Notes under the pieces: generated by a model
What the model was told of the DNA's origin: nothing
The model's input: only the letters and a program-made list of their open reading frames with translations
The model's database searches: none
Made by a program: the position numbers and the translations under genes
DNA from: Arbacia lixula
Taxonomy: Eukaryota > Echinodermata > Echinoidea > Arbacioida > Arbaciidae
Direction of reading: 5' to 3'
Assembly: GCA_963669155.1 (NCBI GenBank)
Contig: OZ022586.1
Span: 1,283,977-1,347,976 of the forward strand
Length of the DNA stretch: 64,000 nucleotides
In this document: positions 1-64,000 of the stretch, piece after piece
Layout of the letters: each line of letters opens with the position of its first letter
Position numbering within the stretch: the stretch's first letter is position 1

Positions 1-800
1 AATTGTTTTCTTGCCATATGGTCTTCATGTATTGTCCATTTGAGAAAGAATGGACAAGAAGATTTCTCACGATCACTTTTTTGAAGGCCTTTTGTCTTCC
101 CAGTACAGTTTATTCCTTTTAAGAGGTGTATTATGGTGTTCATGCTTTCCCATGCAGCTCAGATATAGGCCTACTTTTCTAAAAAAAAAAAAAATGATTT
201 TGTTTTCTGATACGCTCATGAGGTAATGCCCTTAACAGAACTGGACACTTCCCTTTGTCCACTCTGAGAAGATGTTGTCATACAATTTTATGTTCGTATT
301 TGTTTTTAAAAACATAAAGGCAGAGAAAAACACATAACTTTGCGTCGGCGTCGAGCATGGCTTCAAAGAGAGAAGATTTGAAAGACATGATAACATCTAT
401 ATGCAAATGCTTCATTTGCAAGCTATATATCCATGCAGCTCCCTCATACTTTTAAAGATACACGTTCAACTGTAGTGCTTATCGTGATCGTACAGAGTTA
501 GTGGAGTGTAGGTAATGTAGCTCTTCGTGGAAATAAATATTCAGTTACAATAAAAGTCACGCCATATCAGTTTTATATAAATCTCCATATGCGCCGCAGG
601 CCGTACTATTGATAGGTTATAGAATTCTATGTAGTGTGGTAAAACATCACGTGACGCGTATACAGGGATTGTTCATTTGTTTGCTTGAGTATATATGTCG
701 TGAAATATTTGCTTTTATTTGAATTGTATTGTTCATGTTTCTGAAGGTACAGACATGGTGGCCGCCTGTCAAGGTCTATTAGGCAAAATGATCAAAATCT
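1..800. repeat. Dispersed repeat, first copy (partner at 12817-13612)
   Basis: The sequence from base 1 matches 12817-13612 closely, in the same orientation and with scattered substitutions and small indels. Both carry the same block with a run of A, a 'gcgtcggcgtcgagc' segment, and the arm 'gtgcttatcgtgatcg' near 475 and 13284. The copy is open at the left because the window begins inside it. It is not coding. Its right part overlaps the foldback element at 475-1122. Confidence 0.85.
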
Positions 801-1122
801 CATCGATTAAAAGTTATGCTATTTTGCCGGGGGGGGGGGGGACTTACTAGGTGTTTCAGCTAGCGCAGATAAAATGGCATGACGGACACAATAAAAACAA
901 ATCATAATGCTTAGCAAAGCTTCACTTACTAGCATAGCCCTGTACCTTGATAAATGTGATTGCCAACAACTTGTATAGCATTCCACAACCTTTCAATAGT
1001 ACGGCCTACGGCGCATATGGAGATTTATATAAAACTGATATGGCGTGACTTTTGTAACACAAGATTTACTTTGCACAGAGATTTCTATCACCCGACTAAC
1101 TCTGTACGCTCACGATAAGCAC
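475..1122. mobile_element. Foldback (inverted-repeat) element with G-tract core
   Basis: The left arm (about 475-625) reappears inverted at about 990-1122: it starts 'gtgcttatcgtgatcg' and ends in the reverse complement 'cacgataagcac', and both arms carry the 'gcgccgcaggccgtacta' block. The arms are about 130-150 bp around a ~370-bp core. The core holds the terminal part of another repeat ('agttatgctattttgc') and a 13-G run at 829-841. A left arm alone is at 13284-13440 and a right arm at 18026-18309. No transposase ORF is visible, so it looks non-autonomous. Confidence 0.75.
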
Positions 1123-1157
1123 TTCCATAGGCGGAAATCCGGGGGTGCATGTGGTGG

Positions 1158-1261
1158 GGGGGGGGGGGGGGGGGGTCCCTGTCCCCCCCAATTCGGAGAG
1201 GGGGGGGGCACAATATGAAATGTCCCCCCCCCTCCCCCACTATTTTCGGTCCTGTACCCCT
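1158..1261. repeat. Poly-G/poly-C repeat flanking the gap
   Basis: G runs of 19 and 8 bases alternate with C runs, with a spacer ('acatttcatattgtg' reading on the minus strand) that recurs beside G runs at 15743 and 16585. It is low-complexity repeat and not coding; the glycine/proline-rich open frames here are artefacts of the homopolymers. Confidence 0.8.
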
Positions 1262-1461
1262 NNNNNNNNNNNNNNNNNNNNNNNNNNNNNNNNNNNNNNN
1301 NNNNNNNNNNNNNNNNNNNNNNNNNNNNNNNNNNNNNNNNNNNNNNNNNNNNNNNNNNNNNNNNNNNNNNNNNNNNNNNNNNNNNNNNNNNNNNNNNNNN
1401 NNNNNNNNNNNNNNNNNNNNNNNNNNNNNNNNNNNNNNNNNNNNNNNNNNNNNNNNNNNNN
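1262..1461. other. Assembly gap of 200 N
   Basis: Exactly 200 N bases. A round number usually marks a scaffold gap of unknown or nominal length. It follows directly after G/C homopolymer runs, which commonly break assemblies. It lies just 5' of the first visible exon of zinc-finger gene A, so upstream exons or the promoter of that gene could be missing. Confidence 0.95.
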
Positions 1462-1669
1462 GACAATTTCCAGCTTTGTATTTGTATAATGTCTAAGTTA
1501 GACTCTTGGGCAGGTAGAAAGCCAAACCTGTGATTATCTATTTTATATTGCTTTTTATCTTGATTCTGGCAATTGGTCGCATGAACGCACCCTAAGTTAG
1601 ACTCTAGGTTAGGTAAAGAAAACCAGGAAACGTGATTATCTACTTATATTGCCTTTTATCTTGTGACAG

Positions 1670-1820
1670 GACATTGCACCGTAACAAGGGCAAGGCCTAG
1701 TCAACCGCTCTACCATCATGGACGACCACAAGACAGTGAAGGCCGAAGCAGCAGAAGAAATACAAAGTGAGGTTGCAAACTGCACCGTTATCGTCAAACA
1801 AGAACCAGTAGAGATGGCAG
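1670..1820 (+). CDS. Zinc-finger gene A, N-terminal coding exon
   Basis: Exon bounded by an acceptor (gacag, ending 1669) and a donor (gcag|gtaaca at 1821). The ATG at 1718 (tctaccatcATGG, good context) opens 34 codons plus one base. The peptide is acidic, starts MDDHKTVKAEAAEE and ends IVKQEPVEMA; VKQE at residues 26-29 fits the Psi-K-x-E SUMO acceptor consensus. Homologous exons of identical coding length (103 nt) and phase occur at 35914-36062 and 45079-45221. The 48 bases before the ATG are conserved between the copies and are probably 5'UTR, so a further upstream noncoding exon is likely. Confidence 0.8.
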
Positions 1821-4576
1821 GTAACATTCCTTAGCATGCTTGAAGTTTATACAAGTTGTTAAAAAAAAACTTTTTGGCAAATTATTTAAAATCCGTTTCA
1901 ACTCGTATCAAGCTGAAATTGACACATCATCAGTTTCATACAGTCAAGGGATGTCATTGTTCTTAGAGACAGATTTTGTAACATTTTATCAATTACTTTT
2001 TATGTAATATTCCTATGAATATTTAAAAAAAATATGAATATTACAAAATTTTGATCCAACAATGTGTGTGTATCAGATAATTATTCAGAACACAGCAATG
2101 GTAAATGGGCAACATAGTGCCAACCCACAGCTTTTTTTCTGCCAGAAGCATCATGCATTATTAATGACACTGTGATGGTAGTTGCGAGTGGATTAACACG
2201 CCTGATACACAATGGTCATTGTTGCATTCTGAATGAATTATCTCATAAATACACACCAATTTTTAGGGCCAAATTTGCCCCCAAACGTGAAAATTTCATT
2301 AAATATTCCAAGTATTATTACAAAAAAGTATTTAATGAAATGTCACAAAAGCTGTGTCTAAAAATGTGACATTCCTTGACTTGATGTTATGTAAATTTCA
2401 ACTTGATTTGAGGTAAAACTGATTTTTAATTAATTTTGAAAAGTGTCAACAGTTTTGTTTGTGCCTCCACCACGAAATGGCTTGAAGCATTATAAACACC
2501 TAGCATGAATTCAGTAAATCAGTTAATAATCATGTTATTATAATATGATCATTCAATCAGGTGTGGGCCTGTGCAGTGCTTTGAATTAAGCAGCCTTCCT
2601 TGCAAAATATTGGTTTTGGCAATGCCAGTGCAGCTGAAGCTTTGTCAATCCACCAAATTACGAAACAAAATGGAAAAAAACTGTTCAAAAAACAAACGTT
2701 TTCCCTTCACTTCAGCAAGAAACAAAAAACAAACAATTTTATTCATGCATTCCCGTGAGCTTATGAACGAATTTACCCAAATAATGCAGTATTTGCTTCC
2801 TCTTTTTTCTTTTCTTGTTAATATCTGGCTATTTTGCAACAACAACAAATTATATTGCAGATAATGCATCTAAGGAACTGCTTCCATAAAAAATGTCGAT
2901 ATGAAATGGTGAATAAAAGAAAATATATTCTTGCTTCATCTTTTGAGATGTTCTATTCCATCCTTTTGTTTTAATGTCGTTTAGATGGAGGGGATACCAC
3001 GCTAGATGCCACGACAGAGCCTGATCTGGAGGGTGACACTGTAAAGTCTGCTGGCCAATGTGAAGAGCTGACTTTTGACAGGTTAGCTGAAGAAAGCATC
3101 AAGGAAGATCTAGAGGAGTATACAGTTATTGAGGCAGAAATCAAAGAAGAGCACTTTGATGTACCTGGAGTGAAAGTTGAGCCGTTACCTGAGGACTGGG
3201 TACCAGTAGAAGTGAACAATGTTTACCCAGAAAATTGTCATCAATGTTCAGATTGTAATAAAACTTTTGCACGAAAATTTGATCTGGCAAATTATATGAA
3301 AGATTGCACTGGAGAGCGTCTACACCGGTGTTCTGTTTGCAATGACACATTAACAACAAAAACGTCATTAACAAAACACCTGGAAATCTTTCATGGAAAG
3401 CATTCACACAAGTGCTCTAGTTGTAATAAGACTTCCACACAACAAAGCCATCTGGCAGATCATACGAGAATTCACATTGGAGAGCGTCCACACCAATGTT
3501 CTGTCTGTAATGACTTATTCAAGACAAGAAGAAGCTTGGCCAATCATATGATAATTCACACTGGAGAGCGTCTGTACGAATGTTCTGTTTGTAATAAGAT
3601 ATTCAGTAAGAAAGACCTATTGTCAAAGCACATGAGAATTCACACTGAAGAGCATTCACACAAATGCTCTGTCTGTAATGACATATTCAAGACAAGAAGA
3701 AGCTTGGCCAATCATATGAGAATCCACCCTGGAGAGCATTCACATCGATGTTCTGTCTGTAATGACACATTCAAGACAAGAAGTAGCTTGGCAGGTCATA
3801 TGACAATTCATACTGGAGAGCATCCACATCAATGTTCTATCTGTAATGACATATTCAAGACAAGCAAAAGCTTGGCAAATCATTTGAGAATCCACCGTGG
3901 GGAGCGTCCACACCAATGTTTTGTCTGTAATGACAAATTCAGAACAAGCAGCAAGTTAGCATATCATATGACAATTCACATTGGAGAGCCTTCACACAAG
4001 TGCTCTGTCTGTAATGGCATATTCAAGACAAAAAGTAGCTTGGCAGGTCATATGAGAATCCACACTGGAGAGCGTCCACACCAATTTTCTATTTGTGATA
4101 GCACTTTCAAACAAAAATGCCATCTGGCAGATCATATGAGAGGTCACACCGGAGAGCGTCCATTCCAATGTTCTGTTTGTAGTGATACATTCATAAGAAA
4201 AAGCAACTTGGTAGTTCATATGAGAATCCACACTGGAGAGCGTCCACACCAATGTTCTGTCTGTAATAACACATTCACAAGAAAAAGCAACTTGGTAAAT
4301 CATATGAGAACTCACACTGGAGAGCGTCCACACCAGTGTTCTGTCTGTAATGACAAATTCAAAACAAGCAGCAACTTAGCATATCATATGAGAATCCACA
4401 CTGGAAAGCGTCCACACCAATGTTCTATTTGTGATAGCACTTTTAAACAAAAATGCCATCTGACAGATCATATGAGAGCTCACACTGGGCAGCGTCCACA
4501 CCAATGTTCTATTTGTAATTACACATTCTCAACAAGGAGCACATTAACAAGACATGCTTGGACCTGCAATAGATGA
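1718..4576 (+). CDS. Polydactyl C2H2 zinc-finger protein A (join 1718-1820, 2985-4576)
   Basis: Two exons give a 564-residue protein; both splice sites are canonical and the phase-1 junction reads through. Residues 1-34 are the acidic N-module. Residues 35-118 are an acidic linker (DTTLDATTEPDLEGD, then IKEE at 87-90 and VKVE at 97-100, both SUMO-type sites). Residues ~119-560 are 16 tandem C2H2 fingers joined mostly by TGERPHQC-type linkers. Finger 1 lacks a proper His pair, finger 11 has Phe for its first Cys, and finger 16 ends in Cys instead of His. Such proteins are nuclear and usually bind DNA to repress or activate transcription; the target here is unknown. AATAAA motifs lie near 4755 and 4867. 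The gene is a segmental duplicate of gene B and no frame break is seen. Confidence 0.85.
1821..2984 (+). other. Intron of zinc-finger gene A
   Basis: GT-AG intron of 1164 bases. Its 5' half holds a foldback element (1908-2415). Its 3' half, from about 2560, aligns with the intron of gene B (from about 36650), including the 'gtgcagctgaa' segment near 2628. No coding potential is supported. Confidence 0.75.
1908..2415. mobile_element. Foldback element in intron of gene A
   Basis: The arm at about 1908-1990 ('tcaagctgaaattgac ... gtcaagggatgtcatt') returns inverted at about 2335-2415 ('aatgtgacattccttgac ... aatttcaacttgat'). Related right arms lie at about 6590-6690 and 49330-49410, and a left-arm remnant at about 7750-7780. 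The copies are diverged and lack coding capacity, as expected of an old non-autonomous family. Confidence 0.6.
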
Positions 4577-6640
4577 GTCATATCTGCAAAGTTGCTATCT
4601 ATTTCAACACACTCTTTGTGATATGGGGATCGGGTCTAATTCAATATGAGACCATTTGCTTCATGAACACGTATGCTGAAGACATTGGCATGTATTCTGA
4701 TCAGAGATTTAATGCAAACAGTGTACTAAACCTGGACTCACTTTATGGGAGGCCGAATAAATCGTCTGATGTTACCCCCAAAATTGATATGTGGAGCCTT
4801 AATCATCATCATCAAGTTTAACAATGTATTGAACCATGAATGTGGGAAATCAAAACTATACTTCAACAATAAAAGTATGGTAAGCAATAAGCATACCAAC
4901 ATATGCAGTGGATGAGATATATGTATATGTTGGGTACCAATCTTAAAAGTAGCAAAATGTGAACAAGTGGTATCATATTTGATGAGAAGGAGAATGATTA
5001 CTGTAGACTCTGGTACATGTACATCTCAACTCTAAAAAAAATATAGAAATTGAGTGTATAGGGAGATCTAGACATGTTTTACATGTATATGCTATTATAC
5101 AAAAACGCAGTGTTATTATGATTATTTGATAAACATCAATTATGTATGTTAATAGGAATATGTTGAATACCTTATCAACATTTGATTATGAAAAAGGAAG
5201 AGACTGGAGATGAAAAGTATAATCAGTTGCCAGCAAAATTATTCAACCCCCGTGCAATTTGGACATTCTGGCAAAATGAGGATAAATTTCAACTGTAGAT
5301 TTTTACTAAATTACTACAATGAGAAACCAGATCAATAGTCTTTGATTTGATTACAAGTTATAATTACAAACTGTGATTATTCATGCATGACGAGATATTA
5401 TCCAGGAAGCACATTGGTCACTTTCAGACCTTTCTGTGGTCATTGAAGTGTAACTCACAATGCTTCGCTGATCATGGTTTGTTACGTCATTGCTTTGATA
5501 GATGACATAATATGCCGTAATTTGATATAAATTGATTCTTAATATCTAAATTCATACTTTTCATTTTACCAAATATTTTGTTGAGTACATTTCTGGCGAG
5601 AACTGCTTCCATTGAGTTTGTACAGAGGTTGCCAATGAGATTAATAATTCAAATTTCAATCCGTGTCAAAATGAATTAAACCAGTGGACGCACTAAAAAT
5701 TACATATATTAAATGGTGGGATATTATTTCATCTTTCGTATTAAAGGAACAAAAAAGCCATGATCACCAGCACATTACAAGTCATGCTTCATTGATCACA
5801 GAAAGGTCTGTAAATGGCCATTATTGCGCTCACTGGACCATATCTCTTTGTACTTGGAATGATAACAGTTTATAAGAAAACCAAAGACTATTGATCCGGT
5901 ATTTAACCATAATAAACTATCTGTTCCCCACTTGTGTGATTTGTTAATAATCTACAGTTGCAATGTCAGTCTTTTTGCCAGAATGTCAAAAATTATGCAA
6001 TTGGGTTGAATAATTTTGCTGGTAACTGTAATATAATGACTTGCGAAGTATTAAAAACCTAGTGGAGTCAGTTAACGAGATGTACATGTGTAGTGTAAGT
6101 AGTAATTTTGAATCGTAAGATTAGGAAAGCTAATTTCAGATTATACTGTAAATGAACAGTGAAGTTTTTATTTAGTGTAGATGAGATTATCTGGTAAAAA
6201 TGAACAAGTAAGGAGATTCTTTAGATGGGATTTTCATCTTTGATTTCTACAGTAATAGGTTATGTCATTTTTTTGTTTTTAAAATCATCTATCATTTATA
6301 GATACAATTCAAATTAATGTGTATGCTGTAAATGTATAGTGGAGTAAATTTATCACAATATCAATAAATGATATCAATACGTTTGTAAGATAACATAAAA
6401 TACAAATGTAAAATATCTAATAGAAGGAAATGAGTTCTTCCATATAATATTGTGTTACAAAATATTAATGTAATGTAAATCTGTATGATTGTGACAAAGT
6501 ATGATATTAATAGGTTCTTTATTAAGGTCCACATTTGTCCCAAAGTAAAATTTCATTTAATTTAGCTAAAAATTAGTTCATACAAAAAAATGATAGATGA
6601 AATGTCACAAATCCAGCTTCAAACAAAATGGACATCCTTT
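4577..6640. other. 3' flank of gene A, duplicated downstream of gene B
   Basis: Noncoding. From the codons after the stop ('gcaatagatgag') to about 6.6 kb it aligns collinearly with about 39443-42260 downstream of gene B, apart from an insertion in B at about 39616-40520. It includes AATAAA at 4755 and 4867, which could serve as poly(A) signals. Short open frames here are not conserved in frame. Confidence 0.7.
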
Positions 6641-8065
6641 GACTTTCAAATGACTAAAATAGTTGAATTTCAGCTTGATTCGAGTTCGAAGTTTTTAAAA
6701 ACTGCATTTCAAAAGCTTTGACAATGATTGTGTGATGTGCCCTTAATCAGGGATGTGTTATGGAAGGATATGAAACAACTTTTTTTCTTTGAACCCATGC
6801 ATGGCACCGCCGAAAAAAAATGTCTTCTCAGCATGTGCTTTTCAGGTTTTTTAATAATAGCGAACAGGATTGGGTAGCAGCGGTTTCTCGGATAGAAGTT
6901 CTGTTGGATTGCATCAATACTTTTCTGAGGAAAAGAAATATCAGCGAACAAAATTAAACAGTTTTTTTTTCTCCTAAAATATCTCAGTTGCACGCAAATG
7001 CACGCGAACTCTTTTAATGAAAATAAACAGCTTAAGACATAATTTTGATAGTGATTGAATCCCACAAGTGAAGAAATTTGTTAATTGTGTAAGTAACAAT
7101 ATTATCTTTGTTTGTGCATCGTTTAACAATTACTTAGAAGAAAACCGGGTACAGGAATTTTAGTGGTGTTGCCCGTAACTTTCTTGAAAATTGCACAAAA
7201 ATGTGATAAGAAACATAGCTTCCAGAGACAAACAGTGAATTAAAGATATTGCTTTCCAAGTTGACAGCAGCTAAATGTCGGTGGCGCGCATGGGACATCA
7301 AAGCATTGTAGTGATTGTGGAATGTTTTTGACATTCATTAGCACGCTTTAGTATCCATACAGTTGTTTGAATATTATGCTCGAGTTGTTTCTCCTTCCTA
7401 ACACATACCTGCCTTGATATTAGGTAACATCATATGAAGATGCTTGCTTTGCTAAAAAAAAAAAAAAAGTGTACTGTATTCAGAAAAGAAATGTTTACAT
7501 ATGTTGTTAACAGCCTGAATATTTAACTAATGTCATTGTTATATTTTTGAGGACTTGTAAAGATATGCACATTCATTTTAGCTTTGGTTCATGACAATAA
7601 ATAACTGACAAATTTAGTACAAATTTATCTGACTTTCTTTATTTTAAGTTCCATTTTATTGAGTGTGTGTGTGATTCATTGTACACAATATTCATACCAG
7701 AAGAACTTTGGACAGTTTTGAAAAGAAACTATTAAAAAATAAGTTACAATTAAATCAAGCTGAAATCTAAATGTCATAAATCAATTCGCGTCTGGCGCGG
7801 TGTGCGTACTATGTGGCGTATACCAATCTGGACTAGAGAAATACTTGCTTTTGTCGTGGCACACAAATTCAACCTATTATAGTTGACCACTGTATAATTA
7901 TATATTTGTAAGGTAAAATGTCATTGTTAGCATTAATAAACTATCCCTAAGCATCGTAGAATCATTCAGCCAATCACGTAGCACTTTCTGTAACACCTGA
8001 CTGCCGACTGCATTCACAACTCTCATTCCTACATCCAGCCTTTCCAGGCTATTTAGATACATAAA
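6641..8065. other. Noncoding stretch between gene A flank and LINE block
   Basis: No gene is supported. It contains a repeat segment at about 7290-7420 that recurs at about 21660-21790 (shared 'gtgattgtggaatg' and following text), homopolymer A/T runs, and remnants of the foldback family seen in the gene A intron. Minus-strand open frames here show no recognisable domain. Confidence 0.5.
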
Positions 8066-8282
8066 AAGGTGGAGACATTGAATACTCCAATATATGAAGA
8101 AATTGAAACCTGGAACGTATGTGCATATCACTAGAATAACATTTAAGTGCATTATGATCATAGTCAGGTTGTTTTAAAACATTTTCGTAATATTTGAAAA
8201 AAAAAACCGAAAATTGATGATTTTTGCACCACTACCGCTAGCCGAGTTCCCCCAGGACTCTGCACTAGTCCACCCCCTGGGC
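8066..8282. repeat. Dispersed repeat R1, copy 1
   Basis: Begins 'taaaaaggtggagacatt' and ends before the 150-bp MITE. Second copy: 33872-34032, interrupted by a nested element and resuming at 34422-34492. Third, partial: about 34756-34930. All share 'cactagaata' and 'actaccgctag'-type segments. Noncoding. Confidence 0.8.
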
Positions 8283-8432
8283 CCCGTAACATAAAGGTTT
8301 GCGATCAATTGCAAATTTGAAAGACAAATTCTGATTGGTTACTTGTCAGTCATTTCACAAAGAGCGCATGCAACAATGATGTTGATTGGCCATTGCCATT
8401 TTGCGATTGATCGCAAACTTTTATGTTACGGG
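8283..8432. mobile_element. 150-bp MITE with ~35-bp terminal inverted repeats, copy 1
   Basis: Starts 'cccgtaacataaaggtttgc' and ends with the inverted counterpart 'gcaaacttttatgttacggg'. An equally long copy is at 34493-34642. The core ('ctgattggttac ... tgttgattggcc') is also partly palindromic. It has no coding capacity. Both copies share the same flanks, so the MITE was duplicated together with repeat R1. Confidence 0.85.
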
Positions 8433-8488
8433 ACACTGGACTGTATTTAGCAATCCGCCGACAACGGACGTTGGTGGCGCATCACATA

Positions 8489-11432
8489 CAAAAATTTTCA
8501 CCCTGTTCAAGTTCGTTTTCAAAGTTTACAATACCGTCAATCAGTACATATGAATGGGGTACTTACAACAGTGAGCTTAAAGGCCTATTGAATCCCCTTC
8601 ACCACGAATTGGCTTCTAACAATATATCCCCGGTAATCGCCGGTGACCAAATGACTGACATTCTCCAACATTGGCTTTCATCGCACGAGGACTTTGTTAA
8701 AAGCGAACAATTGAATCAATTTAAAGCCAAGGTCCCCAAAATTCTGAATGCAGCTCGGAAGGCCAAAAACGCATTACGAAAAAAGGCGTTCGCGAAAACT
8801 GCGTCCGCTGATGATCGCAAAGCTTTCCGCGAGGCTGTGAAAGCAGTGAGCTATCTACACAACCAACATAAAACAAAGCACAAAAACAAACTAATAACAC
8901 GTAGAGAAAAAATGTACCAACAAAACTTTTGGAACTTTGCAAAACAATGTTGCTCCGGGTCTCTTGAAAACGATGCGGGAATACAACAGACTCCGTCATT
9001 TACGAAACAAACCGCGGACTTATACTATCCTACTAGATATTCGTCTATGAATCCTATCGACTTCTCATCAGTGTCCTGGTTTCCCTACATTCAGTATCCC
9101 AGGAGGCGACGTTTAACCTATCCCCGATCCGACCCAAAGATGTTAAAGCAGTTTTACTCAAGAAAACTCCCACCTCTGCACCTGGTCCCGATGGTATCAT
9201 GTATGGTCTGCTCCGGAAACTACCCTGATCCACGCACCATTTTATGGCGACGCTCTTTACAAAGGTGCTACAATCTGGTGAACCCCCCGCGTCTTGGTCC
9301 AAAAGTAAAATTACCTTAATCTACAAAGCAGGGCCTTCAGATGATCCCAGTAACTTTAGAATGATCTCATTAACTTCATGCATAGGAAAAGTCTACCACC
9401 AAATAATGGCTGAGAGAACTGCTAGTTTTTTGTGTGAAACGGGGGTGATAAACAATACCAGACAGAAAGCATTCCTTTCTGGCATAAGTGGATGTATTGA
9501 ACATACACAGGTTATGAATGAACTGTTAGCAAATGCACGGAATAAGAAAAAGACAATCCACGTAACTTTCTTCGACCTCGCGGATGCTTTTGGATCAGTC
9601 GAGCATTCGCTAATCTACCATACTTTGGAAGCATGTCACATTCCGGATATAGTAATACGTTATATTCGCAATCTATACTCTGGGCTACAAGGTACAGTCA
9701 GTGGTCCTTCGTGGCAATCAGACCCGATCTTATTCAAACGTGGAGTATATCAGGGCGACCCATGGTCTCCTATAATCTTTCTACTGGCAATCCGTTAATT
9801 GCACATCTGAAACCAATGGAGTATAAACATGGATACGACCTCAACGGTGAAAGGTTTATAACGCTGCCGTTTGCGGACGATTTCTGTTTGATAACTGCAA
9901 ATCAGAGGACCCACCAAAGAATTATGAATGAAATCGGATTGAAAGTGAAATCAATGAACTTAAAACTCAAACCGGAAAAATGTCGATCAATATCAATGTG
10001 TCAAGGTTCCTCGAAAGAAGTGATATTCTCAATTGATAATGTACCTCTTGAAACCGTTAAAGATAAGCCAGAAAAATTCCTTGGTTCATATATTTCATTC
10101 TATGGTAAAACCCAAGACTCTCTCGATATCATTAGAAGCAAACTTACTGAAGTTCTACAACACATCGATGACTCTTTAATCAGAAATGAATACAAGTTAA
10201 GAGTGTTCTTGGATTATGCACTACCGTCCCTCAGATACTTGTTGACAGTACATTCTCTTTCCGATACCCAACTTGAATCACTTGATAGTATGGAAACGAA
10301 ATTCGTGAAAAAATGGCTTAAGGTCCCCCAGTTCGGGGCAAGCTCAACAATCTTGTATTCTGAAAAAGGATTAAAACTGAAATTGGTTTCTGAATTATAT
10401 TTGGAATGTCACACGTTAGCCATAGCCTCCTCACTAACAAAAGGTGACCCAAATACAATTCACGCTGTACAATGTAAAATAGAAAGGGAAGGTCAGTGGG
10501 TTACAAAAAACAAATCGTATGGAGTAAGGAAGAGTATGGAAATGATCGAGCTTACAAAAAGTACGAGCGCCGAACCCCATTGTTGGAAAAGGGTGAAGCC
10601 TGAACTAAAAAAGACGATAGCTCAAGATAAACACTCTAAATGGAACGAGCGAATACACGCTCTATCTAAGCAGGGAAACCTAATGCAGTTGTTAGAAGAA
10701 GAAAATAGTGATTTAACTTGGCGATCGGCCATGTACGGACTCCCGAAAAGCGTCCTTAGCTTTGCGTCAAGAGCTGTAGACTGTCTACCAAGCCCCGATA
10801 ATTTGAAATTGTGGGGCAAAACAACCACCGATAGATGTTCTTTGTGTAGCGGTAGGGCTACTTTGCAACATATCCTAAATATGTGCCCTACCGCTCTCTC
10901 TCAGGGAAGGCTCACGTATAGGCACAACAGTGTTTTGAGATACATTGTAAATCAATTACGGGACAAAGCCAATAGTAACAATGTTTCAATGTCTTTGTTT
11001 GCAGACCTGCCTGGCTTTAGAGTAAGTGGTGGTACTGTTCCCCCAAACGTAATGGCAACCACAGAAAGACCCGATATAGTACTACACCTTGTCAATGAAG
11101 ACGTACAGCAGGTAGTCCTCATAGAACTCACAGTCCCCCTTGAGCCCAATATGTATAGAGCCAGGGAAAGGAAATTGGAGCGTTATTGCCAATTAAATAA
11201 TTACATCAAAGCAAAAAACATTGAATCCCACCTAATATGTTTTGAGGTTGGAAGCAGGGGAGTGATCTCAAAAGAAAACAAACAGCAAATTAAGAAGATC
11301 TTTCGATTCGTGGGTGAAAAATCATGCAAGGGTATCATAACAAAATTAAGTCAATTAGCACTCATTGGATCATATGTAATATTTACCTCAAGATCAGACC
11401 CTGCCTGGACAGACATGACATTACTGGATTAA
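8489..11432 (+). pseudogene. Broken LINE polyprotein: reverse transcriptase, CCHC knuckle, PD-(D/E)XK endonuclease
   Basis: Three frames are needed. The N-terminal part runs in one frame to about 9095, where it shifts by one base. An in-frame TGA follows at 9226-9228, then the RT fingers/palm to about 9780, where the frame shifts again, and the rest is open to 11432. RT signatures: TSAPGPDGI near 9160, FFDLADAF (first catalytic Asp) near 9575, GVYQGDPWSP near 9750, and FADD (catalytic pair) near 9875. A CX2C-X7-H-X4-C knuckle lies near 10840-10890. The endonuclease shows RPDIVL near 11070 followed by IELTVP near 11125 and a downstream Arg/Tyr segment, fitting a restriction-like nuclease fold. 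Retrotransposition by target-primed reverse transcription would be its normal role; this copy cannot make one continuous protein. Confidence 0.85.
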
Positions 11433-12480
11433 TATAATGTTCCCCACTTCTATTTTTTCCAGTTTTGGAATTGCAAATCCTTATTGCGACAGTTCTGTAT
11501 ACGTTGTACGCACATTTGATTCTCTGCAATGATGTATTAAAATTGTTAAGTATGAAACTACGTTTGTCAACTAATTCAACGAAGGGAACACAAAAGTGAT
11601 AAACCATTTGTAATGATCTGTTCAACATATATTGTAAATACTGTAAGTACTATATTGGAAATAATCGGGAATTGCACACTATACCCATGTCATAATCAAC
11701 TACACAATTACTGCGTCCTTACTTATTAATTACAAACCCCATGTTTGCCATGATTTATCATTGAAATTGCAACAATTTTGTTTACGTTGTATTGTGAACT
11801 TACATTTGATTTTCTGTAATGGTTTGATTAAGTACTATTTAGTATATGAAATTATGTTTGTCAATTTATTTAGTGATTATATAGTCAGTTGAAAACAAAG
11901 GCAATAAACCACTTGGAATACTCGTCTAATATATGTTGTAAATATTACAAATAAAGGTAATGTTTAATGCAATTAGGTCAACGAATATAAGACATTATGC
12001 AATTTATCAGCACTTGATATTGTTTACTACAATATCACTATTCCCCGATTTAAGAATAAACTTGCATTCGATGCAATTAGCTGATTAAGAATTATAGAGT
12101 GTGAATTTATATTTCCAAAAAATTTCTATATGCTCAATGTGAGACAAAAAGATATCACTCGTAAAATTGCCATAAATTTGAAAATAAAAGTTGATGTTGA
12201 ATTTGATTATTTTTATGAATATATACATTCAGGACTGTGTTCAATAACGAAGCTTTGTCATCATTCTGGTATGTTATATTCACAATAATCCCATCTATAT
12301 TCTGTACTCCAAGATAGTTTTACCTCGTATTATGTTTGTCAAGCGTTTGTTAATTTTCTCTTGTAAATGTACTTTGTAAATTATGCCCTGTATTTTGTTG
12401 ATAAACATGTATCCTGGGCTCTGTGTTACCTTGTATTCTATATATCTATATATTTGAATAAAAGGATCAAAAAATCATGA
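11433..12480 (+). other. 3'UTR of the LINE
   Basis: About 1 kb of AT-rich sequence with two internally similar segments (near 11465-11640 and 11760-11945, both with 'gtatattg/ttgtaaata'-like runs). No ORF. An AATAAA-like motif lies a few bases before the presumed 3' end. Confidence 0.55.
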
Positions 12481-12489
12481 ATGTTTCCC

Positions 12490-12720
12490 CCGCGGGGCAT
12501 CGGCTGTGGATTTGACCGGTGAACCATTGGAGTGATCCACCGTCTGCACTGCTTTTGCTTGAGCAGAATTGAAGACGTAACCACCGTTGCCATTAAGTTT
12601 TGAGTTTATTTCACGAATAACTTAGCAGTTAGTGTGATTTTGGTTTAATGGATAGATCATCCATTTTCTAATTTTGCATCTGGCATGTCTTCATTTCATA
12701 GGTAGGATATGTATTCATGT
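12490..12720. repeat. Dispersed repeat R2, copy 1
   Basis: Matches 35281-35510 over about 230 bases in the same orientation, sharing 'gaagacgtaaccaccgttgc' and 'gcatctggcatgtctt'. It directly follows the LINE 3' end here; the other copy lies just upstream of zinc-finger gene B. Noncoding. Confidence 0.8.
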
Positions 12721-12816
12721 GTCTCCTTAATTGAAATCAAAATTATTTCATGGTGGACTATCTCTTTAAAGGGAATATACTGTACTAGGGAGACTTTCAA
12801 AAAGGTGATCGTGAGC

Positions 12817-13612
12817 AATTATTTTCTTGCCATATGGTCTTCATGTATTGTCCATTTGAGAAAGAATGGACAGGAAGATTTCTCAAGATCACTTTTTGAA
12901 GGCCTTTTGTCTTCCCTGTACAAGTTTATTCCCTTTAAGAGGTGTATTATGGTGTTCATGCTTTCCCATGCAGCTCAGATATAGGCCTACTTTAAAAAAA
13001 AATAATTTTGTTTTTTGATGCGCTCATGAGGTACACTGGACACTTCCCTTTGTCCACTCTGAGAAGATGTTGCCATACAATTTTATGTTTGTATTTGTTT
13101 TGAAAAAAATAAAGGCAGAGAAAAACACATAACTTTGCGTCGGCGTCGAGCGTGGCTTCAAAGAGAGATTTGAAATTTGAGATTTTGAAACACACAATCA
13201 ACATCTACATGTATGTGCAAATGCCTCATTTGCAAGCTATATATCCAGCTCCCTCATACTTTTAAGATACGCGTTCAACTGTAGTGCTTATCGTGATCGT
13301 ACAGAGTTAGTGGAGTGTAGCTAATGTAGCTCTCCGTGAAAAATAGATATTCAGTTACAATAAAAGTCACGCCATATCAGTTTTATATAAATCTCCATCT
13401 GCGCCGCAGGCCGTACTATTGATAGGTTATGGAATTCTTTGTTTTGTGTTAAACATCGCGTGTCGCGTATACAAGGATTGGTCATTTGTTTGTTTCAGTA
13501 TATATTGTATATATATTGTCGTGAAATATTTGCTTTTATTTGAATGGTATTGTTCATGTTTCTGAAGGTACAGACATGGTGGCGCCTGTGAAGGCCTATT
13601 AGGCAAATTGAT
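12817..13612. repeat. Dispersed repeat, second copy (partner 1-800)
   Basis: Collinear with bases 1-800. It contains the left arm of the foldback element (13284-13440) but not the right arm, so the foldback is incomplete here. No protein is supported. Confidence 0.85.
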
Positions 13613-14290
13613 TATGCCCATCATGTCTTTGTCAGGTCTCAGTTGAAAACAAATTTTGGAAACAGATTTGGCAGGGGGAACTGTACCTTTGGTCCTGTAT
13701 CAAGTTGTAGATTAACTAAAATGCGTATTTTGATGTGTACTTTGGTATAATAGAATCACCGTTGCTGTAAAAAAAAATTCTCACGCTGCTATAGGCCTAT
13801 TGGACATTTAATTTACGAAAGAATTCATGTTTTATTTGTGATTTCTTGCTCAACTGTTTGAGAAGCTTAGTAAAATAGATATTAAAGTTTAAATCTGATT
13901 GATTATGTTTGATAGTTGTCTTACTGCAAGTACAGGCACGGGTTTTAGTGTCCTACTCCGACCATAATGATTATTTACACGTCATGCACGGCTCATCCTG
14001 ATGATGATGATGCAGAAACGGAGTTAATAACACACTAACATTGTGATAATATTGTACAGTTTGTCAAAGTGTGCGGATGTGTGTGGGTGCGTGGGTGCGT
14101 TTGTGTGTGATGAGCCGATGGGGTTATAGTACATAGAACCCCTGAAATGATTGTGATTTCAGGCAGTGCGCTAATATTATAGTGGCATAGATAGGGGCAA
14201 AAGTAAATTAGTCTATAAATGAAATGTGCAATGTATATCTGTATATGGGGCACATGTATTGAAATATTCATTATCGCATTGAAATGTCAT
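13613..14290. other. Noncoding stretch
   Basis: I see no gene or clear repeat except a short GT-rich run near 14065-14112. Confidence 0.4.
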
Positions 14291-14453
14291 GCCTTTTCCT
14301 TTTTTTTTAATTTCTTTTCCCCCTCTTCTTTCCCTTTTTGTTCTTAATAGTCCTCTCCCTCTGTTTCTCTTTCTCTCTTCCTTTCCTTTTTTTTTTACCT
14401 TTCGCTTGTCTATTTCATTTCTGTTTATTTGGTCTTTCCTTCTTTCCTCTCTT

Positions 14454-14489
<36 letters not shown>
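14291..14489. repeat. Pyrimidine-rich low-complexity tract with (CT)n
   Basis: C/T-rich on the plus strand, ending in an uninterrupted CT dinucleotide array at about 14455-14488. Open frames on both strands are repeat artefacts. Confidence 0.85.
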
Positions 14490-14492
<3 letters not shown>

Positions 14493-15690
14493 CTTACTAT
14501 ATTTGTCACATATTTCTATTCCTCTCTCAAGGCGTTTTGGTAAAGTATAGTATAAGGTCGCTCTACTTCGATCCTGGCCCCCATGCAACTCCGGGTTTCG
14601 GAGGTCCGCATGCGTGTTCCCAAAATGTCCGGAAAGGGGTACTTTTTTGCAGGACAAGTTCGGCCCGCGAATTGTAAAAGAAAAGGGGGGTGTTTTATTT
14701 GCCTTTTACCCGGAGATTCTTTTAAATAGGGGGTGTTTTGTTTTTCTCACTCTTTGGAATCCTGAGAAATGGGCCTATTGGGGGACAAACAGTAAAACTG
14801 ACCTGTGCATCAGACTATGAAAAGTCATTGTTTTCATTGTTTTGCTATTGTTTTGTCCTGCTCCGCCAAAATTCCAAGAAATACAAAGAAACGGCTCGCG
14901 GGCAAGTCTAATCTGTGCGCACTAGCAAAGGTCTCGGATCGTTCTTGCGTGAGATTTGATTGTGTCGATCGCCGAGTTTCGTCGAGTTGACATTGGTCTG
15001 AGCTCAGTGAATTGTACTCTATCCGTTATATGATTATTATGATTACGAAATAAAGGAGATGTGAACGATGAAACGTGTAAGACTTTTGCGCGAGCCGTTT
15101 CTGTGGGGGTTTTATTAATATTGTGTGAGCAGTGGTGTAAATTAAAAAAAAAAAATACGCCACCGGCAGAGAACGTCTTTGGTTTTGGTTTAATTCTCAT
15201 AATATCAGCAGGGGATTGGTGGTAAAAAGTCACTCTCATCAAGCTTCAAATTGTATTTACCGTATGACAAAATCGAGACAAGAACTCGGAAGCGACCGGA
15301 GCATCAAGCTCAACAGATGGTAGATCGTCGTAGTCGCGTCGATATCTCGTGATTAATGCATGGTTTTCTACATTGAACTTCTAGTTCTAAACTAAACTCT
15401 TTCCGAGGCGACGCCGCGCAGGGAACACCCTTCGCGCTTCGCTAGCAAGCCTGCCGTTCCGACTTGGACACTTACTGACTTAACACAGATTAGCGAGTCT
15501 GAGGGACCAGAGAAAGTCCTACAGTCACTAGACTGGTGAGAGTAATCAGCTATTTCACGTAAGTGTATGGAGATATTGGTAGAGTACTACAACAAAGACA
15601 ATATCTGTGGGCCCTATCTACTACAGTAACTTTGGGATTGATTGTAAAGAAATTGCTCCCCAAAAATAAATTTGGAAAGCGCTAAAATAT
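14490..15690. other. Noncoding stretch without recognised features
   Basis: Mixed composition, locally more GC-rich (near 14880-14990 and 15280-15480). An AATAAA at about 15049 is followed by 'acgtgtaagacttttgcg' text reminiscent of an LTR end, but I find no TG...CA boundaries, primer-binding site or duplicate, so I make no call. Splice-like motifs are not supported by coding sequence. Confidence 0.35.
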
Positions 15691-15860
15691 GGGGGGGGGG
15701 GGGGGGGGGGGAGCTCAAGACAATATAGTGGGGGGGGGGGGGAGACATTTGATACAGTCCCCCCCCCCCCCCCTTCGAATTGGTGGGGGACGCGTAATGA
15801 TCCGGGGGGATAGTGATGGATTTTTTTTTTATATTTTTTTTAGGGGGGGGGGGGGGACAT
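15691..15860. repeat. Poly-G/poly-C foldback-like repeat
   Basis: Long G runs at 15691-15711, 15730-15742 and about 15844-15856, and a C run at 15759-15773. The spacer 'agacatttgata' recurs at 16585 and, inverted, near 1220. G runs on one strand facing C runs make this palindromic and a G-quadruplex candidate. The glycine- or proline-rich open frames are not genes. Confidence 0.8.
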
Positions 15861-15898
15861 TTTTGGGGGGAGTTCAAGACCAAATATACAATTCTATG

Positions 15899-15931
15899 TA
15901 TTATTATTATTATTATTATTATCATTATTGT
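15899..15931. repeat. (TTA)n trinucleotide microsatellite
   Basis: About ten TTA/TTG/TCA-type units in a row. Confidence 0.85.
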
Positions 15932-15937
15932 TGTTAA

Positions 15938-16512
15938 TGGATTCCAACTGGAATCAAATGGTATCAGATGGTTCAATTTGATCAATAGGTTTCGACTGAA
16001 ATTAACTAGCAGATATACCAGTAAGTCCTGTTGATTACATGATATACATACATGTACCAGTATGGTTAATAGGCTTCAAGTGGAATCTACAGGTATACCA
16101 GTAAGGCCTATTGGTTCTAACTGGTATCAACTGGTTTAATGATATACCAGTATGGTTAATGGGTTCCAAGTGGAATCAACTGGTAAATACACCCATTGAG
16201 TTTCTATGGGTTTCAACTAGCAACATCTGGTCCAGATTGTTTTATGGGTTTTAAACTGGAATCAACTGGTAGATCAACCAGTAATTAGGCCTATTGGTTT
16301 TAATTGGTATCAACTGGTGTACTGATTTACACAAGTATGGTTAATGGGTTTCAACTGGAATCAACTTGTATGTTTTCAGCATATGCCAGTTGGGTCAACA
16401 GGTTTCAACTGGGATAAACTTGTATAATTACCAGTTGTGCCAACTGGTTTCAAATGGTACCACTTGAATCCAGTTGAAACCAGTTGAAAATTCAGCTGGT
16501 TTCAACTGTTTT
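15938..16512. repeat. Degenerate minisatellite based on CAACTGG
   Basis: Dozens of diverged copies of 'tttcaactggaatcaactgg', 'accagtatggtt' and similar variants, on both strands near the right end ('ccagttgaaaccagttg'). The basic motif YCAACTGGT recurs every ~10-30 bases. It ends in a T tract and a G tract (16569-16584). Confidence 0.8.
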
Positions 16513-16568
16513 TTTTTTTTTTTTTTACCTGGGGTTGGTTGCAAGCATGGAGGGAAATCCCGGGTGAG

Positions 16569-16735
16569 GGGGGGGGGGGGGGGGACATTTGATATTGTTA
16601 CAATCGATCCACACAAGCTAAGATCAATATCAATTGCAAGTTACAATCGATCAATCAATCATTGGTTCTTCGTGGTACAGAGTTACGAGCGATATCAATC
16701 GTACGATCAATCGTAGCTCTTTATGATACGGGCCC
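16569..16735. repeat. G tract plus MITE-like fragment rich in GATCAATC
   Basis: A 16-G run is followed by 'acatttgatattgt', then sequence with repeated 'atcgatcaatcaatc' ending 'ctctttatgatacgggccc'. That end resembles the terminus of the GGCCC-type MITEs (8283, 43358, 61030); a related end lies near 28925. Confidence 0.55.
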
Positions 16736-16984
16736 CTGAACAAGTCCTAAAGACACTGAACTGGTGAGTATAAATGTGTACTGATCAGATGATTATCAGC
16801 TATTCCACATAAATGTATGTAGATATAGAGTACTATAATTTATACCCCTTTAACCCATGATTGCCCCCAAACAGCATTTTGTATGATACATGGACTCATG
16901 CAAGAGACAGGATGTAGATTCTTGCAAACCAGATTAAATGGAGAATGGTATTGGTAAGTTTTTCTACTTAGGCTTGTGAAGATT

Positions 16985-17140
16985 TAGACTGAAAAATCAG
17001 TCTCATTAGGATGTTGGATCGGATGGATCCGCTGAGATTGTATCTGGCTCCTCTGAACACCGGCCCCTACCTAGAGGTATGTTCAAAAATGTAATTTTGA
17101 TTGAATGCCCCAAATGAGATGATTATTCCTGTCTAAATAA
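16985..17140. repeat. Dispersed repeat R3, copy 1
   Basis: Shares 'ggatccgctgagatt' and 'ctggctcctctgaac' with 35528-35672 and, truncated, 44747-44826. The last two lie upstream of zinc-finger genes B and C. Confidence 0.75.
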
Positions 17141-17204
17141 GAACCTTGTGTATTTGTTGCTCTGGTGGTAAGCCGTGAGGGTGTTTCACCATGGACCCTA
17201 TGGT

Positions 17205-17472
17205 TTCACCAAGCTGTTCGTAAGCTACGAATGATCTTACAAACGGCTGGTTATCCCTTCTTGTGCTAAATGCGATACCACACTTTGTTCCTGTTTCAAC
17301 ATATTGGGAGTTAATTTCCAACAATTCTAATAACATTTGACAAATCATAAGCTTTGTATTCAGTTACTTGTTAACAACAAGAATTTTCATTTATAAACAT
17401 TAGATTTTAATTTAAACTGATAGGAATCGTTCGCAAAGTCGTTCGTAGCTTACGAGCAGCTTTGTGAAATTG
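17205..17472. mobile_element. Palindromic element with GTTCGTAAGC arms
   Basis: Left arm 'caccaagctgttcgtaagct' (about 17206-17240) is inverted at about 17428-17470 ('cgtagcttacgagcagcttt'). A further fragment in opposite orientation lies at about 26640-26745. Noncoding. Confidence 0.65.
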
Positions 17473-18025
17473 TGTAATTGTTGGTAATTGGGTAATTGTT
17501 CATGCTGTTTCAACAATATATTTTTGCATTTCTTGTGCGCTTTTTAACATGTTTCCACTCAACCATGACACGACTTCATATGTTTACATAACAGGTCATG
17601 TTAAATCCTTATCAAAATATCCAGAGTTTTATGTTTTCACGAAATGAAGGGTTTTTTAAACTTTCAAAGTCAAAAGGGCTGAGTATTTGTTAAATGGTGC
17701 TCACTCAACCGGAACAATGGGTTAAGTGTCGGGATAGGTGTTAGTGCATCGAGAGATGGATGATAAACATTGAAAGGTCATAAATTTTGCAATAGAAATG
17801 GAATTTATCAAAAACTCATATATTATCCCTAAATTACCCTTGTGACTTTTGAAAAGTGACATTTTTGCCTTTAAAATTTGCCCACTCATGCATGCCTAAT
17901 TGGATTAATGTGATTTTCACACGTAAGTTAGTCAATAAGTTGAGAAAAGATCCTGCAAAATCATTTTACCCAAAACCTCTTCTATAAGAAGTGATGCGAT
18001 TTTGCGAAAGGGGGGGGGGGGGGCT
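17473..18025. mobile_element. Foldback family FB1, right-hand copy
   Basis: Aligns with the inner and right part of the complete FB1 element at 32562-33266, sharing 'tgtcgggata', 'gtgcatcgagagatg', 'cccttgtgacttttgaaaag' and 'agttagtcaataag', and ends in a G tract (about 18010-18023). It is followed directly by the foldback right arm also found at 845-1122. Confidence 0.75.
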
Positions 18026-18309
18026 TAATAAGTGTTTCAGCCAGCGCAGATAAAATGGCATGACGGACACAATAAAAACAAATTCATAATGCTTAGCAGA
18101 GCTTCACTTACTGGCATAGCCCTATACCTTTATAAATGTGATTGCCAACAACTTGTATAGAATTCCACAACCTTTGAATAGTACGGCCTGCGGCGCATAT
18201 GGAGATTTATATAAAACTGATATGGCGTGACTTTTGTAACTGAAGATTTACTTCGCACAGATATTTCCATCACGTACACCCACTAACTCTGTACGATCAC
18301 GATAAGCAC
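18026..18309. mobile_element. Right arm of the foldback element seen at 475-1122
   Basis: Matches 847-1122 over its full length, starting after the G tract with 'gtgtttcag' and ending 'cacgataagcac'. The left arm is missing. A further G tract follows at about 18331-18348. Confidence 0.8.
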
Positions 18310-18479
18310 TGCCGTGGGCGAAGATCCTAAGGGGGGGGGGGGGGGGGGTCCAGTCCCCCACCCATTGAGCAAATCTTCCCATTCACTTAACTCGTAATAC
18401 CCAGCAGGGGCTAGAATGGTTAAGAAATCAATATTCAAGCTGAAATTTCGCCATGATCCCGACATCTGGTTAAAAAATA

Positions 18480-19660
18480 GAGATGACTTTCCTGAAAGCT
18501 AGTAGACTCAGCTACAACATACTAAAATTTCAGAGTAACAGAAGTGAACATAAGCGAGATACAGCTCCTAGACGCTCGTCATGTCATTTCATAAATACCC
18601 CTTCCATTGACATAACACGTACATACGTCCGATTTTCACATTAATGTCTACAATCAAATTTACACCATGTACATGAAATTCTATTTAAAATTAAGGCTAG
18701 GTTTCATAGAGCAAGGTCTCAGCTACCACATACTGAAATTTAGAAGAAAATTGTTCAATGATTACTGAGATACGTAAAACGAGTAAAAAAGTTCATATGA
18801 AAATTATTTTTTTCAATTCATATGGCAATATGATGACGTCACGATGTATTTAACGACCAAATGATGCATGAAATAGCATCTACAGCTCACACTCTTTCAA
18901 AATGTAAAAAAAAAATTGGGGGTCACCAGCCATTCTGATGAGCTGTGGCCGGTTTGCACACAAAAACGTATTGACGCACGGGCAGACTTTAAACTTTGAC
19001 GCACTCGCACGTCCTTGTTACTGCATGGAATTGCTCAAAATGACGGGATGTGATGTATGTGACAGAAGCATGAATCTAGTGAAAAAACAAAATTCTGACA
19101 GGCAAGATAAGGCTTCTAAAAGATCGTCATGTCATTTCATGATTTCAAATAATTGACCATCCCATATACAAACGTCCGATCTTGACATTAATGCCTATAA
19201 TGAAATTTGCACCTTAAAAATGTATTAAAAGGGAAAAATAAAGGAATTCCTACCATAGAGCAATTTTGGGAAAAATTGACCAAGGATTACTGAAATACGC
19301 TCAAACGGGCAAAAAAAATCATGACGTCATACATGAAAATTCATTTTTTCGATTCAAATGGTAATATGATGACGTCACGATGTATTTAAGAGCAAAATGA
19401 CACATGAAATCCCATCTGCATTTTATACTCTTTCCGAATATTTAAAAAAAATGGGGGTCACCGGCCATTTTGAAGACCTATGGCCGACTGAAGGTAGTCA
19501 TGTTTTTTGCAATATTTGTACACAAAAACGTATTGACGCGCGCGCAGACTTTCAACTTTGACGCACCCGCACGACCTTGTTATTGCATTGAAATGGCTCA
19601 AAATTATATGATATGATGTATATAGTGTCAGAAACATAAATTTAGTAAGAAAAGCTGTAT
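18480..19660. repeat. Tandem repeat of ~545-bp units, about two copies
   Basis: The segment from about 18565 repeats from about 19108: shared 'cgtcatgtcatttcat', 'tgatgacgtcacgatgtatt', 'aaaaacgtattgacgc' and 'actttgacgca'. A partial third unit may precede it. Each full unit carries the TGACGTCA palindrome (18834; 19322 and 19370). Confidence 0.8.
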
Positions 19661-19969
19661 TCCTACGTTGCGTTCGCGCTACGCACGAAAATACTCTAAT
19701 CTACGTCTCCACCCCCCAGACTTCATATAAACAATGACCACCTACTTGACCACCAACATGCACTGCCATTCCTAGGTATATCCAGGGATACTACATTGGG
19801 ACAGATATTATGCTGATGTAGAGAATTTGATGAATAAAGAATGCTCTCGATCTGGATTCCAAAGCGTGTGCACGTGTTTTGTATCAGAGTCCTTCTACGA
19901 GCTAAAAGAACACAATACATACATACCTTGTTCTTTATTGAAAATGTGCTTAAACTGTCCAGTTTATTT

Positions 19970-19975
19970 TTGTTA

Positions 19976-20041
<66 letters not shown>
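19970..20041. repeat. (GT)n-(GA)n compound microsatellite
   Basis: A run of about ten TG units changes directly into about twenty GA units. The surrounding 19661-20110 shows no gene. Confidence 0.95.
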
Positions 20042-20044
<3 letters not shown>

Positions 20045-20120
20045 CCAATCATATTTTTTTTTTAACCATTATCATAAATAATTTCAAGGTATAAAAGTCA
20101 TTTCGCACCCCTCTATATCA

Positions 20121-20589
20121 GTAGACGAACTGGCTAATGGACCGAATGGCTATTAGAGGAAACGGCTATTGGACGATTTGGGAATTGGACGAAATGGTTA
20201 TTAGACGATTTGGTTGTTAGACGAACTGATCATTGGACCTAATGATTGATGGACAAAATGATTAGTAGACGAAATGGGAATTGGACGAGTTGATGAGTAG
20301 ACGATGTGGATATTGGACCAACTGAAGTTAGCCGACATGGCTATTGGACCAAGTGAAGTTGGACGAACTGATTAATGGACGATTTGGCATTAGACGAAAT
20401 GGATTTAGACCAAATGGTTGGTAGACGAAATGGTTGTAGACGAATTGGTTAAAGACCAACTGGTGATTAGACGAAATGGCAAATGGGATAAATAATGACC
20501 TTAACGAAATGGCATTATACGAAATGAATGTAGACCAAATGGCTATTAGACGAAATGACATTGGACTAAATGGCAATTTACCGAACGGT
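20121..20589. repeat. Degenerate ~17-18-bp minisatellite, unit ATTAGACGAAATGGCTA
   Basis: About 25 tandem units of the form 'attagacgaaatggcta' with variants (gacgaactgg, gaccaaatgg, gacgatttgg). It keeps a TAGACGAAATGG core, with many substitutions and length changes of one to three bases. Confidence 0.9.
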
Positions 20590-20942
20590 TCACCTCTAGC
20601 CCTCAATAGCATATATTGAGTTATTACACGTCCTACACCCTCCGGGGATCGAGGTGGTACAGTCTTTAGAGTCAACAAAATTCTACAAAATTCTACAAAT
20701 TCTACAGGAGAACTCCGAATACGTAAGTATACTTGGCATATTACAACCGAACTCAAGGCGTGTCTGTAATCATCACAGACGATAAGTGATCACCTTACGA
20801 TCTATATAATATCAGCAACCTTAAACGTATCACACTATCATTATTTCGCTCTGTAAACTGTTTCTAGAAGTTCCAATTACATATCGTATTTTTATGTCAT
20901 TATAATTCTTATAACTGCGGGCAGCTCTACTTGCAAGTTCAG

Positions 20943-21086
20943 TTGCCAGCTTGACTCGGACGCAAGAAGTGATGGCTAACTACGCTATCCGTAAAGGGCT
21001 TAGAGAAGACTTCAAGGAGGTGTATCGGATGCTCCTAGCTGAGGACCAAGGCGATTCCAAGCTGACATGTCATCTTACGATGGAAG
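20943..21086 (+). CDS. SSAT-like acetyltransferase copy 1, first visible coding exon
   Basis: Acceptor at 20941-20942, donor gaag|gtaag at 21087. The ATG at 20972 opens MANYAIRKGLREDF, matching the start of the GNAT fold (beta1 then an acidic alpha1) and the usual N-terminus of spermidine/spermine acetyltransferases, so I take it as the likely start. The frame stays open to the acceptor, so translation from an upstream exon is also possible. Confidence 0.75.
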
Positions 21087-24000
21087 GTAAGAAGGAGAGG
21101 AGTGCAGTCTTATTGTGTCGAGATGGTGTGGATGGTGGGGAAAGAGAAATGAGATGCAGGCAATGGAGAGAAGCAAACATACAAGGATATAGAAAAAGTG
21201 AGTAGGAGTTGCAAGAGACGGGAAGTGGGAACATGAGGCTAAAGATGTCTTAAACAAGGCATCGGTAAGATACTGGCGGTGGGAGGTTTAGACCTACTAA
21301 TGCGGCAACTTCATAACTTTTTTTTTTTTTTTTGGGGGGGGGGGGTGCTATGAAAAGGTTAACCAAAATCAGTGAAAAATATACATAGTCTTCCCAACTT
21401 GAGTAATTAGAGGTGACATCATCTTTTCACGAGTGAACACTTAAAGTAATGTTTCACTTGTAGATGTGAGTTTGAACATTTATGTAGCGGGGGGGGGGGG
21501 GGGGGCTACCGCGATATAGGACATCTACACACTGCTAGTGAGGTTTAACATGTATCTTAAAACACGGGGGAGGGGGGATCAAAGCTTGCAAATGACACTC
21601 TTGCATATGCACATGGATACTGACATGCAATCAAATTAATCAACCTTCTTTCTTTCTTCAAAGTATTGTAATGATTGTGGAATGCTTTTCACATTTTCCA
21701 GCATCCCTTAGAATCCATAAAGATGTTTTAATACATGAAATATGTCATGCGAGTCTCGTCTCCTCCTAACATGCCTTACACCTCCCCGATGTGTGCAAGT
21801 AAATTTATGTTATGCATGTATACGGTACTGCTAGCGTTAAGGTAATCAAGATATATATTCTATGCTGTTCATGGCTCTATAAACTTCATATAACAAGTTG
21901 TAAAACAGCGCCCGTCATATATTCGTGTTTATACATGTTCAAAGACTTCAGATAACCCGGACTGTCATATGGATCATGTAAACAATTGGTTAGGGAAAAC
22001 TTGGCAAATGCGTCTTCACGAATCAGTTTATGTTGCCTATATACAAAGGCTTAGTTGACTATATACAAAGTCATCAACGTAAAAGAACTTAAGAAAACCG
22101 AAAATCAAAAGAAAGAAATAATTTGGCCACATGTCACGACTCGTTAAATATCTTTGAAGACATTTACAACACTACTAATATAGTAGTAATAATCCAGTGA
22201 ATTTAGTAACGTATATTCAAATCATGTTTATTTATTTTGAGAGGTGGTTGGGTAGAAGGCATGCACTTCCAGAAAGAACCATATACCTACAATAACAAGA
22301 TAATGGTTATGTTTGAGTAGATCATTGTTTGTGTGTGTCTTTATGCTTATGTATTTTGGGGCTTGGAAGACATGTTCAATGTTAAAGGGATACCGATCGA
22401 CATAATTGGCTTACATGTATCAACATTTCTCAGAGCAACATTTAAAGATCTGCCTTTGTCTTTATCACTCACTTTGAAACAAGTGCTAATGATGCGTATT
22501 CTGAAGAATAGCTAGTCCCTCTTAAAATAAATGACGGATAGTATGCTCCACGGCTTAAAGGAACATGCTATGCGGCATCGTGTATACTTGTCTTCACGAA
22601 GATATCATTATGATGTGTTTACAAAGCCACTTCCTCACCTCCAATGCCCCCAGCCGGGTTTGAATATGTTTTTATTGTTCTAAGATACATTGCTACGCGC
22701 CATCGTTTATTTCTTAATCAAATGCCTGTTGTACTAAATCATTATTTTCTTAAATTAAAAATAAATAAGGTCTTTAAGGGTTTGTTTGAAAGTCTAGTCG
22801 AAACCGTGTTTGTTATTAACAAGAGAAGAAAGAGAAAAAAACGAACAAATCGGCACAACTATGAGCATCAGAAAGTTATATCGGTCAAGAACATTTTTTT
22901 TCTGTAAATGGCAAATGAAATGGCAAAAGTTGAAATCTGGTGTGTGGCACTGATGTTGTGGCTCTCTATTCAATGGAATCCATCTTCTTATTTCGAATAA
23001 AATCGCTATCATTCTAGCTGCTTTCTGAGATTAAGGAAGGGCTTTATTTATCTTTTGGCCTTCGCCTTAATTTGAGCGCAAGGGTAGTTTAGATACGTTA
23101 CCACATGGTGCAATGTATTAAGGTCTGCCGCTCCAATTCAATGAGCGGTGAAACTTCAAGTGCCCGTATCTTCACCATTACCCATTTATCTGGGGTTTTT
23201 TGCTCAACATTCACTAATCCGTCTCTTTCGTTGATCGTTCTGCGTTTATTGGAAGCAACTTCTCGGTTGAACTTCTCTTAAACATATCACTCTTAATCTG
23301 TCACGTACTTCATATGCGAGAGTTTATCATGACTAATTTAACGACTGATGACGTCAGTACTCATTTATATTCGTCTTTGCAGAACTTGAAGACTCTGGAT
23401 TCGGTGCCACGCCTCGCTTCAAGGTTCTCGTCGTAGAGTACCGTGGTCATATTAATGATGATGTGATTGACCAGGCTCAAGGAATGTCGTACCCACTAGT
23501 AGGCTGCATCATATATGTCCATGTGTTTAGCTACTTTGCCGGTGTCCAGTGCCTCTTGCAAGGCATTGTGGTTCAGCCTGACCATCGACGTAAGACACTA
23601 GAGTGCGTTACTATTATGTGTGGTTGTGGACAGCGTTCAGGTCCAATGACGTCATATTGAAGCTCCGAGCATGTCCCAAGTCTTGAGTCCCCGGGAGCTC
23701 GTTTTCATGAAGACGATAAATGTCGATGCGTTATCGATTCGGGTACTGGACGGGGTCCAAGGCTTGGGACTTGCATAAAGCGTCAATATGAGGTCATTGG
23801 TTCATCAATATCATAAAGTAAGTCACCCTATTAATAACTGCATTGGGAAATAAAAAAAAAAACCAAGGGTTCAACCTCTAGCCAAAAATCAAAAACAAAC
23901 AAGCATGCTCGTACTCAAAATTCTGACATGATGAACGGCTTGGTATAATAAAGACAAATTATTAGTACGAAAACTTATTTGTAAGAATTTGTAAGAAACA

Positions 24001-24393
24001 TGTTTTAGGGAGACATTCTGCATTTTCCCCACCAGATAAAGGCCTGGGCACTAGCCTCGTTAAAGCAACGTTAGAGGTAAGTTGACAAGTCCAATACTAT
24101 ATATCAATAAAAAGTACTAGGTAAATTTGTATCCACACTTGTAGCCATACTTCTATACCCATCGCAACCACTTGAATGATATTTTTTTATATGTAAAATA
24201 GTACAGAATTTGAGCGATTGGGATGACGATAAAAATAAAGATGCAAGTTCAAAATTGTGAACACACCGACGAAAACTGTTGTGCTACCCATATTTTGGCT
24301 ATGCATACACACACACACATACAGATACATACACACACACACGCACACATACACACACACACACGCATGTATATATATATATATAGATATATA

Positions 24394-24424
<31 letters not shown>

Positions 24425-25121
24425 GCTAGACGCGTGGTACACAGCTATGATACGCATGCCTCAAAGAAAGCAAAAACAGTAAGAATAATAAGACTATTAC
24501 TGATTTTACACGTGGCGCAGTCAATTTGCGCAATCACTTTCTGTATATACACATGTATAAATAAATATATAAGTCAATTTGTAGTCCATGTGTTAGTATC
24601 GTGTTTGTTTATATATAAATTACATGTATATTGTATTTTGTGATGAACAGTATGTTTAAGTAGTGTCGGAAGATGATGGGTAGCAGGTGGTACAAGAAAA
24701 TTGAAAACCAAACACTGATTAAACAAAGACAATATGCGTTTGTTATAAGTTCATTACGTAAGAAAAGGATGTATACAGTTGAAGGGAGAAACAGGAGGAG
24801 GAGGGTGTGGACGAGGAAAATGAACAAAGAAGAGAAAATAGGGGGGGGGGCGAGAGGTAGGAAGATAAGGGCGATGATCCCATCAATAATTCCACCGTGT
24901 TATTGGTTCTTCAGGCGGGGGAGAGGGATGGGTGTACCGGCGCGATGGCCTTCGTGGAAGAATTCAACCACCCGTGTATGAAGATCGCCACAAAATTTGG
25001 TTCCAACAACCGGACCGCTCAGGAGGGCTGGAAGGTGCAGTTCATGATCTTCCCGTCAATCATGGAGACGACGAGGATGACGATCTCGGACATGACCAGG
25101 TCTAAGAAAGGTGGTATATAG
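20972..25121 (+). CDS. GNAT acetyltransferase, spermidine/spermine N1-acetyltransferase-like, copy 1 (four exons)
   Basis: Join 20972-21086, 23383-23589, 24036-24076, 24915-25121; phases are consistent and the product is 189 aa, near the ~170 aa of SSAT. Family role: transfer of acetyl from acetyl-CoA to polyamines or related amines in the cytosol. Readable parts: alpha1 (LREDFKEVYRMLL); ELEDSGFGATPRF, like the GFGE-type strand-2 entry of SSAT; beta4 VVQPDHR; acetyl-CoA loop KGLGTSLVKATL; C-terminal FNHPCMKI then AQEGWKVQFM, matching the SSAT helix and EEGW strand. At the position of the SSAT general-acid Tyr this copy has Ala (KIATKFG), so catalysis or substrate may differ. A paralogue lies 600 bp downstream. 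Substrate is not predictable; thialysine acetyltransferase-like is the alternative. Confidence 0.8.
21087..23382 (+). other. Intron 1 of acetyltransferase copy 1
   Basis: A 2.3-kb GT-AG intron with G tracts near 21336 and 21490, a repeat at about 21660-21790 (partner near 7290-7420), and a TGACGTCA site at 23349, 27 bases before the acceptor. No further exon is recognised. Confidence 0.6.
23383..23589 (+). CDS. SSAT-like copy 1, exon with beta2-beta4
   Basis: Acceptor ttgcag, donor cgac|gtaag. Codes ELEDSGFGATPRFKVLVVEY, then LVGCIIYV and a beta4 strand ending QPDHR. The equivalent of the copy 2 exon at 26851-27048; three codons longer. Confidence 0.85.
24036..24076 (+). CDS. SSAT-like copy 1, 41-nt exon with acetyl-CoA loop
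   Basis: Canonical borders (accag| and |gtaagt). Codes KGLGTSLVKATLE, the pyrophosphate-binding turn and start of helix 3. The split first codon gives His where copy 2 has Asp. Same length and phase as 27653-27693. Confidence 0.85.
24077..24914 (+). other. Intron 3 of acetyltransferase copy 1 with (CA)n/(TA)n microsatellite
   Basis: Contains an ACAC-rich array at about 24307-24365 running into TATA repeats to about 24424, and a purine-rich stretch with a short G run at 24841. No exon is recognised. Confidence 0.75.
24915..25121 (+). CDS. SSAT-like copy 1, C-terminal exon
   Basis: Acceptor ttcttcag, in frame to TAG at 25119-25121. Codes AGERDGCTGAMAFVEEFNHP, MKIATKFGSNNRTAQEGW and a 19-residue Met/Thr/Lys-rich tail not present in copy 2. 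Confidence 0.85.
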   Translation, partial: AGERDGCTGAMAFVEEFNHPCMKIATKFGSNNRTAQEGWKVQFMIFPSIMETTRMTISDMTRSKKGGI

Positions 25122-25725
25122 TCAATGTATTTGACGAATGAGTGAAGTAATCAGAGTCGTTAAAAGGGATTATGATGACGTGTCATTTGTGCACATACTA
25201 ACTTAATCTTACTGACAAGCATGATGGGAATTGACGTTGAAGAAAAAAACCCAGTGTAATATGTATGTGGATATCTATATTATGAATAAGCTTTACTTAC
25301 CATCCATTTGTGGGAAGATGAGTTGTAGTCGAACTACAGGGCTGCAATCTATCATATTTTTCTGACCTCTTTCACTATCATCCACTTTATCATTTCCATG
25401 CATGGCTCTAGGTAGGGAAGTCGCCATAATAATCTAGAAGGAATGATATTGCTCCGCTCTTCAAATATCCTGTCAGTTCTGAAAGCGAGCAATAGTTTCG
25501 CTGGCTTCCAGGTTCACATCATGTGCCTGTGTGTGTGTCTGGAGGATTACAAGTGTCTGACATTGTGGAAATGCCATTTTCCTATATCCTATATCAACCT
25601 ATGGCATCACAACTGATCAGTTGATATGAAGCGGTTGAGTTATCTTTTTAATGCGTTTTACCACACCTTAACTCTCCTCTCTTTCTCTCTCCTTCTCTCT
25701 CGGCATTTCCCGCAATGACGCACAG
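25122..25725. other. Spacer between acetyltransferase copies
   Basis: 600 bases without a recognised exon. A start-containing exon for copy 2 must lie here or further upstream, or copy 2 shares an upstream exon with copy 1. A CT-rich run at about 25672-25702 serves as the polypyrimidine tract before the next acceptor. Confidence 0.45.
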
Positions 25726-25863
25726 TAGACTACCTTCAGACAGGACCTCAGACTGATGCATATTGTATCCGTGACGGTCTCCGCGAAGATTTTGCAGCTT
25801 TTTATCAGATGCTGTTTGCTGACAAACGAGACGAGGAATGGACAATGCATGTTCCAATGGACG
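25726..25863 (+). CDS. SSAT-like copy 2, first visible exon
   Basis: Acceptor acgcacag, donor gacg|gtaaat. Enters with two bases of a split codon, like copy 1, and reads DYLQTGPQTDAYCIRDGLRE onward. Confidence 0.8.
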
Positions 25864-28800
25864 GTAAATCGTTCTTCTTATTCTACATCACCTATTAATT
25901 TCATAACCCTATTGGTTGCATGACATTCGCTAAAAACTACCATTTAACGCCATTGCCTTCCTGCCCTGTCCTTCGAGCAGTGTCGTACCCCGATGGGGCT
26001 TATGGATGGTGACGTCAGATTGCGACGGCGCTGGACGGTTAGACTACTATCGATAGTTTGGTTGATTGCTCCTTGTACTGTAAGTTGAGTAAAAAAAACA
26101 CATGTTCAAGTCAAAGAGCTTTTGCAGTTATTTTCGATAATGTTAGGTAAAAATCCGGGCTACATGGTTGAGGAAGGGTAGGGTTTATATCGCAAGTGTC
26201 ATACAAATGTCCAGCCTCTTATTTAGTCTTAAACCTTCATATCGATCTAACATCAATTCAGAAGTAGAGAAAGGGAAAGAAGAGAGGGAAAGTCGAGCGG
26301 GGTTAGATAAATATAACAGTAAACAAAGCGAAGCTTCATCACATCATTGGGAAGAGATGCAACAAGAAAGCAATACAAATCACCTTTATGATAAAAACAC
26401 ATTGTTTAACCCAAAGCTTTCCCCAATGAATAGAGATCAGTGCCTCGCCGGTAACATTAAGCATCTTAGTCATGATAGTGGAAATTGCATTGAAATGATA
26501 ATCCTATTTCGAGCTCGAAAGAATAACCAAACGTGATGTTATTAAACTAATACACAGGTTCATCACTTCCGACAATATACCATCTTCAGAAACTGCATAT
26601 GCACTGGTGATCCCTTCTTAATCTAAATTAGATTCTTAATGAACAAAGTGTGGTATCGAATTTAGCACAAGAAGGGATCATCAGTTGTTCGTAAAGTCGT
26701 TCGTAACTTACGAACAGCTTGGTGAAACACCCCCAGGTCCTGCGATTCAGTCGTTCGCAATGTCGTCCGTTTATATTGTTTACGGTGGCTTTAAGTTGTC
26801 ATAACTGTTAGCATAATTTCCAATGCTATTATTCTGGTTTTGTTTTGTAGAGCTTGAAAGGCTCGGGTTCGGTGAAACGCCATCTTTTAAACTCCTGGTT
26901 GCCGAGTATCGCGGGGACGGACAATCCCTCCACACCCATGTCACTGACAGCCCGATAGCTGGCGGGATACTGTACACCAAGTTTTTCGACTACATGGTTG
27001 GCTTCCGGTGCTACTTGCAAGGCCTTATCATTCATCCCGACCACAGAGGTGAGCAATACCATCCTAATCCTAATCCTTAACCCTAAATATATAGCTCACA
27101 AAGAGTTCAAGACTGACTGTCGTGAGCTTGAAGATCGCGCTTTACCAGAGTCTTATGATCAGCACCATAACATTCACAATACTACCTACCTACCCTGTCA
27201 GGTGTCTCGCTCAAACCAGACTAGTACGAATTCGCGAACAGATCACGAAGACGCACGAAGAAGCGGAGGTCTACATTTTCAATGTTCTGAAATTAATGAT
27301 AACTGAATTTATATTCTAGTGTAAAGTCAATATCTAATTACATGCTATCGAATGGTCCGAAAACCCGTGACAGCTTGGTTCGTGAGGTAGTGGCGGCGAC
27401 CACACTTATTTCGTAAAGCGTTATGTATGTAAAGCTCACTCCGATCAGTTGTTTAAGTTCTTCGTCGATTGCTTTGATAATTCAACCCCCTTTCCAGCGT
27501 TGTTGAGCACCTCAGCAAAGCTTTGGATGATTTTGCTGACTTTGCTGATTTTCGTCGGGAAGTGTCTTGCGTAAACAAAGTAAAGGCTTACTCGGTGCTT
27601 GCTCAAAATTAAGTACAGATCAGCTGACATCTTTTCTTTTTTTGCTTTTCAGATCGAGGTTTAGGGACTCGCCTCATGAAGGCCGCTTTCAAGGTAAGAT
27701 GGGGTATCACCTTACAAAATAGGACTATTTGTGTGAAGCACTACTCACAGCCAAAAATATTGTGCCATTTTGGTAAAAAGGTGGTATTGACGGATGAGAT
27801 AGATGGTAAGGGAAGCAGGGGAAGAAGGAGGATTAGTTGAATAGGCAGCCTGATTGACTGGTTAGCAGAGCATCACGTGGAGCTGATACAAAGAGCTCGG
27901 GACAGATAGTTTTTTTTTTTTTTAATTTTTGTGAAAATATAAAACTCTGGATATTTTGACAAAGATGTAACATGACCTGTTACATAAACATAAGAGGTCA
28001 TTTCCATGTCATCGTTGAGTTAATACACTTTAAAAATTGTACAAGAAATGCCAAAATGTACTGTTAAAGCAGTATAAACAATTACCCTTGTGACTTTTGA
28101 AAAGTGCTCACTCTTGCATGACTGAGTGGATTAATGTGATTTTCACACCGAAGTTAGTCAATAAGTAAAGGTACAACCCTTCCAAGTTATGTTGGTCAAA
28201 ACCTCTTCGGTAAAAAGTTATGTTATTTTGCTTAGGGGGGACTTACTTTTTTGTTATGTTTAGATGTGCAGCAGCTATGCGCTTTTGCGATCGCCAGCGC
28301 TTACAAAAAATACGCTGCTCCCACAGGTTGTCCTTCTGTCAAACCATCCGCTCAGATTTTCTCACATGCTCGGTAACTAAAAAAAAAAGATTCAATGAAA
28401 ATTAATTTAAATATGACCAGCAGTAAGTTATCATTAGCATCTAATCTCAAAGCTCAAAGATATAAAGTGATTGATCTGAAATTTAATTTCTTAACCTAAA
28501 TTCATTAATTAGATTTTTGTAAAATGATAATAAATGGAACAGCAATTTTTGTGTCGGTAGATGGGGAAGTTCGATTCGATTCCAATCATATCCTGACCTT
28601 TTGGCCACAATTTCGATAAAAAAATTATTGATACAAGTCCTAATTAAAGAAGGCATTTCATCGTGTTTATTAAATTTACTGAGAGGTATACATCACATAA
28701 AAGTCGAGTTAAATATTAGGTCTGATAAAAGATGAATTTTGGGAACTGGTCTGTGTCTGCTCAATAATGTGGTGGCACAACATCAGAAGATGGCGCGGAG

Positions 28801-29165
28801 TTAAATATACCTGAGCTTCGTCATAGAAATAGTTGTGATTGCTCTGAATCGATCACCAGTCCAATTCCAAATCTGTCAGTTACAAATTTACAATTGATTT
28901 TACCCGCGAACTAGTTACGATCAATCGCAATTCTTTATAAGACAGAGCTGTAGCTAATTTCTCTCATACTTTATACAATCCTTTCTTGTAGGCAGGAGAA
29001 AGCAGTGGATGTGTGGGTGCGATAGCTCTTGTGAAAAAGTCCAACCACATATCCATGAAGATCTTCAACAAGTTCAACGCCCTCAACGGATCAATCAAGG
29101 AAGGCTGGAAGATTCAGTACTTGGCAATCCCATGTCCGTTAAGACCACGAACTCATGTTGCATAA
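25726..29165 (+). CDS. GNAT acetyltransferase, SSAT-like, copy 2 (four exons; 5' end not found)
   Basis: Join 25726-25863, 26851-27048, 27653-27693, 28992-29165; 182 residues before the TAA at 29163. Exon order, phases and the 41-nt third exon are identical to copy 1, so this is a tandem gene duplicate. Readable: AYCIRDGLREDFAAFYQMLF (alpha1), ELERLGFGETPSF, VGFRCYLQGLIIHPDHR (beta4), DRGLGTRLMKAAFK (acetyl-CoA loop), CVGAIALVKKSNHISMKI, then KEGWKIQYLAIP. The SSAT general-acid Tyr position is Phe (KIFNKFN). No ATG is in frame in the first exon shown, so a short 5' exon is missing from my model. A LINE tail begins about 65 bp after the stop. Confidence 0.78.
26851..27048 (+). CDS. SSAT-like copy 2, exon with beta2-beta4
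   Basis: Acceptor ttttgtag, donor agag|gtgagc. Codes ELERLGFGETPSFKLLVAEY to LIIHPDHR; 198 nt. Confidence 0.85.
27653..27693 (+). CDS. SSAT-like copy 2, 41-nt exon with acetyl-CoA loop
   Basis: Acceptor cttttcag, donor caag|gtaag. Codes DRGLGTRLMKAAFK. The RGLGT turn keeps the R-x-x-G of the GNAT motif, but the last loop position, usually Gly/Ala, is Arg. Confidence 0.85.
27694..28991 (+). other. Intron 3 of acetyltransferase copy 2 with FB1 fragment
   Basis: Holds a partial FB1 foldback copy at about 27910-28250 ('cccttgtgacttttgaaaag', 'agttagtcaataag', ending at a short G run and 'acttac') and, near 28860-28950, a fragment like the GATC-rich MITE end at 16690-16735. Confidence 0.6.
28992..29165 (+). 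CDS. SSAT-like copy 2, C-terminal exon
   Basis: Acceptor cttgtag, stop TAA at 29163-29165. Codes AGESSGCVGAIALVKKSNH and IKEGWKIQYLAIP; ends PRTHVA. Another frame is also open here but shows no family match. Confidence 0.85.
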   Translation, partial: AGESSGCVGAIALVKKSNHISMKIFNKFNALNGSIKEGWKIQYLAIPCPLRPRTHVA

Positions 29166-29229
29166 AGTTGTGCGGTTTGGAGGCTTGGACAGTCACCCCA
29201 AAGTGAAGAAAGAGCTGAATGGCTGCTAT

Positions 29230-29995
29230 TCAATTCAACTCAATTCAATTCAATTTATTCCACTTTAAAACCAAAATAAGCACGCAGGCTTGTTGGTATG
29301 GTTCCATTGCACATATAAGCACACGAGTCACAGTTAACTACATAACTTAACAAAACATACAAAGAAATATAAAAAAAATACAAGTATACAAAATATACCT
29401 TGGTAGAGAGAAAGGGGAGACGAGGAAAAGGAGAAAGGGGGATTATAATTTTATTAATGGGAATAAAGGAGAATGTAAAGAATGTTTTTCAAACGTAGGT
29501 AACGTTTTAGTAAGAATTTGAAATAATTTGCACTATTGGATTGCTTCATTGATAATGGTAAGTCATTCCAAAGTATTGGTCCAAAGTAAAAAAAAAAATA
29601 CTTCTTTTTGTTGAACAGGTTTGTGCTAGAGGGGTATAAAAATTATTTGCGTTTCCTGTATTGTATGAGTGGATATGACAATTCAATTGGAAATAATTTT
29701 TAAATGGTAAAGGTAATAAATCTTTATAGCAATTGAACATAAAAACACCTATTTGTAGTGAGATCATATATCGGAAGTATATTCAACTTGACAAAAAGAG
29801 GAGCAGCATGGGATGTATATGGAGAATGGGAAATTATTCGCATAGCTTTTTTCTGTAACACATGGATCGATACGGGCAATATTACATTTACTTGTGAGAC
29901 CCCAGATTGAAAGACAATAATTCAAATGTGATGATATAAGAGCATGATATAATATCTTTAAAACAACCTCTTTCGCATTTTGGTCATTCAATTAA
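29230..29995 (-). mobile_element. 3' end of a CR1/L2-like LINE, minus strand
   Basis: The minus strand near 29885-29990 codes EVVLKILYHALISSHLNYCL then SIWG, the conserved RT C-terminal 'thumb' of CR1/L2/Jockey-type LINEs. The remaining ~650 bases are its 3'UTR, ending in a short-repeat tail seen on the plus strand as 'caattcaactcaattcaatt'. Heavily truncated; not functional. Confidence 0.7.
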
Positions 29996-31030
29996 AAAAA
30001 AATCACATCCTTACTTTTTGGATCCGTGAGGCTTTTTTTTTTTTGGGGGGGGGGGGACGTCGATCCTTTTCTGTAATTTTACATGATATGTTATTATTTT
30101 TCTCTTAAATATTATTTTATTCCTTTTTCTTTTCTTACATGTGTTTCATCTTTAATGTCATAGTTTTTATTTCATGTTCATTCATATTTTTCTTTTGATA
30201 TCCTTTGTATTTCATTTTCTATACGTTGCTTCATACAATTTATTTTTCGGGGGTTTATGTGATGGATATCATTGTTTTCATTTGATCTTTAAGAATAGGT
30301 GTATTGTCTTTTTTTATTTGTTTTGTTACATTTTCATCTTTTTCATCATTCATCATATACTCTCTTGTTTTCACCATGGTAAATGTTGTGCACTGCTTCA
30401 TCCGTCGATTTCCTGGCGATTCAGGCACCTAGGCATATATGTTTGAGAATGGTTGTACCACTGGGTGCATTTTGCAAGGGTTATGGTGTCGATGCACTGC
30501 ACTGCAACCTCTCTCATGATGGTGCAGGCCCTGTATGTAGATTGCGGTTAAACTTACAAGAAAAGTCAGAAATAGCCCACCTTCTCTGACGAATGTTATC
30601 GGTGTAATGAGAGCTACAAGCTAATAAATCACATCATCTTTCTTTATGCGAAACTGTGCATATAATTATTCTAACAGAAATACACAAACTGACAAAGTAG
30701 CATAAGATGAAAACCATTGCACAAATGTCAAAAATGTATGCCTATTCACTAAATTGAATAACCGAATTCTTACTGCAGATTGTCCGGCGCGAATTTGAAT
30801 GCCCCTTGCACGTTTTTGGAATTGAAAGCTCGTTTTACATTTTTGTATGACAAAAGTATGAAATCGCATGCTCCTAAAATTAAATTGAACGACAAATTTT
30901 GCTTTTTGAATGATGATCTACCCCGTCATTCAATTTCGTTCTAAATTGAATGAACCTAAAGTTATTTCGGCTGCTGAGTTTACGAAATTGGGCGGGAAAA
31001 CCTATAATAAAGGACCCATCACAGATCCTT
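29996..31030. other. Noncoding stretch, T-rich
   Basis: Contains a G tract at about 30044-30056 and T-rich low-complexity sequence to about 30370. No gene is supported. Confidence 0.5.
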
Positions 31031-31180
31031 GTGGGCAGTGGCGTAGACAGGTTCGTACACCTTGGGGGGATGACTGAGCTGCCAACGCTCGAGAGGGCGC
31101 CATGCGACCGAGCCGGGGGGGGGGGGGGGGGGGGGGAGGGTGTGGGAGGGGGGTGTCCCCCCCCCCTCCCACGGTAGGGA
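31031..31180. repeat. G-tract repeat with 'gtggcgtagacagg' end
   Basis: Starts 'cagtggcgtagacagg' and contains a 22-G run at 31115-31136 followed by a C-rich counterpart. The same end, inverted ('cctgtctacgcctacgcccc'), closes the G-tract repeat at 33507-33640, so both are copies of one G-run-bearing family. Confidence 0.75.
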
Positions 31181-31956
31181 GCTTTTGCAATTTTGAACTT
31201 GAAATCGTGCAATCTGATGCATACTTAGTGAGGTTGTAGAAATCGTTGTTAGGAGATATAAATTATGCTTCTACTTACATAATATGTGTCACGGTGCTGA
31301 TGATGCTTGGATCGGCGCTTTGATCGGGCAGGCACTGATGTAGTTCATATAATATGTTCACGAGGCATACATGCCAAATGTTTGTTTGTACACTGTTTGT
31401 ACAAGAGTTGATGGTGTATAACACAAACGAAAAGGATGGAACGATATGAGTTACACGATGTTACTTCCTTTTGAAAAAGGTATCGCGTAGTAGTAGACGT
31501 ATGTCCCAGGTTGAAAAGTCCAGAGCTAGAAAGTGTTATTCCTGCTGGAGAGTTTGTGTTGAGTAAGTCCGAGTGTTTCGGTGGTTGCGAGGAGAAGTGA
31601 TGAGATGTAAAGTGATGGGGAGATGCCCCAACATCTCGAGAAGTCCACGATGTAGATTATGAATTCTGATTGGTCAGGATTTCCCGCTGTTTGGGCATAA
31701 CAACTGCGTGAGTTCGGTAAAATCACCGGAAAGAGGGTTTCCGGACTCTCGCCGCAAGAACAGATAAAGGGTGTTCTGTTATATATCACTCTCGCCGCAA
31801 GAACAAAGAGAGTTTAAGGGTGTTCTGTCAAATGTCACCCGTGTGGGGTCCGGACATGTAATTCAAGATAGCAGAAATTTAACTTGTTGTTCCTTAAAAC
31901 ATGAGCCGCTACAAGGTAAAATAACACACAAAAGCGTGCACGCACACACGCACATA

Positions 31957-31999
<43 letters not shown>

Positions 32000-32560
32000 T
32001 GTACTACGCCTTAAAGAGATACGACGAGATCTACACACCGTGGCATACGAGTACGGAATGGACTGACACATATTTTGCAGGGAGGGTTCGTAATGGATCC
32101 AGGGGTAGTTTGGGTACCATTTGGCTTGAAACAGAATCTTCTGCGGTTTAGTTTCTAGTACGGGAATGGAAGAAGTTGGTGCTGATTGGGGCTAACCCAG
32201 TCGTTAAAAACGGCATCAGTTTCATCATCATCTCTCGCCTCAGATGCTCCATCACCCTCAACGGCCCTTTCTTCTGGTTGAACTTCTGTAAGAACAGACC
32301 TTTCGCCGACATTATCCTATTAATTTTGATGTAGACGGCTGTTCGCCATCATGTTCTTCTTTCTCATTATGCTTGAAAAAGAAGTGATCTTTGATGTTCT
32401 CAATTTATGAGACATCCTATAATCCGAAAATCAATTCACTCTGTAGATTATGTAAGGGACACACTCACATATATTTTCCCCTTAAAAAGTTAAGGAAGAC
32501 AAGGCCTCCTGCTTAGCGGACTCACCACGTGTTTTTGTTTTCTAAACACAACAAAAAACA
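31181..32560. other. Noncoding stretch with (CT)n(CA)n microsatellite
   Basis: A TCTC/CACA compound microsatellite lies at about 31958-31998. Two short similar segments, 'actctcgccgcaagaacaga/aag', occur at about 31744 and 31787. No gene is supported. Confidence 0.5.
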
Positions 32561-32561
32561 G

Positions 32562-33266
32562 TACCCCCCCCCCCCCCTGAGCAAAATAGCATAACTTTTT
32601 ATCGAAGCGGTTTTGGGAAAAATAATTTGCAGGATTGTTACTTAACTTATTGACTAACCTATGTGTGAAAATGACATTAATCTAATTAGTCATGCATGAG
32701 TGGGCAAATTTTAAAGGCAAAAACTGTAGATTTTTCAAAAGTCACAAGGGTAATTGTTTATGCAGTACATTTTGGCATTTCTTTATTTTCTGCGATTTTT
32801 AAAGTGTATTCACTCAACCACGACACTGAAATGACTTCCAATGTTTACATAACATGCCATCTTACATCTTTGTCAAAATATATTAAGGTTTTTTCACAAA
32901 AATAAAGGGTTTTTAAAAGTTTCAAACTCAAGAGGAAGGAGTATTTTTTAAACGGGTTAAATGGGCTAAATGTCGGGATACGTGTAGGTGCATCGAGAGA
33001 TGAATGATAAACAATGAAAGGACGTAAGTTATGCACCAGACATGGAATTCATCAAATATTCATATGACAGAAACCCCAAATAACCCTTGTGACTTTTGAA
33101 AAGTTACATTATTGCATCTTAAATATGTCCACTCACGCATGACTTATTGGATATTTGGAATGTGATTTTCACACAGAAGTTAGTCAATAAGGTCAGAAAC
33201 AATCCTGCCAAATTATTTTGCCCCAAACTTCTTTGATAAAAAGTTATGCTATTTTGCTTAGTGAGG
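32562..33266. mobile_element. Foldback element FB1, complete copy
   Basis: About 705 bp with ~185-bp diverged inverted arms. Left arm starts after a C run (32564-32577) with 'gagcaaaatagcataacttt'; right arm ends 'agttatgctattttgctta'. Both arms carry 'cttgtgacttttgaaaag', 'gcatgac' and 'agttagtcaataag' in mirror order. Partial copies: 17473-18025, about 27910-28250, about 800-850, and a very diverged one at 51640-51800. No coding capacity. Confidence 0.8.
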
Positions 33267-33359
33267 ACAAACCACAAGATAACCACAAAATACTTGTAAG
33301 ATTTTCTCTTTTTTACCGTCTGAATTGGCTTTGACCGTGTGAATGCGGCTATAATACCA

Positions 33360-33480
33360 ATGAACACGATTAAAATAATGATGAGGATTAATATCATTAT
33401 CATGATCATCATCATTATTAATATTATAATTGTTATCATTGTCGTTTTTACTATTATTATCATCAGTATGACTTATTAAA
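33360..33480. repeat. (ATT/ATC)n trinucleotide-rich stretch
   Basis: Interrupted ATT, ATC and ATG units over about 120 bases; isoleucine/methionine-rich open frames here are artefacts. Confidence 0.75.
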
Positions 33481-33506
33481 TAAGCAAATATCATTCCCCC
33501 AAACCT

Positions 33507-33640
33507 GGGGGGGGGGGGGGGGGGGGGGGGGGAGGGATGATTGTACATGCCATCCCCCCCCCCCCCCCCCCACCTTGTGAAGTGGAGCGGGGGGTGTATC
33601 CCCCTCACCCCCCACCCCCCCCTGTCTACGCCTACGCCCC
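33507..33640. repeat. Poly-G/poly-C repeat
   Basis: A 26-G run (33507-33532) faces an 18-C run (33554-33571), followed by 'cctgtctacgcctacgcccc', inverted relative to the repeat at 31031. Confidence 0.8.
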
Positions 33641-34032
33641 TGCGTTGTGGGACACCCTGGCGTATCATACGTTAGTTTGAAACCTCATCATTGATTACTA
33701 CATGTTGATATCTATTTGTAACATAAGTATGGAGCCAATTCATGAACTGCTCTTGAATCCAAAGCTAAATTGTAATCTTCGAAGACGTATTTCGTGGCTA
33801 ATCGAGTCAAAAGCAGCAGAGTAATCCAGCAACACTAAAAATGCCTCTTGTCCTTGACCCAGGCTGAGGAGCAATAAAAAGGTGGAGACATTAAATACTC
33901 CAATGTATGACGAAACTGAAACCTGGAATGTATGTGTATATCACTAGAATAACATTTAAGTGCATTATAATCATAGTCGGGTTGTTTTAAGAACATTTTC
34001 ATGATATTCGGGGGAAAAAAAAACAAACGATA

Positions 34033-34421
34033 ATTCTCCCTATCGCATATAGCTCTCCGAATCTGAACGTGTGTGGCGCTCTAATTTTTTTACTTTACTT
34101 CTTGGGATATGAACTTCCGGTCCACGAACATTCGGCAATAGGGGACCAGGGTATCCAACTAATTTTTATGAATATTAACCCTAAACCTAACCCTGACCTG
34201 AACACTAACCCTAAACCTTATTCTAGACCTAATCCTGACCCTAACCACAACCCTACACAAAATTTCCACTGCTTAATTCATAAAAAAAAGTGATTTCTTG
34301 GTCACTTTCTGCCGACAACCAACTCTTACCGGAAGTATACGTCCCAAGAGCAATCGATCAGATATCGGTATCGTGAGGTGATATCGCTTGATATCGGCTA
34401 TATATATGCGATAGGGAGAAT
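34033..34421. mobile_element. 389-bp MITE nested in R1, carrying telomere-like sequence
   Basis: Termini 'attctccctatcgcatata' and 'tatatgcgatagggagaat' are inverted repeats of about 19 bp. Comparison with uninterrupted R1 (near 8208) shows it was inserted at an AATT-like site. The right ~95 bp recurs at 62629-62724 in the channel gene. The core holds the CCCTAA-like array. Confidence 0.8.
34175..34255. repeat. Degenerate (CCCTAA)n interstitial telomere-like array
   Basis: Units such as 'aaccctaaacctaaccctga' and 'taaccctaaacc' repeat with variation for about 80 bases. A shorter similar run is at 27058-27085. Confidence 0.75.
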
Positions 34422-34492
34422 TGATGATTTTTTTTAACCACTACCGCTAGCAGAGTTCCCCAGGACTCTGCACTAGTCCCCCCCTCCTTGGC

Positions 34493-34642
34493 CCCGTAAC
34501 ATAAAGGTTTGCGATAAATTGCAAATTTGAAAGACAAATTCTAATTGGTTACAGGTCAGTCATTTCACAAAAAGCGCATGCAACAATGATGTTGATTGGC
34601 CATTGCTATTTTGCAATTGATCGCAAACTTTTATGTTACGGG
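34493..34642. mobile_element. 150-bp MITE, copy 2
   Basis: Same length and termini as 8283-8432. Shared flank continues to 'gcgcatcacata', then an 18-A run (34697-34714). Confidence 0.85.
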
Positions 34643-34755
34643 ACACTGGACTGCATTAGCAATCCGCCGACAACGGACGTAGGTGGCGCATCACATAAAA
34701 AAAAAAAAAAAAAAGATGAACTGGGGGGAAACGCGAAATCGGCATTAAATCACTG

Positions 34756-34930
34756 CAAGATAGGAAGAAACTGAGACCTGGAATGTAAGTGTATGACACT
34801 AGAATATCGTTTATGGTGCAATATAATGATAGTGAGGTTGTTTTAAGAACATTTCCATATCATTTGGAGAAAGAAAAAAATCGAAAATTCCCGATTTTGT
34901 AACCCCTACCACTAGGTAAGTTCCCCCTAG
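34756..34930. repeat. Dispersed repeat R1, partial copy 3
   Basis: Diverged match to 8095-8260, with 'gagacctggaatg', 'cactagaata' and 'agttccccc' in order. Confidence 0.7.
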
Positions 34931-34939
34931 AACTCGGGA

Positions 34940-35120
34940 AGGAGAGCTAGGCCTAGGCTCGCGCTCACATGCTGCTTGCTAGCTGCTACTGGCTGTAGTG
35001 CTCCTGCTTACTGCGACCAGCCCGCTCACGCAGTGAGCGCGCGGGAGCAGTCCCGGGGCTATGCTCCTGCTAGCTGCCGATCACTGACCAGCTGTCAGAG
35101 ACGGCCATTGAGTAGATCTA
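34940..35120 (+). promoter_or_regulatory. GC-rich block upstream of gene B, possible promoter or 5' exon
   Basis: An island of GC-rich sequence in an AT-rich region. 'actgcgaccag' at 35010 and 'gcgggagcagtcccggggct' at 35041 recur as 44677-44687 and 44696-44717 upstream of gene C. Conservation before two paralogous genes suggests a shared promoter or noncoding first exon, but a shared repeat is equally possible. Confidence 0.4.
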
Positions 35121-35280
35121 AATGGATAATATTTGTTTAGGTACAGGGTTAGACTTACTACCCTCATCATGTTAGTGTTAATCATATATTTCATCAACTT
35201 TTTGATGAATTAGAAATCTGCAGTAACAGTGTCTGAGTTAAATATCTTACGCTAGTATATTAGTATAACTTCAATTTCAG

Positions 35281-35510
35281 CGTCGGCTGTGCCGATTTGA
35301 TCGGTAAACCGTTGGAGTGAGCCACCGTCTGCACCGCTTTTGCTTGTGCAGAATTGAAGACGTAACCACCGTTGCCATAAAGTTTTGAGTTTATTTCACG
35401 AATAACTTAGCAGTTAGTGTGATTTTGGTTTAGTGGATAGATTATTCGTTTTCTAATTGTGCATCTGGCATGTCTTTATTTCAACAGTAGGCCGGCTACA
35501 GTATGAACGG
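35281..35510. repeat. Dispersed repeat R2, copy 2
   Basis: Partner of 12490-12720; about 90% similar by eye. Confidence 0.8.
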
Positions 35511-35527
35511 TATGCATGTATTCACTA

Positions 35528-35672
35528 GACCGAAAAAATCAGTCTCTATAGGACGTTGGATCCGCTGAGATTGCATCTGGCTCCTCTGAACGCCCTATTT
35601 AGGGGGGGTATGTCCAAAAATGTCATTTTGATTAAAGAATGCCCCCGAATGAGACGGTTATTCCTGTCTAGT
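35528..35672. repeat. Dispersed repeat R3, copy 2
   Basis: Partner of 16985-17140, including 'cctctgaac' and 'ttattcctgtcta'. Confidence 0.75.
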
Positions 35673-35806
35673 ATTCACACCCTGCGTGAAGATAGATTAG
35701 AACTTCAGAATTTGATTTTAAAGTAATTGAAAATAGGGCCTCTTTTAAAAATACAAATTTTGGAGGTGCAGAATATGAATTTTGACTTTCAAAGGTTGGC
35801 AGCCCT

Positions 35807-35834
35807 GTACAGTACAGTACAGTACAGTACAGTT
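35807..35834. repeat. (GTACA)n pentanucleotide microsatellite
   Basis: Five tandem GTACA units, about 120 bp upstream of the gene B coding exon. Confidence 0.9.
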
Positions 35835-35913
35835 TTTGTTCATTCTTTCTGCTATTAATTGATATTGTGTTATGTTATATCTTTTTTTTTTTATATATTT
35901 ATCGTTTTGGCAG

Positions 35914-36062
35914 GAGCAGGACAGTGCAAGATAGAGGCCTAGTCTACAGCTCTGTCATTATGAACGACCACAACACTGTGGAGGATGAAGCAATGGATGG
36001 AATACCAAATGAGCTTGCAAAATGTACCTGTACCATCAAAGAAGAATCAGAGAAGATGCCAG
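35914..36062 (+). CDS. Zinc-finger gene B, N-terminal coding exon
   Basis: Acceptor ttggcag, donor gccag|gtaatg. ATG at 35960; 34 codons plus one base, as in genes A and C. Peptide starts MNDHNTVEDEAMDGIPNELA; IKEE at residues 26-29 fits the SUMO consensus. Confidence 0.8.
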
Positions 36063-39000
36063 GTAATGTGTCTGTAAATGTATAAGCGGATTTGAAAGTG
36101 GGTTTGCAGCATTTGTTCTGGCAGAGAAAGAGTTAATCCTATTATGACTGGGCTTTTTGAGAGCAGGTTTTGACGGGGGATGGGGTCAAAATATGTCTGC
36201 CACAAAATGTTGACTCGACATGATATTTTGAATGGAGATAAAGGAGCATGTTAAAGAGTGCAGCTGCATACAAAAAAGTATTCCATTTTGTGTTAATTAA
36301 TCTTCATGCAACTTAGATACATATTTGTAATTGATTGTAAAAAGATGGCAGTAAGGTCAAAATTCTTTTTTATAGGCAGTGTTGCATAATCAACAGTATC
36401 AGGTTAAAACACTTTGAAATTACGGGAAGCACTCGTTATTCTTAAGGTTCGTTATCCCAAAGGTTCACTATTCTGAAGGTTCATTAGTCCAAAAACAAAA
36501 TAAGGTTCGTTAGTCTGAAAACGAAATTTTTTGTACGGTCAGAGTTGGTTTAAAGGATAGTCAGTGAAACAGCACATAACACTTCAAAAGTTGTTAGTTT
36601 GTCTGCAGGTATTTACTTTGTGGTATTCATGCATTCAAGTTGGGATAAACCCAATTTTGTTGTTTAATGCAAAAAATGTTTGAATTAAGCAGCATTCCTT
36701 GTAAAACGTTAGTTTGGGCTACGCCAGTGCAGCTGAAACGCTTTGTCAATCCTCCAAATTATGAAATAAAATGGAGAAAAACTGTTCCAAAGCGTTGTCC
36801 CCTCACTTCAATAAGAAGCAAAAAACAAGCATGGATTCAATCAGAAATTGTGGGGAAATGTATGTGCGAGAAGATGGTGAGATAGGAAGTGGTGGGGGGG
36901 GGGGGGGGGTGGGTGGCAGTGTTTAGAAATATTCAACTGGGCCGAACTTTGTAATCTAAATTCTTGATAGCACATACACATTTAAGGGAGAGTCAATTAA
37001 TAGCTCACAGCAAAGTTTCAAGTTTGTGTGCAGGCACTGACTGCATAGCTGTCTCCTTTGATGATACACCCTATCGCTTTACCCCTATTCATAGTGGCCA
37101 CCCTTCTCTGAAATATGCACAACAATTGCAGCAATTTTACTCATGCAGTAACGATATCTAGCTATATATTTGAGTTTATGAACAAAGTTACCAAAATAAT
37201 GTGGTATTTTTTGTTTGTTTTTAATACATGCATCTAGCTATTTTGCAGCAACAACAAATTGTATTGCAGGTAATGCATCTAAGGAACTGCTTCCACAAAA
37301 CGATGTAAATACATACTGTATGAAATGGTGAATGAAAGAAAATGTATTCTTGCTGCATCTTTTGAGATTTCTATTCAATCCTTTTGTTGTAATATCATTC
37401 AGATGGACGGGATACCACGCTAGATGCCACGACAGAGCCTGATCTGGAGGGTGACACTGTAAAGTCTGCTGACCAATGTGAAGAGCTGACTTTTGACAGG
37501 TTAGCTGAAGGAACCATCAAGGAAAATGAGGACGTGATACTAGTTGAAGTGAACAATGTTAATCTAGAAAAATGTCATCAATGTTATTTTTGTAGTGAGA
37601 CATTCACCCAAAGTAGCGCATTAAGGAGACATCTGGTAGCTCACACTGGAGAGTACCCAAACCAATGTGGTGCATGTAATGACACATTTTCAAGAAGAAG
37701 CAAATTAGCAGATCATATGAAAAAACATGCAGGAGAGCAACTAGAGCAATGTTCTATTTGCAATGACACCTTCATGACGAGAGGTGCATTAAAAAGACAT
37801 ATGAAAATCTTTCATGTGAGACATTCTCGCAAGTGCTCTAGTCGTAATAAGACTCCCACACAACAAAGCCATGTGGCACGTCATACGAGAATTCACCCTG
37901 GAGAGCGTCCACACCAATGTTCTGTCTGTAATGACACATTCAGAACAAGAAGAAGCTTGGCCAATCATATGATAATTCACACTGGAGAGCGTTTGTACGA
38001 ATGTTCTGTTTGTAATAAGATATTCAGTAAGAAAGACCTACTGTCAAAGCACACGAGAATTCACACTGAAGAGCATTCACACAAATGCTCTGTCTGTAAT
38101 GACATATTCAAGACAAGAAGAAGCTTGGCAAATCATATGAGAATCCACCCTGAAGAGCCTTCACACCGATGTTCTGTCTGTAATGACACATTCAAGACAA
38201 GAAGTAGCTTGGCAGATCATTTGACAATTCATACTGGAGAGCCTTCACACCAATGTTCTGTCTGTAATAACACATTCACAAGAAAAAGAAACTTGCTAGA
38301 TCATATGAGAACCCACACCGGAGAGCGTCCACACCAATGTTCTATTTGTGATCGCACTTTTAAACAAAAATGCCATCTGGCAGATCATATGAGAGGTCAC
38401 ACTGGAGAAAATCCATACCAATGTTCTGTTTGTAGTGACACATTCTCAAGAAGAGGAAGTTTGGCATCTCATATGAGAATCCACACTAGAAAGCATCCAC
38501 ACAAATGTTCCGTCTGTAATGACACATTCAAGACAAGAAGTAGCTTGGCAAGTCATGTGAGAATTCACACTGGAGAGCGTACACACCAATGTTCTGTCTG
38601 TAATGACATATTTGAGACAAGAAGTAGCTTGGTAGAGCATGTGAGAACTCACACTGTAAAGCGTACACATCAATGTCCTGTCTGTAATGGCATATTCAAG
38701 ACGAAAAGTAGCTTGGCAGATCATATAAGAATCCACACTGGAGAGCGTCCACACCAATGTTCTGTCTGTAATGACACATTCAAAACAAGCAGCAACTTAG
38801 CATATCATATGAGAAATCACACTGGAAAGCGTCCACACCAATGTTCCATTTGTAATCGCACTTTTAAACAAAAATGCCATCTGGCAGATCATATGAGAGG
38901 TCACACTGGAGAGCGTCCATTCCAATGTTCCGTCTGTAATAACACATTCAGAACAAGAAGTATCTTGGCAGCGCATATGAGGATTCACACTGGAGAGCGT

Positions 39001-39174
39001 CCATACCAATGTTCTGTATGTAATGACACATTCAAGACAAGAAGTAGCTTGGCAGGTCATATGAAAGTTCATACTGGAGAGCGTCCACACCGATGTTCTG
39101 TATGTAATGGCACATTCTCATTAAGGAGCGCATTGAAAAGACATGCAAGAGTTCATACCACAAAGCGTTCATAG
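35960..39174 (+). CDS. Polydactyl C2H2 zinc-finger protein B (join 35960-36062, 37403-39174)
   Basis: The two exons code 624 residues. Residues 1-34: acidic N-module. Residues 35-~90: acidic linker, DTTLDATTEPDLEGDTVKSA, identical to gene A but about 28 residues shorter because the IEAEIKEE/VEPLPEDW segment is deleted. From residue ~92: 19 C2H2 fingers. Finger 4 has lost its second Cys (CSSR); the others look intact. Several fingers are near-identical to those of gene A and partly in the same order (KTRRSLANH, SKKDLLSKH, KTRRSLANH, KTRSSLA), while others are repeated or moved. Expected to be a nuclear DNA-binding regulator; target unknown. AATAAA motifs near 39903 and 40595 could end the transcript. 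Confidence 0.85.
36063..37402 (+). other. Intron of zinc-finger gene B
   Basis: 1340-base GT-AG intron. The half from about 36650 aligns with the gene A intron. A 16-G run lies at about 36894-36909. No exon is recognised. Confidence 0.7.
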
Positions 39175-39213
39175 TAATGTTGACTATGCATTGATTGCAA
39201 AATCATGCATATG

Positions 39214-39433
39214 CTACCACTTTAGGGATCAATTGGCATTGGGTAAAGAGTAACCAGGCTTTTGAACCGAGGTATATTTTGTACAGTTCAGCATGAAGCA
39301 TGATGCTTTTTAGGCTAAAGGAACATGTTTCTTGCTGAATCGTACAAGATTTAAGGCGGTTCAAAACCATGGTTCCTTCCCTTCCTTCCCTTTCCCTTTA
39401 CCCGATGCCAATTCCCTAGAGCGGTAGTGTATG
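39214..39433. mobile_element. Palindromic element PAL, copy 1
   Basis: Near-complete inverted repeat of ~220 bp: 'gggatcaattggcattggg' at the left, 'gatgccaattccctag' at the right, with mirrored 'ttgaaccgaggtatatt' and 'cggttcaaaacc' inside. Other copies: 54954-55196 and 60769-61021. It begins 40 bp after the gene B stop codon and is absent after gene A, so it inserted after the A/B duplication. Confidence 0.8.
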
Positions 39434-42280
39434 CTTGTACCCGCAATAGATGAGCCATATTTGCAAAGTTGCTATCTATTGCAACACACTCTTTGTGATA
39501 TGGGGCGTCAGATCTAATTCAATATGAGACCATTTGCTTCATGAACACGTATGCTGAAGACATTGGCCTGTATTCTGATCAGAGGTTTAATGCAAACAGT
39601 GTACTAAACCTGGACGAACGGATATGGATATGGATATGGATATAGCAATTTATTGTCCAATTGGAAATTTCATTTTCACTGGTTTACATTGATACAAACA
39701 AAGAATGTGACATCACACAAGGTACATATAAACAGAAAGACATGTACAATTATACAAATTCTGAAGGATACATGATGTTTATGTTAGCTTTACAATTACT
39801 GAAACTGAGCAAAACAAGGCTTCTATTGGGTTGTACGAAATATACACTTATTACACCAATATTAGTAAACCTGCATTGGTTACCAATGCGGCATGGGACG
39901 CCAAATAAATCATCTGATGTTATCCCCAAATCATTGATATTCATCAACGTATCACAACAGTGGTCGATTTCAATTATTCACTGCAATTGCTATGTGGACA
40001 AACTCACTATAATACATGTATAGTGATTCAGAGGCCCAAATCAATTATATTCAATCAATAATAATGTTTCATTTTGTTTCATTTGGCTTCCCATAAACTT
40101 AGTCCAAGTTGAGTACACTCCTTGCGTTAAACCTCTGGTCAGAATATGGGCCATTGTCCTAATATCTAAGTCCAGCAGGGTATGTAAACAGCACTTGACA
40201 ATCTTGGAAAGTATTGTTACAAATGAGTATTTAAAGTTAACATGAATAATACCAAAAAGGGTTATTTGTGGTGACCAATGGGAAATATTTTCAAAATGCA
40301 AAATTTGATCTGAATGGGAAAGAGGAAGAAATTGTGAATTATTAAGGTCTTATCTTGAATTGTACAGGGTTATTTGTTGACACTGAAAGATTATTGTGAT
40401 AGATTTCAAAAAGTTTTTTGAAATTATGTAATTTTTTAGTAATCACCAACGTACTTTTAACATTGGAACTTGTCTCTTTGAATATCTAATCAAGCTAGTT
40501 CTTATGTATGGAGCAAAGATATGTGGAGCCTTTATTATCATGTTTAACAATGTAATGAATCATGAATGCGGGAAATTAAAACTGTACTTCAACAATAAAA
40601 GTATGGTAAGCATACCAATATATGCAGTGGATAAGTTATACGTATGTGTTGGGTACCTATCTTAAAAGTAGCAAAATGTCAACAAATGATAAAATATTTG
40701 ATAAGAAGGAGAATGATTACTGTAGAATCTGGTACAAATGTATGTACAACTCACCTCTAAAAAATGTAGAAATTGAGTGCACAGGGAGATGCTATCTAGC
40801 CAATATGTTATGATAGAAACAAACAGTATTATTGTCATTATTTGATAAATGTCAAATATGTATGTTAATAGGAATGTGTTGAATACCTTATCAGCATTTG
40901 ATCATGAAAAAGGAAAATACTGGAGATGAAGAGTATAACGAGTTGCACGAAAATTATTCAACCCCCGTGCATTTTGGATATTCTGGCAAAATGAGGATAC
41001 ATTTCAACTGCAGATTATTCTTAAATCATACAGATTGAAGAGATAGCTTGTTACAAATACATGTAATTGTGACTAACTGTGATTATTCATGCATGACGAG
41101 ATATAATCCAGGAAGGTCGCTTTCAGACCTTTCTGTGGTCATTGAAGTCTAACTTGAAATGCCTCGCCGATCATGGTTTGTTAAGTCATTGCTTTGATGC
41201 ATGTATATGATATAATATGCCTTAATATGATATATGATTCTTATTATCTAAATTTACATATTTCATTTGACCAAAGATTTTGTTGAGTGAATTTCTGGTG
41301 CCTCCATTGAGTTTGTACAGAGGTTGCCCGTGAGATTAATAATTCCAATTTCAATCCGTGTGAAAACGAATTGAACCAGTCAAAGTACTAAAAATTATTA
41401 TGTTACATGATGGGATATTATTTCATCTTTCATAAAAAGAAACAAAAAAGCCATGATTACCAGCGCATTATAAGTCATGCTTCACTGATCACAGAAAGGT
41501 CTGTAAATGGCCATTATTGTGCTCACTGGACCATATTTTCTTGTACTTCAATTATCACAGTTTGTAACTACAAGAAAATCTGTATTTAATCATGATAAAC
41601 TATCCGTTTCTCGTTTAGCATTTGCATGATTTGGTAACATTCTGCAGTTGTTATGGTAGTCTTTTTGCCAGAATGTCCAGAATTATGTGATGGGGGTTGA
41701 ATAATTTTGCTGGCAACTGTAATTTAATGACTTGTGAACTATTCAAAACATAGTGAACTTAGGTAACGAGAGAAATGTTTGATGTACATGTAGAGTGTAA
41801 GTAGTAATTTTGAATCATAAGATTGGGAAAGCTAATTTCAGATCATACTGTAAATGAACAGTGAAAAGTTGATTTAGTGTAGATGAGATAATCTGGTAAA
41901 AATGAAGAAATGTGGAGATTCTTTAGATGGGATTTTCATCTTTGATTTATACAGTAATAGGTTACACCATTCTTCTGTTTTTAAAATAATCTATTGTTTA
42001 TAGATACAATTCAAATGAATTTATCACAATATCAATAAATGATTTGGATCAAAACATTTGTAAGATAACATGAAATACAAATGTAAATATCTAATAGAAG
42101 AAAATGAGTTCTTCCGTATATAGTATTACAAAATATAAATGCAATGTATTAAAATCTGCATGATTGTGGCAAAGTATGATGTTAATAGGTTCTTTATGAA
42201 GGTCCAAATTTGTCCCAAAGTGGACATTTCATTTTAATTTTGTTTAAAATTAGTTAATACCACTGATCTCTACACTAACT
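39434..42280. other. 3' flank of gene B, duplicated from gene A locus
   Basis: Collinear with 4565-6640 outside the insertion at 39616-40520. Noncoding. Confidence 0.7.
39616..40160. mobile_element. Insertion in gene B flank: LINE fragment plus inverted segment
   Basis: Absent at the equivalent point after gene A. It starts with a (GGATAT)n run. The plus strand near 39820-39895 codes KTRLLLGCTKYTLITPILVN followed by LHWLP, a typical CR1/L2-type LINE ORF2 C-terminus. About 40078-40160 is the inverted counterpart of 39556-39615 ('attctgatcagaggtttaa' versus 'ttaaacctctggtcagaat'). Confidence 0.65.
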
Positions 42281-42860
42281 GGATAGGTTTTTGCACGCTC
42301 ATTTGCTCTTCCGTCGGAAGCTGCCGAAGCGAAGCGGCCGCCATTGTGGGACCATCAAAAAAGCTGTCAGCCGTGATATACTGCGTACGATCAAACTGTG
42401 TTGGAGTGCTCAAAAAATTATACAGTTATCGGTAAAGTTTTGCTGTCACAAACTTATGTTATTTATGTTCACATTCTTCAGTTTGTTTCACTTTATTTTA
42501 CATTTTCAAAAACCAGTTAACAGGATTAACAAGTACATGTAAAAGTTATTGTATCATTTGTACTTGGAAATTTGTTTGATATTGTGTACATTGCGGCAAT
42601 GGCATATACAATATGTTTCCAAACACAACTCCTGTACACTGTAAATAATAAATTCAACGTTGATTTTTTTACTTAAATAATACAATGGCTTCATTTAGAA
42701 TACTCTGTGATGTATGCTGTCTTTTAAGATCGTTATGCCAGAAATGTGTGTTTATAGAGTGGCAAAACAATATGACAGAAATGTTGGCAAGAGGAAAAAG
42801 GGAGGGATGGGGGTGGAAATTAAAATTGGGACTTTGAATGAATTGGAGAGTTGGCATGTA
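42281..42860. other. Noncoding stretch after the duplicated block
   Basis: A short GC-richer stretch ('cgaagcgaagcggccgccat') at about 42323-42342 resembles a 5'UTR/Kozak context, but no supported ORF follows. Confidence 0.35.
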
Positions 42861-43072
42861 TGTGTGTGTGTGTGTGTGTGCGTGTGTGCATGCGTATGTG
42901 TGTGTGCGCCTGTATGTGATGTGTGTGTGCATGTGCGTGTTTGTGCAGTAAATATGTGTGTGTGTTTGTGCATGCGTTAAAGTGTGTATGTGTGTGTGCA
43001 TGTGTTAAAATGTGTTTATATGTGTGTGTGCATGCATTTTAGTTTTTTTTTTTTTGTGTGTGTGTGTGTGTG
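42858..43072. repeat. (GT)n-rich microsatellite region
   Basis: Interrupted TG/TGCA units over about 215 bases, followed by a G run at 43077. Cys/Val and His/Thr-rich open frames are artefacts. Confidence 0.9.
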
Positions 43073-43297
43073 AGGTGGGGGGGGGGGAATACTTTGATCA
43101 ACCCCGGTAGGATTCAAATCCTTCCCCATGCCTTCCCCGGTGTGATAATTCAGGTTCGGTACATCAGACCATGCCTCCGGCCCGATCCCCCTTTTTTTAC
43201 TCTAAGGAGTTCTGATGAAGAAAAGGCATTTCCCTCTTTCTTGTCATATCTCGCTGAACCATATTTTGATTTGATCTGAATATGTAAGTAAGGAGAT

Positions 43298-43590
43298 AAG
43301 GGCTACCTTACCACAAAAGTTAAGTCTTTCTGCTCCATCAAATTGCACAAGTCCAGGGCCCCATTGCACAAAACTTACCATTAATGGTTACTCTGCCATG
43401 AATAGTAACTACCATGGTAACATCACTGGGCAGCCAATCAAATTCTTGTTTTCCATAAAAGTTGCAATTGATAGCAAAGTAACAATCAATGGTAAATTTT
43501 ATGCAACAGGGCCCAGGACTCTAAGACTTATTCCGCCAGTCCGTTTCTTTGAATCTACATATGACGAGGAATCAGACTCGAATTACTCGC
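43298..43590. repeat. Left arm of a 1.35-kb inverted duplication, interrupted by a MITE
   Basis: 'gggctaccttaccacaaaag' and the following ~60 bases return inverted at 44576-44642; beyond the MITE, 'aggactctaagactta' to 'gaatcagactcgaatt' returns inverted at 44512-44580. The arms are 0.9 kb apart. Confidence 0.8.
43358..43512. mobile_element. 155-bp GCCC-type MITE with CCAGG target duplication
   Basis: Termini 'gccccattgcacaaaactta' and 'taaattttatgcaacagggc' are inverted repeats. Flanked by CCAGG at 43353-43357 and 43513-43517. The inverted duplicate at 44575-44590 keeps the empty site with a single CCTGG. A relative is at 61030-61187. Confidence 0.9.
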
Positions 43591-43786
43591 AAATTTTTCT
43601 GTTTGTCTGTGTGTTCGTCTTTCTTTTTCTTTTTTTTTCTTTTTGCTGGTAAATGTCATGCTCACAAATTTTGATGTCATTTACAGAACTGGACAAGCGA
43701 AGTACATTTTTTGTTGGCACTATCTGAGAAACTTTTTTTGCCATACAATCATGTTGGTAATTGCTAAAACACCTGGCAAGCACATA

Positions 43787-43969
43787 CAGTGGAACCTGTC
43801 TGAAGTGACCACCCAAGGGAAACAAAAATTGTGGCCTTTATAGACAGGAGGCTATTATAGCCAGGTTCTTTAACACATGATCTCTCTCTGGGGGAATTAG
43901 TTTAGCGGCCACTATAGACAGGTTGGCTGCTATATACAGGTGGCCACTGAGACAGGTTTGACTGTAAAT
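43787..43969. mobile_element. MITE-like element with ACAGTGGAACCTGTC end
   Basis: Begins 'acagtggaacctgtctgaag' and ends 'gagacaggtttgactgta'. Internal text is repeats of 'gccactatagacaggt'. A shorter relative lies at about 59272-59345 on the plus strand. Noncoding. Confidence 0.65.
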
Positions 43970-44504
43970 GAGAATACAGAACTTTTCAACGGCGTCGAGC
44001 AAGGTTGATTCAGATGACATTTTCCATACACGTGTCAAAATTAAATTCTTTTCCCCGATTGCGACCATCACACACACACACACGTCACACACGCACATAT
44101 TTTTTTTTTTTTTTTTTTTTTTATCTTGAAGATACCACAGAGTCTACCCGAATGAATGACTTCCACAATACGTGCAGCAATGCATGCTACTATTATACTT
44201 TTGCTAGGGCAAAATCATAATAAGTTCTTCAGGAGAAAATTCTAAACATTTTTTCGAAGTTCATTATATAGTCTAACACTCAGCGGATCTGAGTGGAAAA
44301 TAGTAAGAAGGGAAGGTTAATGATATAAACTTAAGTTCAAAGATGCCGATGTGCAAGATCATCAAAACATCGAGACAGGATCAGGAAATCTGCAGCGACC
44401 CGTGGCCGTGCACCAGCTCGACCTAGGCCGAAAAGTCCCGCGAGCTTGCTTGCTTACGCGCCCGTGCAGGGTGCACCGGCGTGTACGTCCCATCGCGCCA
44501 GTGC

Positions 44505-44650
44505 CAGTGGTTCGAGTATGATTCCTCGTCGTTTATAGATTGTAAGTATAAAGTGACTAACGGAACAATTCTACGAGTCCTGGACTTGTGCAATTCGATG
44601 GAGCAGAAAGACTAAACTTTTGTGCTTGTGGTAAGGTAGCCCTGCGCCCT
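44505..44650. repeat. Right arm of inverted duplication (empty MITE site)
   Basis: Reverse-complement partner of 43298-43357 and 43513-43590, without the MITE. Confidence 0.8.
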
Positions 44651-44676
44651 CTTGCTTCCTTCCGTCATGGCTTAAT

Positions 44677-44826
44677 ACTGCGACCAGATCAGCGGGCGCG
44701 GGAGCAGTCCCGGGGCTAGCCTAGCCCTAGGGCCTAGACCAAAAAATCAGTCGATATCATGTCTGTAAGACTGTAGATGTAGGACGTTGGATCCGCTGAG
44801 ATTACATCTGCCCTCGCTCCTCTGAA
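44677..44826 (+). promoter_or_regulatory. Upstream block of gene C shared with gene B
   Basis: Contains the 'gcgggagcagtcccggggct' segment also found at 35041, followed by a truncated R3 repeat ('ggatccgctgagatt'). It lies about 300-440 bp before the gene C ATG. Promoter, noncoding exon or shared repeat; not decidable here. Confidence 0.35.
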
Positions 44827-44846
44827 TAAAAAAAACTTTATTTTTT

Positions 44847-44944
44847 TCTCAGCACTGATAAGCACCGCCTCCAGAATATCCTCCAACTCAAGTCAAGATT
44901 GAGTTGGAGGATATTCTGGAGGCGGGGCATATCAGTGCTGAGAT
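44847..44944. repeat. Near-perfect 45-bp hairpin
   Basis: Arms 44847-44891 and 44899-44944 are reverse complements apart from one extra base and one or two substitutions; the loop is 7 bases. The stem reads 'ctccagaatatcctccaact' on one side. It lies 135 bp upstream of the gene C coding exon. Confidence 0.9.
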
Positions 44945-45078
44945 AAAATGAAGAAAAATTATTTAAAAATATAGGACACATAATTCCATTGAACAGTTAG
45001 TGATTTTTTTTATTAAGTTGCATCAAATAAGTCAACATACATGTTCATATGTCATAGGACCTTAAAATTTTGTTGCAG

Positions 45079-45221
45079 GAGATTGTAACATAGAGGCCGA
45101 GTCAGCAGCTCTGTCATCATGGACGACCACAGCAGTGTGAAGGATGAAGCAACGGATGGAATACCAAGTCAGATTGCAGACTGTACCGTTATCATCAAAG
45201 AAGAACCAGTGGAGATGTCAG
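45079..45221 (+). CDS. Zinc-finger gene C, N-terminal coding exon
   Basis: Acceptor ttgcag, donor tcag|gtaaca. ATG at 45119 gives 34 codons plus one base. Peptide starts MDDHSSVKDEATDGIPSQIA; IKEE at 26-29. Confidence 0.8.
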
Positions 45222-46854
45222 GTAACATACTGTATGCCTTTTTAGTACAATTTTGTAATAGTATGGATTCAGTATCTTTTAACAAACAATATGGTAGTAT
45301 GTACTGCTGGAAACTGACTTTAAGCGAAATTGTAGCAACCAGTAGACTTTGAGGAGGTTTTGGGCTGGTTCGCGTGAAACCTACAGCCTTGAGACCGGAG
45401 ACCGCTTTGTACTATGGTATGCTGCATGTTGCATGCGTTTAATGGAAACAATTGTGCACATCGAACACTGAGAGGGACAGTACGGTTATGAATGTAGACT
45501 ATGCTTACTGCGGTACAAATGCACACAAGGATAATTTGTCACTTCCTGAAAATGTTTATGACGTGATTATTACGGTATACTGCTGATTCCTGCTGAATTT
45601 CATAACTTACAAATGGGACAACATGTCTTTCAATGTCTATTAATTTTATTTAGAAGATGAAAGAAAAAATGAAAAGAAGATGATCTTAAAAAGATCCTTT
45701 CATTATTTTATTCTTCAAAAGAATGAGGAGAATGACTTGAAATGATTAAAAATGCAATGTGATTGGCAACTACATGTATAGTCAACTTGGACTGATTGCC
45801 ATTGGAACACCAAATAACAACAACACATCTTATCTCTACTGGACATGCTGATACTGGAATGGTAAAATGATGATTCACTTTTCCCTGAAGTGTATTGTAT
45901 AGTGATAGTCAATGCATTTTTGTAATCTATCTGTTACCGAAAATTTGTTAAATTGCAAGGCTGTTAAACAGACCATTTGAAATATTATGTTCCATTATCT
46001 TCCAAAGATAGTGTGGCTAGTTTGTATAGCTTTGATTGGATTCCTGCACAGTATTTTTTGTTAATTCTTGTTTATTTCTTGGGTAATAACATTTAGATGG
46101 ATGGGATACCACGCTAGATGCCGCGACAGAGCCTGATCTTGAGGGCGACCTTAACTCTGCTGACCAAAGCGAACAGGTGACTTTTTGCGGACTGGCTGAA
46201 GGCAGCATCAAAGAAGAACCAGAGAAGTATACAGTTGCTGAGGCAGAAGTTATGGAAGAGCAGTTTGATTCACCTGAAGTGAGAGTTGAGCCATTACCTG
46301 AAGATTGGGTACCAAAGGAAGTGAAAACTGTTAATCCAGGAAATTGTCACCAATGTTCTATTTGCAATAAAACATTCACACAAAGCAGCTCATTAACAAT
46401 TCATAGGAGAATTCACACTGGAGAGCGTCCACACGGATGTACTGTTTGTAATGACTCATTCAGAACGAGAAGCACATTGAAAAGACATATGTTCACTCAC
46501 ACAGGAGAGCATCCATTTGCCTGTTCTGTTTGTAATAGGGCTTTTAGACAGAGATGGAGGTTGGCAGATCACATGAGATTTCACACTGGAGAGCGTCCAT
46601 ACCAATGTTCTGTTTGTAATGACACGTTTGCAACAAAGGGCAAATTAGCAGTACATAGGAGAGTTCACACTGAAGAGCATTTACACACATGTTCTGTGTG
46701 TCATGAAACATTCACAACAAGAGGTTCGTTAAAAAGACATATGATAACTCACACTGGAGAGCGTCCACACGAGTGTTCCGTTTGCTATGAGACTTTCGCT
46801 GGAAAGAGTACCTTGACAAGACATGAGAATTCACACTGGAGAGCGTCCACATGA
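45119..46854 (+). CDS. C2H2 zinc-finger protein C, 5' part (join 45119-45221, 46097-46854)
   Basis: As the sequence stands, 286 residues: acidic N-module (1-34), acidic linker with IKEE (SIKEEPEK) and VEPLPEDWVP, then six C2H2 fingers. The TGA follows from a 2-base deletion in 'acaagacat[at]gagaattcac', compared with the other fingers, at about 46827-46834. The frame change happens to leave His-Glu-Asn-Ser-His, so finger 6 still has two spaced histidines. The next frame opens immediately with 17 more fingers. Real truncated gene, recent pseudogene, or sequencing error: undecided. Confidence 0.75.
45222..46096 (+). other. Intron of zinc-finger gene C
   Basis: 875-base GT-AG intron, with no visible similarity to the A/B intron except at the acceptor and exon start. 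No further feature is seen. Confidence 0.6.
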
Positions 46855-48415
46855 ATGTCTTGTTTGTCATAAGACATTCACACAAAGTACCACATTGGCA
46901 AATCATATGAAATGTCACACAGAGGAGCGTCCACATACATGCTCTGTTTGTAATAAAACTTTCAGACAAAGTGGTCATTTGGTAGCTCATATGAGAATTC
47001 ATACTGGCGAGCGTCCACACCAATGTTCGGTTTGTAATGCTACATTCACAAGAGGAAGCACATTAACAAGACATATGAGACTTCACAGCATTGAGCGCTC
47101 ATACGAGTGTTCTGTGTGTAATGAGGCTTTCCCCCAAAAGGGTACCTTGTCAACACATATGAGAATTCACACTGGAGACCGTCCATACCAATGTTCTTTG
47201 TGTGATAACGCGTATACTCAAAAAAGCAGTTTGGCAGGTCATATGAGGATTCACACTGGAGAGCGTCCACATGTATGTTCTATTTGTAATAAGGCTTTCA
47301 CAAAAAAAAACTATCTAACAGACCATATGAGAAGTCACACTGGAGAGCGTCCACACCAATGTTCTGTTTGTAGTAGGGCTTTCACAAAAAGAAACAGGCT
47401 AGCAGCTCATATGAGAACTCACACTGGAGAGCGTCCATACCAATGTTCTATATGTGATAACACTTACACGCATAAAACCAGTTTGGTAGCTCATATGAAA
47501 ATTCACAATGTAGAACATCCATTTGAATGTTCTGTTTGTAGTAACACATTCGCGTCAAGAACCAATTTAAGAGCTCATATGAGAATTCACACTGGAGATA
47601 GTCCACATGAATGTTCTGTCTGTAACGAAAAATTCACAACAAGAGGTTCGTTAAAAAGACATATGCTCACTCACACCGGAGAGCGTCCACACCATTGTTC
47701 GGTTTGTGATAAGACATTCACAGAAACCAGTCATTTGGCAGGTCACATGACAATCCACACTGGAGAGCGTCCACATGAGTGTTTTATTTGTAATAAGACT
47801 TTCACACAAAAAAGTCATCTAACGGAACATATGACAATTCACACTGGAGTGCGTCCACATAAATGTTCCGTCTGTAAGGACACATTCAGGAGGAGAGGGG
47901 AGTTAAAGAGACATATGAGAACTCACACTGGAGAGCGTCCATACCATTGTTTGGTTTGTAATAAGATATTCAGAGAAAGTGGTCATTTAACGGCTCATAT
48001 GAGAATTCACACTGGAGAGCGTCCGCATAAATGTTCTGTCTGTAATGACTCATTTGGTACAAGAGGTACATTAAAAAGGCATATGAAAATTCACCCCACA
48101 AGGCATTCTCACAAGTGTTCTGTTTGTGAGAAGACTTTCTCAAAAACAAGCTGCGTTTCAGGTCACATGAGAATTCACACTGGAGAGCGTCCATATCAAT
48201 GTTCCATTTGTAAAAAGACATACACACAAAGATGTACTTTAGCCTATCATGTCAAAAAGAAGCACACCGGAACTTTTGAGCCTCGTCGAGGAATCGTCAA
48301 GGAAGATTTAGAGAAATATACAGTTATTGAGGCAGAAATCAAGGAAGAGCCGTTTGATCCACCTGAAGTGAATGTTGAGCCATTACCTGATGACTGGGTA
48401 CCAGTTCTATGCTAA
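46823..48415 (+). CDS. C2H2 zinc-finger protein C, 3' part (17 fingers) with C-terminal linker copy
   Basis: A 530-codon open frame continuous with the finger array before it except for a 2-base deletion. It carries 17 intact fingers with TGERP linkers. Residues ~483-530 are not fingers: they repeat the family's acidic linker (IVKEDLEKYTVIEAEIKEE, then VEPLPDDWVPV) that stands before finger 1 in genes A and C. So the array runs into the start of another gene copy. Standing alone it would lack the N-module; joined to 46854 the array would have 23 fingers. Confidence 0.75.
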   Translation: MRIHTGERPHECLVCHKTFTQSTTLANHMKCHTEERPHTCSVCNKTFRQSGHLVAHMRIHTGERPHQCSVCNATFTRGSTLTRHMRLHSIERSYECSVCNEAFPQKGTLSTHMRIHTGDRPYQCSLCDNAYTQKSSLAGHMRIHTGERPHVCSICNKAFTKKNYLTDHMRSHTGERPHQCSVCSRAFTKRNRLAAHMRTHTGERPYQCSICDNTYTHKTSLVAHMKIHNVEHPFECSVCSNTFASRTNLRAHMRIHTGDSPHECSVCNEKFTTRGSLKRHMLTHTGERPHHCSVCDKTFTETSHLAGHMTIHTGERPHECFICNKTFTQKSHLTEHMTIHTGVRPHKCSVCKDTFRRRGELKRHMRTHTGERPYHCLVCNKIFRESGHLTAHMRIHTGERPHKCSVCNDSFGTRGTLKRHMKIHPTRHSHKCSVCEKTFSKTSCVSGHMRIHTGERPYQCSICKKTYTQRCTLAYHVKKKHTGTFEPRRGIVKEDLEKYTVIEAEIKEEPFDPPEVNVEPLPDDWVPVLC

Positions 48416-49000
48416 TTCATTTCACACCGGAGGACGTCCACACCAATGTTCTGTTTGTAATGTGACATTCGGGAAAGGAGCTCGTTAGCAAATCATATGA
48501 GAAAGACACCGGAGAGCATTCACACAAGTGCTGTTTGTAATAAGAGTTTCATAGCAAGAAGCCATCTAGCAGATCATTTGATAGATCACACTGGAGAGTG
48601 CCCTTACCAGTATTATTTTTGTATTCACAGAAATAAGTGAATCAGTGTTCTGTTTGTAATAAGACATTCAAGAAAAGAGCAAATTAACAAGACATAATAA
48701 GAATTCGCAGTGGAGAGCGTCCACACCAATGTTCTATTTTGTAATAAGACGTTCTCAGAAAGGAGCAAATAAAAAAACAGAATTCATACTGGCGAGAGTC
48801 CTGATGAATATTCTGGAATCTGGAGAGCGTCTGCATGAATTTTATGTGTGTAATAAGACTTTCATGGAAAAGAACGAATTAACAAGACATGAGAATGCAT
48901 ACACTGAGGAAGGTCCACACCAAAAAAAAAATTCTGCAATAAGAAATTCACACACAAAAATCATCTAGCAGATTATAATCATACCAGAAAACATCAATCT
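48416..49000 (+). pseudogene. Zinc-finger array relics downstream of gene C
   Basis: Fragments such as 'ggacgtccacaccaatgttc', 'tgtaataagacattcaag' and 'cacactggagagtgc' follow in shifting frames with stops and deletions. At least five former fingers can be recognised to about 48970. They are the decayed continuation of the linker copy at the end of gene C, that is, the remains of a fourth tandem zinc-finger gene. Confidence 0.85.
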
Positions 49001-52000
49001 TCTTTTCAAACCTCTTTTGATCAACCAGTGGGCAGATTATACTATCAAACATCCTCATGAACATGCTATTTGTATATGGACATTCTTATACAATAAACAT
49101 TTCAGAACATGATGTCAATTTCATGAATTAGTTTTCTTGTAATAATCCTTTGAACACTTAATAAGATTCACTTTTTGATAATTTAGGACCAATAAAATTA
49201 TGTATCAGTGAATATGATGACATTGATGGTAGTTGCTGGTGGATTGATTGACAATGGGTGTTGCTATGTTCGGAATTACTTATCTACAACATGATTGGTC
49301 CTGATTTGTCAAAGAATTTGTCAGAGAATTAATGAAATGTCACAGAACCCGCTCTAAAGAAAAATCACATCATTCCACTTGATGTTGTTCAAAGTTCAGC
49401 TTGATTCAAATTGGGTTTTTTTGTGAGTATATTGGGATTTTTTTGTTTACACGTAGTGCACATGTGAACTTAAACAGTGCAACTTTCTGTGTTCTTTGAG
49501 TGGTCTTAATATACATTAGATTTCACTCTTTAGTTGTATCTGGTTCTTCCATGCCATGTGAATTGATCTGACATGTGATATGTACTTTGAGTTTCAAACT
49601 GCAAGAGATCTGATTACACTGTATGGGACAGCAATATCATTGAAGCAATATAAGTTTTTGTCATGTGATTTATAATGGTAACGGGGACTAGAGTGAAGTT
49701 TGGTCGTTCTTGTGACAAAGCAGAATTAAAAAAACAACTGTTTACCCAGTTTATTTAATGGATATTACAAAGACCAGATAAATGTTCATTAGTCCCACTA
49801 CATTGTTTTATACACACCTTACAAGCCATGGGCTTTCTGGTGATACCTTGAATTAGATGTTCATGAAAATTAGTTTATTTTGTGTGTTAAATGAATGAAT
49901 AATTGAATTGAATATTCACCTGTGGCCATATTCATGAAACCTTTACCTATTCATGCAGCTGAGTACATTTTAGTACACTGTAATGAACTAAGCTTAGAAG
50001 GTTTCATGAACGTGGCTCCAGACAGTCTATAGCAGTATGGCTACATTGGTTAGTAGTGCTAACACTTAAAATCTGACATTCACACCATAGATCATTTGTA
50101 AGTTTAATTTATATTTACTGTACATATGTACTAGTACTGCCAACTGAATGACGAGATGCAGTTTTTGTATTCAGAATTTCCCCTTTGCTGTAGAGTACAG
50201 CATTGTTACATTCACTTGTATTTTGTGATTCAGTTTCAATGGGTGGATTGCAGGTTCAAATCCCGTCTGGTTCCAAGATTTTTTCTGACTGTTATACATT
50301 CATTTACAGGATGAACCATGCTATCTTTACTACTGGGTGTATGCCTAAAATTTCTTTTTAAATCAAATAATGATATACATGTATCATTTTATATGTCATA
50401 TGAAAAATGAAGTACTGTAAGGATAGTGAGCTTTGAAACGCCATTGCTGCCAGTGTGATATGGACATCACTTCTTTTATTGACCCAATCTCATGAGATGA
50501 CTCGATGTGTTTTCACATCAGCTACATGTACATCTGAAATACATTTGTATACATGTATAAAGGATGAGATATTATATTATATTCTAGATCATTATTCAAT
50601 TTTAATCGATGAATCATGTGATGAAGGATGTGTATGAATATTTATTAAAAAGATGGCTTTTTGGCAAGAAACCTGATCATTCTGTCCTCTGGTTGTTGTT
50701 TTTTTCTACTTAAACTTTGTTATCATGATTTGATGCATTATAGAATGCCCTTTGATCACACTGAAAAAGAACCTCCCCAACATGTACCTCCAAGAGTACA
50801 TAAATAATGTCCACCGTTTCCATGACAGAGTTGACATTGGTCATTTTCATAGAACGTGTACATAGATTACTAGACGGTTGTGCTGTAGCTGAATGTGTGC
50901 ATGTGTGTGCGTTTAAGTGTGTATGTGTATGTGTGTGTGTGTACGTGTGTACCAGCTCAAGTGTTAGCAATTTGAATAATATAAAAAAATACCAGTGAAA
51001 TAAGTTGTTTTGTGCCAACAATGGACACAGGAAAAAGCACATCTATTGATCTGCAAATTATATGATGTTAATTATTAATAAAGATAAATTGCAATGTCTA
51101 TGAAACATCACCACTCTTATTATATTAGAATAAACTTACAGTGAATCAAATTTTACATGATTTAATCATTTAATTTGGGGGATATGGCTTCACCTGGGGA
51201 TGTTATTTTCAAAAACCACAAAAAGTGATGAAAATTTTGAAAATATGCTGTTTTGACATGGTCCAATTAAATGGCCCCTTTAATATCCAGGGAATTTTTT
51301 TAAATCAAATATGAACATTAAACTTGATAAACTAGATCCTCTGGCGGAACCCAAAATTAAAGTAGCCAATCGTTATAGGGGGGAGGGGGGTACACAGGAA
51401 GCTCTCCTACCTACTTAGACTAATACACCTGTACATGTTGGGAACAATATCTGATGTCAATTCATTCAATAAACTGAATAGATATGGCAATCTGAAAAGG
51501 GTTAAACATAGTAACATTTCCCCTTAACTTGTGTTCATTCAACTGTGAAAAAACACATGAAAAGTATCAGAATAGGATAAGGGGAACAACGATTAATTAA
51601 TCAAACAACAGCACTTTGATTAACAGACCCCCCAAAATCCCCGCCAAAATCATTCTTGTGACTTTTTAAAAGTGCCCTTTTCTGCCCAAAATGCGTGATC
51701 ACCCATGCATGACTGTAAAAATAAAGTAATTTTTACACAGAAGTGATTCAATATGTGAATAGGGGTCTTTAGGGGAGGAGGGGGGGGGGGAGACCCACTC
51801 CTTTTGTTGTGTATCATTCATATTGTGTTCTTTTCTGCCACTAAAAACAGTTGTGATATGGTGATAAGAAGCACATTATGATTGTATTTTTGTGTGTTAT
51901 ATTGTCTTCTATAGCATGTATTTGATTAGTTGGCACTGTTTTGTGTTTTTTTTTTTGTGTGTGTGTTTTTTTTTTTTGTTTTTTTTTTTTAATGAAATGC

Positions 52001-52050
52001 GGATCGCTTCATGTAACTTTCTTTTTTAATGAGAAAGTGAAAGCCTAGGC
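49001..52050. other. Noncoding stretch between gene C and the channel gene
   Basis: No gene recognised. Contents: AATAAA near 49090 (possible gene C poly(A) signal), a foldback right arm near 49330-49410, a 99-bp palindrome at 49922-50020, a GT microsatellite at about 50895-50955, a diverged FB1 copy at about 51640-51800, and T-rich tracts near 51945-51990. Confidence 0.55.
49922..50020. mobile_element. Small palindromic MITE-like element
   Basis: 'gtggccatattcatgaaacc' at the left mirrors 'ggtttcatgaacgtggct' at the right, about 60 bp apart. Noncoding. Confidence 0.6.
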
Positions 52051-52059
52051 TAGGGTACA

Positions 52060-52739
52060 AACAAAACAAAATGTACAGAGTATATCCGACAGATGGCGCT
52101 GCAGTAGGTTTCCTTCACAGATGCCATTTCGGTACGGTTTCCATAACTACGTGTTAATTGATTGGTCTTTCTATCGAGAAGGATTGAAGTTTGGCCGAGA
52201 AAATCAAGGTAATATTTCACGCAATTGATTCTGACTTCTACCTCATTTTCACCTTTGTTATAGTTTTGGTTGTGGCGCACGTAGAAGGTTCAGTATGGTA
52301 AATGTTGCATATTTAGCATCTTTCTACTCACGTTACCGTTCTGAACAGAACGCAGAATGAGTTTTGTTTCAGGATTGCCCCACTAACTTATATTTGTGTG
52401 AGATAAAAAAAAAAGTGCTGCTGCTTCTGTGCGTACACCATGCAGAATCTTGATATAAGCCTAGGACTGATGGTTTTAATTTTTTGAGAATACAATGATG
52501 TAGTTCTTAATTTAAAAAAGCTGCTGACAGTGATAGACTAAAAAATCTAGTAGTAGTAATAAGAAATGAGTGCAAATGCAATGTAAAAATCCAGCCAATA
52601 TTTTATTGTGTAATGTGAATCTCGTCTCATTTTCTCCTGTTTTCACACCACTCAGATGTTTGAGGTTGGCATTTAAACTACATGTAAGTTTCTCATCAAA
52701 GACAGCCGAGCTTTTTGAAGCGCGTGACACACACACACG
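52060..52739 (+). promoter_or_regulatory. Possible 5'UTR exons and start region of the channel gene
   Basis: A GC-richer block at 52070-52208 ends in aatcaag|gtaata, a good donor. An acceptor (accactcag, ending 52655) precedes the start exon. The exon so defined begins with a 6-codon upstream ORF (atgtttgaggttggc..taa) 84 bp before the main ATG. This is inferred from splice motifs only. Confidence 0.35.
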
Positions 52740-53022
52740 ATGAATTCATCTGCCGAGGATAGTCTCAACAAAAGTGGCAAGAAGAAGAAGAGGAAGGGAA
52801 AAGTCGGTAAGGTCTTCCCCATGCATCTCGTGGTCAACGAAAAGGGGAGTGACCATGAACAGCTGATCAAGGGTGATGCAAAGACGAATAAACTGGTAGT
52901 CGACATGGCGCCACCAAAGGCAGCGGCAGATGTCATCCGAACGTATCAGAACGTGAAGAAAGGGGCAGAAATATTCCTGACTTTGAAGCGGGGTCGGAGA
53001 ACGATCAGTACCGGAACAGCAG
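52740..53022 (+). CDS. TRPA-like channel, exon 1
   Basis: ATG at 52740 to donor gcag|gtatgt; 94 codons plus one base. The N-terminus is Lys-rich (GKKKKRKGKVGKVF), followed by VVDMAPPKAAADVIRTYQNV and LKRGRRTIS, presumably cytosolic. No recognised domain in this exon. Confidence 0.75.
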
Positions 53023-56000
53023 GTATGTAGACTGAAGGCTTACATTGAATTTCAAAACCTAGTTAAATGTTCATTTTTCATGAAATACACATATACTCTA
53101 TAAATATTGGCCCAATATCACAAAGAAGTTTTTTATTTAGATCACGCTTAAGCACATTTCATGGCACATGCGCAGATAGGTACGCTTGATTGAACACATA
53201 CATTTCAAAATGACATGTTTTGCATACAGGACTAAATTCATGTTAGTTTCTATGGTTTAGACCAAGGTTTATTTAAATGATTTGATGAAACCTTGGTCTA
53301 AACCATACAGTAGTAATGAGCGGTAATTTACTACCATGCACAAAACACACTTTCATTATTGGACCTGTTTGAAATGTACGCACTTAATCAAACGCACTTA
53401 TTTGCAAATATACAACGATATGTGCTTGAACCATAGTCTAAATCTAATACACCTTTGTGAGTGAATTGAGGCCAATGTGTTTAATCTGTCGCTTGTCCTT
53501 CCATCTTGTAAACAAATATGTATGTTTGCTTTTTGTTCATATTATATGTTTTATCTATAATTGAGCTACAGATCAATGTTCATACATGAAGAGAATTGTA
53601 TTTTTGTGTACATTTGTAAACGATGCTATTGCAGAATGTTTTAGAAAAATGTTTTAAATCGCATAAAGTAGTTCATATATCTAGTATAGCCATGTAGATA
53701 GAAAATATAAAGCTTGTAGGCACATGTAAAAGATTTACACAATTATAGTGCACATTCATTTGTGTGTGTAAAATACTTTCATTTGCTATTTGTTATTTTT
53801 GTTTTTTATGTGAAAATTGCTTTATATCCACTGAATATTTCATCCATCTGTGTCTCATAATTGTGTTTATAGATTAATATGAGTTGTGACATGTCTCATG
53901 TTTTAATGTTTTAAACTGAATTTATATCGATTACAAACAAAGTTTATATTGATTGCTGTGACGTATATATAAATTATTATAATATTTAAATCGATCACTG
54001 TAACATTACATGTGATTTCATATCTTTCCTTTAAACAGCGGTACAAGAGAATGGTACGTGGAAATATTGACTTTATTAAAATTAAAACTAATTCATTTAA
54101 AGTTGAGCTTAATCTCATGTTTGAGTCATCAAACTAATACTGAAAATGCACAATTTTAAATTTCAGCTCAGCAAAACATTGCATGTCTTTTTTTGAGAGA
54201 AAATCTTTGTATCGCAGTACGTAGTGCATGCATGCAGTTGCACATTGCTAAATCTTCAGTGGGCACACAATGATTGTGTTTTGGATGCCACAAACACCAG
54301 TGAGCGAGCAGTACAATCTCTACTTACCCTTTAAATTGATAGAGAGCGCGTGAGAGGTACAGCAGTTGAGTAGGCCAAAAATAATCATGATTCAGGCTGC
54401 TGGGGTTGGTCTAAAACTTACAGCCAATGGGTTAAGTTCCTACGAGGACAAATAACATTTTTCAACAGTGACAAATAGTGATCAACTGGAAATTACTTTT
54501 CCCTTTGCGTTTTTGTGTCCTCTACCTACATGTATTTATGTCATCCACATGCTGCAAGAACTGCTTTGCTGGAGCTAACATTTTCTCTAACGATTATAGG
54601 CTTTGTATAACTTCATTATTACTTAAAGCACAATAGCAAACTCTCATGTAGTTGTAATTGTAGCGCAACTTGTATGTCAAATGTTAGACACTAATACTTT
54701 TGGGCTGGAAGGGGGGGGGTAAGGTTGAATCATGTACCTGAAGGAAACAAACTACATAAAAATGTTTCATCATGTATTAGGTTACGGCACACGAATAATG
54801 TTACAATGACAAATGCATGTTCTTTTTGTAATGTTGTGACATGGCATGTTTTCTGAAATTTCAATGATGGCAGATCGCTTATTTGTGCAGATATATATGT
54901 TTTTTCCCCTTATTTGCTTTACTTTTGGTTTAGTTTAAACCATGGAAGATATACACAAGAGCTCAAAGGAATTGGGAAAGGGAAAGGGAAAGGGAAGAAA
55001 GGGAAGGAGCCACAGTTTTGAACCGCAGTATATTTTGTCCAGTTCAGCATGAAACACGATCCTTTAGCCTAAAAAGCATCATGTTTCATGCTGAACCGGA
55101 CAAAATATACCACGGTTTGAAACTACGGCTCCTTCCCTTTCTTCCCTTCCCCTTTCCTTTTGCCAATTCCTTTGAGCTGTAGTGTACATGTAAATTCACT
55201 CAGCATAATCAATGAATCCTTGAATTTTCAAGGGATGGAGACGTGTATCTGTCACCATGTTGTTGGAGCCCAAATTTCATATTTTATATATCTTTCTCTT
55301 TGTCCACATGTTGGGAACATTATCTTAACAAAAATGCATGGTGTTTCTTTTTGGTGAAATCTGTGATTGTAAGTATGATTCTCAAACTCAAATGTCTTTC
55401 GGGGGCACTGCATTATCACACCATTGTTTGGCATACTAACCTAACATTTTCACTTTCACCAAATCACTATCTTTTATGATATTCATAACATTTTAACCAT
55501 TTTAACAAGAAAGTGGTTGAGTGTTTTGATTCATCCTAAAAATATTGTATTGATAATGATGTTCTTGAACTGGCATGGTGTCAAGTATGACATGCTGTCG
55601 TCAAGTTTACTTTTAGGTGATCTGTCAATCATGACCGATCACCTCTTAATTTTGTAAGAACGTTCTTTCTTTCTTTATTGTTCATTTATTATTAATCCAC
55701 ACCCCAACTTCTTTGTCATTTTTATCGCAGCTTTGCATGGGTCATGGTTTACCCTTTTTTTTTGGTTAAGTTTAGGTATCAATTCCTATTTTTCAAGGTC
55801 ATTTCATTGTAAGGATGTCACCATCAATCACATTAATGAAATCATTTACTTGCAGTATCTCTGAAATCTAATGAAATTTGACATGAATAAAGTTCAATAT
55901 GAGACAATTGATTTGCTGTAAATTCAAGAGTTATGGTTGGTTTAATCTTTTTACCTCAAATATCAAAAGTTTTTTTTTTCAAACTCATCTAGTCTTCCTT

Positions 56001-59000
56001 TTTTAATGTGTCAGCCATGTAGTGGCTGGATGGCATTATGTTTCTGTATTGTCCATCTGTCCAGATCTCATCTAATATGATAACTCAAGAATGATTGACC
56101 AAATTTTATATTAGTGAGCATATTCATAATATATGACAGGACAACAAACTGATTGGGTACAGGTCACAGGTTGTGGTCAAATCCTAAGATAATAACTCAA
56201 AAATGTTGGACCAAACTTGGTACAATGATGACATATGAAAGGACAATTCAGCTATGATATTTTGGTCAGATAGGTTAAAGTTCAAAGGTTATAGGTCAAG
56301 GTGAAATTCTAAAATGTTTTTTTTTTCTATGTGATAACTCAATAGATATTTGACCAAACTGTACAAAGATTACATATGACTGCACAATTAACTGATAAGT
56401 CAAAGTGAAATGTCTTCAGGTGAAGGTCACATTGTAAGATTTTGCTGATTTTGTGATAACTTGTGAAATATTTAACCATAATATCAGCAACTTTGGTACA
56501 ATGATTATGGCAATACCTCGGTGTCTCTGTATGGGGTGTTGAAGGCATACCAGGCAACTGTGACAGTCAAATTTTTCAAGTATTGAGAATATAAGATGCC
56601 AGCTGCCTGTTAATCTTACTTTTGTTCATTTTGACATAATTTGCACAGTTTGTTTTCCTTGCGGTGTTGATGATAATGTTGGAGGTAATAAACATCATTT
56701 ATGTGAACTATGCCCATTTGCAAAAAAAGGCTCATCACAAAGTGTCTAAATGAATTAAGGAATGAAATTTGATGGAAAAGAACATTTTGTTTCATTTGAC
56801 AATCTTTCTAATTTTTTATCATTTTTTTTTTTAAATTCTTTTCTATACTACATGTAGTTGGGTTTTGTTTACCGTAAGTGATGCTGGGCACTGATTGGAT
56901 TATTGAAGGGAATTGCAGAGTAATAATATGTTCACATCAATTCTACTTCAATGCACATGCTGGTTCATGGATATCACATACTGTTAACTAATGCTAGGTA
57001 ATATAGTTAAAGACTTTGATGCTTTAATTTTGTAGCAGCTTTTAGGATACCATCAGTTGATGATATAATTATGATTACATTGAACCAAATAACATAGACT
57101 ATATGATAACATGACGAAGTGAATGGTTAAGAACCAGATGAAGTTCTGTTTTATATTTGGGGCTCTTATAAACAACATATTAATAGCATGAAGAATGAAT
57201 ATGTAAATTCACATGAATATTGTACATATAATGTTGTGATTATTGAACTTTCTCTCAAATGCACAAAGTCAAGTACTTGTACATGTATGTTGTATTTTCT
57301 TAATTTGGAGAGAAAGTTTGACCTTTCCATATTTTGATATGTTTGTTTCGATAAACAATTACCACTGCATAATTACAAAAATAAAACAGGATCAAAAACA
57401 AAAAATATGTGTTTGATATGTAACTTTGAATTTGATTACTTCGAATGATTCTTGTCCTCACCTCAGGTCAGATATTAAATGTTTCGCACATAATCACTGG
57501 TGGAGGTTATACACGTATCTCTAGTTGCATATACCCTTCTGCAGGATTTTGAACCTATGTTATTGTAAATAGAGATAATACTTGCAATAATATTTACATG
57601 TACCTTACATCAACAATTCAAAGGTTTCTTTTTTTTCTATTAGAACAAAAGCAATGGTGGAGGGTGAAAATCATCATCAACATGAATGTATGCAAATGGA
57701 TTGACTCCTTCATGTAGTATAAGGTTTTTCCCAATACATACATGTAGACCATGTTTTCCCAGTGTTTTCTTTACCAGTATTATCAAAAAGTTCAAATGGA
57801 AGAGGGTAGTTCAACTTATAAATGTGGTGTAGACTTCCACAGTCATGAATTTTAATATCTGTAATCTTTAACTGCTGAAATGAGTTTGATATCTTTGAAG
57901 AGCAACTTCTGATGAGGAGGTTTTATTCATTATGTACACATGCAGTGTTTGATTTGTCCAATAGGTATAGCAAATTATCAGTCTTGCTGAAAACAGTGAC
58001 AGACAGGGGTGTTAATAAGGTTCCATCTTTGTTACCAATGCCACTGTAATCTTCTTTATCATTACATCATAATCGATACAAGTCCTAATTACAACTTTCA
58101 TTCCTGAAAATGTTCACAGTTGAGAGCATTATACTGCGGTCACCATCTTACACAGATCCATTTTCTTCCCTTTTCTAGCTACCGCTAAAAAAAACACTTT
58201 AGTCCGCGGCATCGACGCCAGCATCTCACCGGAACCTCTGAGCTTGAACGTGGCCAATGCTGAGTTCATCGGTTACTGGGGTCACCTGGCGAACTCCAAT
58301 GACCCCAATGTGGCCGTTGACTTGGAGTACGTTGAGCTGATCTTGAGTCGAGGGGCGAATGTGAACTCCACAGACAAGTATGGCCAGACGGCTCTTCATG
58401 AGGTTGGTCTGAGCTATTGTTGTGTTTGGATCGTTTGTTTGTATGTTGATACAGTATGTGGAAACACACAGCCACGCTGTCAATGATTACTGTATACGCC
58501 ATATATTTAGTGAGTCTAATTTTTCGCAATTCGGGACTTCGCAACAATTTCGCGAGTTGTTGAATTTGTGATCGTGGAGTACTAGTCCTTGTGCTGTGCA
58601 CATGTACATTGTATTCATAATTATTTTTGTGTGTTGCTAAATTCGCGAATAGCACCCAACTCGCAAAATTCGCAAAAATAAAAAACCTGCGAAATATATG
58701 GCGTATACAGTATGTGGAAACACACATTTATGCAGTGACTGATTAAGTTGGAGATTTTGTATATTGAAGTAGTATCGTTGCATTTATTCTCAGCATCTGC
58801 TCACAGCACATAATATATACAAGATATTTTGTAGAGAGCAGTCTGCAATTCACTCCTTCTTCTTCCAGCATCTAACTCCAACTTCTCCTTCGAAGCTTTT
58901 CCCCTCTATTTTAGCCACATGACAATCAACTGGAATTGGGGGTGTGGTCAAATTTATTGGGGGAACATACACATTTAGGATATGGGAGAAGCTAGGGGTG

Positions 59001-62000
59001 TGGCCTCTGCCTGGTAGCTTGACCAAGAGACAAAGAGACAGTTCTTGGAAGCTGTATAGATGGAGATACATGGTCATTTAAGTGGTTTAGCTGGTTTGGG
59101 TAAAAGGATGTTTAGAAGATTTATGATGTGGTCTGAGCAGGAAGGACGAAATATGGAGGAGTAATCTAAACAGTAAAAGGGGGCAAGGGTAATGACTACT
59201 ACACCACAGATGGTGGGAGCGGGGTTATGACAAATTACTTCTATACACACCTACGTCCTTCTGCATGGAAAGATACATTCAAGCCTGTCTATAAAGACCA
59301 CACAAATGCCTCTGTAGACAGATATGGTCTGTATAGACCAGTGTGATTGCATGTGATTATCAAAATTATATTGCAGATTTGTAGAATCGCACATGTTCAT
59401 GACTGTCTTTAAGATATTGGACTTTAAGAAAAGGATTTCTTGTTGTTCTGAAGCTCCATGGATTGATACAGAAAACCCAGACATATATGCAAATAGAACC
59501 AAAGGGCTCTGATAGCATGGATTTTGATTATTGTCTTACATGTCAAGTATATGACCTTACTGAAAGACTGGAAGCAAGCAAACACTTGCAGAACTGATAA
59601 TTATGATGATAATTATCGTAACTTTAATCTGCCTTGAAAATGTTATCAGACTGCAAGAACTTTTTAGGGTATCAGTTTTGCTCTTGTTGGAAATGTTGTC
59701 CATAAAATAAACATGAGTATGTACAACAAATGTGAATTATTATGATCATTATTTCAAATATCTGTTTAATTTCTGTTCCAATCAAGTAATATCTAAAGTC
59801 ATCAAAAAGAATGTGTACAATGAAACTACCTACAGTGCCTACAGAACCACAAATAGGTACAATGAAAAATAAAAGCTCTCTTGCACAGTGTTGATTTTGT
59901 TATTATCATTCTGCATTCCTCTCATGACAATTTTGTTGTCCTTAACAGATCGCAAGAACTTGGGACCCAGATGTGGCTGTCTTCATGATCGGTAAGGGCA
60001 TCAGTGTGAACCAGGCCGATACGTACGGCCGAACCCCGCTCCACGTGGCGGCTGCCGTCGATTTCCCCGAGATGATCAAGGTGCTGCTTGACAATGGAGG
60101 TATGACCTTTGACTTCTTCCAGACACTTTCAAAGAACTTTTTTTTTATTGTTAGCCTTATTTTAATGATTACATGATAATTAAAAAACTAGACCTATATG
60201 CTACACTTGTGGTTCATGAAATGCCTTACAAAATCTCATTGATATCTTTTCAGGTTCTACCATAACCTGATTACATGATTTACATGTATGCTTATCAGGA
60301 AAAATGGTGTGCTTGCCAACATCTTTTAAGTACTTGCGTGTAATTGATAAACTAGTGCTGATACCCTAAGACAGTATCAATATAGATCAATGGTTGAGAG
60401 ACCACCTCACATTTGATATCATAAAATTGAAATTTGAAGAGATCATAACTTTCTTTTCCTTTGACGGATTTTCATCAAACCTTCACTAATATGTTTCTTT
60501 CATGTTTCTGTTTTTATCATATCAAAGTTAACTTTTGGATGGACTGTCCCTTTAATATATGTTCTCACTTTCCCTGTTTGTCAGCTGACATTGAGAGCCT
60601 AACGGAGAAAGAGCTTCAGACTCCGCTGCACTACGCCGCCCGTAATGATGCATGTTGCGCCCTCCAGGTCCTGATAAAGAAAGGTGCCAAACTGCACCCC
60701 CGGGATTACAAGGGGCGCACCCCGTTGCTCGTTGCTGCTGAACTGGGTGAGTTGTCTGGTACTGACATGTACACCCCAGCTGAAAGGAATTGGCATAGGG
60801 AAAGGGGATTAAAGGGAAGAAAGAGAAGGAGCCGCAGTTTTAAACCGTGGTATATTTTGTCTAGTTCAGCATGAAACATGATGCATTAGCCTAAAAATCA
60901 TCATGTTTCACGCTGAACTGGACAAAATAAACTGCGGTTTAAAACTGCAGCTCATTCCCTTTCTCCCCTCTCCCATTCCCTTTCCCTTTCCCTATGCCAA
61001 TTCCTTTGAGCTGTAGTGTACTGACCATGGCCTTGTTGCATAAAACTTACGATTAATGGTAACTCTGCCACCAATGGTAACTATAGTAACATCACTTGGC
61101 AGCCAATCAAATTCAAGGTTTCCATAGTACATGTAGCTGCCATTGAGAGCAAAGTTACCATCAATGGTAAGTTTTATGCAACAGAGCCCATATCAATATT
61201 TTCATGTTTATATTCAATAATTGTTACAATCTAAATGGCCAGTGAGTATGACAGCTAGTTGTTGCCATGGTAATTGATTACCATATCATGATTAGCTTCG
61301 TAATAATATGCCATTACATGTAAGTCATTACTGCACCAATTACACACACAAATTCCATTGTACAAAACTTTGCATGACGCTAAAAGAGCTATCATATAGT
61401 TTATATTCAACATGAAAAATTGGAAAACATATACAATAGACTTTTTTTCAATCATCAAGTCCATTGTTGAATTCTGTTTCTATGTTCATATTGATATTTC
61501 TCCTGGATCTTTGCACTGAATCTTTCAAGCTCATCATATACACACTTATGGAATATTTTTTTTCCAGTTGTGTTTGCAAATTGATACAACATTTTAACAC
61601 TCTGGGCCATATTGCATATAGTTCTGTATGGTAACAAGTTATATGTATTGCAACTGTACAATATTGAAGTGCTCAGAGCTCATCGGCTGTCTCTGTGGTA
61701 TACAATCAATTTTGATTTGACCGTTTGACCGTTGGTTTGCTTACCTAGATCGGAGTGAGACGGCCAGTTTGCTGTTGGAGATGGGAGCGAGGGCGTCTGA
61801 TGTTGACCGTACTGGCCATACAGCCCTGCAGGTCATGGTCACCAAGATGCCCGCAGTGGTACGTAGCACCCACGGTGTATAGCTTTAACTCGTTTCAATT
61901 CAATTCAAATGGTAGGTAGCAACCACAGTGTTGAGCTTTAACTCATTGGGGACCATGCAGTCATCCACTACTTGATACCTTATAGGCTATATAACTTCTC

Positions 62001-63705
62001 ATATCCATTACTTCAATTCAATTCAATTCAAATGGTAGGTAGCACCCACAGTGTATAGCTTTAACTCATTGGGGACCGTGCAGTCATCCATTACTTAATA
62101 CCTTTGAGGCTATATAACTTTTCATATCAATTACGTCAATTCAATTCAAATGGAAGGTAGCACCCACAGTGTAGCTGTGACCCATTGGGGACCGTGCAGT
62201 GACCACTTCTTTGTACCTTTGACTTTGAGACTATGTAACTTTTCATATCAATTAGTTCAATTCAATTCAATTCAAATGGTAGGTAGCACCCACAGTGTAT
62301 AGCTTTAACTCATTGGGAACCATGCAGTCATCTACTACTTGATACCTTTGAGGCTATATAACTTTTCATATCAATTAGTTGAATTCAATACAATTCAACT
62401 CAATTCAGATGGTAGGTCGCACCCACAGTGTAGCTGTGACCCATTGGGGACCACGCAGTGACCACTACTTTGTACCTTTGAGACTATATAACTTTTCATA
62501 TCCATTAGTTCAATTCAATTTAATTCAATACAATACAATCTAAATGAGTTTTATTTTTAAAAAATGGCGAAAAAAACAAGCTCTGTGCATTTTGAATGAT
62601 CGTATACTATCCCAGAATATGGTGCGCCATAAAACCGGAAGTATATGTCCCAAAAGCAATCGAGTAGATATTGGTATGGCAATGTGATATTGCTTCATAT
62701 TGGCTTTATGCGATAGGGAGAATGACCCATGACATGAATCTAATCTGTTCACCTGATCAGGCTAAAGATGGGCTGAACCAGCTGTATCGCTGTGATCGAG
62801 CCAACCGCAAGCAGTACTACGACCTCCACCTCCTGGAACCCCTTCCCCTAGACTCCGCCATCGACGTCCCTGCAAGGACAGTGGTAAGTTTGGTGCTAGG
62901 TCAGGCAGGCTGTGTGTAGGTGCTGTGATCTTATGGTAGAGCCTGACAAGATATCAATGAGACTTTGTAAGCCATTTCATGAACCACAAGTAAAGCATAT
63001 AGGTCTAGTTTTTGAAATATCATAGTACCAGAGAACTTTTGAGTCCTTTTATCTTTACTATGGAGATCCACTTTAGAACAAACAATCATTCTTATGACCA
63101 TGATGTTCCTTTTCCACATTTGTCTGTCATTTTAATTGTATTAGTATGTGCAACTTTTAATGTTTATATATGAATATTTGTCTTGTTTGTATAGGACACT
63201 GCCCTGCGGAAATTCAGTGCTATATCAATGAAGGGGATACTCTGTTTAAAAACTGATATAGAATAAATACAAAATAGAATATATCATGATGAGATCATAA
63301 TGTACATTGATGATGAAAGGAATTTATTCATTGATTATTTAATTAATAAATGAATATATGAATAAATGTATGAATGAATACATTTCAATTCAATTTCATC
63401 CTTTAGTCATTTATCAAACAAAATAAAGAACTTTTCATAAACATTGAATACAAGGTATCACAAGAAAGCTAATGATTTGTGAGATGTGATGACCTTTAAC
63501 ATGCGTTTCAATACACATCAAGCAGTAAGATGAATCAAAGTACACATATCAAATAAAAATATGTACTTTCAAAAATACATACATAAATGAATAAATACAT
63601 CTTTTTCTTACAGCTGCAAAGCATTGTTCACTACAACCAGCTTGAGCTGATTATGCATCCTGTCTGCAGGCAGCTCGTTGAGGTCAAGTGGGAGAAATTT
63701 GGCAG
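52740..63705 (+). CDS. TRPA-like ankyrin-repeat cation channel, N-terminal part (eight exons; runs past the window)
   Basis: Join 52740-53022, 54039-54053, 58179-58402, 59949-60099, 60585-60746, 61749-61858, 62761-62883, 63614-63705: about 386 residues, all junctions in phase. A basic N-terminus is followed by four clear ankyrin repeats (DKYGQTALHEIA, DTYGRTPLHVAAA, ELQTPLHYAARND, DYKGRTPLLVAAE) and a weaker fifth (DRTGHTALQVM). After them comes GLNQLYRCDRANRKQYYDLH and HYNQLELIMHPVCRQLVEVK followed by WEKFG, the pre-S1 segment of painless/pyrexia/TRPA-type channels. The six membrane segments and pore lie beyond the window. Such channels are plasma-membrane cation channels that respond to heat or noxious chemicals. 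The subfamily cannot be fixed without the pore; other ankyrin-TRP types are possible. Confidence 0.75.
53023..54038 (+). other. Channel gene intron 1 with foldback element
   Basis: A palindromic element occupies 53106-53476; the rest shows nothing recognisable. Confidence 0.65.
53106..53476. mobile_element. 371-bp foldback element
   Basis: Ends 'attggcc' and 'ggccaat'. A perfect 20-bp inner stem ('tatggtttagaccaaggttt' and its complement, loop about 17 b) lies at about 53251-53308, with diverged outer arms mirrored to the ends ('cacaaag', 'ctttgtg'). Confidence 0.8.
54039..54053 (+). CDS. Channel gene, candidate 15-nt microexon
   Basis: Flanked by a polypyrimidine tract and acceptor (ctttaaacag) and a donor (atg|gtacgt). 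Phase 1 on both sides; adds five residues (AVQEN with the split codon) without changing the frame. It may be optional: exon 1 also joins the next exon in frame. Confidence 0.5.
54954..55196. mobile_element. Palindromic element PAL, copy 2
   Basis: A near-perfect ~240-bp inverted repeat: 'agctcaaaggaattgggaaa' mirrors 'ttgccaattcctttgagct', with 'gtccagttcagcatgaaac' mirrored around the centre near 55065-55080. Confidence 0.85.
56070..56560. repeat. Degenerate tandem repeat with AGGTCA motifs
   Basis: 'gataactcaa' or a close variant returns near 56080, 56192, 56333 and 56454 (spacing about 110-140), each time followed by 'ttgacca/ggacca' and later by 'aggtca', 'caggtga' or 'aaggtc'. Four diverged units. 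Confidence 0.7.
58179..58402 (+). CDS. Channel gene exon 3
   Basis: Acceptor cttttctag, donor catgag|gttggt. Codes NTLVRGIDASISPEPLSLNV to the first ankyrin repeat start (DKYGQTALHE). Confidence 0.8.
58403..59948 (+). other. Channel gene intron 3
   Basis: Includes a palindromic pair: 'ctgtatacgccatatattt' near 58490 mirrors 'atatatggcgtatacag' near 58695, bounding a ~220-bp element with 'aatttcgcga/attcgcaaa' text. It also holds a fragment related to the 43787 MITE at about 59272-59345. Confidence 0.6.
59949..60099 (+). CDS. Channel gene exon 4
   Basis: Acceptor cttaacag, donor ggag|gtatga. Completes ankyrin repeat 1 and codes repeat 2 (DTYGRTPLHVAAA to LLDNG). Confidence 0.85.
60585..60746 (+). 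CDS. Channel gene exon 5
   Basis: Acceptor tttgtcag, donor actgg|gtgag. Codes repeat 3 (LQTPLHYAARND) and the start of repeat 4 (YKGRTPLLVAAEL). Confidence 0.85.
60769..61021. mobile_element. Palindromic element PAL, copy 3
   Basis: Begins 23 bp after exon 5; the ends 'gtacacc..agctgaaagg' and 'cctttgagctgtagtgtac' are inverted repeats with the same interior as copies 1 and 2. Confidence 0.85.
61030..61187. mobile_element. 158-bp GCCC-type MITE, second copy
   Basis: Termini 'gccttgttgcataaaactta' and 'taagttttatgcaacagagc'. Flanks CCATG and CCATA could be a slightly decayed 5-bp target duplication. Related to 43358-43512. Confidence 0.85.
61749..61858 (+). CDS. Channel gene exon 6
   Basis: Acceptor cttacctag, donor gcagtg|gtacgt. 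Codes DRSETASLLLEMGARASDVD and the weak repeat 5 (RTGHTALQVMV). Confidence 0.85.
61859..62530. repeat. ~122-bp tandem repeat that starts at the exon 6 splice donor
   Basis: The first bases of the intron (gtacgtagcacccac) are the start of the repeat unit. Full units begin near 61911, 62034, 62156, 62278 and 62411 with 'tggtaggtagcacccacag', each followed by 'tataacttttcatatc' and (CAATT)n. Spacing is 121-133. Confidence 0.85.
62629..62724. mobile_element. Right-end fragment of the 389-bp MITE
   Basis: Matches 34329-34421 ('accggaagtatacgtccc' type text to 'gcgatagggagaat') and stops 36 bp before exon 7. Confidence 0.75.
62761..62883 (+). CDS. Channel gene exon 7
   Basis: Acceptor tgatcag, donor acagtg|gtaagt. 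Codes AKDGLNQLYRCDRANRKQYY to DVPARTV. Confidence 0.85.
62884..63613 (+). other. Channel gene intron 7 with LINE/SINE tails
   Basis: 'tgctatatcaatgaaggg' near 63221 resembles a LINE 3' end; 'caattcaatttcatc' near 63387 resembles a minus-strand tail. Nothing else recognised. Confidence 0.5.
63614..63705 (+). CDS. Channel gene exon 8 (last in window)
   Basis: Acceptor cttacag, donor ggcag|gtagga, ends in phase 2. Codes LQSIVHYNQLELIMHPVCRQ and LVEVKWEKFG, the pre-S1 region. Confidence 0.8.
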
Positions 63706-64000
63706 GTAGGAATATTTCTTCTTCCTCTCTCTCTCTCTCTTTCTGTCTCGTCCTCTCTCTCCTCTCCTCTCTTCCTCCTTCACTTTCTGTCTCTTCCTCT
63801 CTCGCCCCCTCTCCTTCTCTCTTCCTCTTTCCTCCTCTCCTTCTCTCTTCCTTCCTCTCTTTCTGTCTCTTCCTCTCTCTCCTCTCCTCTATTTCTCCCT
63901 CACTTTCTCTCTTTTGGTCTCTTCCTCTCTCTCCTCTCTTCCTCCCCCACTTTCTCTCGTTCTGTCTCTTCTTCTCTCTCCTCTCCTTCTCTCTTCCTTG
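63706..64000. repeat. CT-rich low-complexity repeat
   Basis: Repeated 'ctctctcctctcctctcttc' type text to the window end, within the next intron. Confidence 0.9.

What the first reader, a model, noticed from the sequence alone, without database searches (positions are those of the whole stretch)
1718..48415. Three zinc-finger genes share an unrecognised 34-residue N-terminal module with SUMO-type motifs
Genes A, B and C each start with an exon coding exactly 34 residues plus one base, of form M(D/N)DHxxVxxEA...AxCTxxxK(E/Q)E, then a linker with 'DTTLDA(T/A)TEPDLEGD' and more Psi-K-x-E sites (IKEE, VKVE). One short acidic module before variable finger arrays is the logic of KRAB and ZAD families, but I do not recognise this one. 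The SUMO-type sites would suit recruitment of co-repressors. The module recurs with separate arrays, in DNA full of decayed transposons.
Basis: partly seen in the sequence, partly recalled or inferred. Interest (0 to 1): 0.85.

Follow-up and report, generated by a model that had tools for sequence, protein, structure and literature searches.

The report
SUMO-motif exon shared by zinc-finger genes
This genome carries about 35 intact copies of a short protein module, matched to no named family here, that precedes many different DNA-binding zinc-finger arrays and is built around one preserved site of the type that receives SUMO, so it may be this animal's own counterpart of the KRAB-type silencing families of other animals.

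Summary
Three genes share a 102+1-nt exon with a phase-1 donor, in frame with an acidic linker and a C2H2 array. Corrections: B lost the linker block with the extra motifs; C is frameshifted after six fingers.

The exon occurs at 36 places or more on nine contigs. The first 33 copies read are all open, 32-35 codons, with a phase-1 donor at the same aligned place; of three read later, two are intact and one lacks the ATG. In 23 of 23 loci whose downstream DNA was fetched, a linker-plus-finger frame follows.

Psi-K-x-E is kept in 32 of 33 exons; omega is 0.30 there and 0.88 elsewhere. Exon-1 and linker trees reject each other (AU 9e-6, 0.001), so modules and arrays were re-paired.

No Pfam, NCBIfam or PDB match. 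Best reading: a lineage-restricted family like KRAB, ZAD or FiNZ, whose disordered module is a SUMO acceptor that recruits co-repressors. The family is shown; splicing, SUMO conjugation, silencing and targets are inferred.

The parts
1670..1717 (+). 5' untranslated part of the module exon of gene A, preceded by an acceptor-like AG at 1668-1669
   Evidence: Sequence; homology with B and C from 1693; a similar CAG-GA leader stands before 27 of the 33 copies by eye (not in L041, L042, L044, L047, L050, L052)
1718..1820 (+). Exon 1 of gene A, MDDHKTVKAEAAEEIQSEVANCTVIVKQEPVEMA plus 1 nt, phase-1 donor
   Evidence: lies with L022 and L023 in the exon-1 tree
2985..3230 (+). Gene A acidic linker (start of exon 2) with IKEE and VKVE
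3231..4576 (+). Gene A C2H2 array, 15 fingers by a loose pattern plus one degenerate first unit; stop included
35960..36062 (+). Exon 1 of gene B, MNDHNTVEDEAMDGIPNELAKCTCTIKEESEKMP plus 1 nt, phase-1 donor
   Evidence: sister of L026, 99% bootstrap
37403..37560 (+). Gene B linker, lacking the 27-residue block with extra Psi-K-x-E sites
37561..39174 (+). Gene B C2H2 array, 19 fingers by a loose pattern; stop included
45119..45221 (+). Exon 1 of gene C, MDDHSSVKDEATDGIPSQIADCTVIIKEEPVEMS plus 1 nt, phase-1 donor
46097..46345 (+). Gene C linker
46346..46854 (+). Gene C first six fingers; frame broken near 46824
46817..48295 (+). Gene C next 17 fingers in the following frame
48296..48412 (+). Second linker copy after the array, ending ...PLPDDWVPVLC-stop; the array of L025 ends the same way
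48416..48990 (+). Decayed finger remnants after the second linker

Best explanation
The window holds three members of a genome-wide C2H2 zinc-finger family defined by a short module exon (34-35 codons as a rule, consensus about MDD(L/H)xxxKDxATDxIPSxxAxxCTCTIK(E/Q)EP(V/A)(D/E)MP) plus an acidic linker that begins the finger exon. The fingers (6-31 per open frame) bind DNA; the N-terminus is a disordered acidic tail that carries an effector signal. The preserved core IK(E/Q)EP is a SUMO-acceptor consensus: once SUMO is conjugated there and, in many members, at further linker sites, SUMO-binding co-repressors (for example SETDB1 with its partner, HDAC or HP1 complexes) gather where the fingers have bound. 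Recombination or gene conversion with a border in intron 1 lets module exon and finger exon be re-paired, so one effector serves many arrays. Shown here: the family, the exon layout in DNA, constraint on the core, re-pairing of module and finger exon. Inferred: splicing in RNA, SUMO conjugation, repression, transposons as targets.
For: 36 or more exon-1 places; 33 of 33 first-read copies open with a phase-1 donor at the same aligned place, 2 of 3 read later; linker-plus-finger frame downstream in 23 of 23 loci fetched. Psi-K-x-E in 32 of 33 exons, followed by P in 31; omega 0.29-0.30 at the core against 0.88 elsewhere, p 0.0005 for two classes, highest of 31 like triplets; fewer residue changes at the core, permutation P 0.015. 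61 Psi-K-x-E sites in 3,718 N-terminal residues and 0 in 11,603 array residues of 22 genes. 22 of 22 N-termini acidic, net -13 to -32; the three of the window fall on the disordered side of the charge-hydropathy line. No indel among the three window exons where 6.6 were expected, P 0.0014. Exon-1 and linker trees of ten genes reject each other (AU 9e-6 and 0.001). Nearly equal linkers precede strongly different arrays (L024/L025: linker dS 0.04, scaffold dS 0.44; L033/L030: 0.06 and 0.44). Finger scaffolds have omega 0.20-0.58. A review links SUMO on chromatin-bound proteins to SetDB1 recruitment at transposons (PMC9406493, passages).
Against: Most of the exon evolves near neutrality (rest 0.88; whole exon 0.75, not significantly below 1). 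Other columns (2, 9, 11, 13, 15) and other triplets (starting at 8, 10, 28, 30) are also constrained, so the core is not the only kept part. The motif at columns 7, 8, 10 is not kept. L028 has lost the core and L059 the start codon. B has one site only. Psi-K-x-E is a short consensus and can be kept for another use. No RNA, protein or second species. L027 has a weak donor (GTTCGT). Acceptors and introns of the loci outside the window were not checked one by one. Paralogues with exchange violate the assumptions of the omega model.
Confidence: 0.5

Rival explanations
1. The module is an acidic activation tail: acidic residues mixed with hydrophobic ones recruit co-activators, and the kept lysine motif only tunes it.
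For: Net charge -13 to -32 in 22 of 22 N-termini; disordered side of the charge-hydropathy line for the three of the window.
Against: The strongest constraint lies on the Psi-K-x-E(P) core, though some acidic columns (2, 9, 13) are constrained too.
Confidence: 0.2
2. The exon is a drifting leader kept mainly because it supplies the start codon and a splice donor; its likeness reflects descent and gene conversion, without effector function.
For: In the window omega 1.9 and 13 of 34 invariant residues against 15.8 expected under neutral change; family-wide omega 0.75, not significantly below 1.
Against: No indel among the three window copies where 6.6 were expected (P 0.0014); core omega 0.3; 32 of 33 copies on nine contigs keep Psi-K-x-E.
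Confidence: 0.15
3. The module is a contact peptide, for example for dimerisation, serving chromatin architecture rather than silencing.
For: A second constrained stretch around columns 8-17 (low per-site omega at 8, 9, 11, 13, 15, 17).
Against: No ZAD or other Pfam match; composition suggests disorder.
Confidence: 0.1
4. Most of these genes are decaying copies in repeat-rich DNA.
For: Gene C frameshifted, decayed fingers after it, L059 without ATG, a stop inside one C17 linker match and one after the L024 array.
Against: In the 15 loci the finger frames are open over 294-1,195 residues; scaffold omega 0.20-0.58 in the pairs compared.
Confidence: 0.05

Closest known systems
FiNZ zinc-finger genes of cyprinid fish (Wells et al. 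2023, PMC10547256; section 4 and passages read)
   Same: Short acidic N-terminal sequence (28 residues) in its own exon before one exon with a finger array; no similarity to known domains; many copies; lineage-restricted
   Different: About 700 genes in zebrafish and a sequence called highly conserved there; here 35 intact exons read as a minimum, most residues drifting and a SUMO-type core kept. Homology not tested: no FiNZ sequence was at hand
KRAB zinc-finger genes of tetrapods
   Same: N-terminal effector exon before tandem arrays, copies in clusters
   Different: No KRAB profile match in three window N-termini or five distant members, nor in this genome at E 0.001 (the controls of that search were silent too, so absence is not shown)
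ZAD zinc-finger genes of insects
   Same: N-terminal module plus variable arrays
   Different: ZAD is a folded cysteine-rich zinc domain (recalled); no ZAD match here
SUMO synergy-control type repression motifs (recalled; only a search listing seen)
   Same: (I/V)KxE near proline in the disordered part of a transcription factor
   Different: Here it is the most constrained element of a multiplied exon; conjugation not tested

Membership tests
KRAB-ZNF | KRAB-A box (PF01352) N-terminal to the C2H2 array | tested here: not met
   No KRAB among Pfam hits at E up to 10 for three window N-termini and five distant members
ZAD-ZNF | ZAD (PF07776) | tested here: not met
   No ZAD hit; the genome-wide ZAD search did not complete
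FiNZ-ZNF | The 28-residue FiNZ sequence | not tested
   No FiNZ profile or sequence was available; the text of PMC10547256 gives length and acidity
FiNZ/KRAB-like architecture | One short acidic exon, then one exon with the array | tested here: met
   In DNA: 23 of 23 loci fetched. In RNA: not testable
SUMO-acceptor module | Psi-K-x-E kept by selection | tested here: met
   32 of 33; omega 0.30
SUMO-acceptor module | SUMO is conjugated to the lysine | not testable with these tools
   Needs a bench assay
C2H2 zinc-finger gene | Tandem C2H2 fingers | tested here: met
   PF00096 and PF13465 in the four finger frames of the window; pattern matches in the other loci

The most novel reading that the evidence does not exclude
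A zinc-finger silencing system of its own kind: an exchangeable SUMO-acceptor exon, re-paired by recombination in intron 1 among at least 35 genes and many different finger arrays, which does the work of KRAB by delivering SUMO instead of binding a TRIM28-type adaptor; some members (gene C type) carry the effector linker at both ends of the array.
Probability: 0.3. Interest if true: 0.82.

Novelty: new variant of a known kind. Interest (0 to 1): 0.66.

Why it matters
Only a few N-terminal modules (KRAB, ZAD, SCAN, FiNZ; partly recalled) are known to have been multiplied with finger arrays. A further one, whose best kept part is a SUMO-type site, would suggest that different lineages reached the same outcome with very little protein, and gives a 35-residue module and a single lysine to test. 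The conflict between exon-1 and linker histories is direct evidence that effector and array can be re-paired.

Tried and rejected
Rejected: KRAB, ZAD, SCAN or BTB membership (Pfam gave for the N-termini only three sub-threshold hits to unrelated families, and none; PDB none; NCBIfam none). Purifying selection from the window's three copies alone (not shown). The reading that the second linker in C is a chance fusion: L025 carries the same linker and stop after its array and L024 a degraded one, so it predates the split of these genes. C4:10029260 is a chance hit. Relatives in viral and prokaryote collections: none confirmed. Rfam and tRNA: none. Comparisons with the second linker used a wrong frame or register and were redone. 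PMC3784565 (passages) concerns a homeodomain protein. PMC11603059 and PMC12513265 (passages) gave no such module. Eight literature searches, one of them for four linker peptides (0 papers), showed no description of this family in that library; most subscription papers are not held.

Structure prediction was never obtained, so disorder rests on composition. Finger counts depend on the pattern: loose, strict; those of L053-L056 are lower bounds because the stretches were cut. In one search the strict pattern passes over degenerate first fingers, so the N-terminal length of A is overstated. Contact positions were tested in five pairs: more nonsynonymous change than the scaffold in two (L024/L025 and L033/L030, whose arrays are largely not homologous finger by finger), no difference in the three close pairs (p 0.40, 0.42, 1.0). 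Rows left out: the tree and omega use the 31 distinct of 33 exons; L057-L059, read later, are not in it; the profile uses 23 of 33.
Full report
Observation. Genes A, B and C each have an ATG exon of 102 nt plus one base with a GT donor, and a second exon after AG that continues in frame into the phrase DTTLDA(T/A)TEPDLEGD and then C2H2 fingers. Exon-1 proteins match one another in the window at E 3.5e-6 to 3e-12. The ATG exon is probably not the first exon: an AG after a T-rich stretch lies 40-48 nt before each ATG, and the B-C homology begins there. B's linker lacks 27 residues and with them the extra Psi-K-x-E sites. C is frameshifted near 46824 after six fingers.

Window-only tests. For the N-termini Pfam gave at E up to 10 only three sub-threshold hits to unrelated families, all for gene A. 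Selection on exon 1 could not be shown: omega 1.9, 2dL against 1 of 1.66; 13 invariant residues against 15.8 expected under neutral change; but no indel where 6.6 were expected (P 0.0014), so the reading frame looks kept. A and B differ by 22% over exon 1 with its leader, but by 11% in the homologous intron and flank (Fisher p 0.0009) and 4% in the first part of the linker: a first sign that exon 1 and exon 2 have different histories.

Genome. Gene A's linker hits 21 places at E up to 0.001; a linker of the second subfamily hits 42 places at E up to 1. Gene C's exon 1 hits 33 places at E up to 10, each over nearly its full length without a stop; queries from two other members add C7:8383373 and C17:6634419 and C15:14469383. 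The 36 lie on C1, C6, C7, C8, C11, C12, C14, C15 and C17. One more hit, on C4, is chance. The tool scores only its best candidates, so these are lower bounds.

The 33 exons were read: 33 of 33 are open from an ATG, 32-35 codons long, with a phase-1 GT. The script looked at phase-1 positions only, so the phase itself was set beforehand; what is found is that in all 33 the GT falls at the same aligned place. One donor is weak (L027, GTTCGT). Of the three added places two are intact; the C15 copy has no ATG at the aligned place but keeps IKQEPVDMP, the donor and a finger frame downstream. Downstream DNA was fetched for 23 of these 36 loci (3 in the window; 15; 4; 1): 23 of 23 hold a frame that begins with the linker and runs into C2H2 fingers, 6 to 31 per frame by a strict pattern, some cut by the end of the stretch or, in C, by the frameshift. 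Acceptors outside the window were not checked one by one. Two subfamilies are visible in the 33: the window's (10 copies, C11 and C15:5.4 Mb; 34 codons in nine, 32 in L028; H or Y at position 4) and a second (23 copies, C1, C6, C7, C8, C12, C14, C17; 35 codons, L at position 4). Five N-termini of the second have no Pfam match, and a profile of 23 exon-1 peptides has no PDB match.

What is kept. Psi-K-x-E at alignment columns 27-30 is present in 32 of 33 copies and followed by P in 31. On a tree of the 31 distinct copies one omega for the exon is 0.75 (2dL against 1 of 2.9, not significant). With two classes sharing one tree, columns 27, 28, 30 and 31 have omega 0.29 and the rest 0.88 (2dL 12.1, p 0.0005; core against 1, p 0.0002). 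The triplet starting at column 30 is nearly equal (15.0; it shares E30 and P31), those starting at 8, 10 and 28 reach 11-12, and single columns 2, 9, 11, 13 and 15 also have low omega, so a second stretch around columns 8-17 is constrained too. A parsimony permutation for the core gives P 0.015. Exchange between paralogues makes these values approximate.

Linker and arrays. In 22 genes the N-termini before the first strict finger hold 61 Psi-K-x-E sites in 3,718 residues, the arrays 0 in 11,603; 21 of 22 N-termini have at least one; net charge is -13 to -32. Arrays are repetitive and of other composition, so the contrast is descriptive; the shuffle test is that, for the window. Finger scaffolds have omega 0.20-0.58. 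Contact positions exceed the scaffold clearly in two of five pairs (L024/L025, L033/L030), where many fingers are not homologous by position, and not in the three close pairs. L024 and L025 have nearly the same linker (dS 0.04) and strongly different arrays (scaffold dS 0.44), and so have L033 and L030 (0.06 and 0.44): one N-terminus, different arrays.

Exchange. For ten genes of the window's subfamily the tree of exon 1 with 24 nt of leader joins B with L026 (99% bootstrap), while in the linker tree B stands with L022 (63%) and near A. Each data set rejects the other's tree (AU 9e-6 for exon 1, 0.001 for the linker). Recombination or gene conversion with a border in intron 1 is the simplest account. 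In gene C and in L025 the array is followed by a second copy of the linker ending PLP(D/E)DWVPVLC-stop; L024 has a degraded one. In L025 array and second linker are one open frame of 876 residues, so some proteins may carry the effector at both ends.

Mechanism. The fingers would choose the DNA; the tail, which looks disordered from its composition in the three window genes, offers one kept SUMO-type lysine plus variable others. A review describes SUMO on several chromatin proteins as helping SetDB1 recruitment at transposons, including the 'SUMO spray' idea (PMC9406493, passages). This fits a repressor whose sequence may drift so long as the acceptor is kept, and would explain omega near 1 over much of the exon. 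It is inference; an acidic activation tail, a contact peptide and a mere leader are rivals.

Known families. KRAB and ZAD have no profile match in the N-termini tested. FiNZ is the closest in form (PMC10547256: 28 residues, acidic, own exon, array in the next; section 4 and passages); whether the two are related could not be tested. From memory, cyprinid FiNZ proteins also carry Psi-K-x-E motifs; that is a lead, not a result. Eight literature searches showed no description of this module. KRAB gave no match in this genome, but the controls of that search were also silent; the ZAD search did not complete.

Verdict. It is a new family of a known kind, set apart by its SUMO-type core and by the re-pairing of module and array. 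The molecular function is unproven.

Noticed in passing
window 8411-11432: Non-LTR-like reverse transcriptase broken over three frames; RVT_1 in two of the three pieces, weak zf-RVT in one.
   Followed up: partly
window 1879-2436 and 39204-39437: Palindromic elements; the first lies in intron 1 of gene A, stretches like the second lie near 55000 and 60900.
   Followed up: no
L031 and L034 (C12:14.95-15.00 Mb): Linker expanded by a tandem run of an eight-residue unit (LDTRMEPK), not expanded in L030, L033, L035, L037.
   Followed up: no
L025, L024 and window 48296-48412: Second linker copy after the finger array, with the same stop context in L025 and gene C.
   Followed up: yes
window 58124-60874: Ankyrin-repeat coding stretches of a neighbouring gene.
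   Followed up: no
window 35526-35670, 44780-44826, 16985-17135: Shared stretch upstream of genes B and C and once where no finger gene was found; repeat or promoter remnant.
   Followed up: partly
window 4786-6583 and 40518-42260: Genes A and B share 1.7-1.8 kb of 3' flank, 11% of aligned positions differing, which points to a segmental duplication.
   Followed up: partly
L028 (C11:8728828) and L059 (C15:14469383): Members that lost the core motif (L028) or the aligned start codon (L059).
   Followed up: partly
G000 C8:9206717, C11:3910343: Linker-like frames of 517 and 419 residues for which no exon 1 was listed; possible further members.
   Followed up: no
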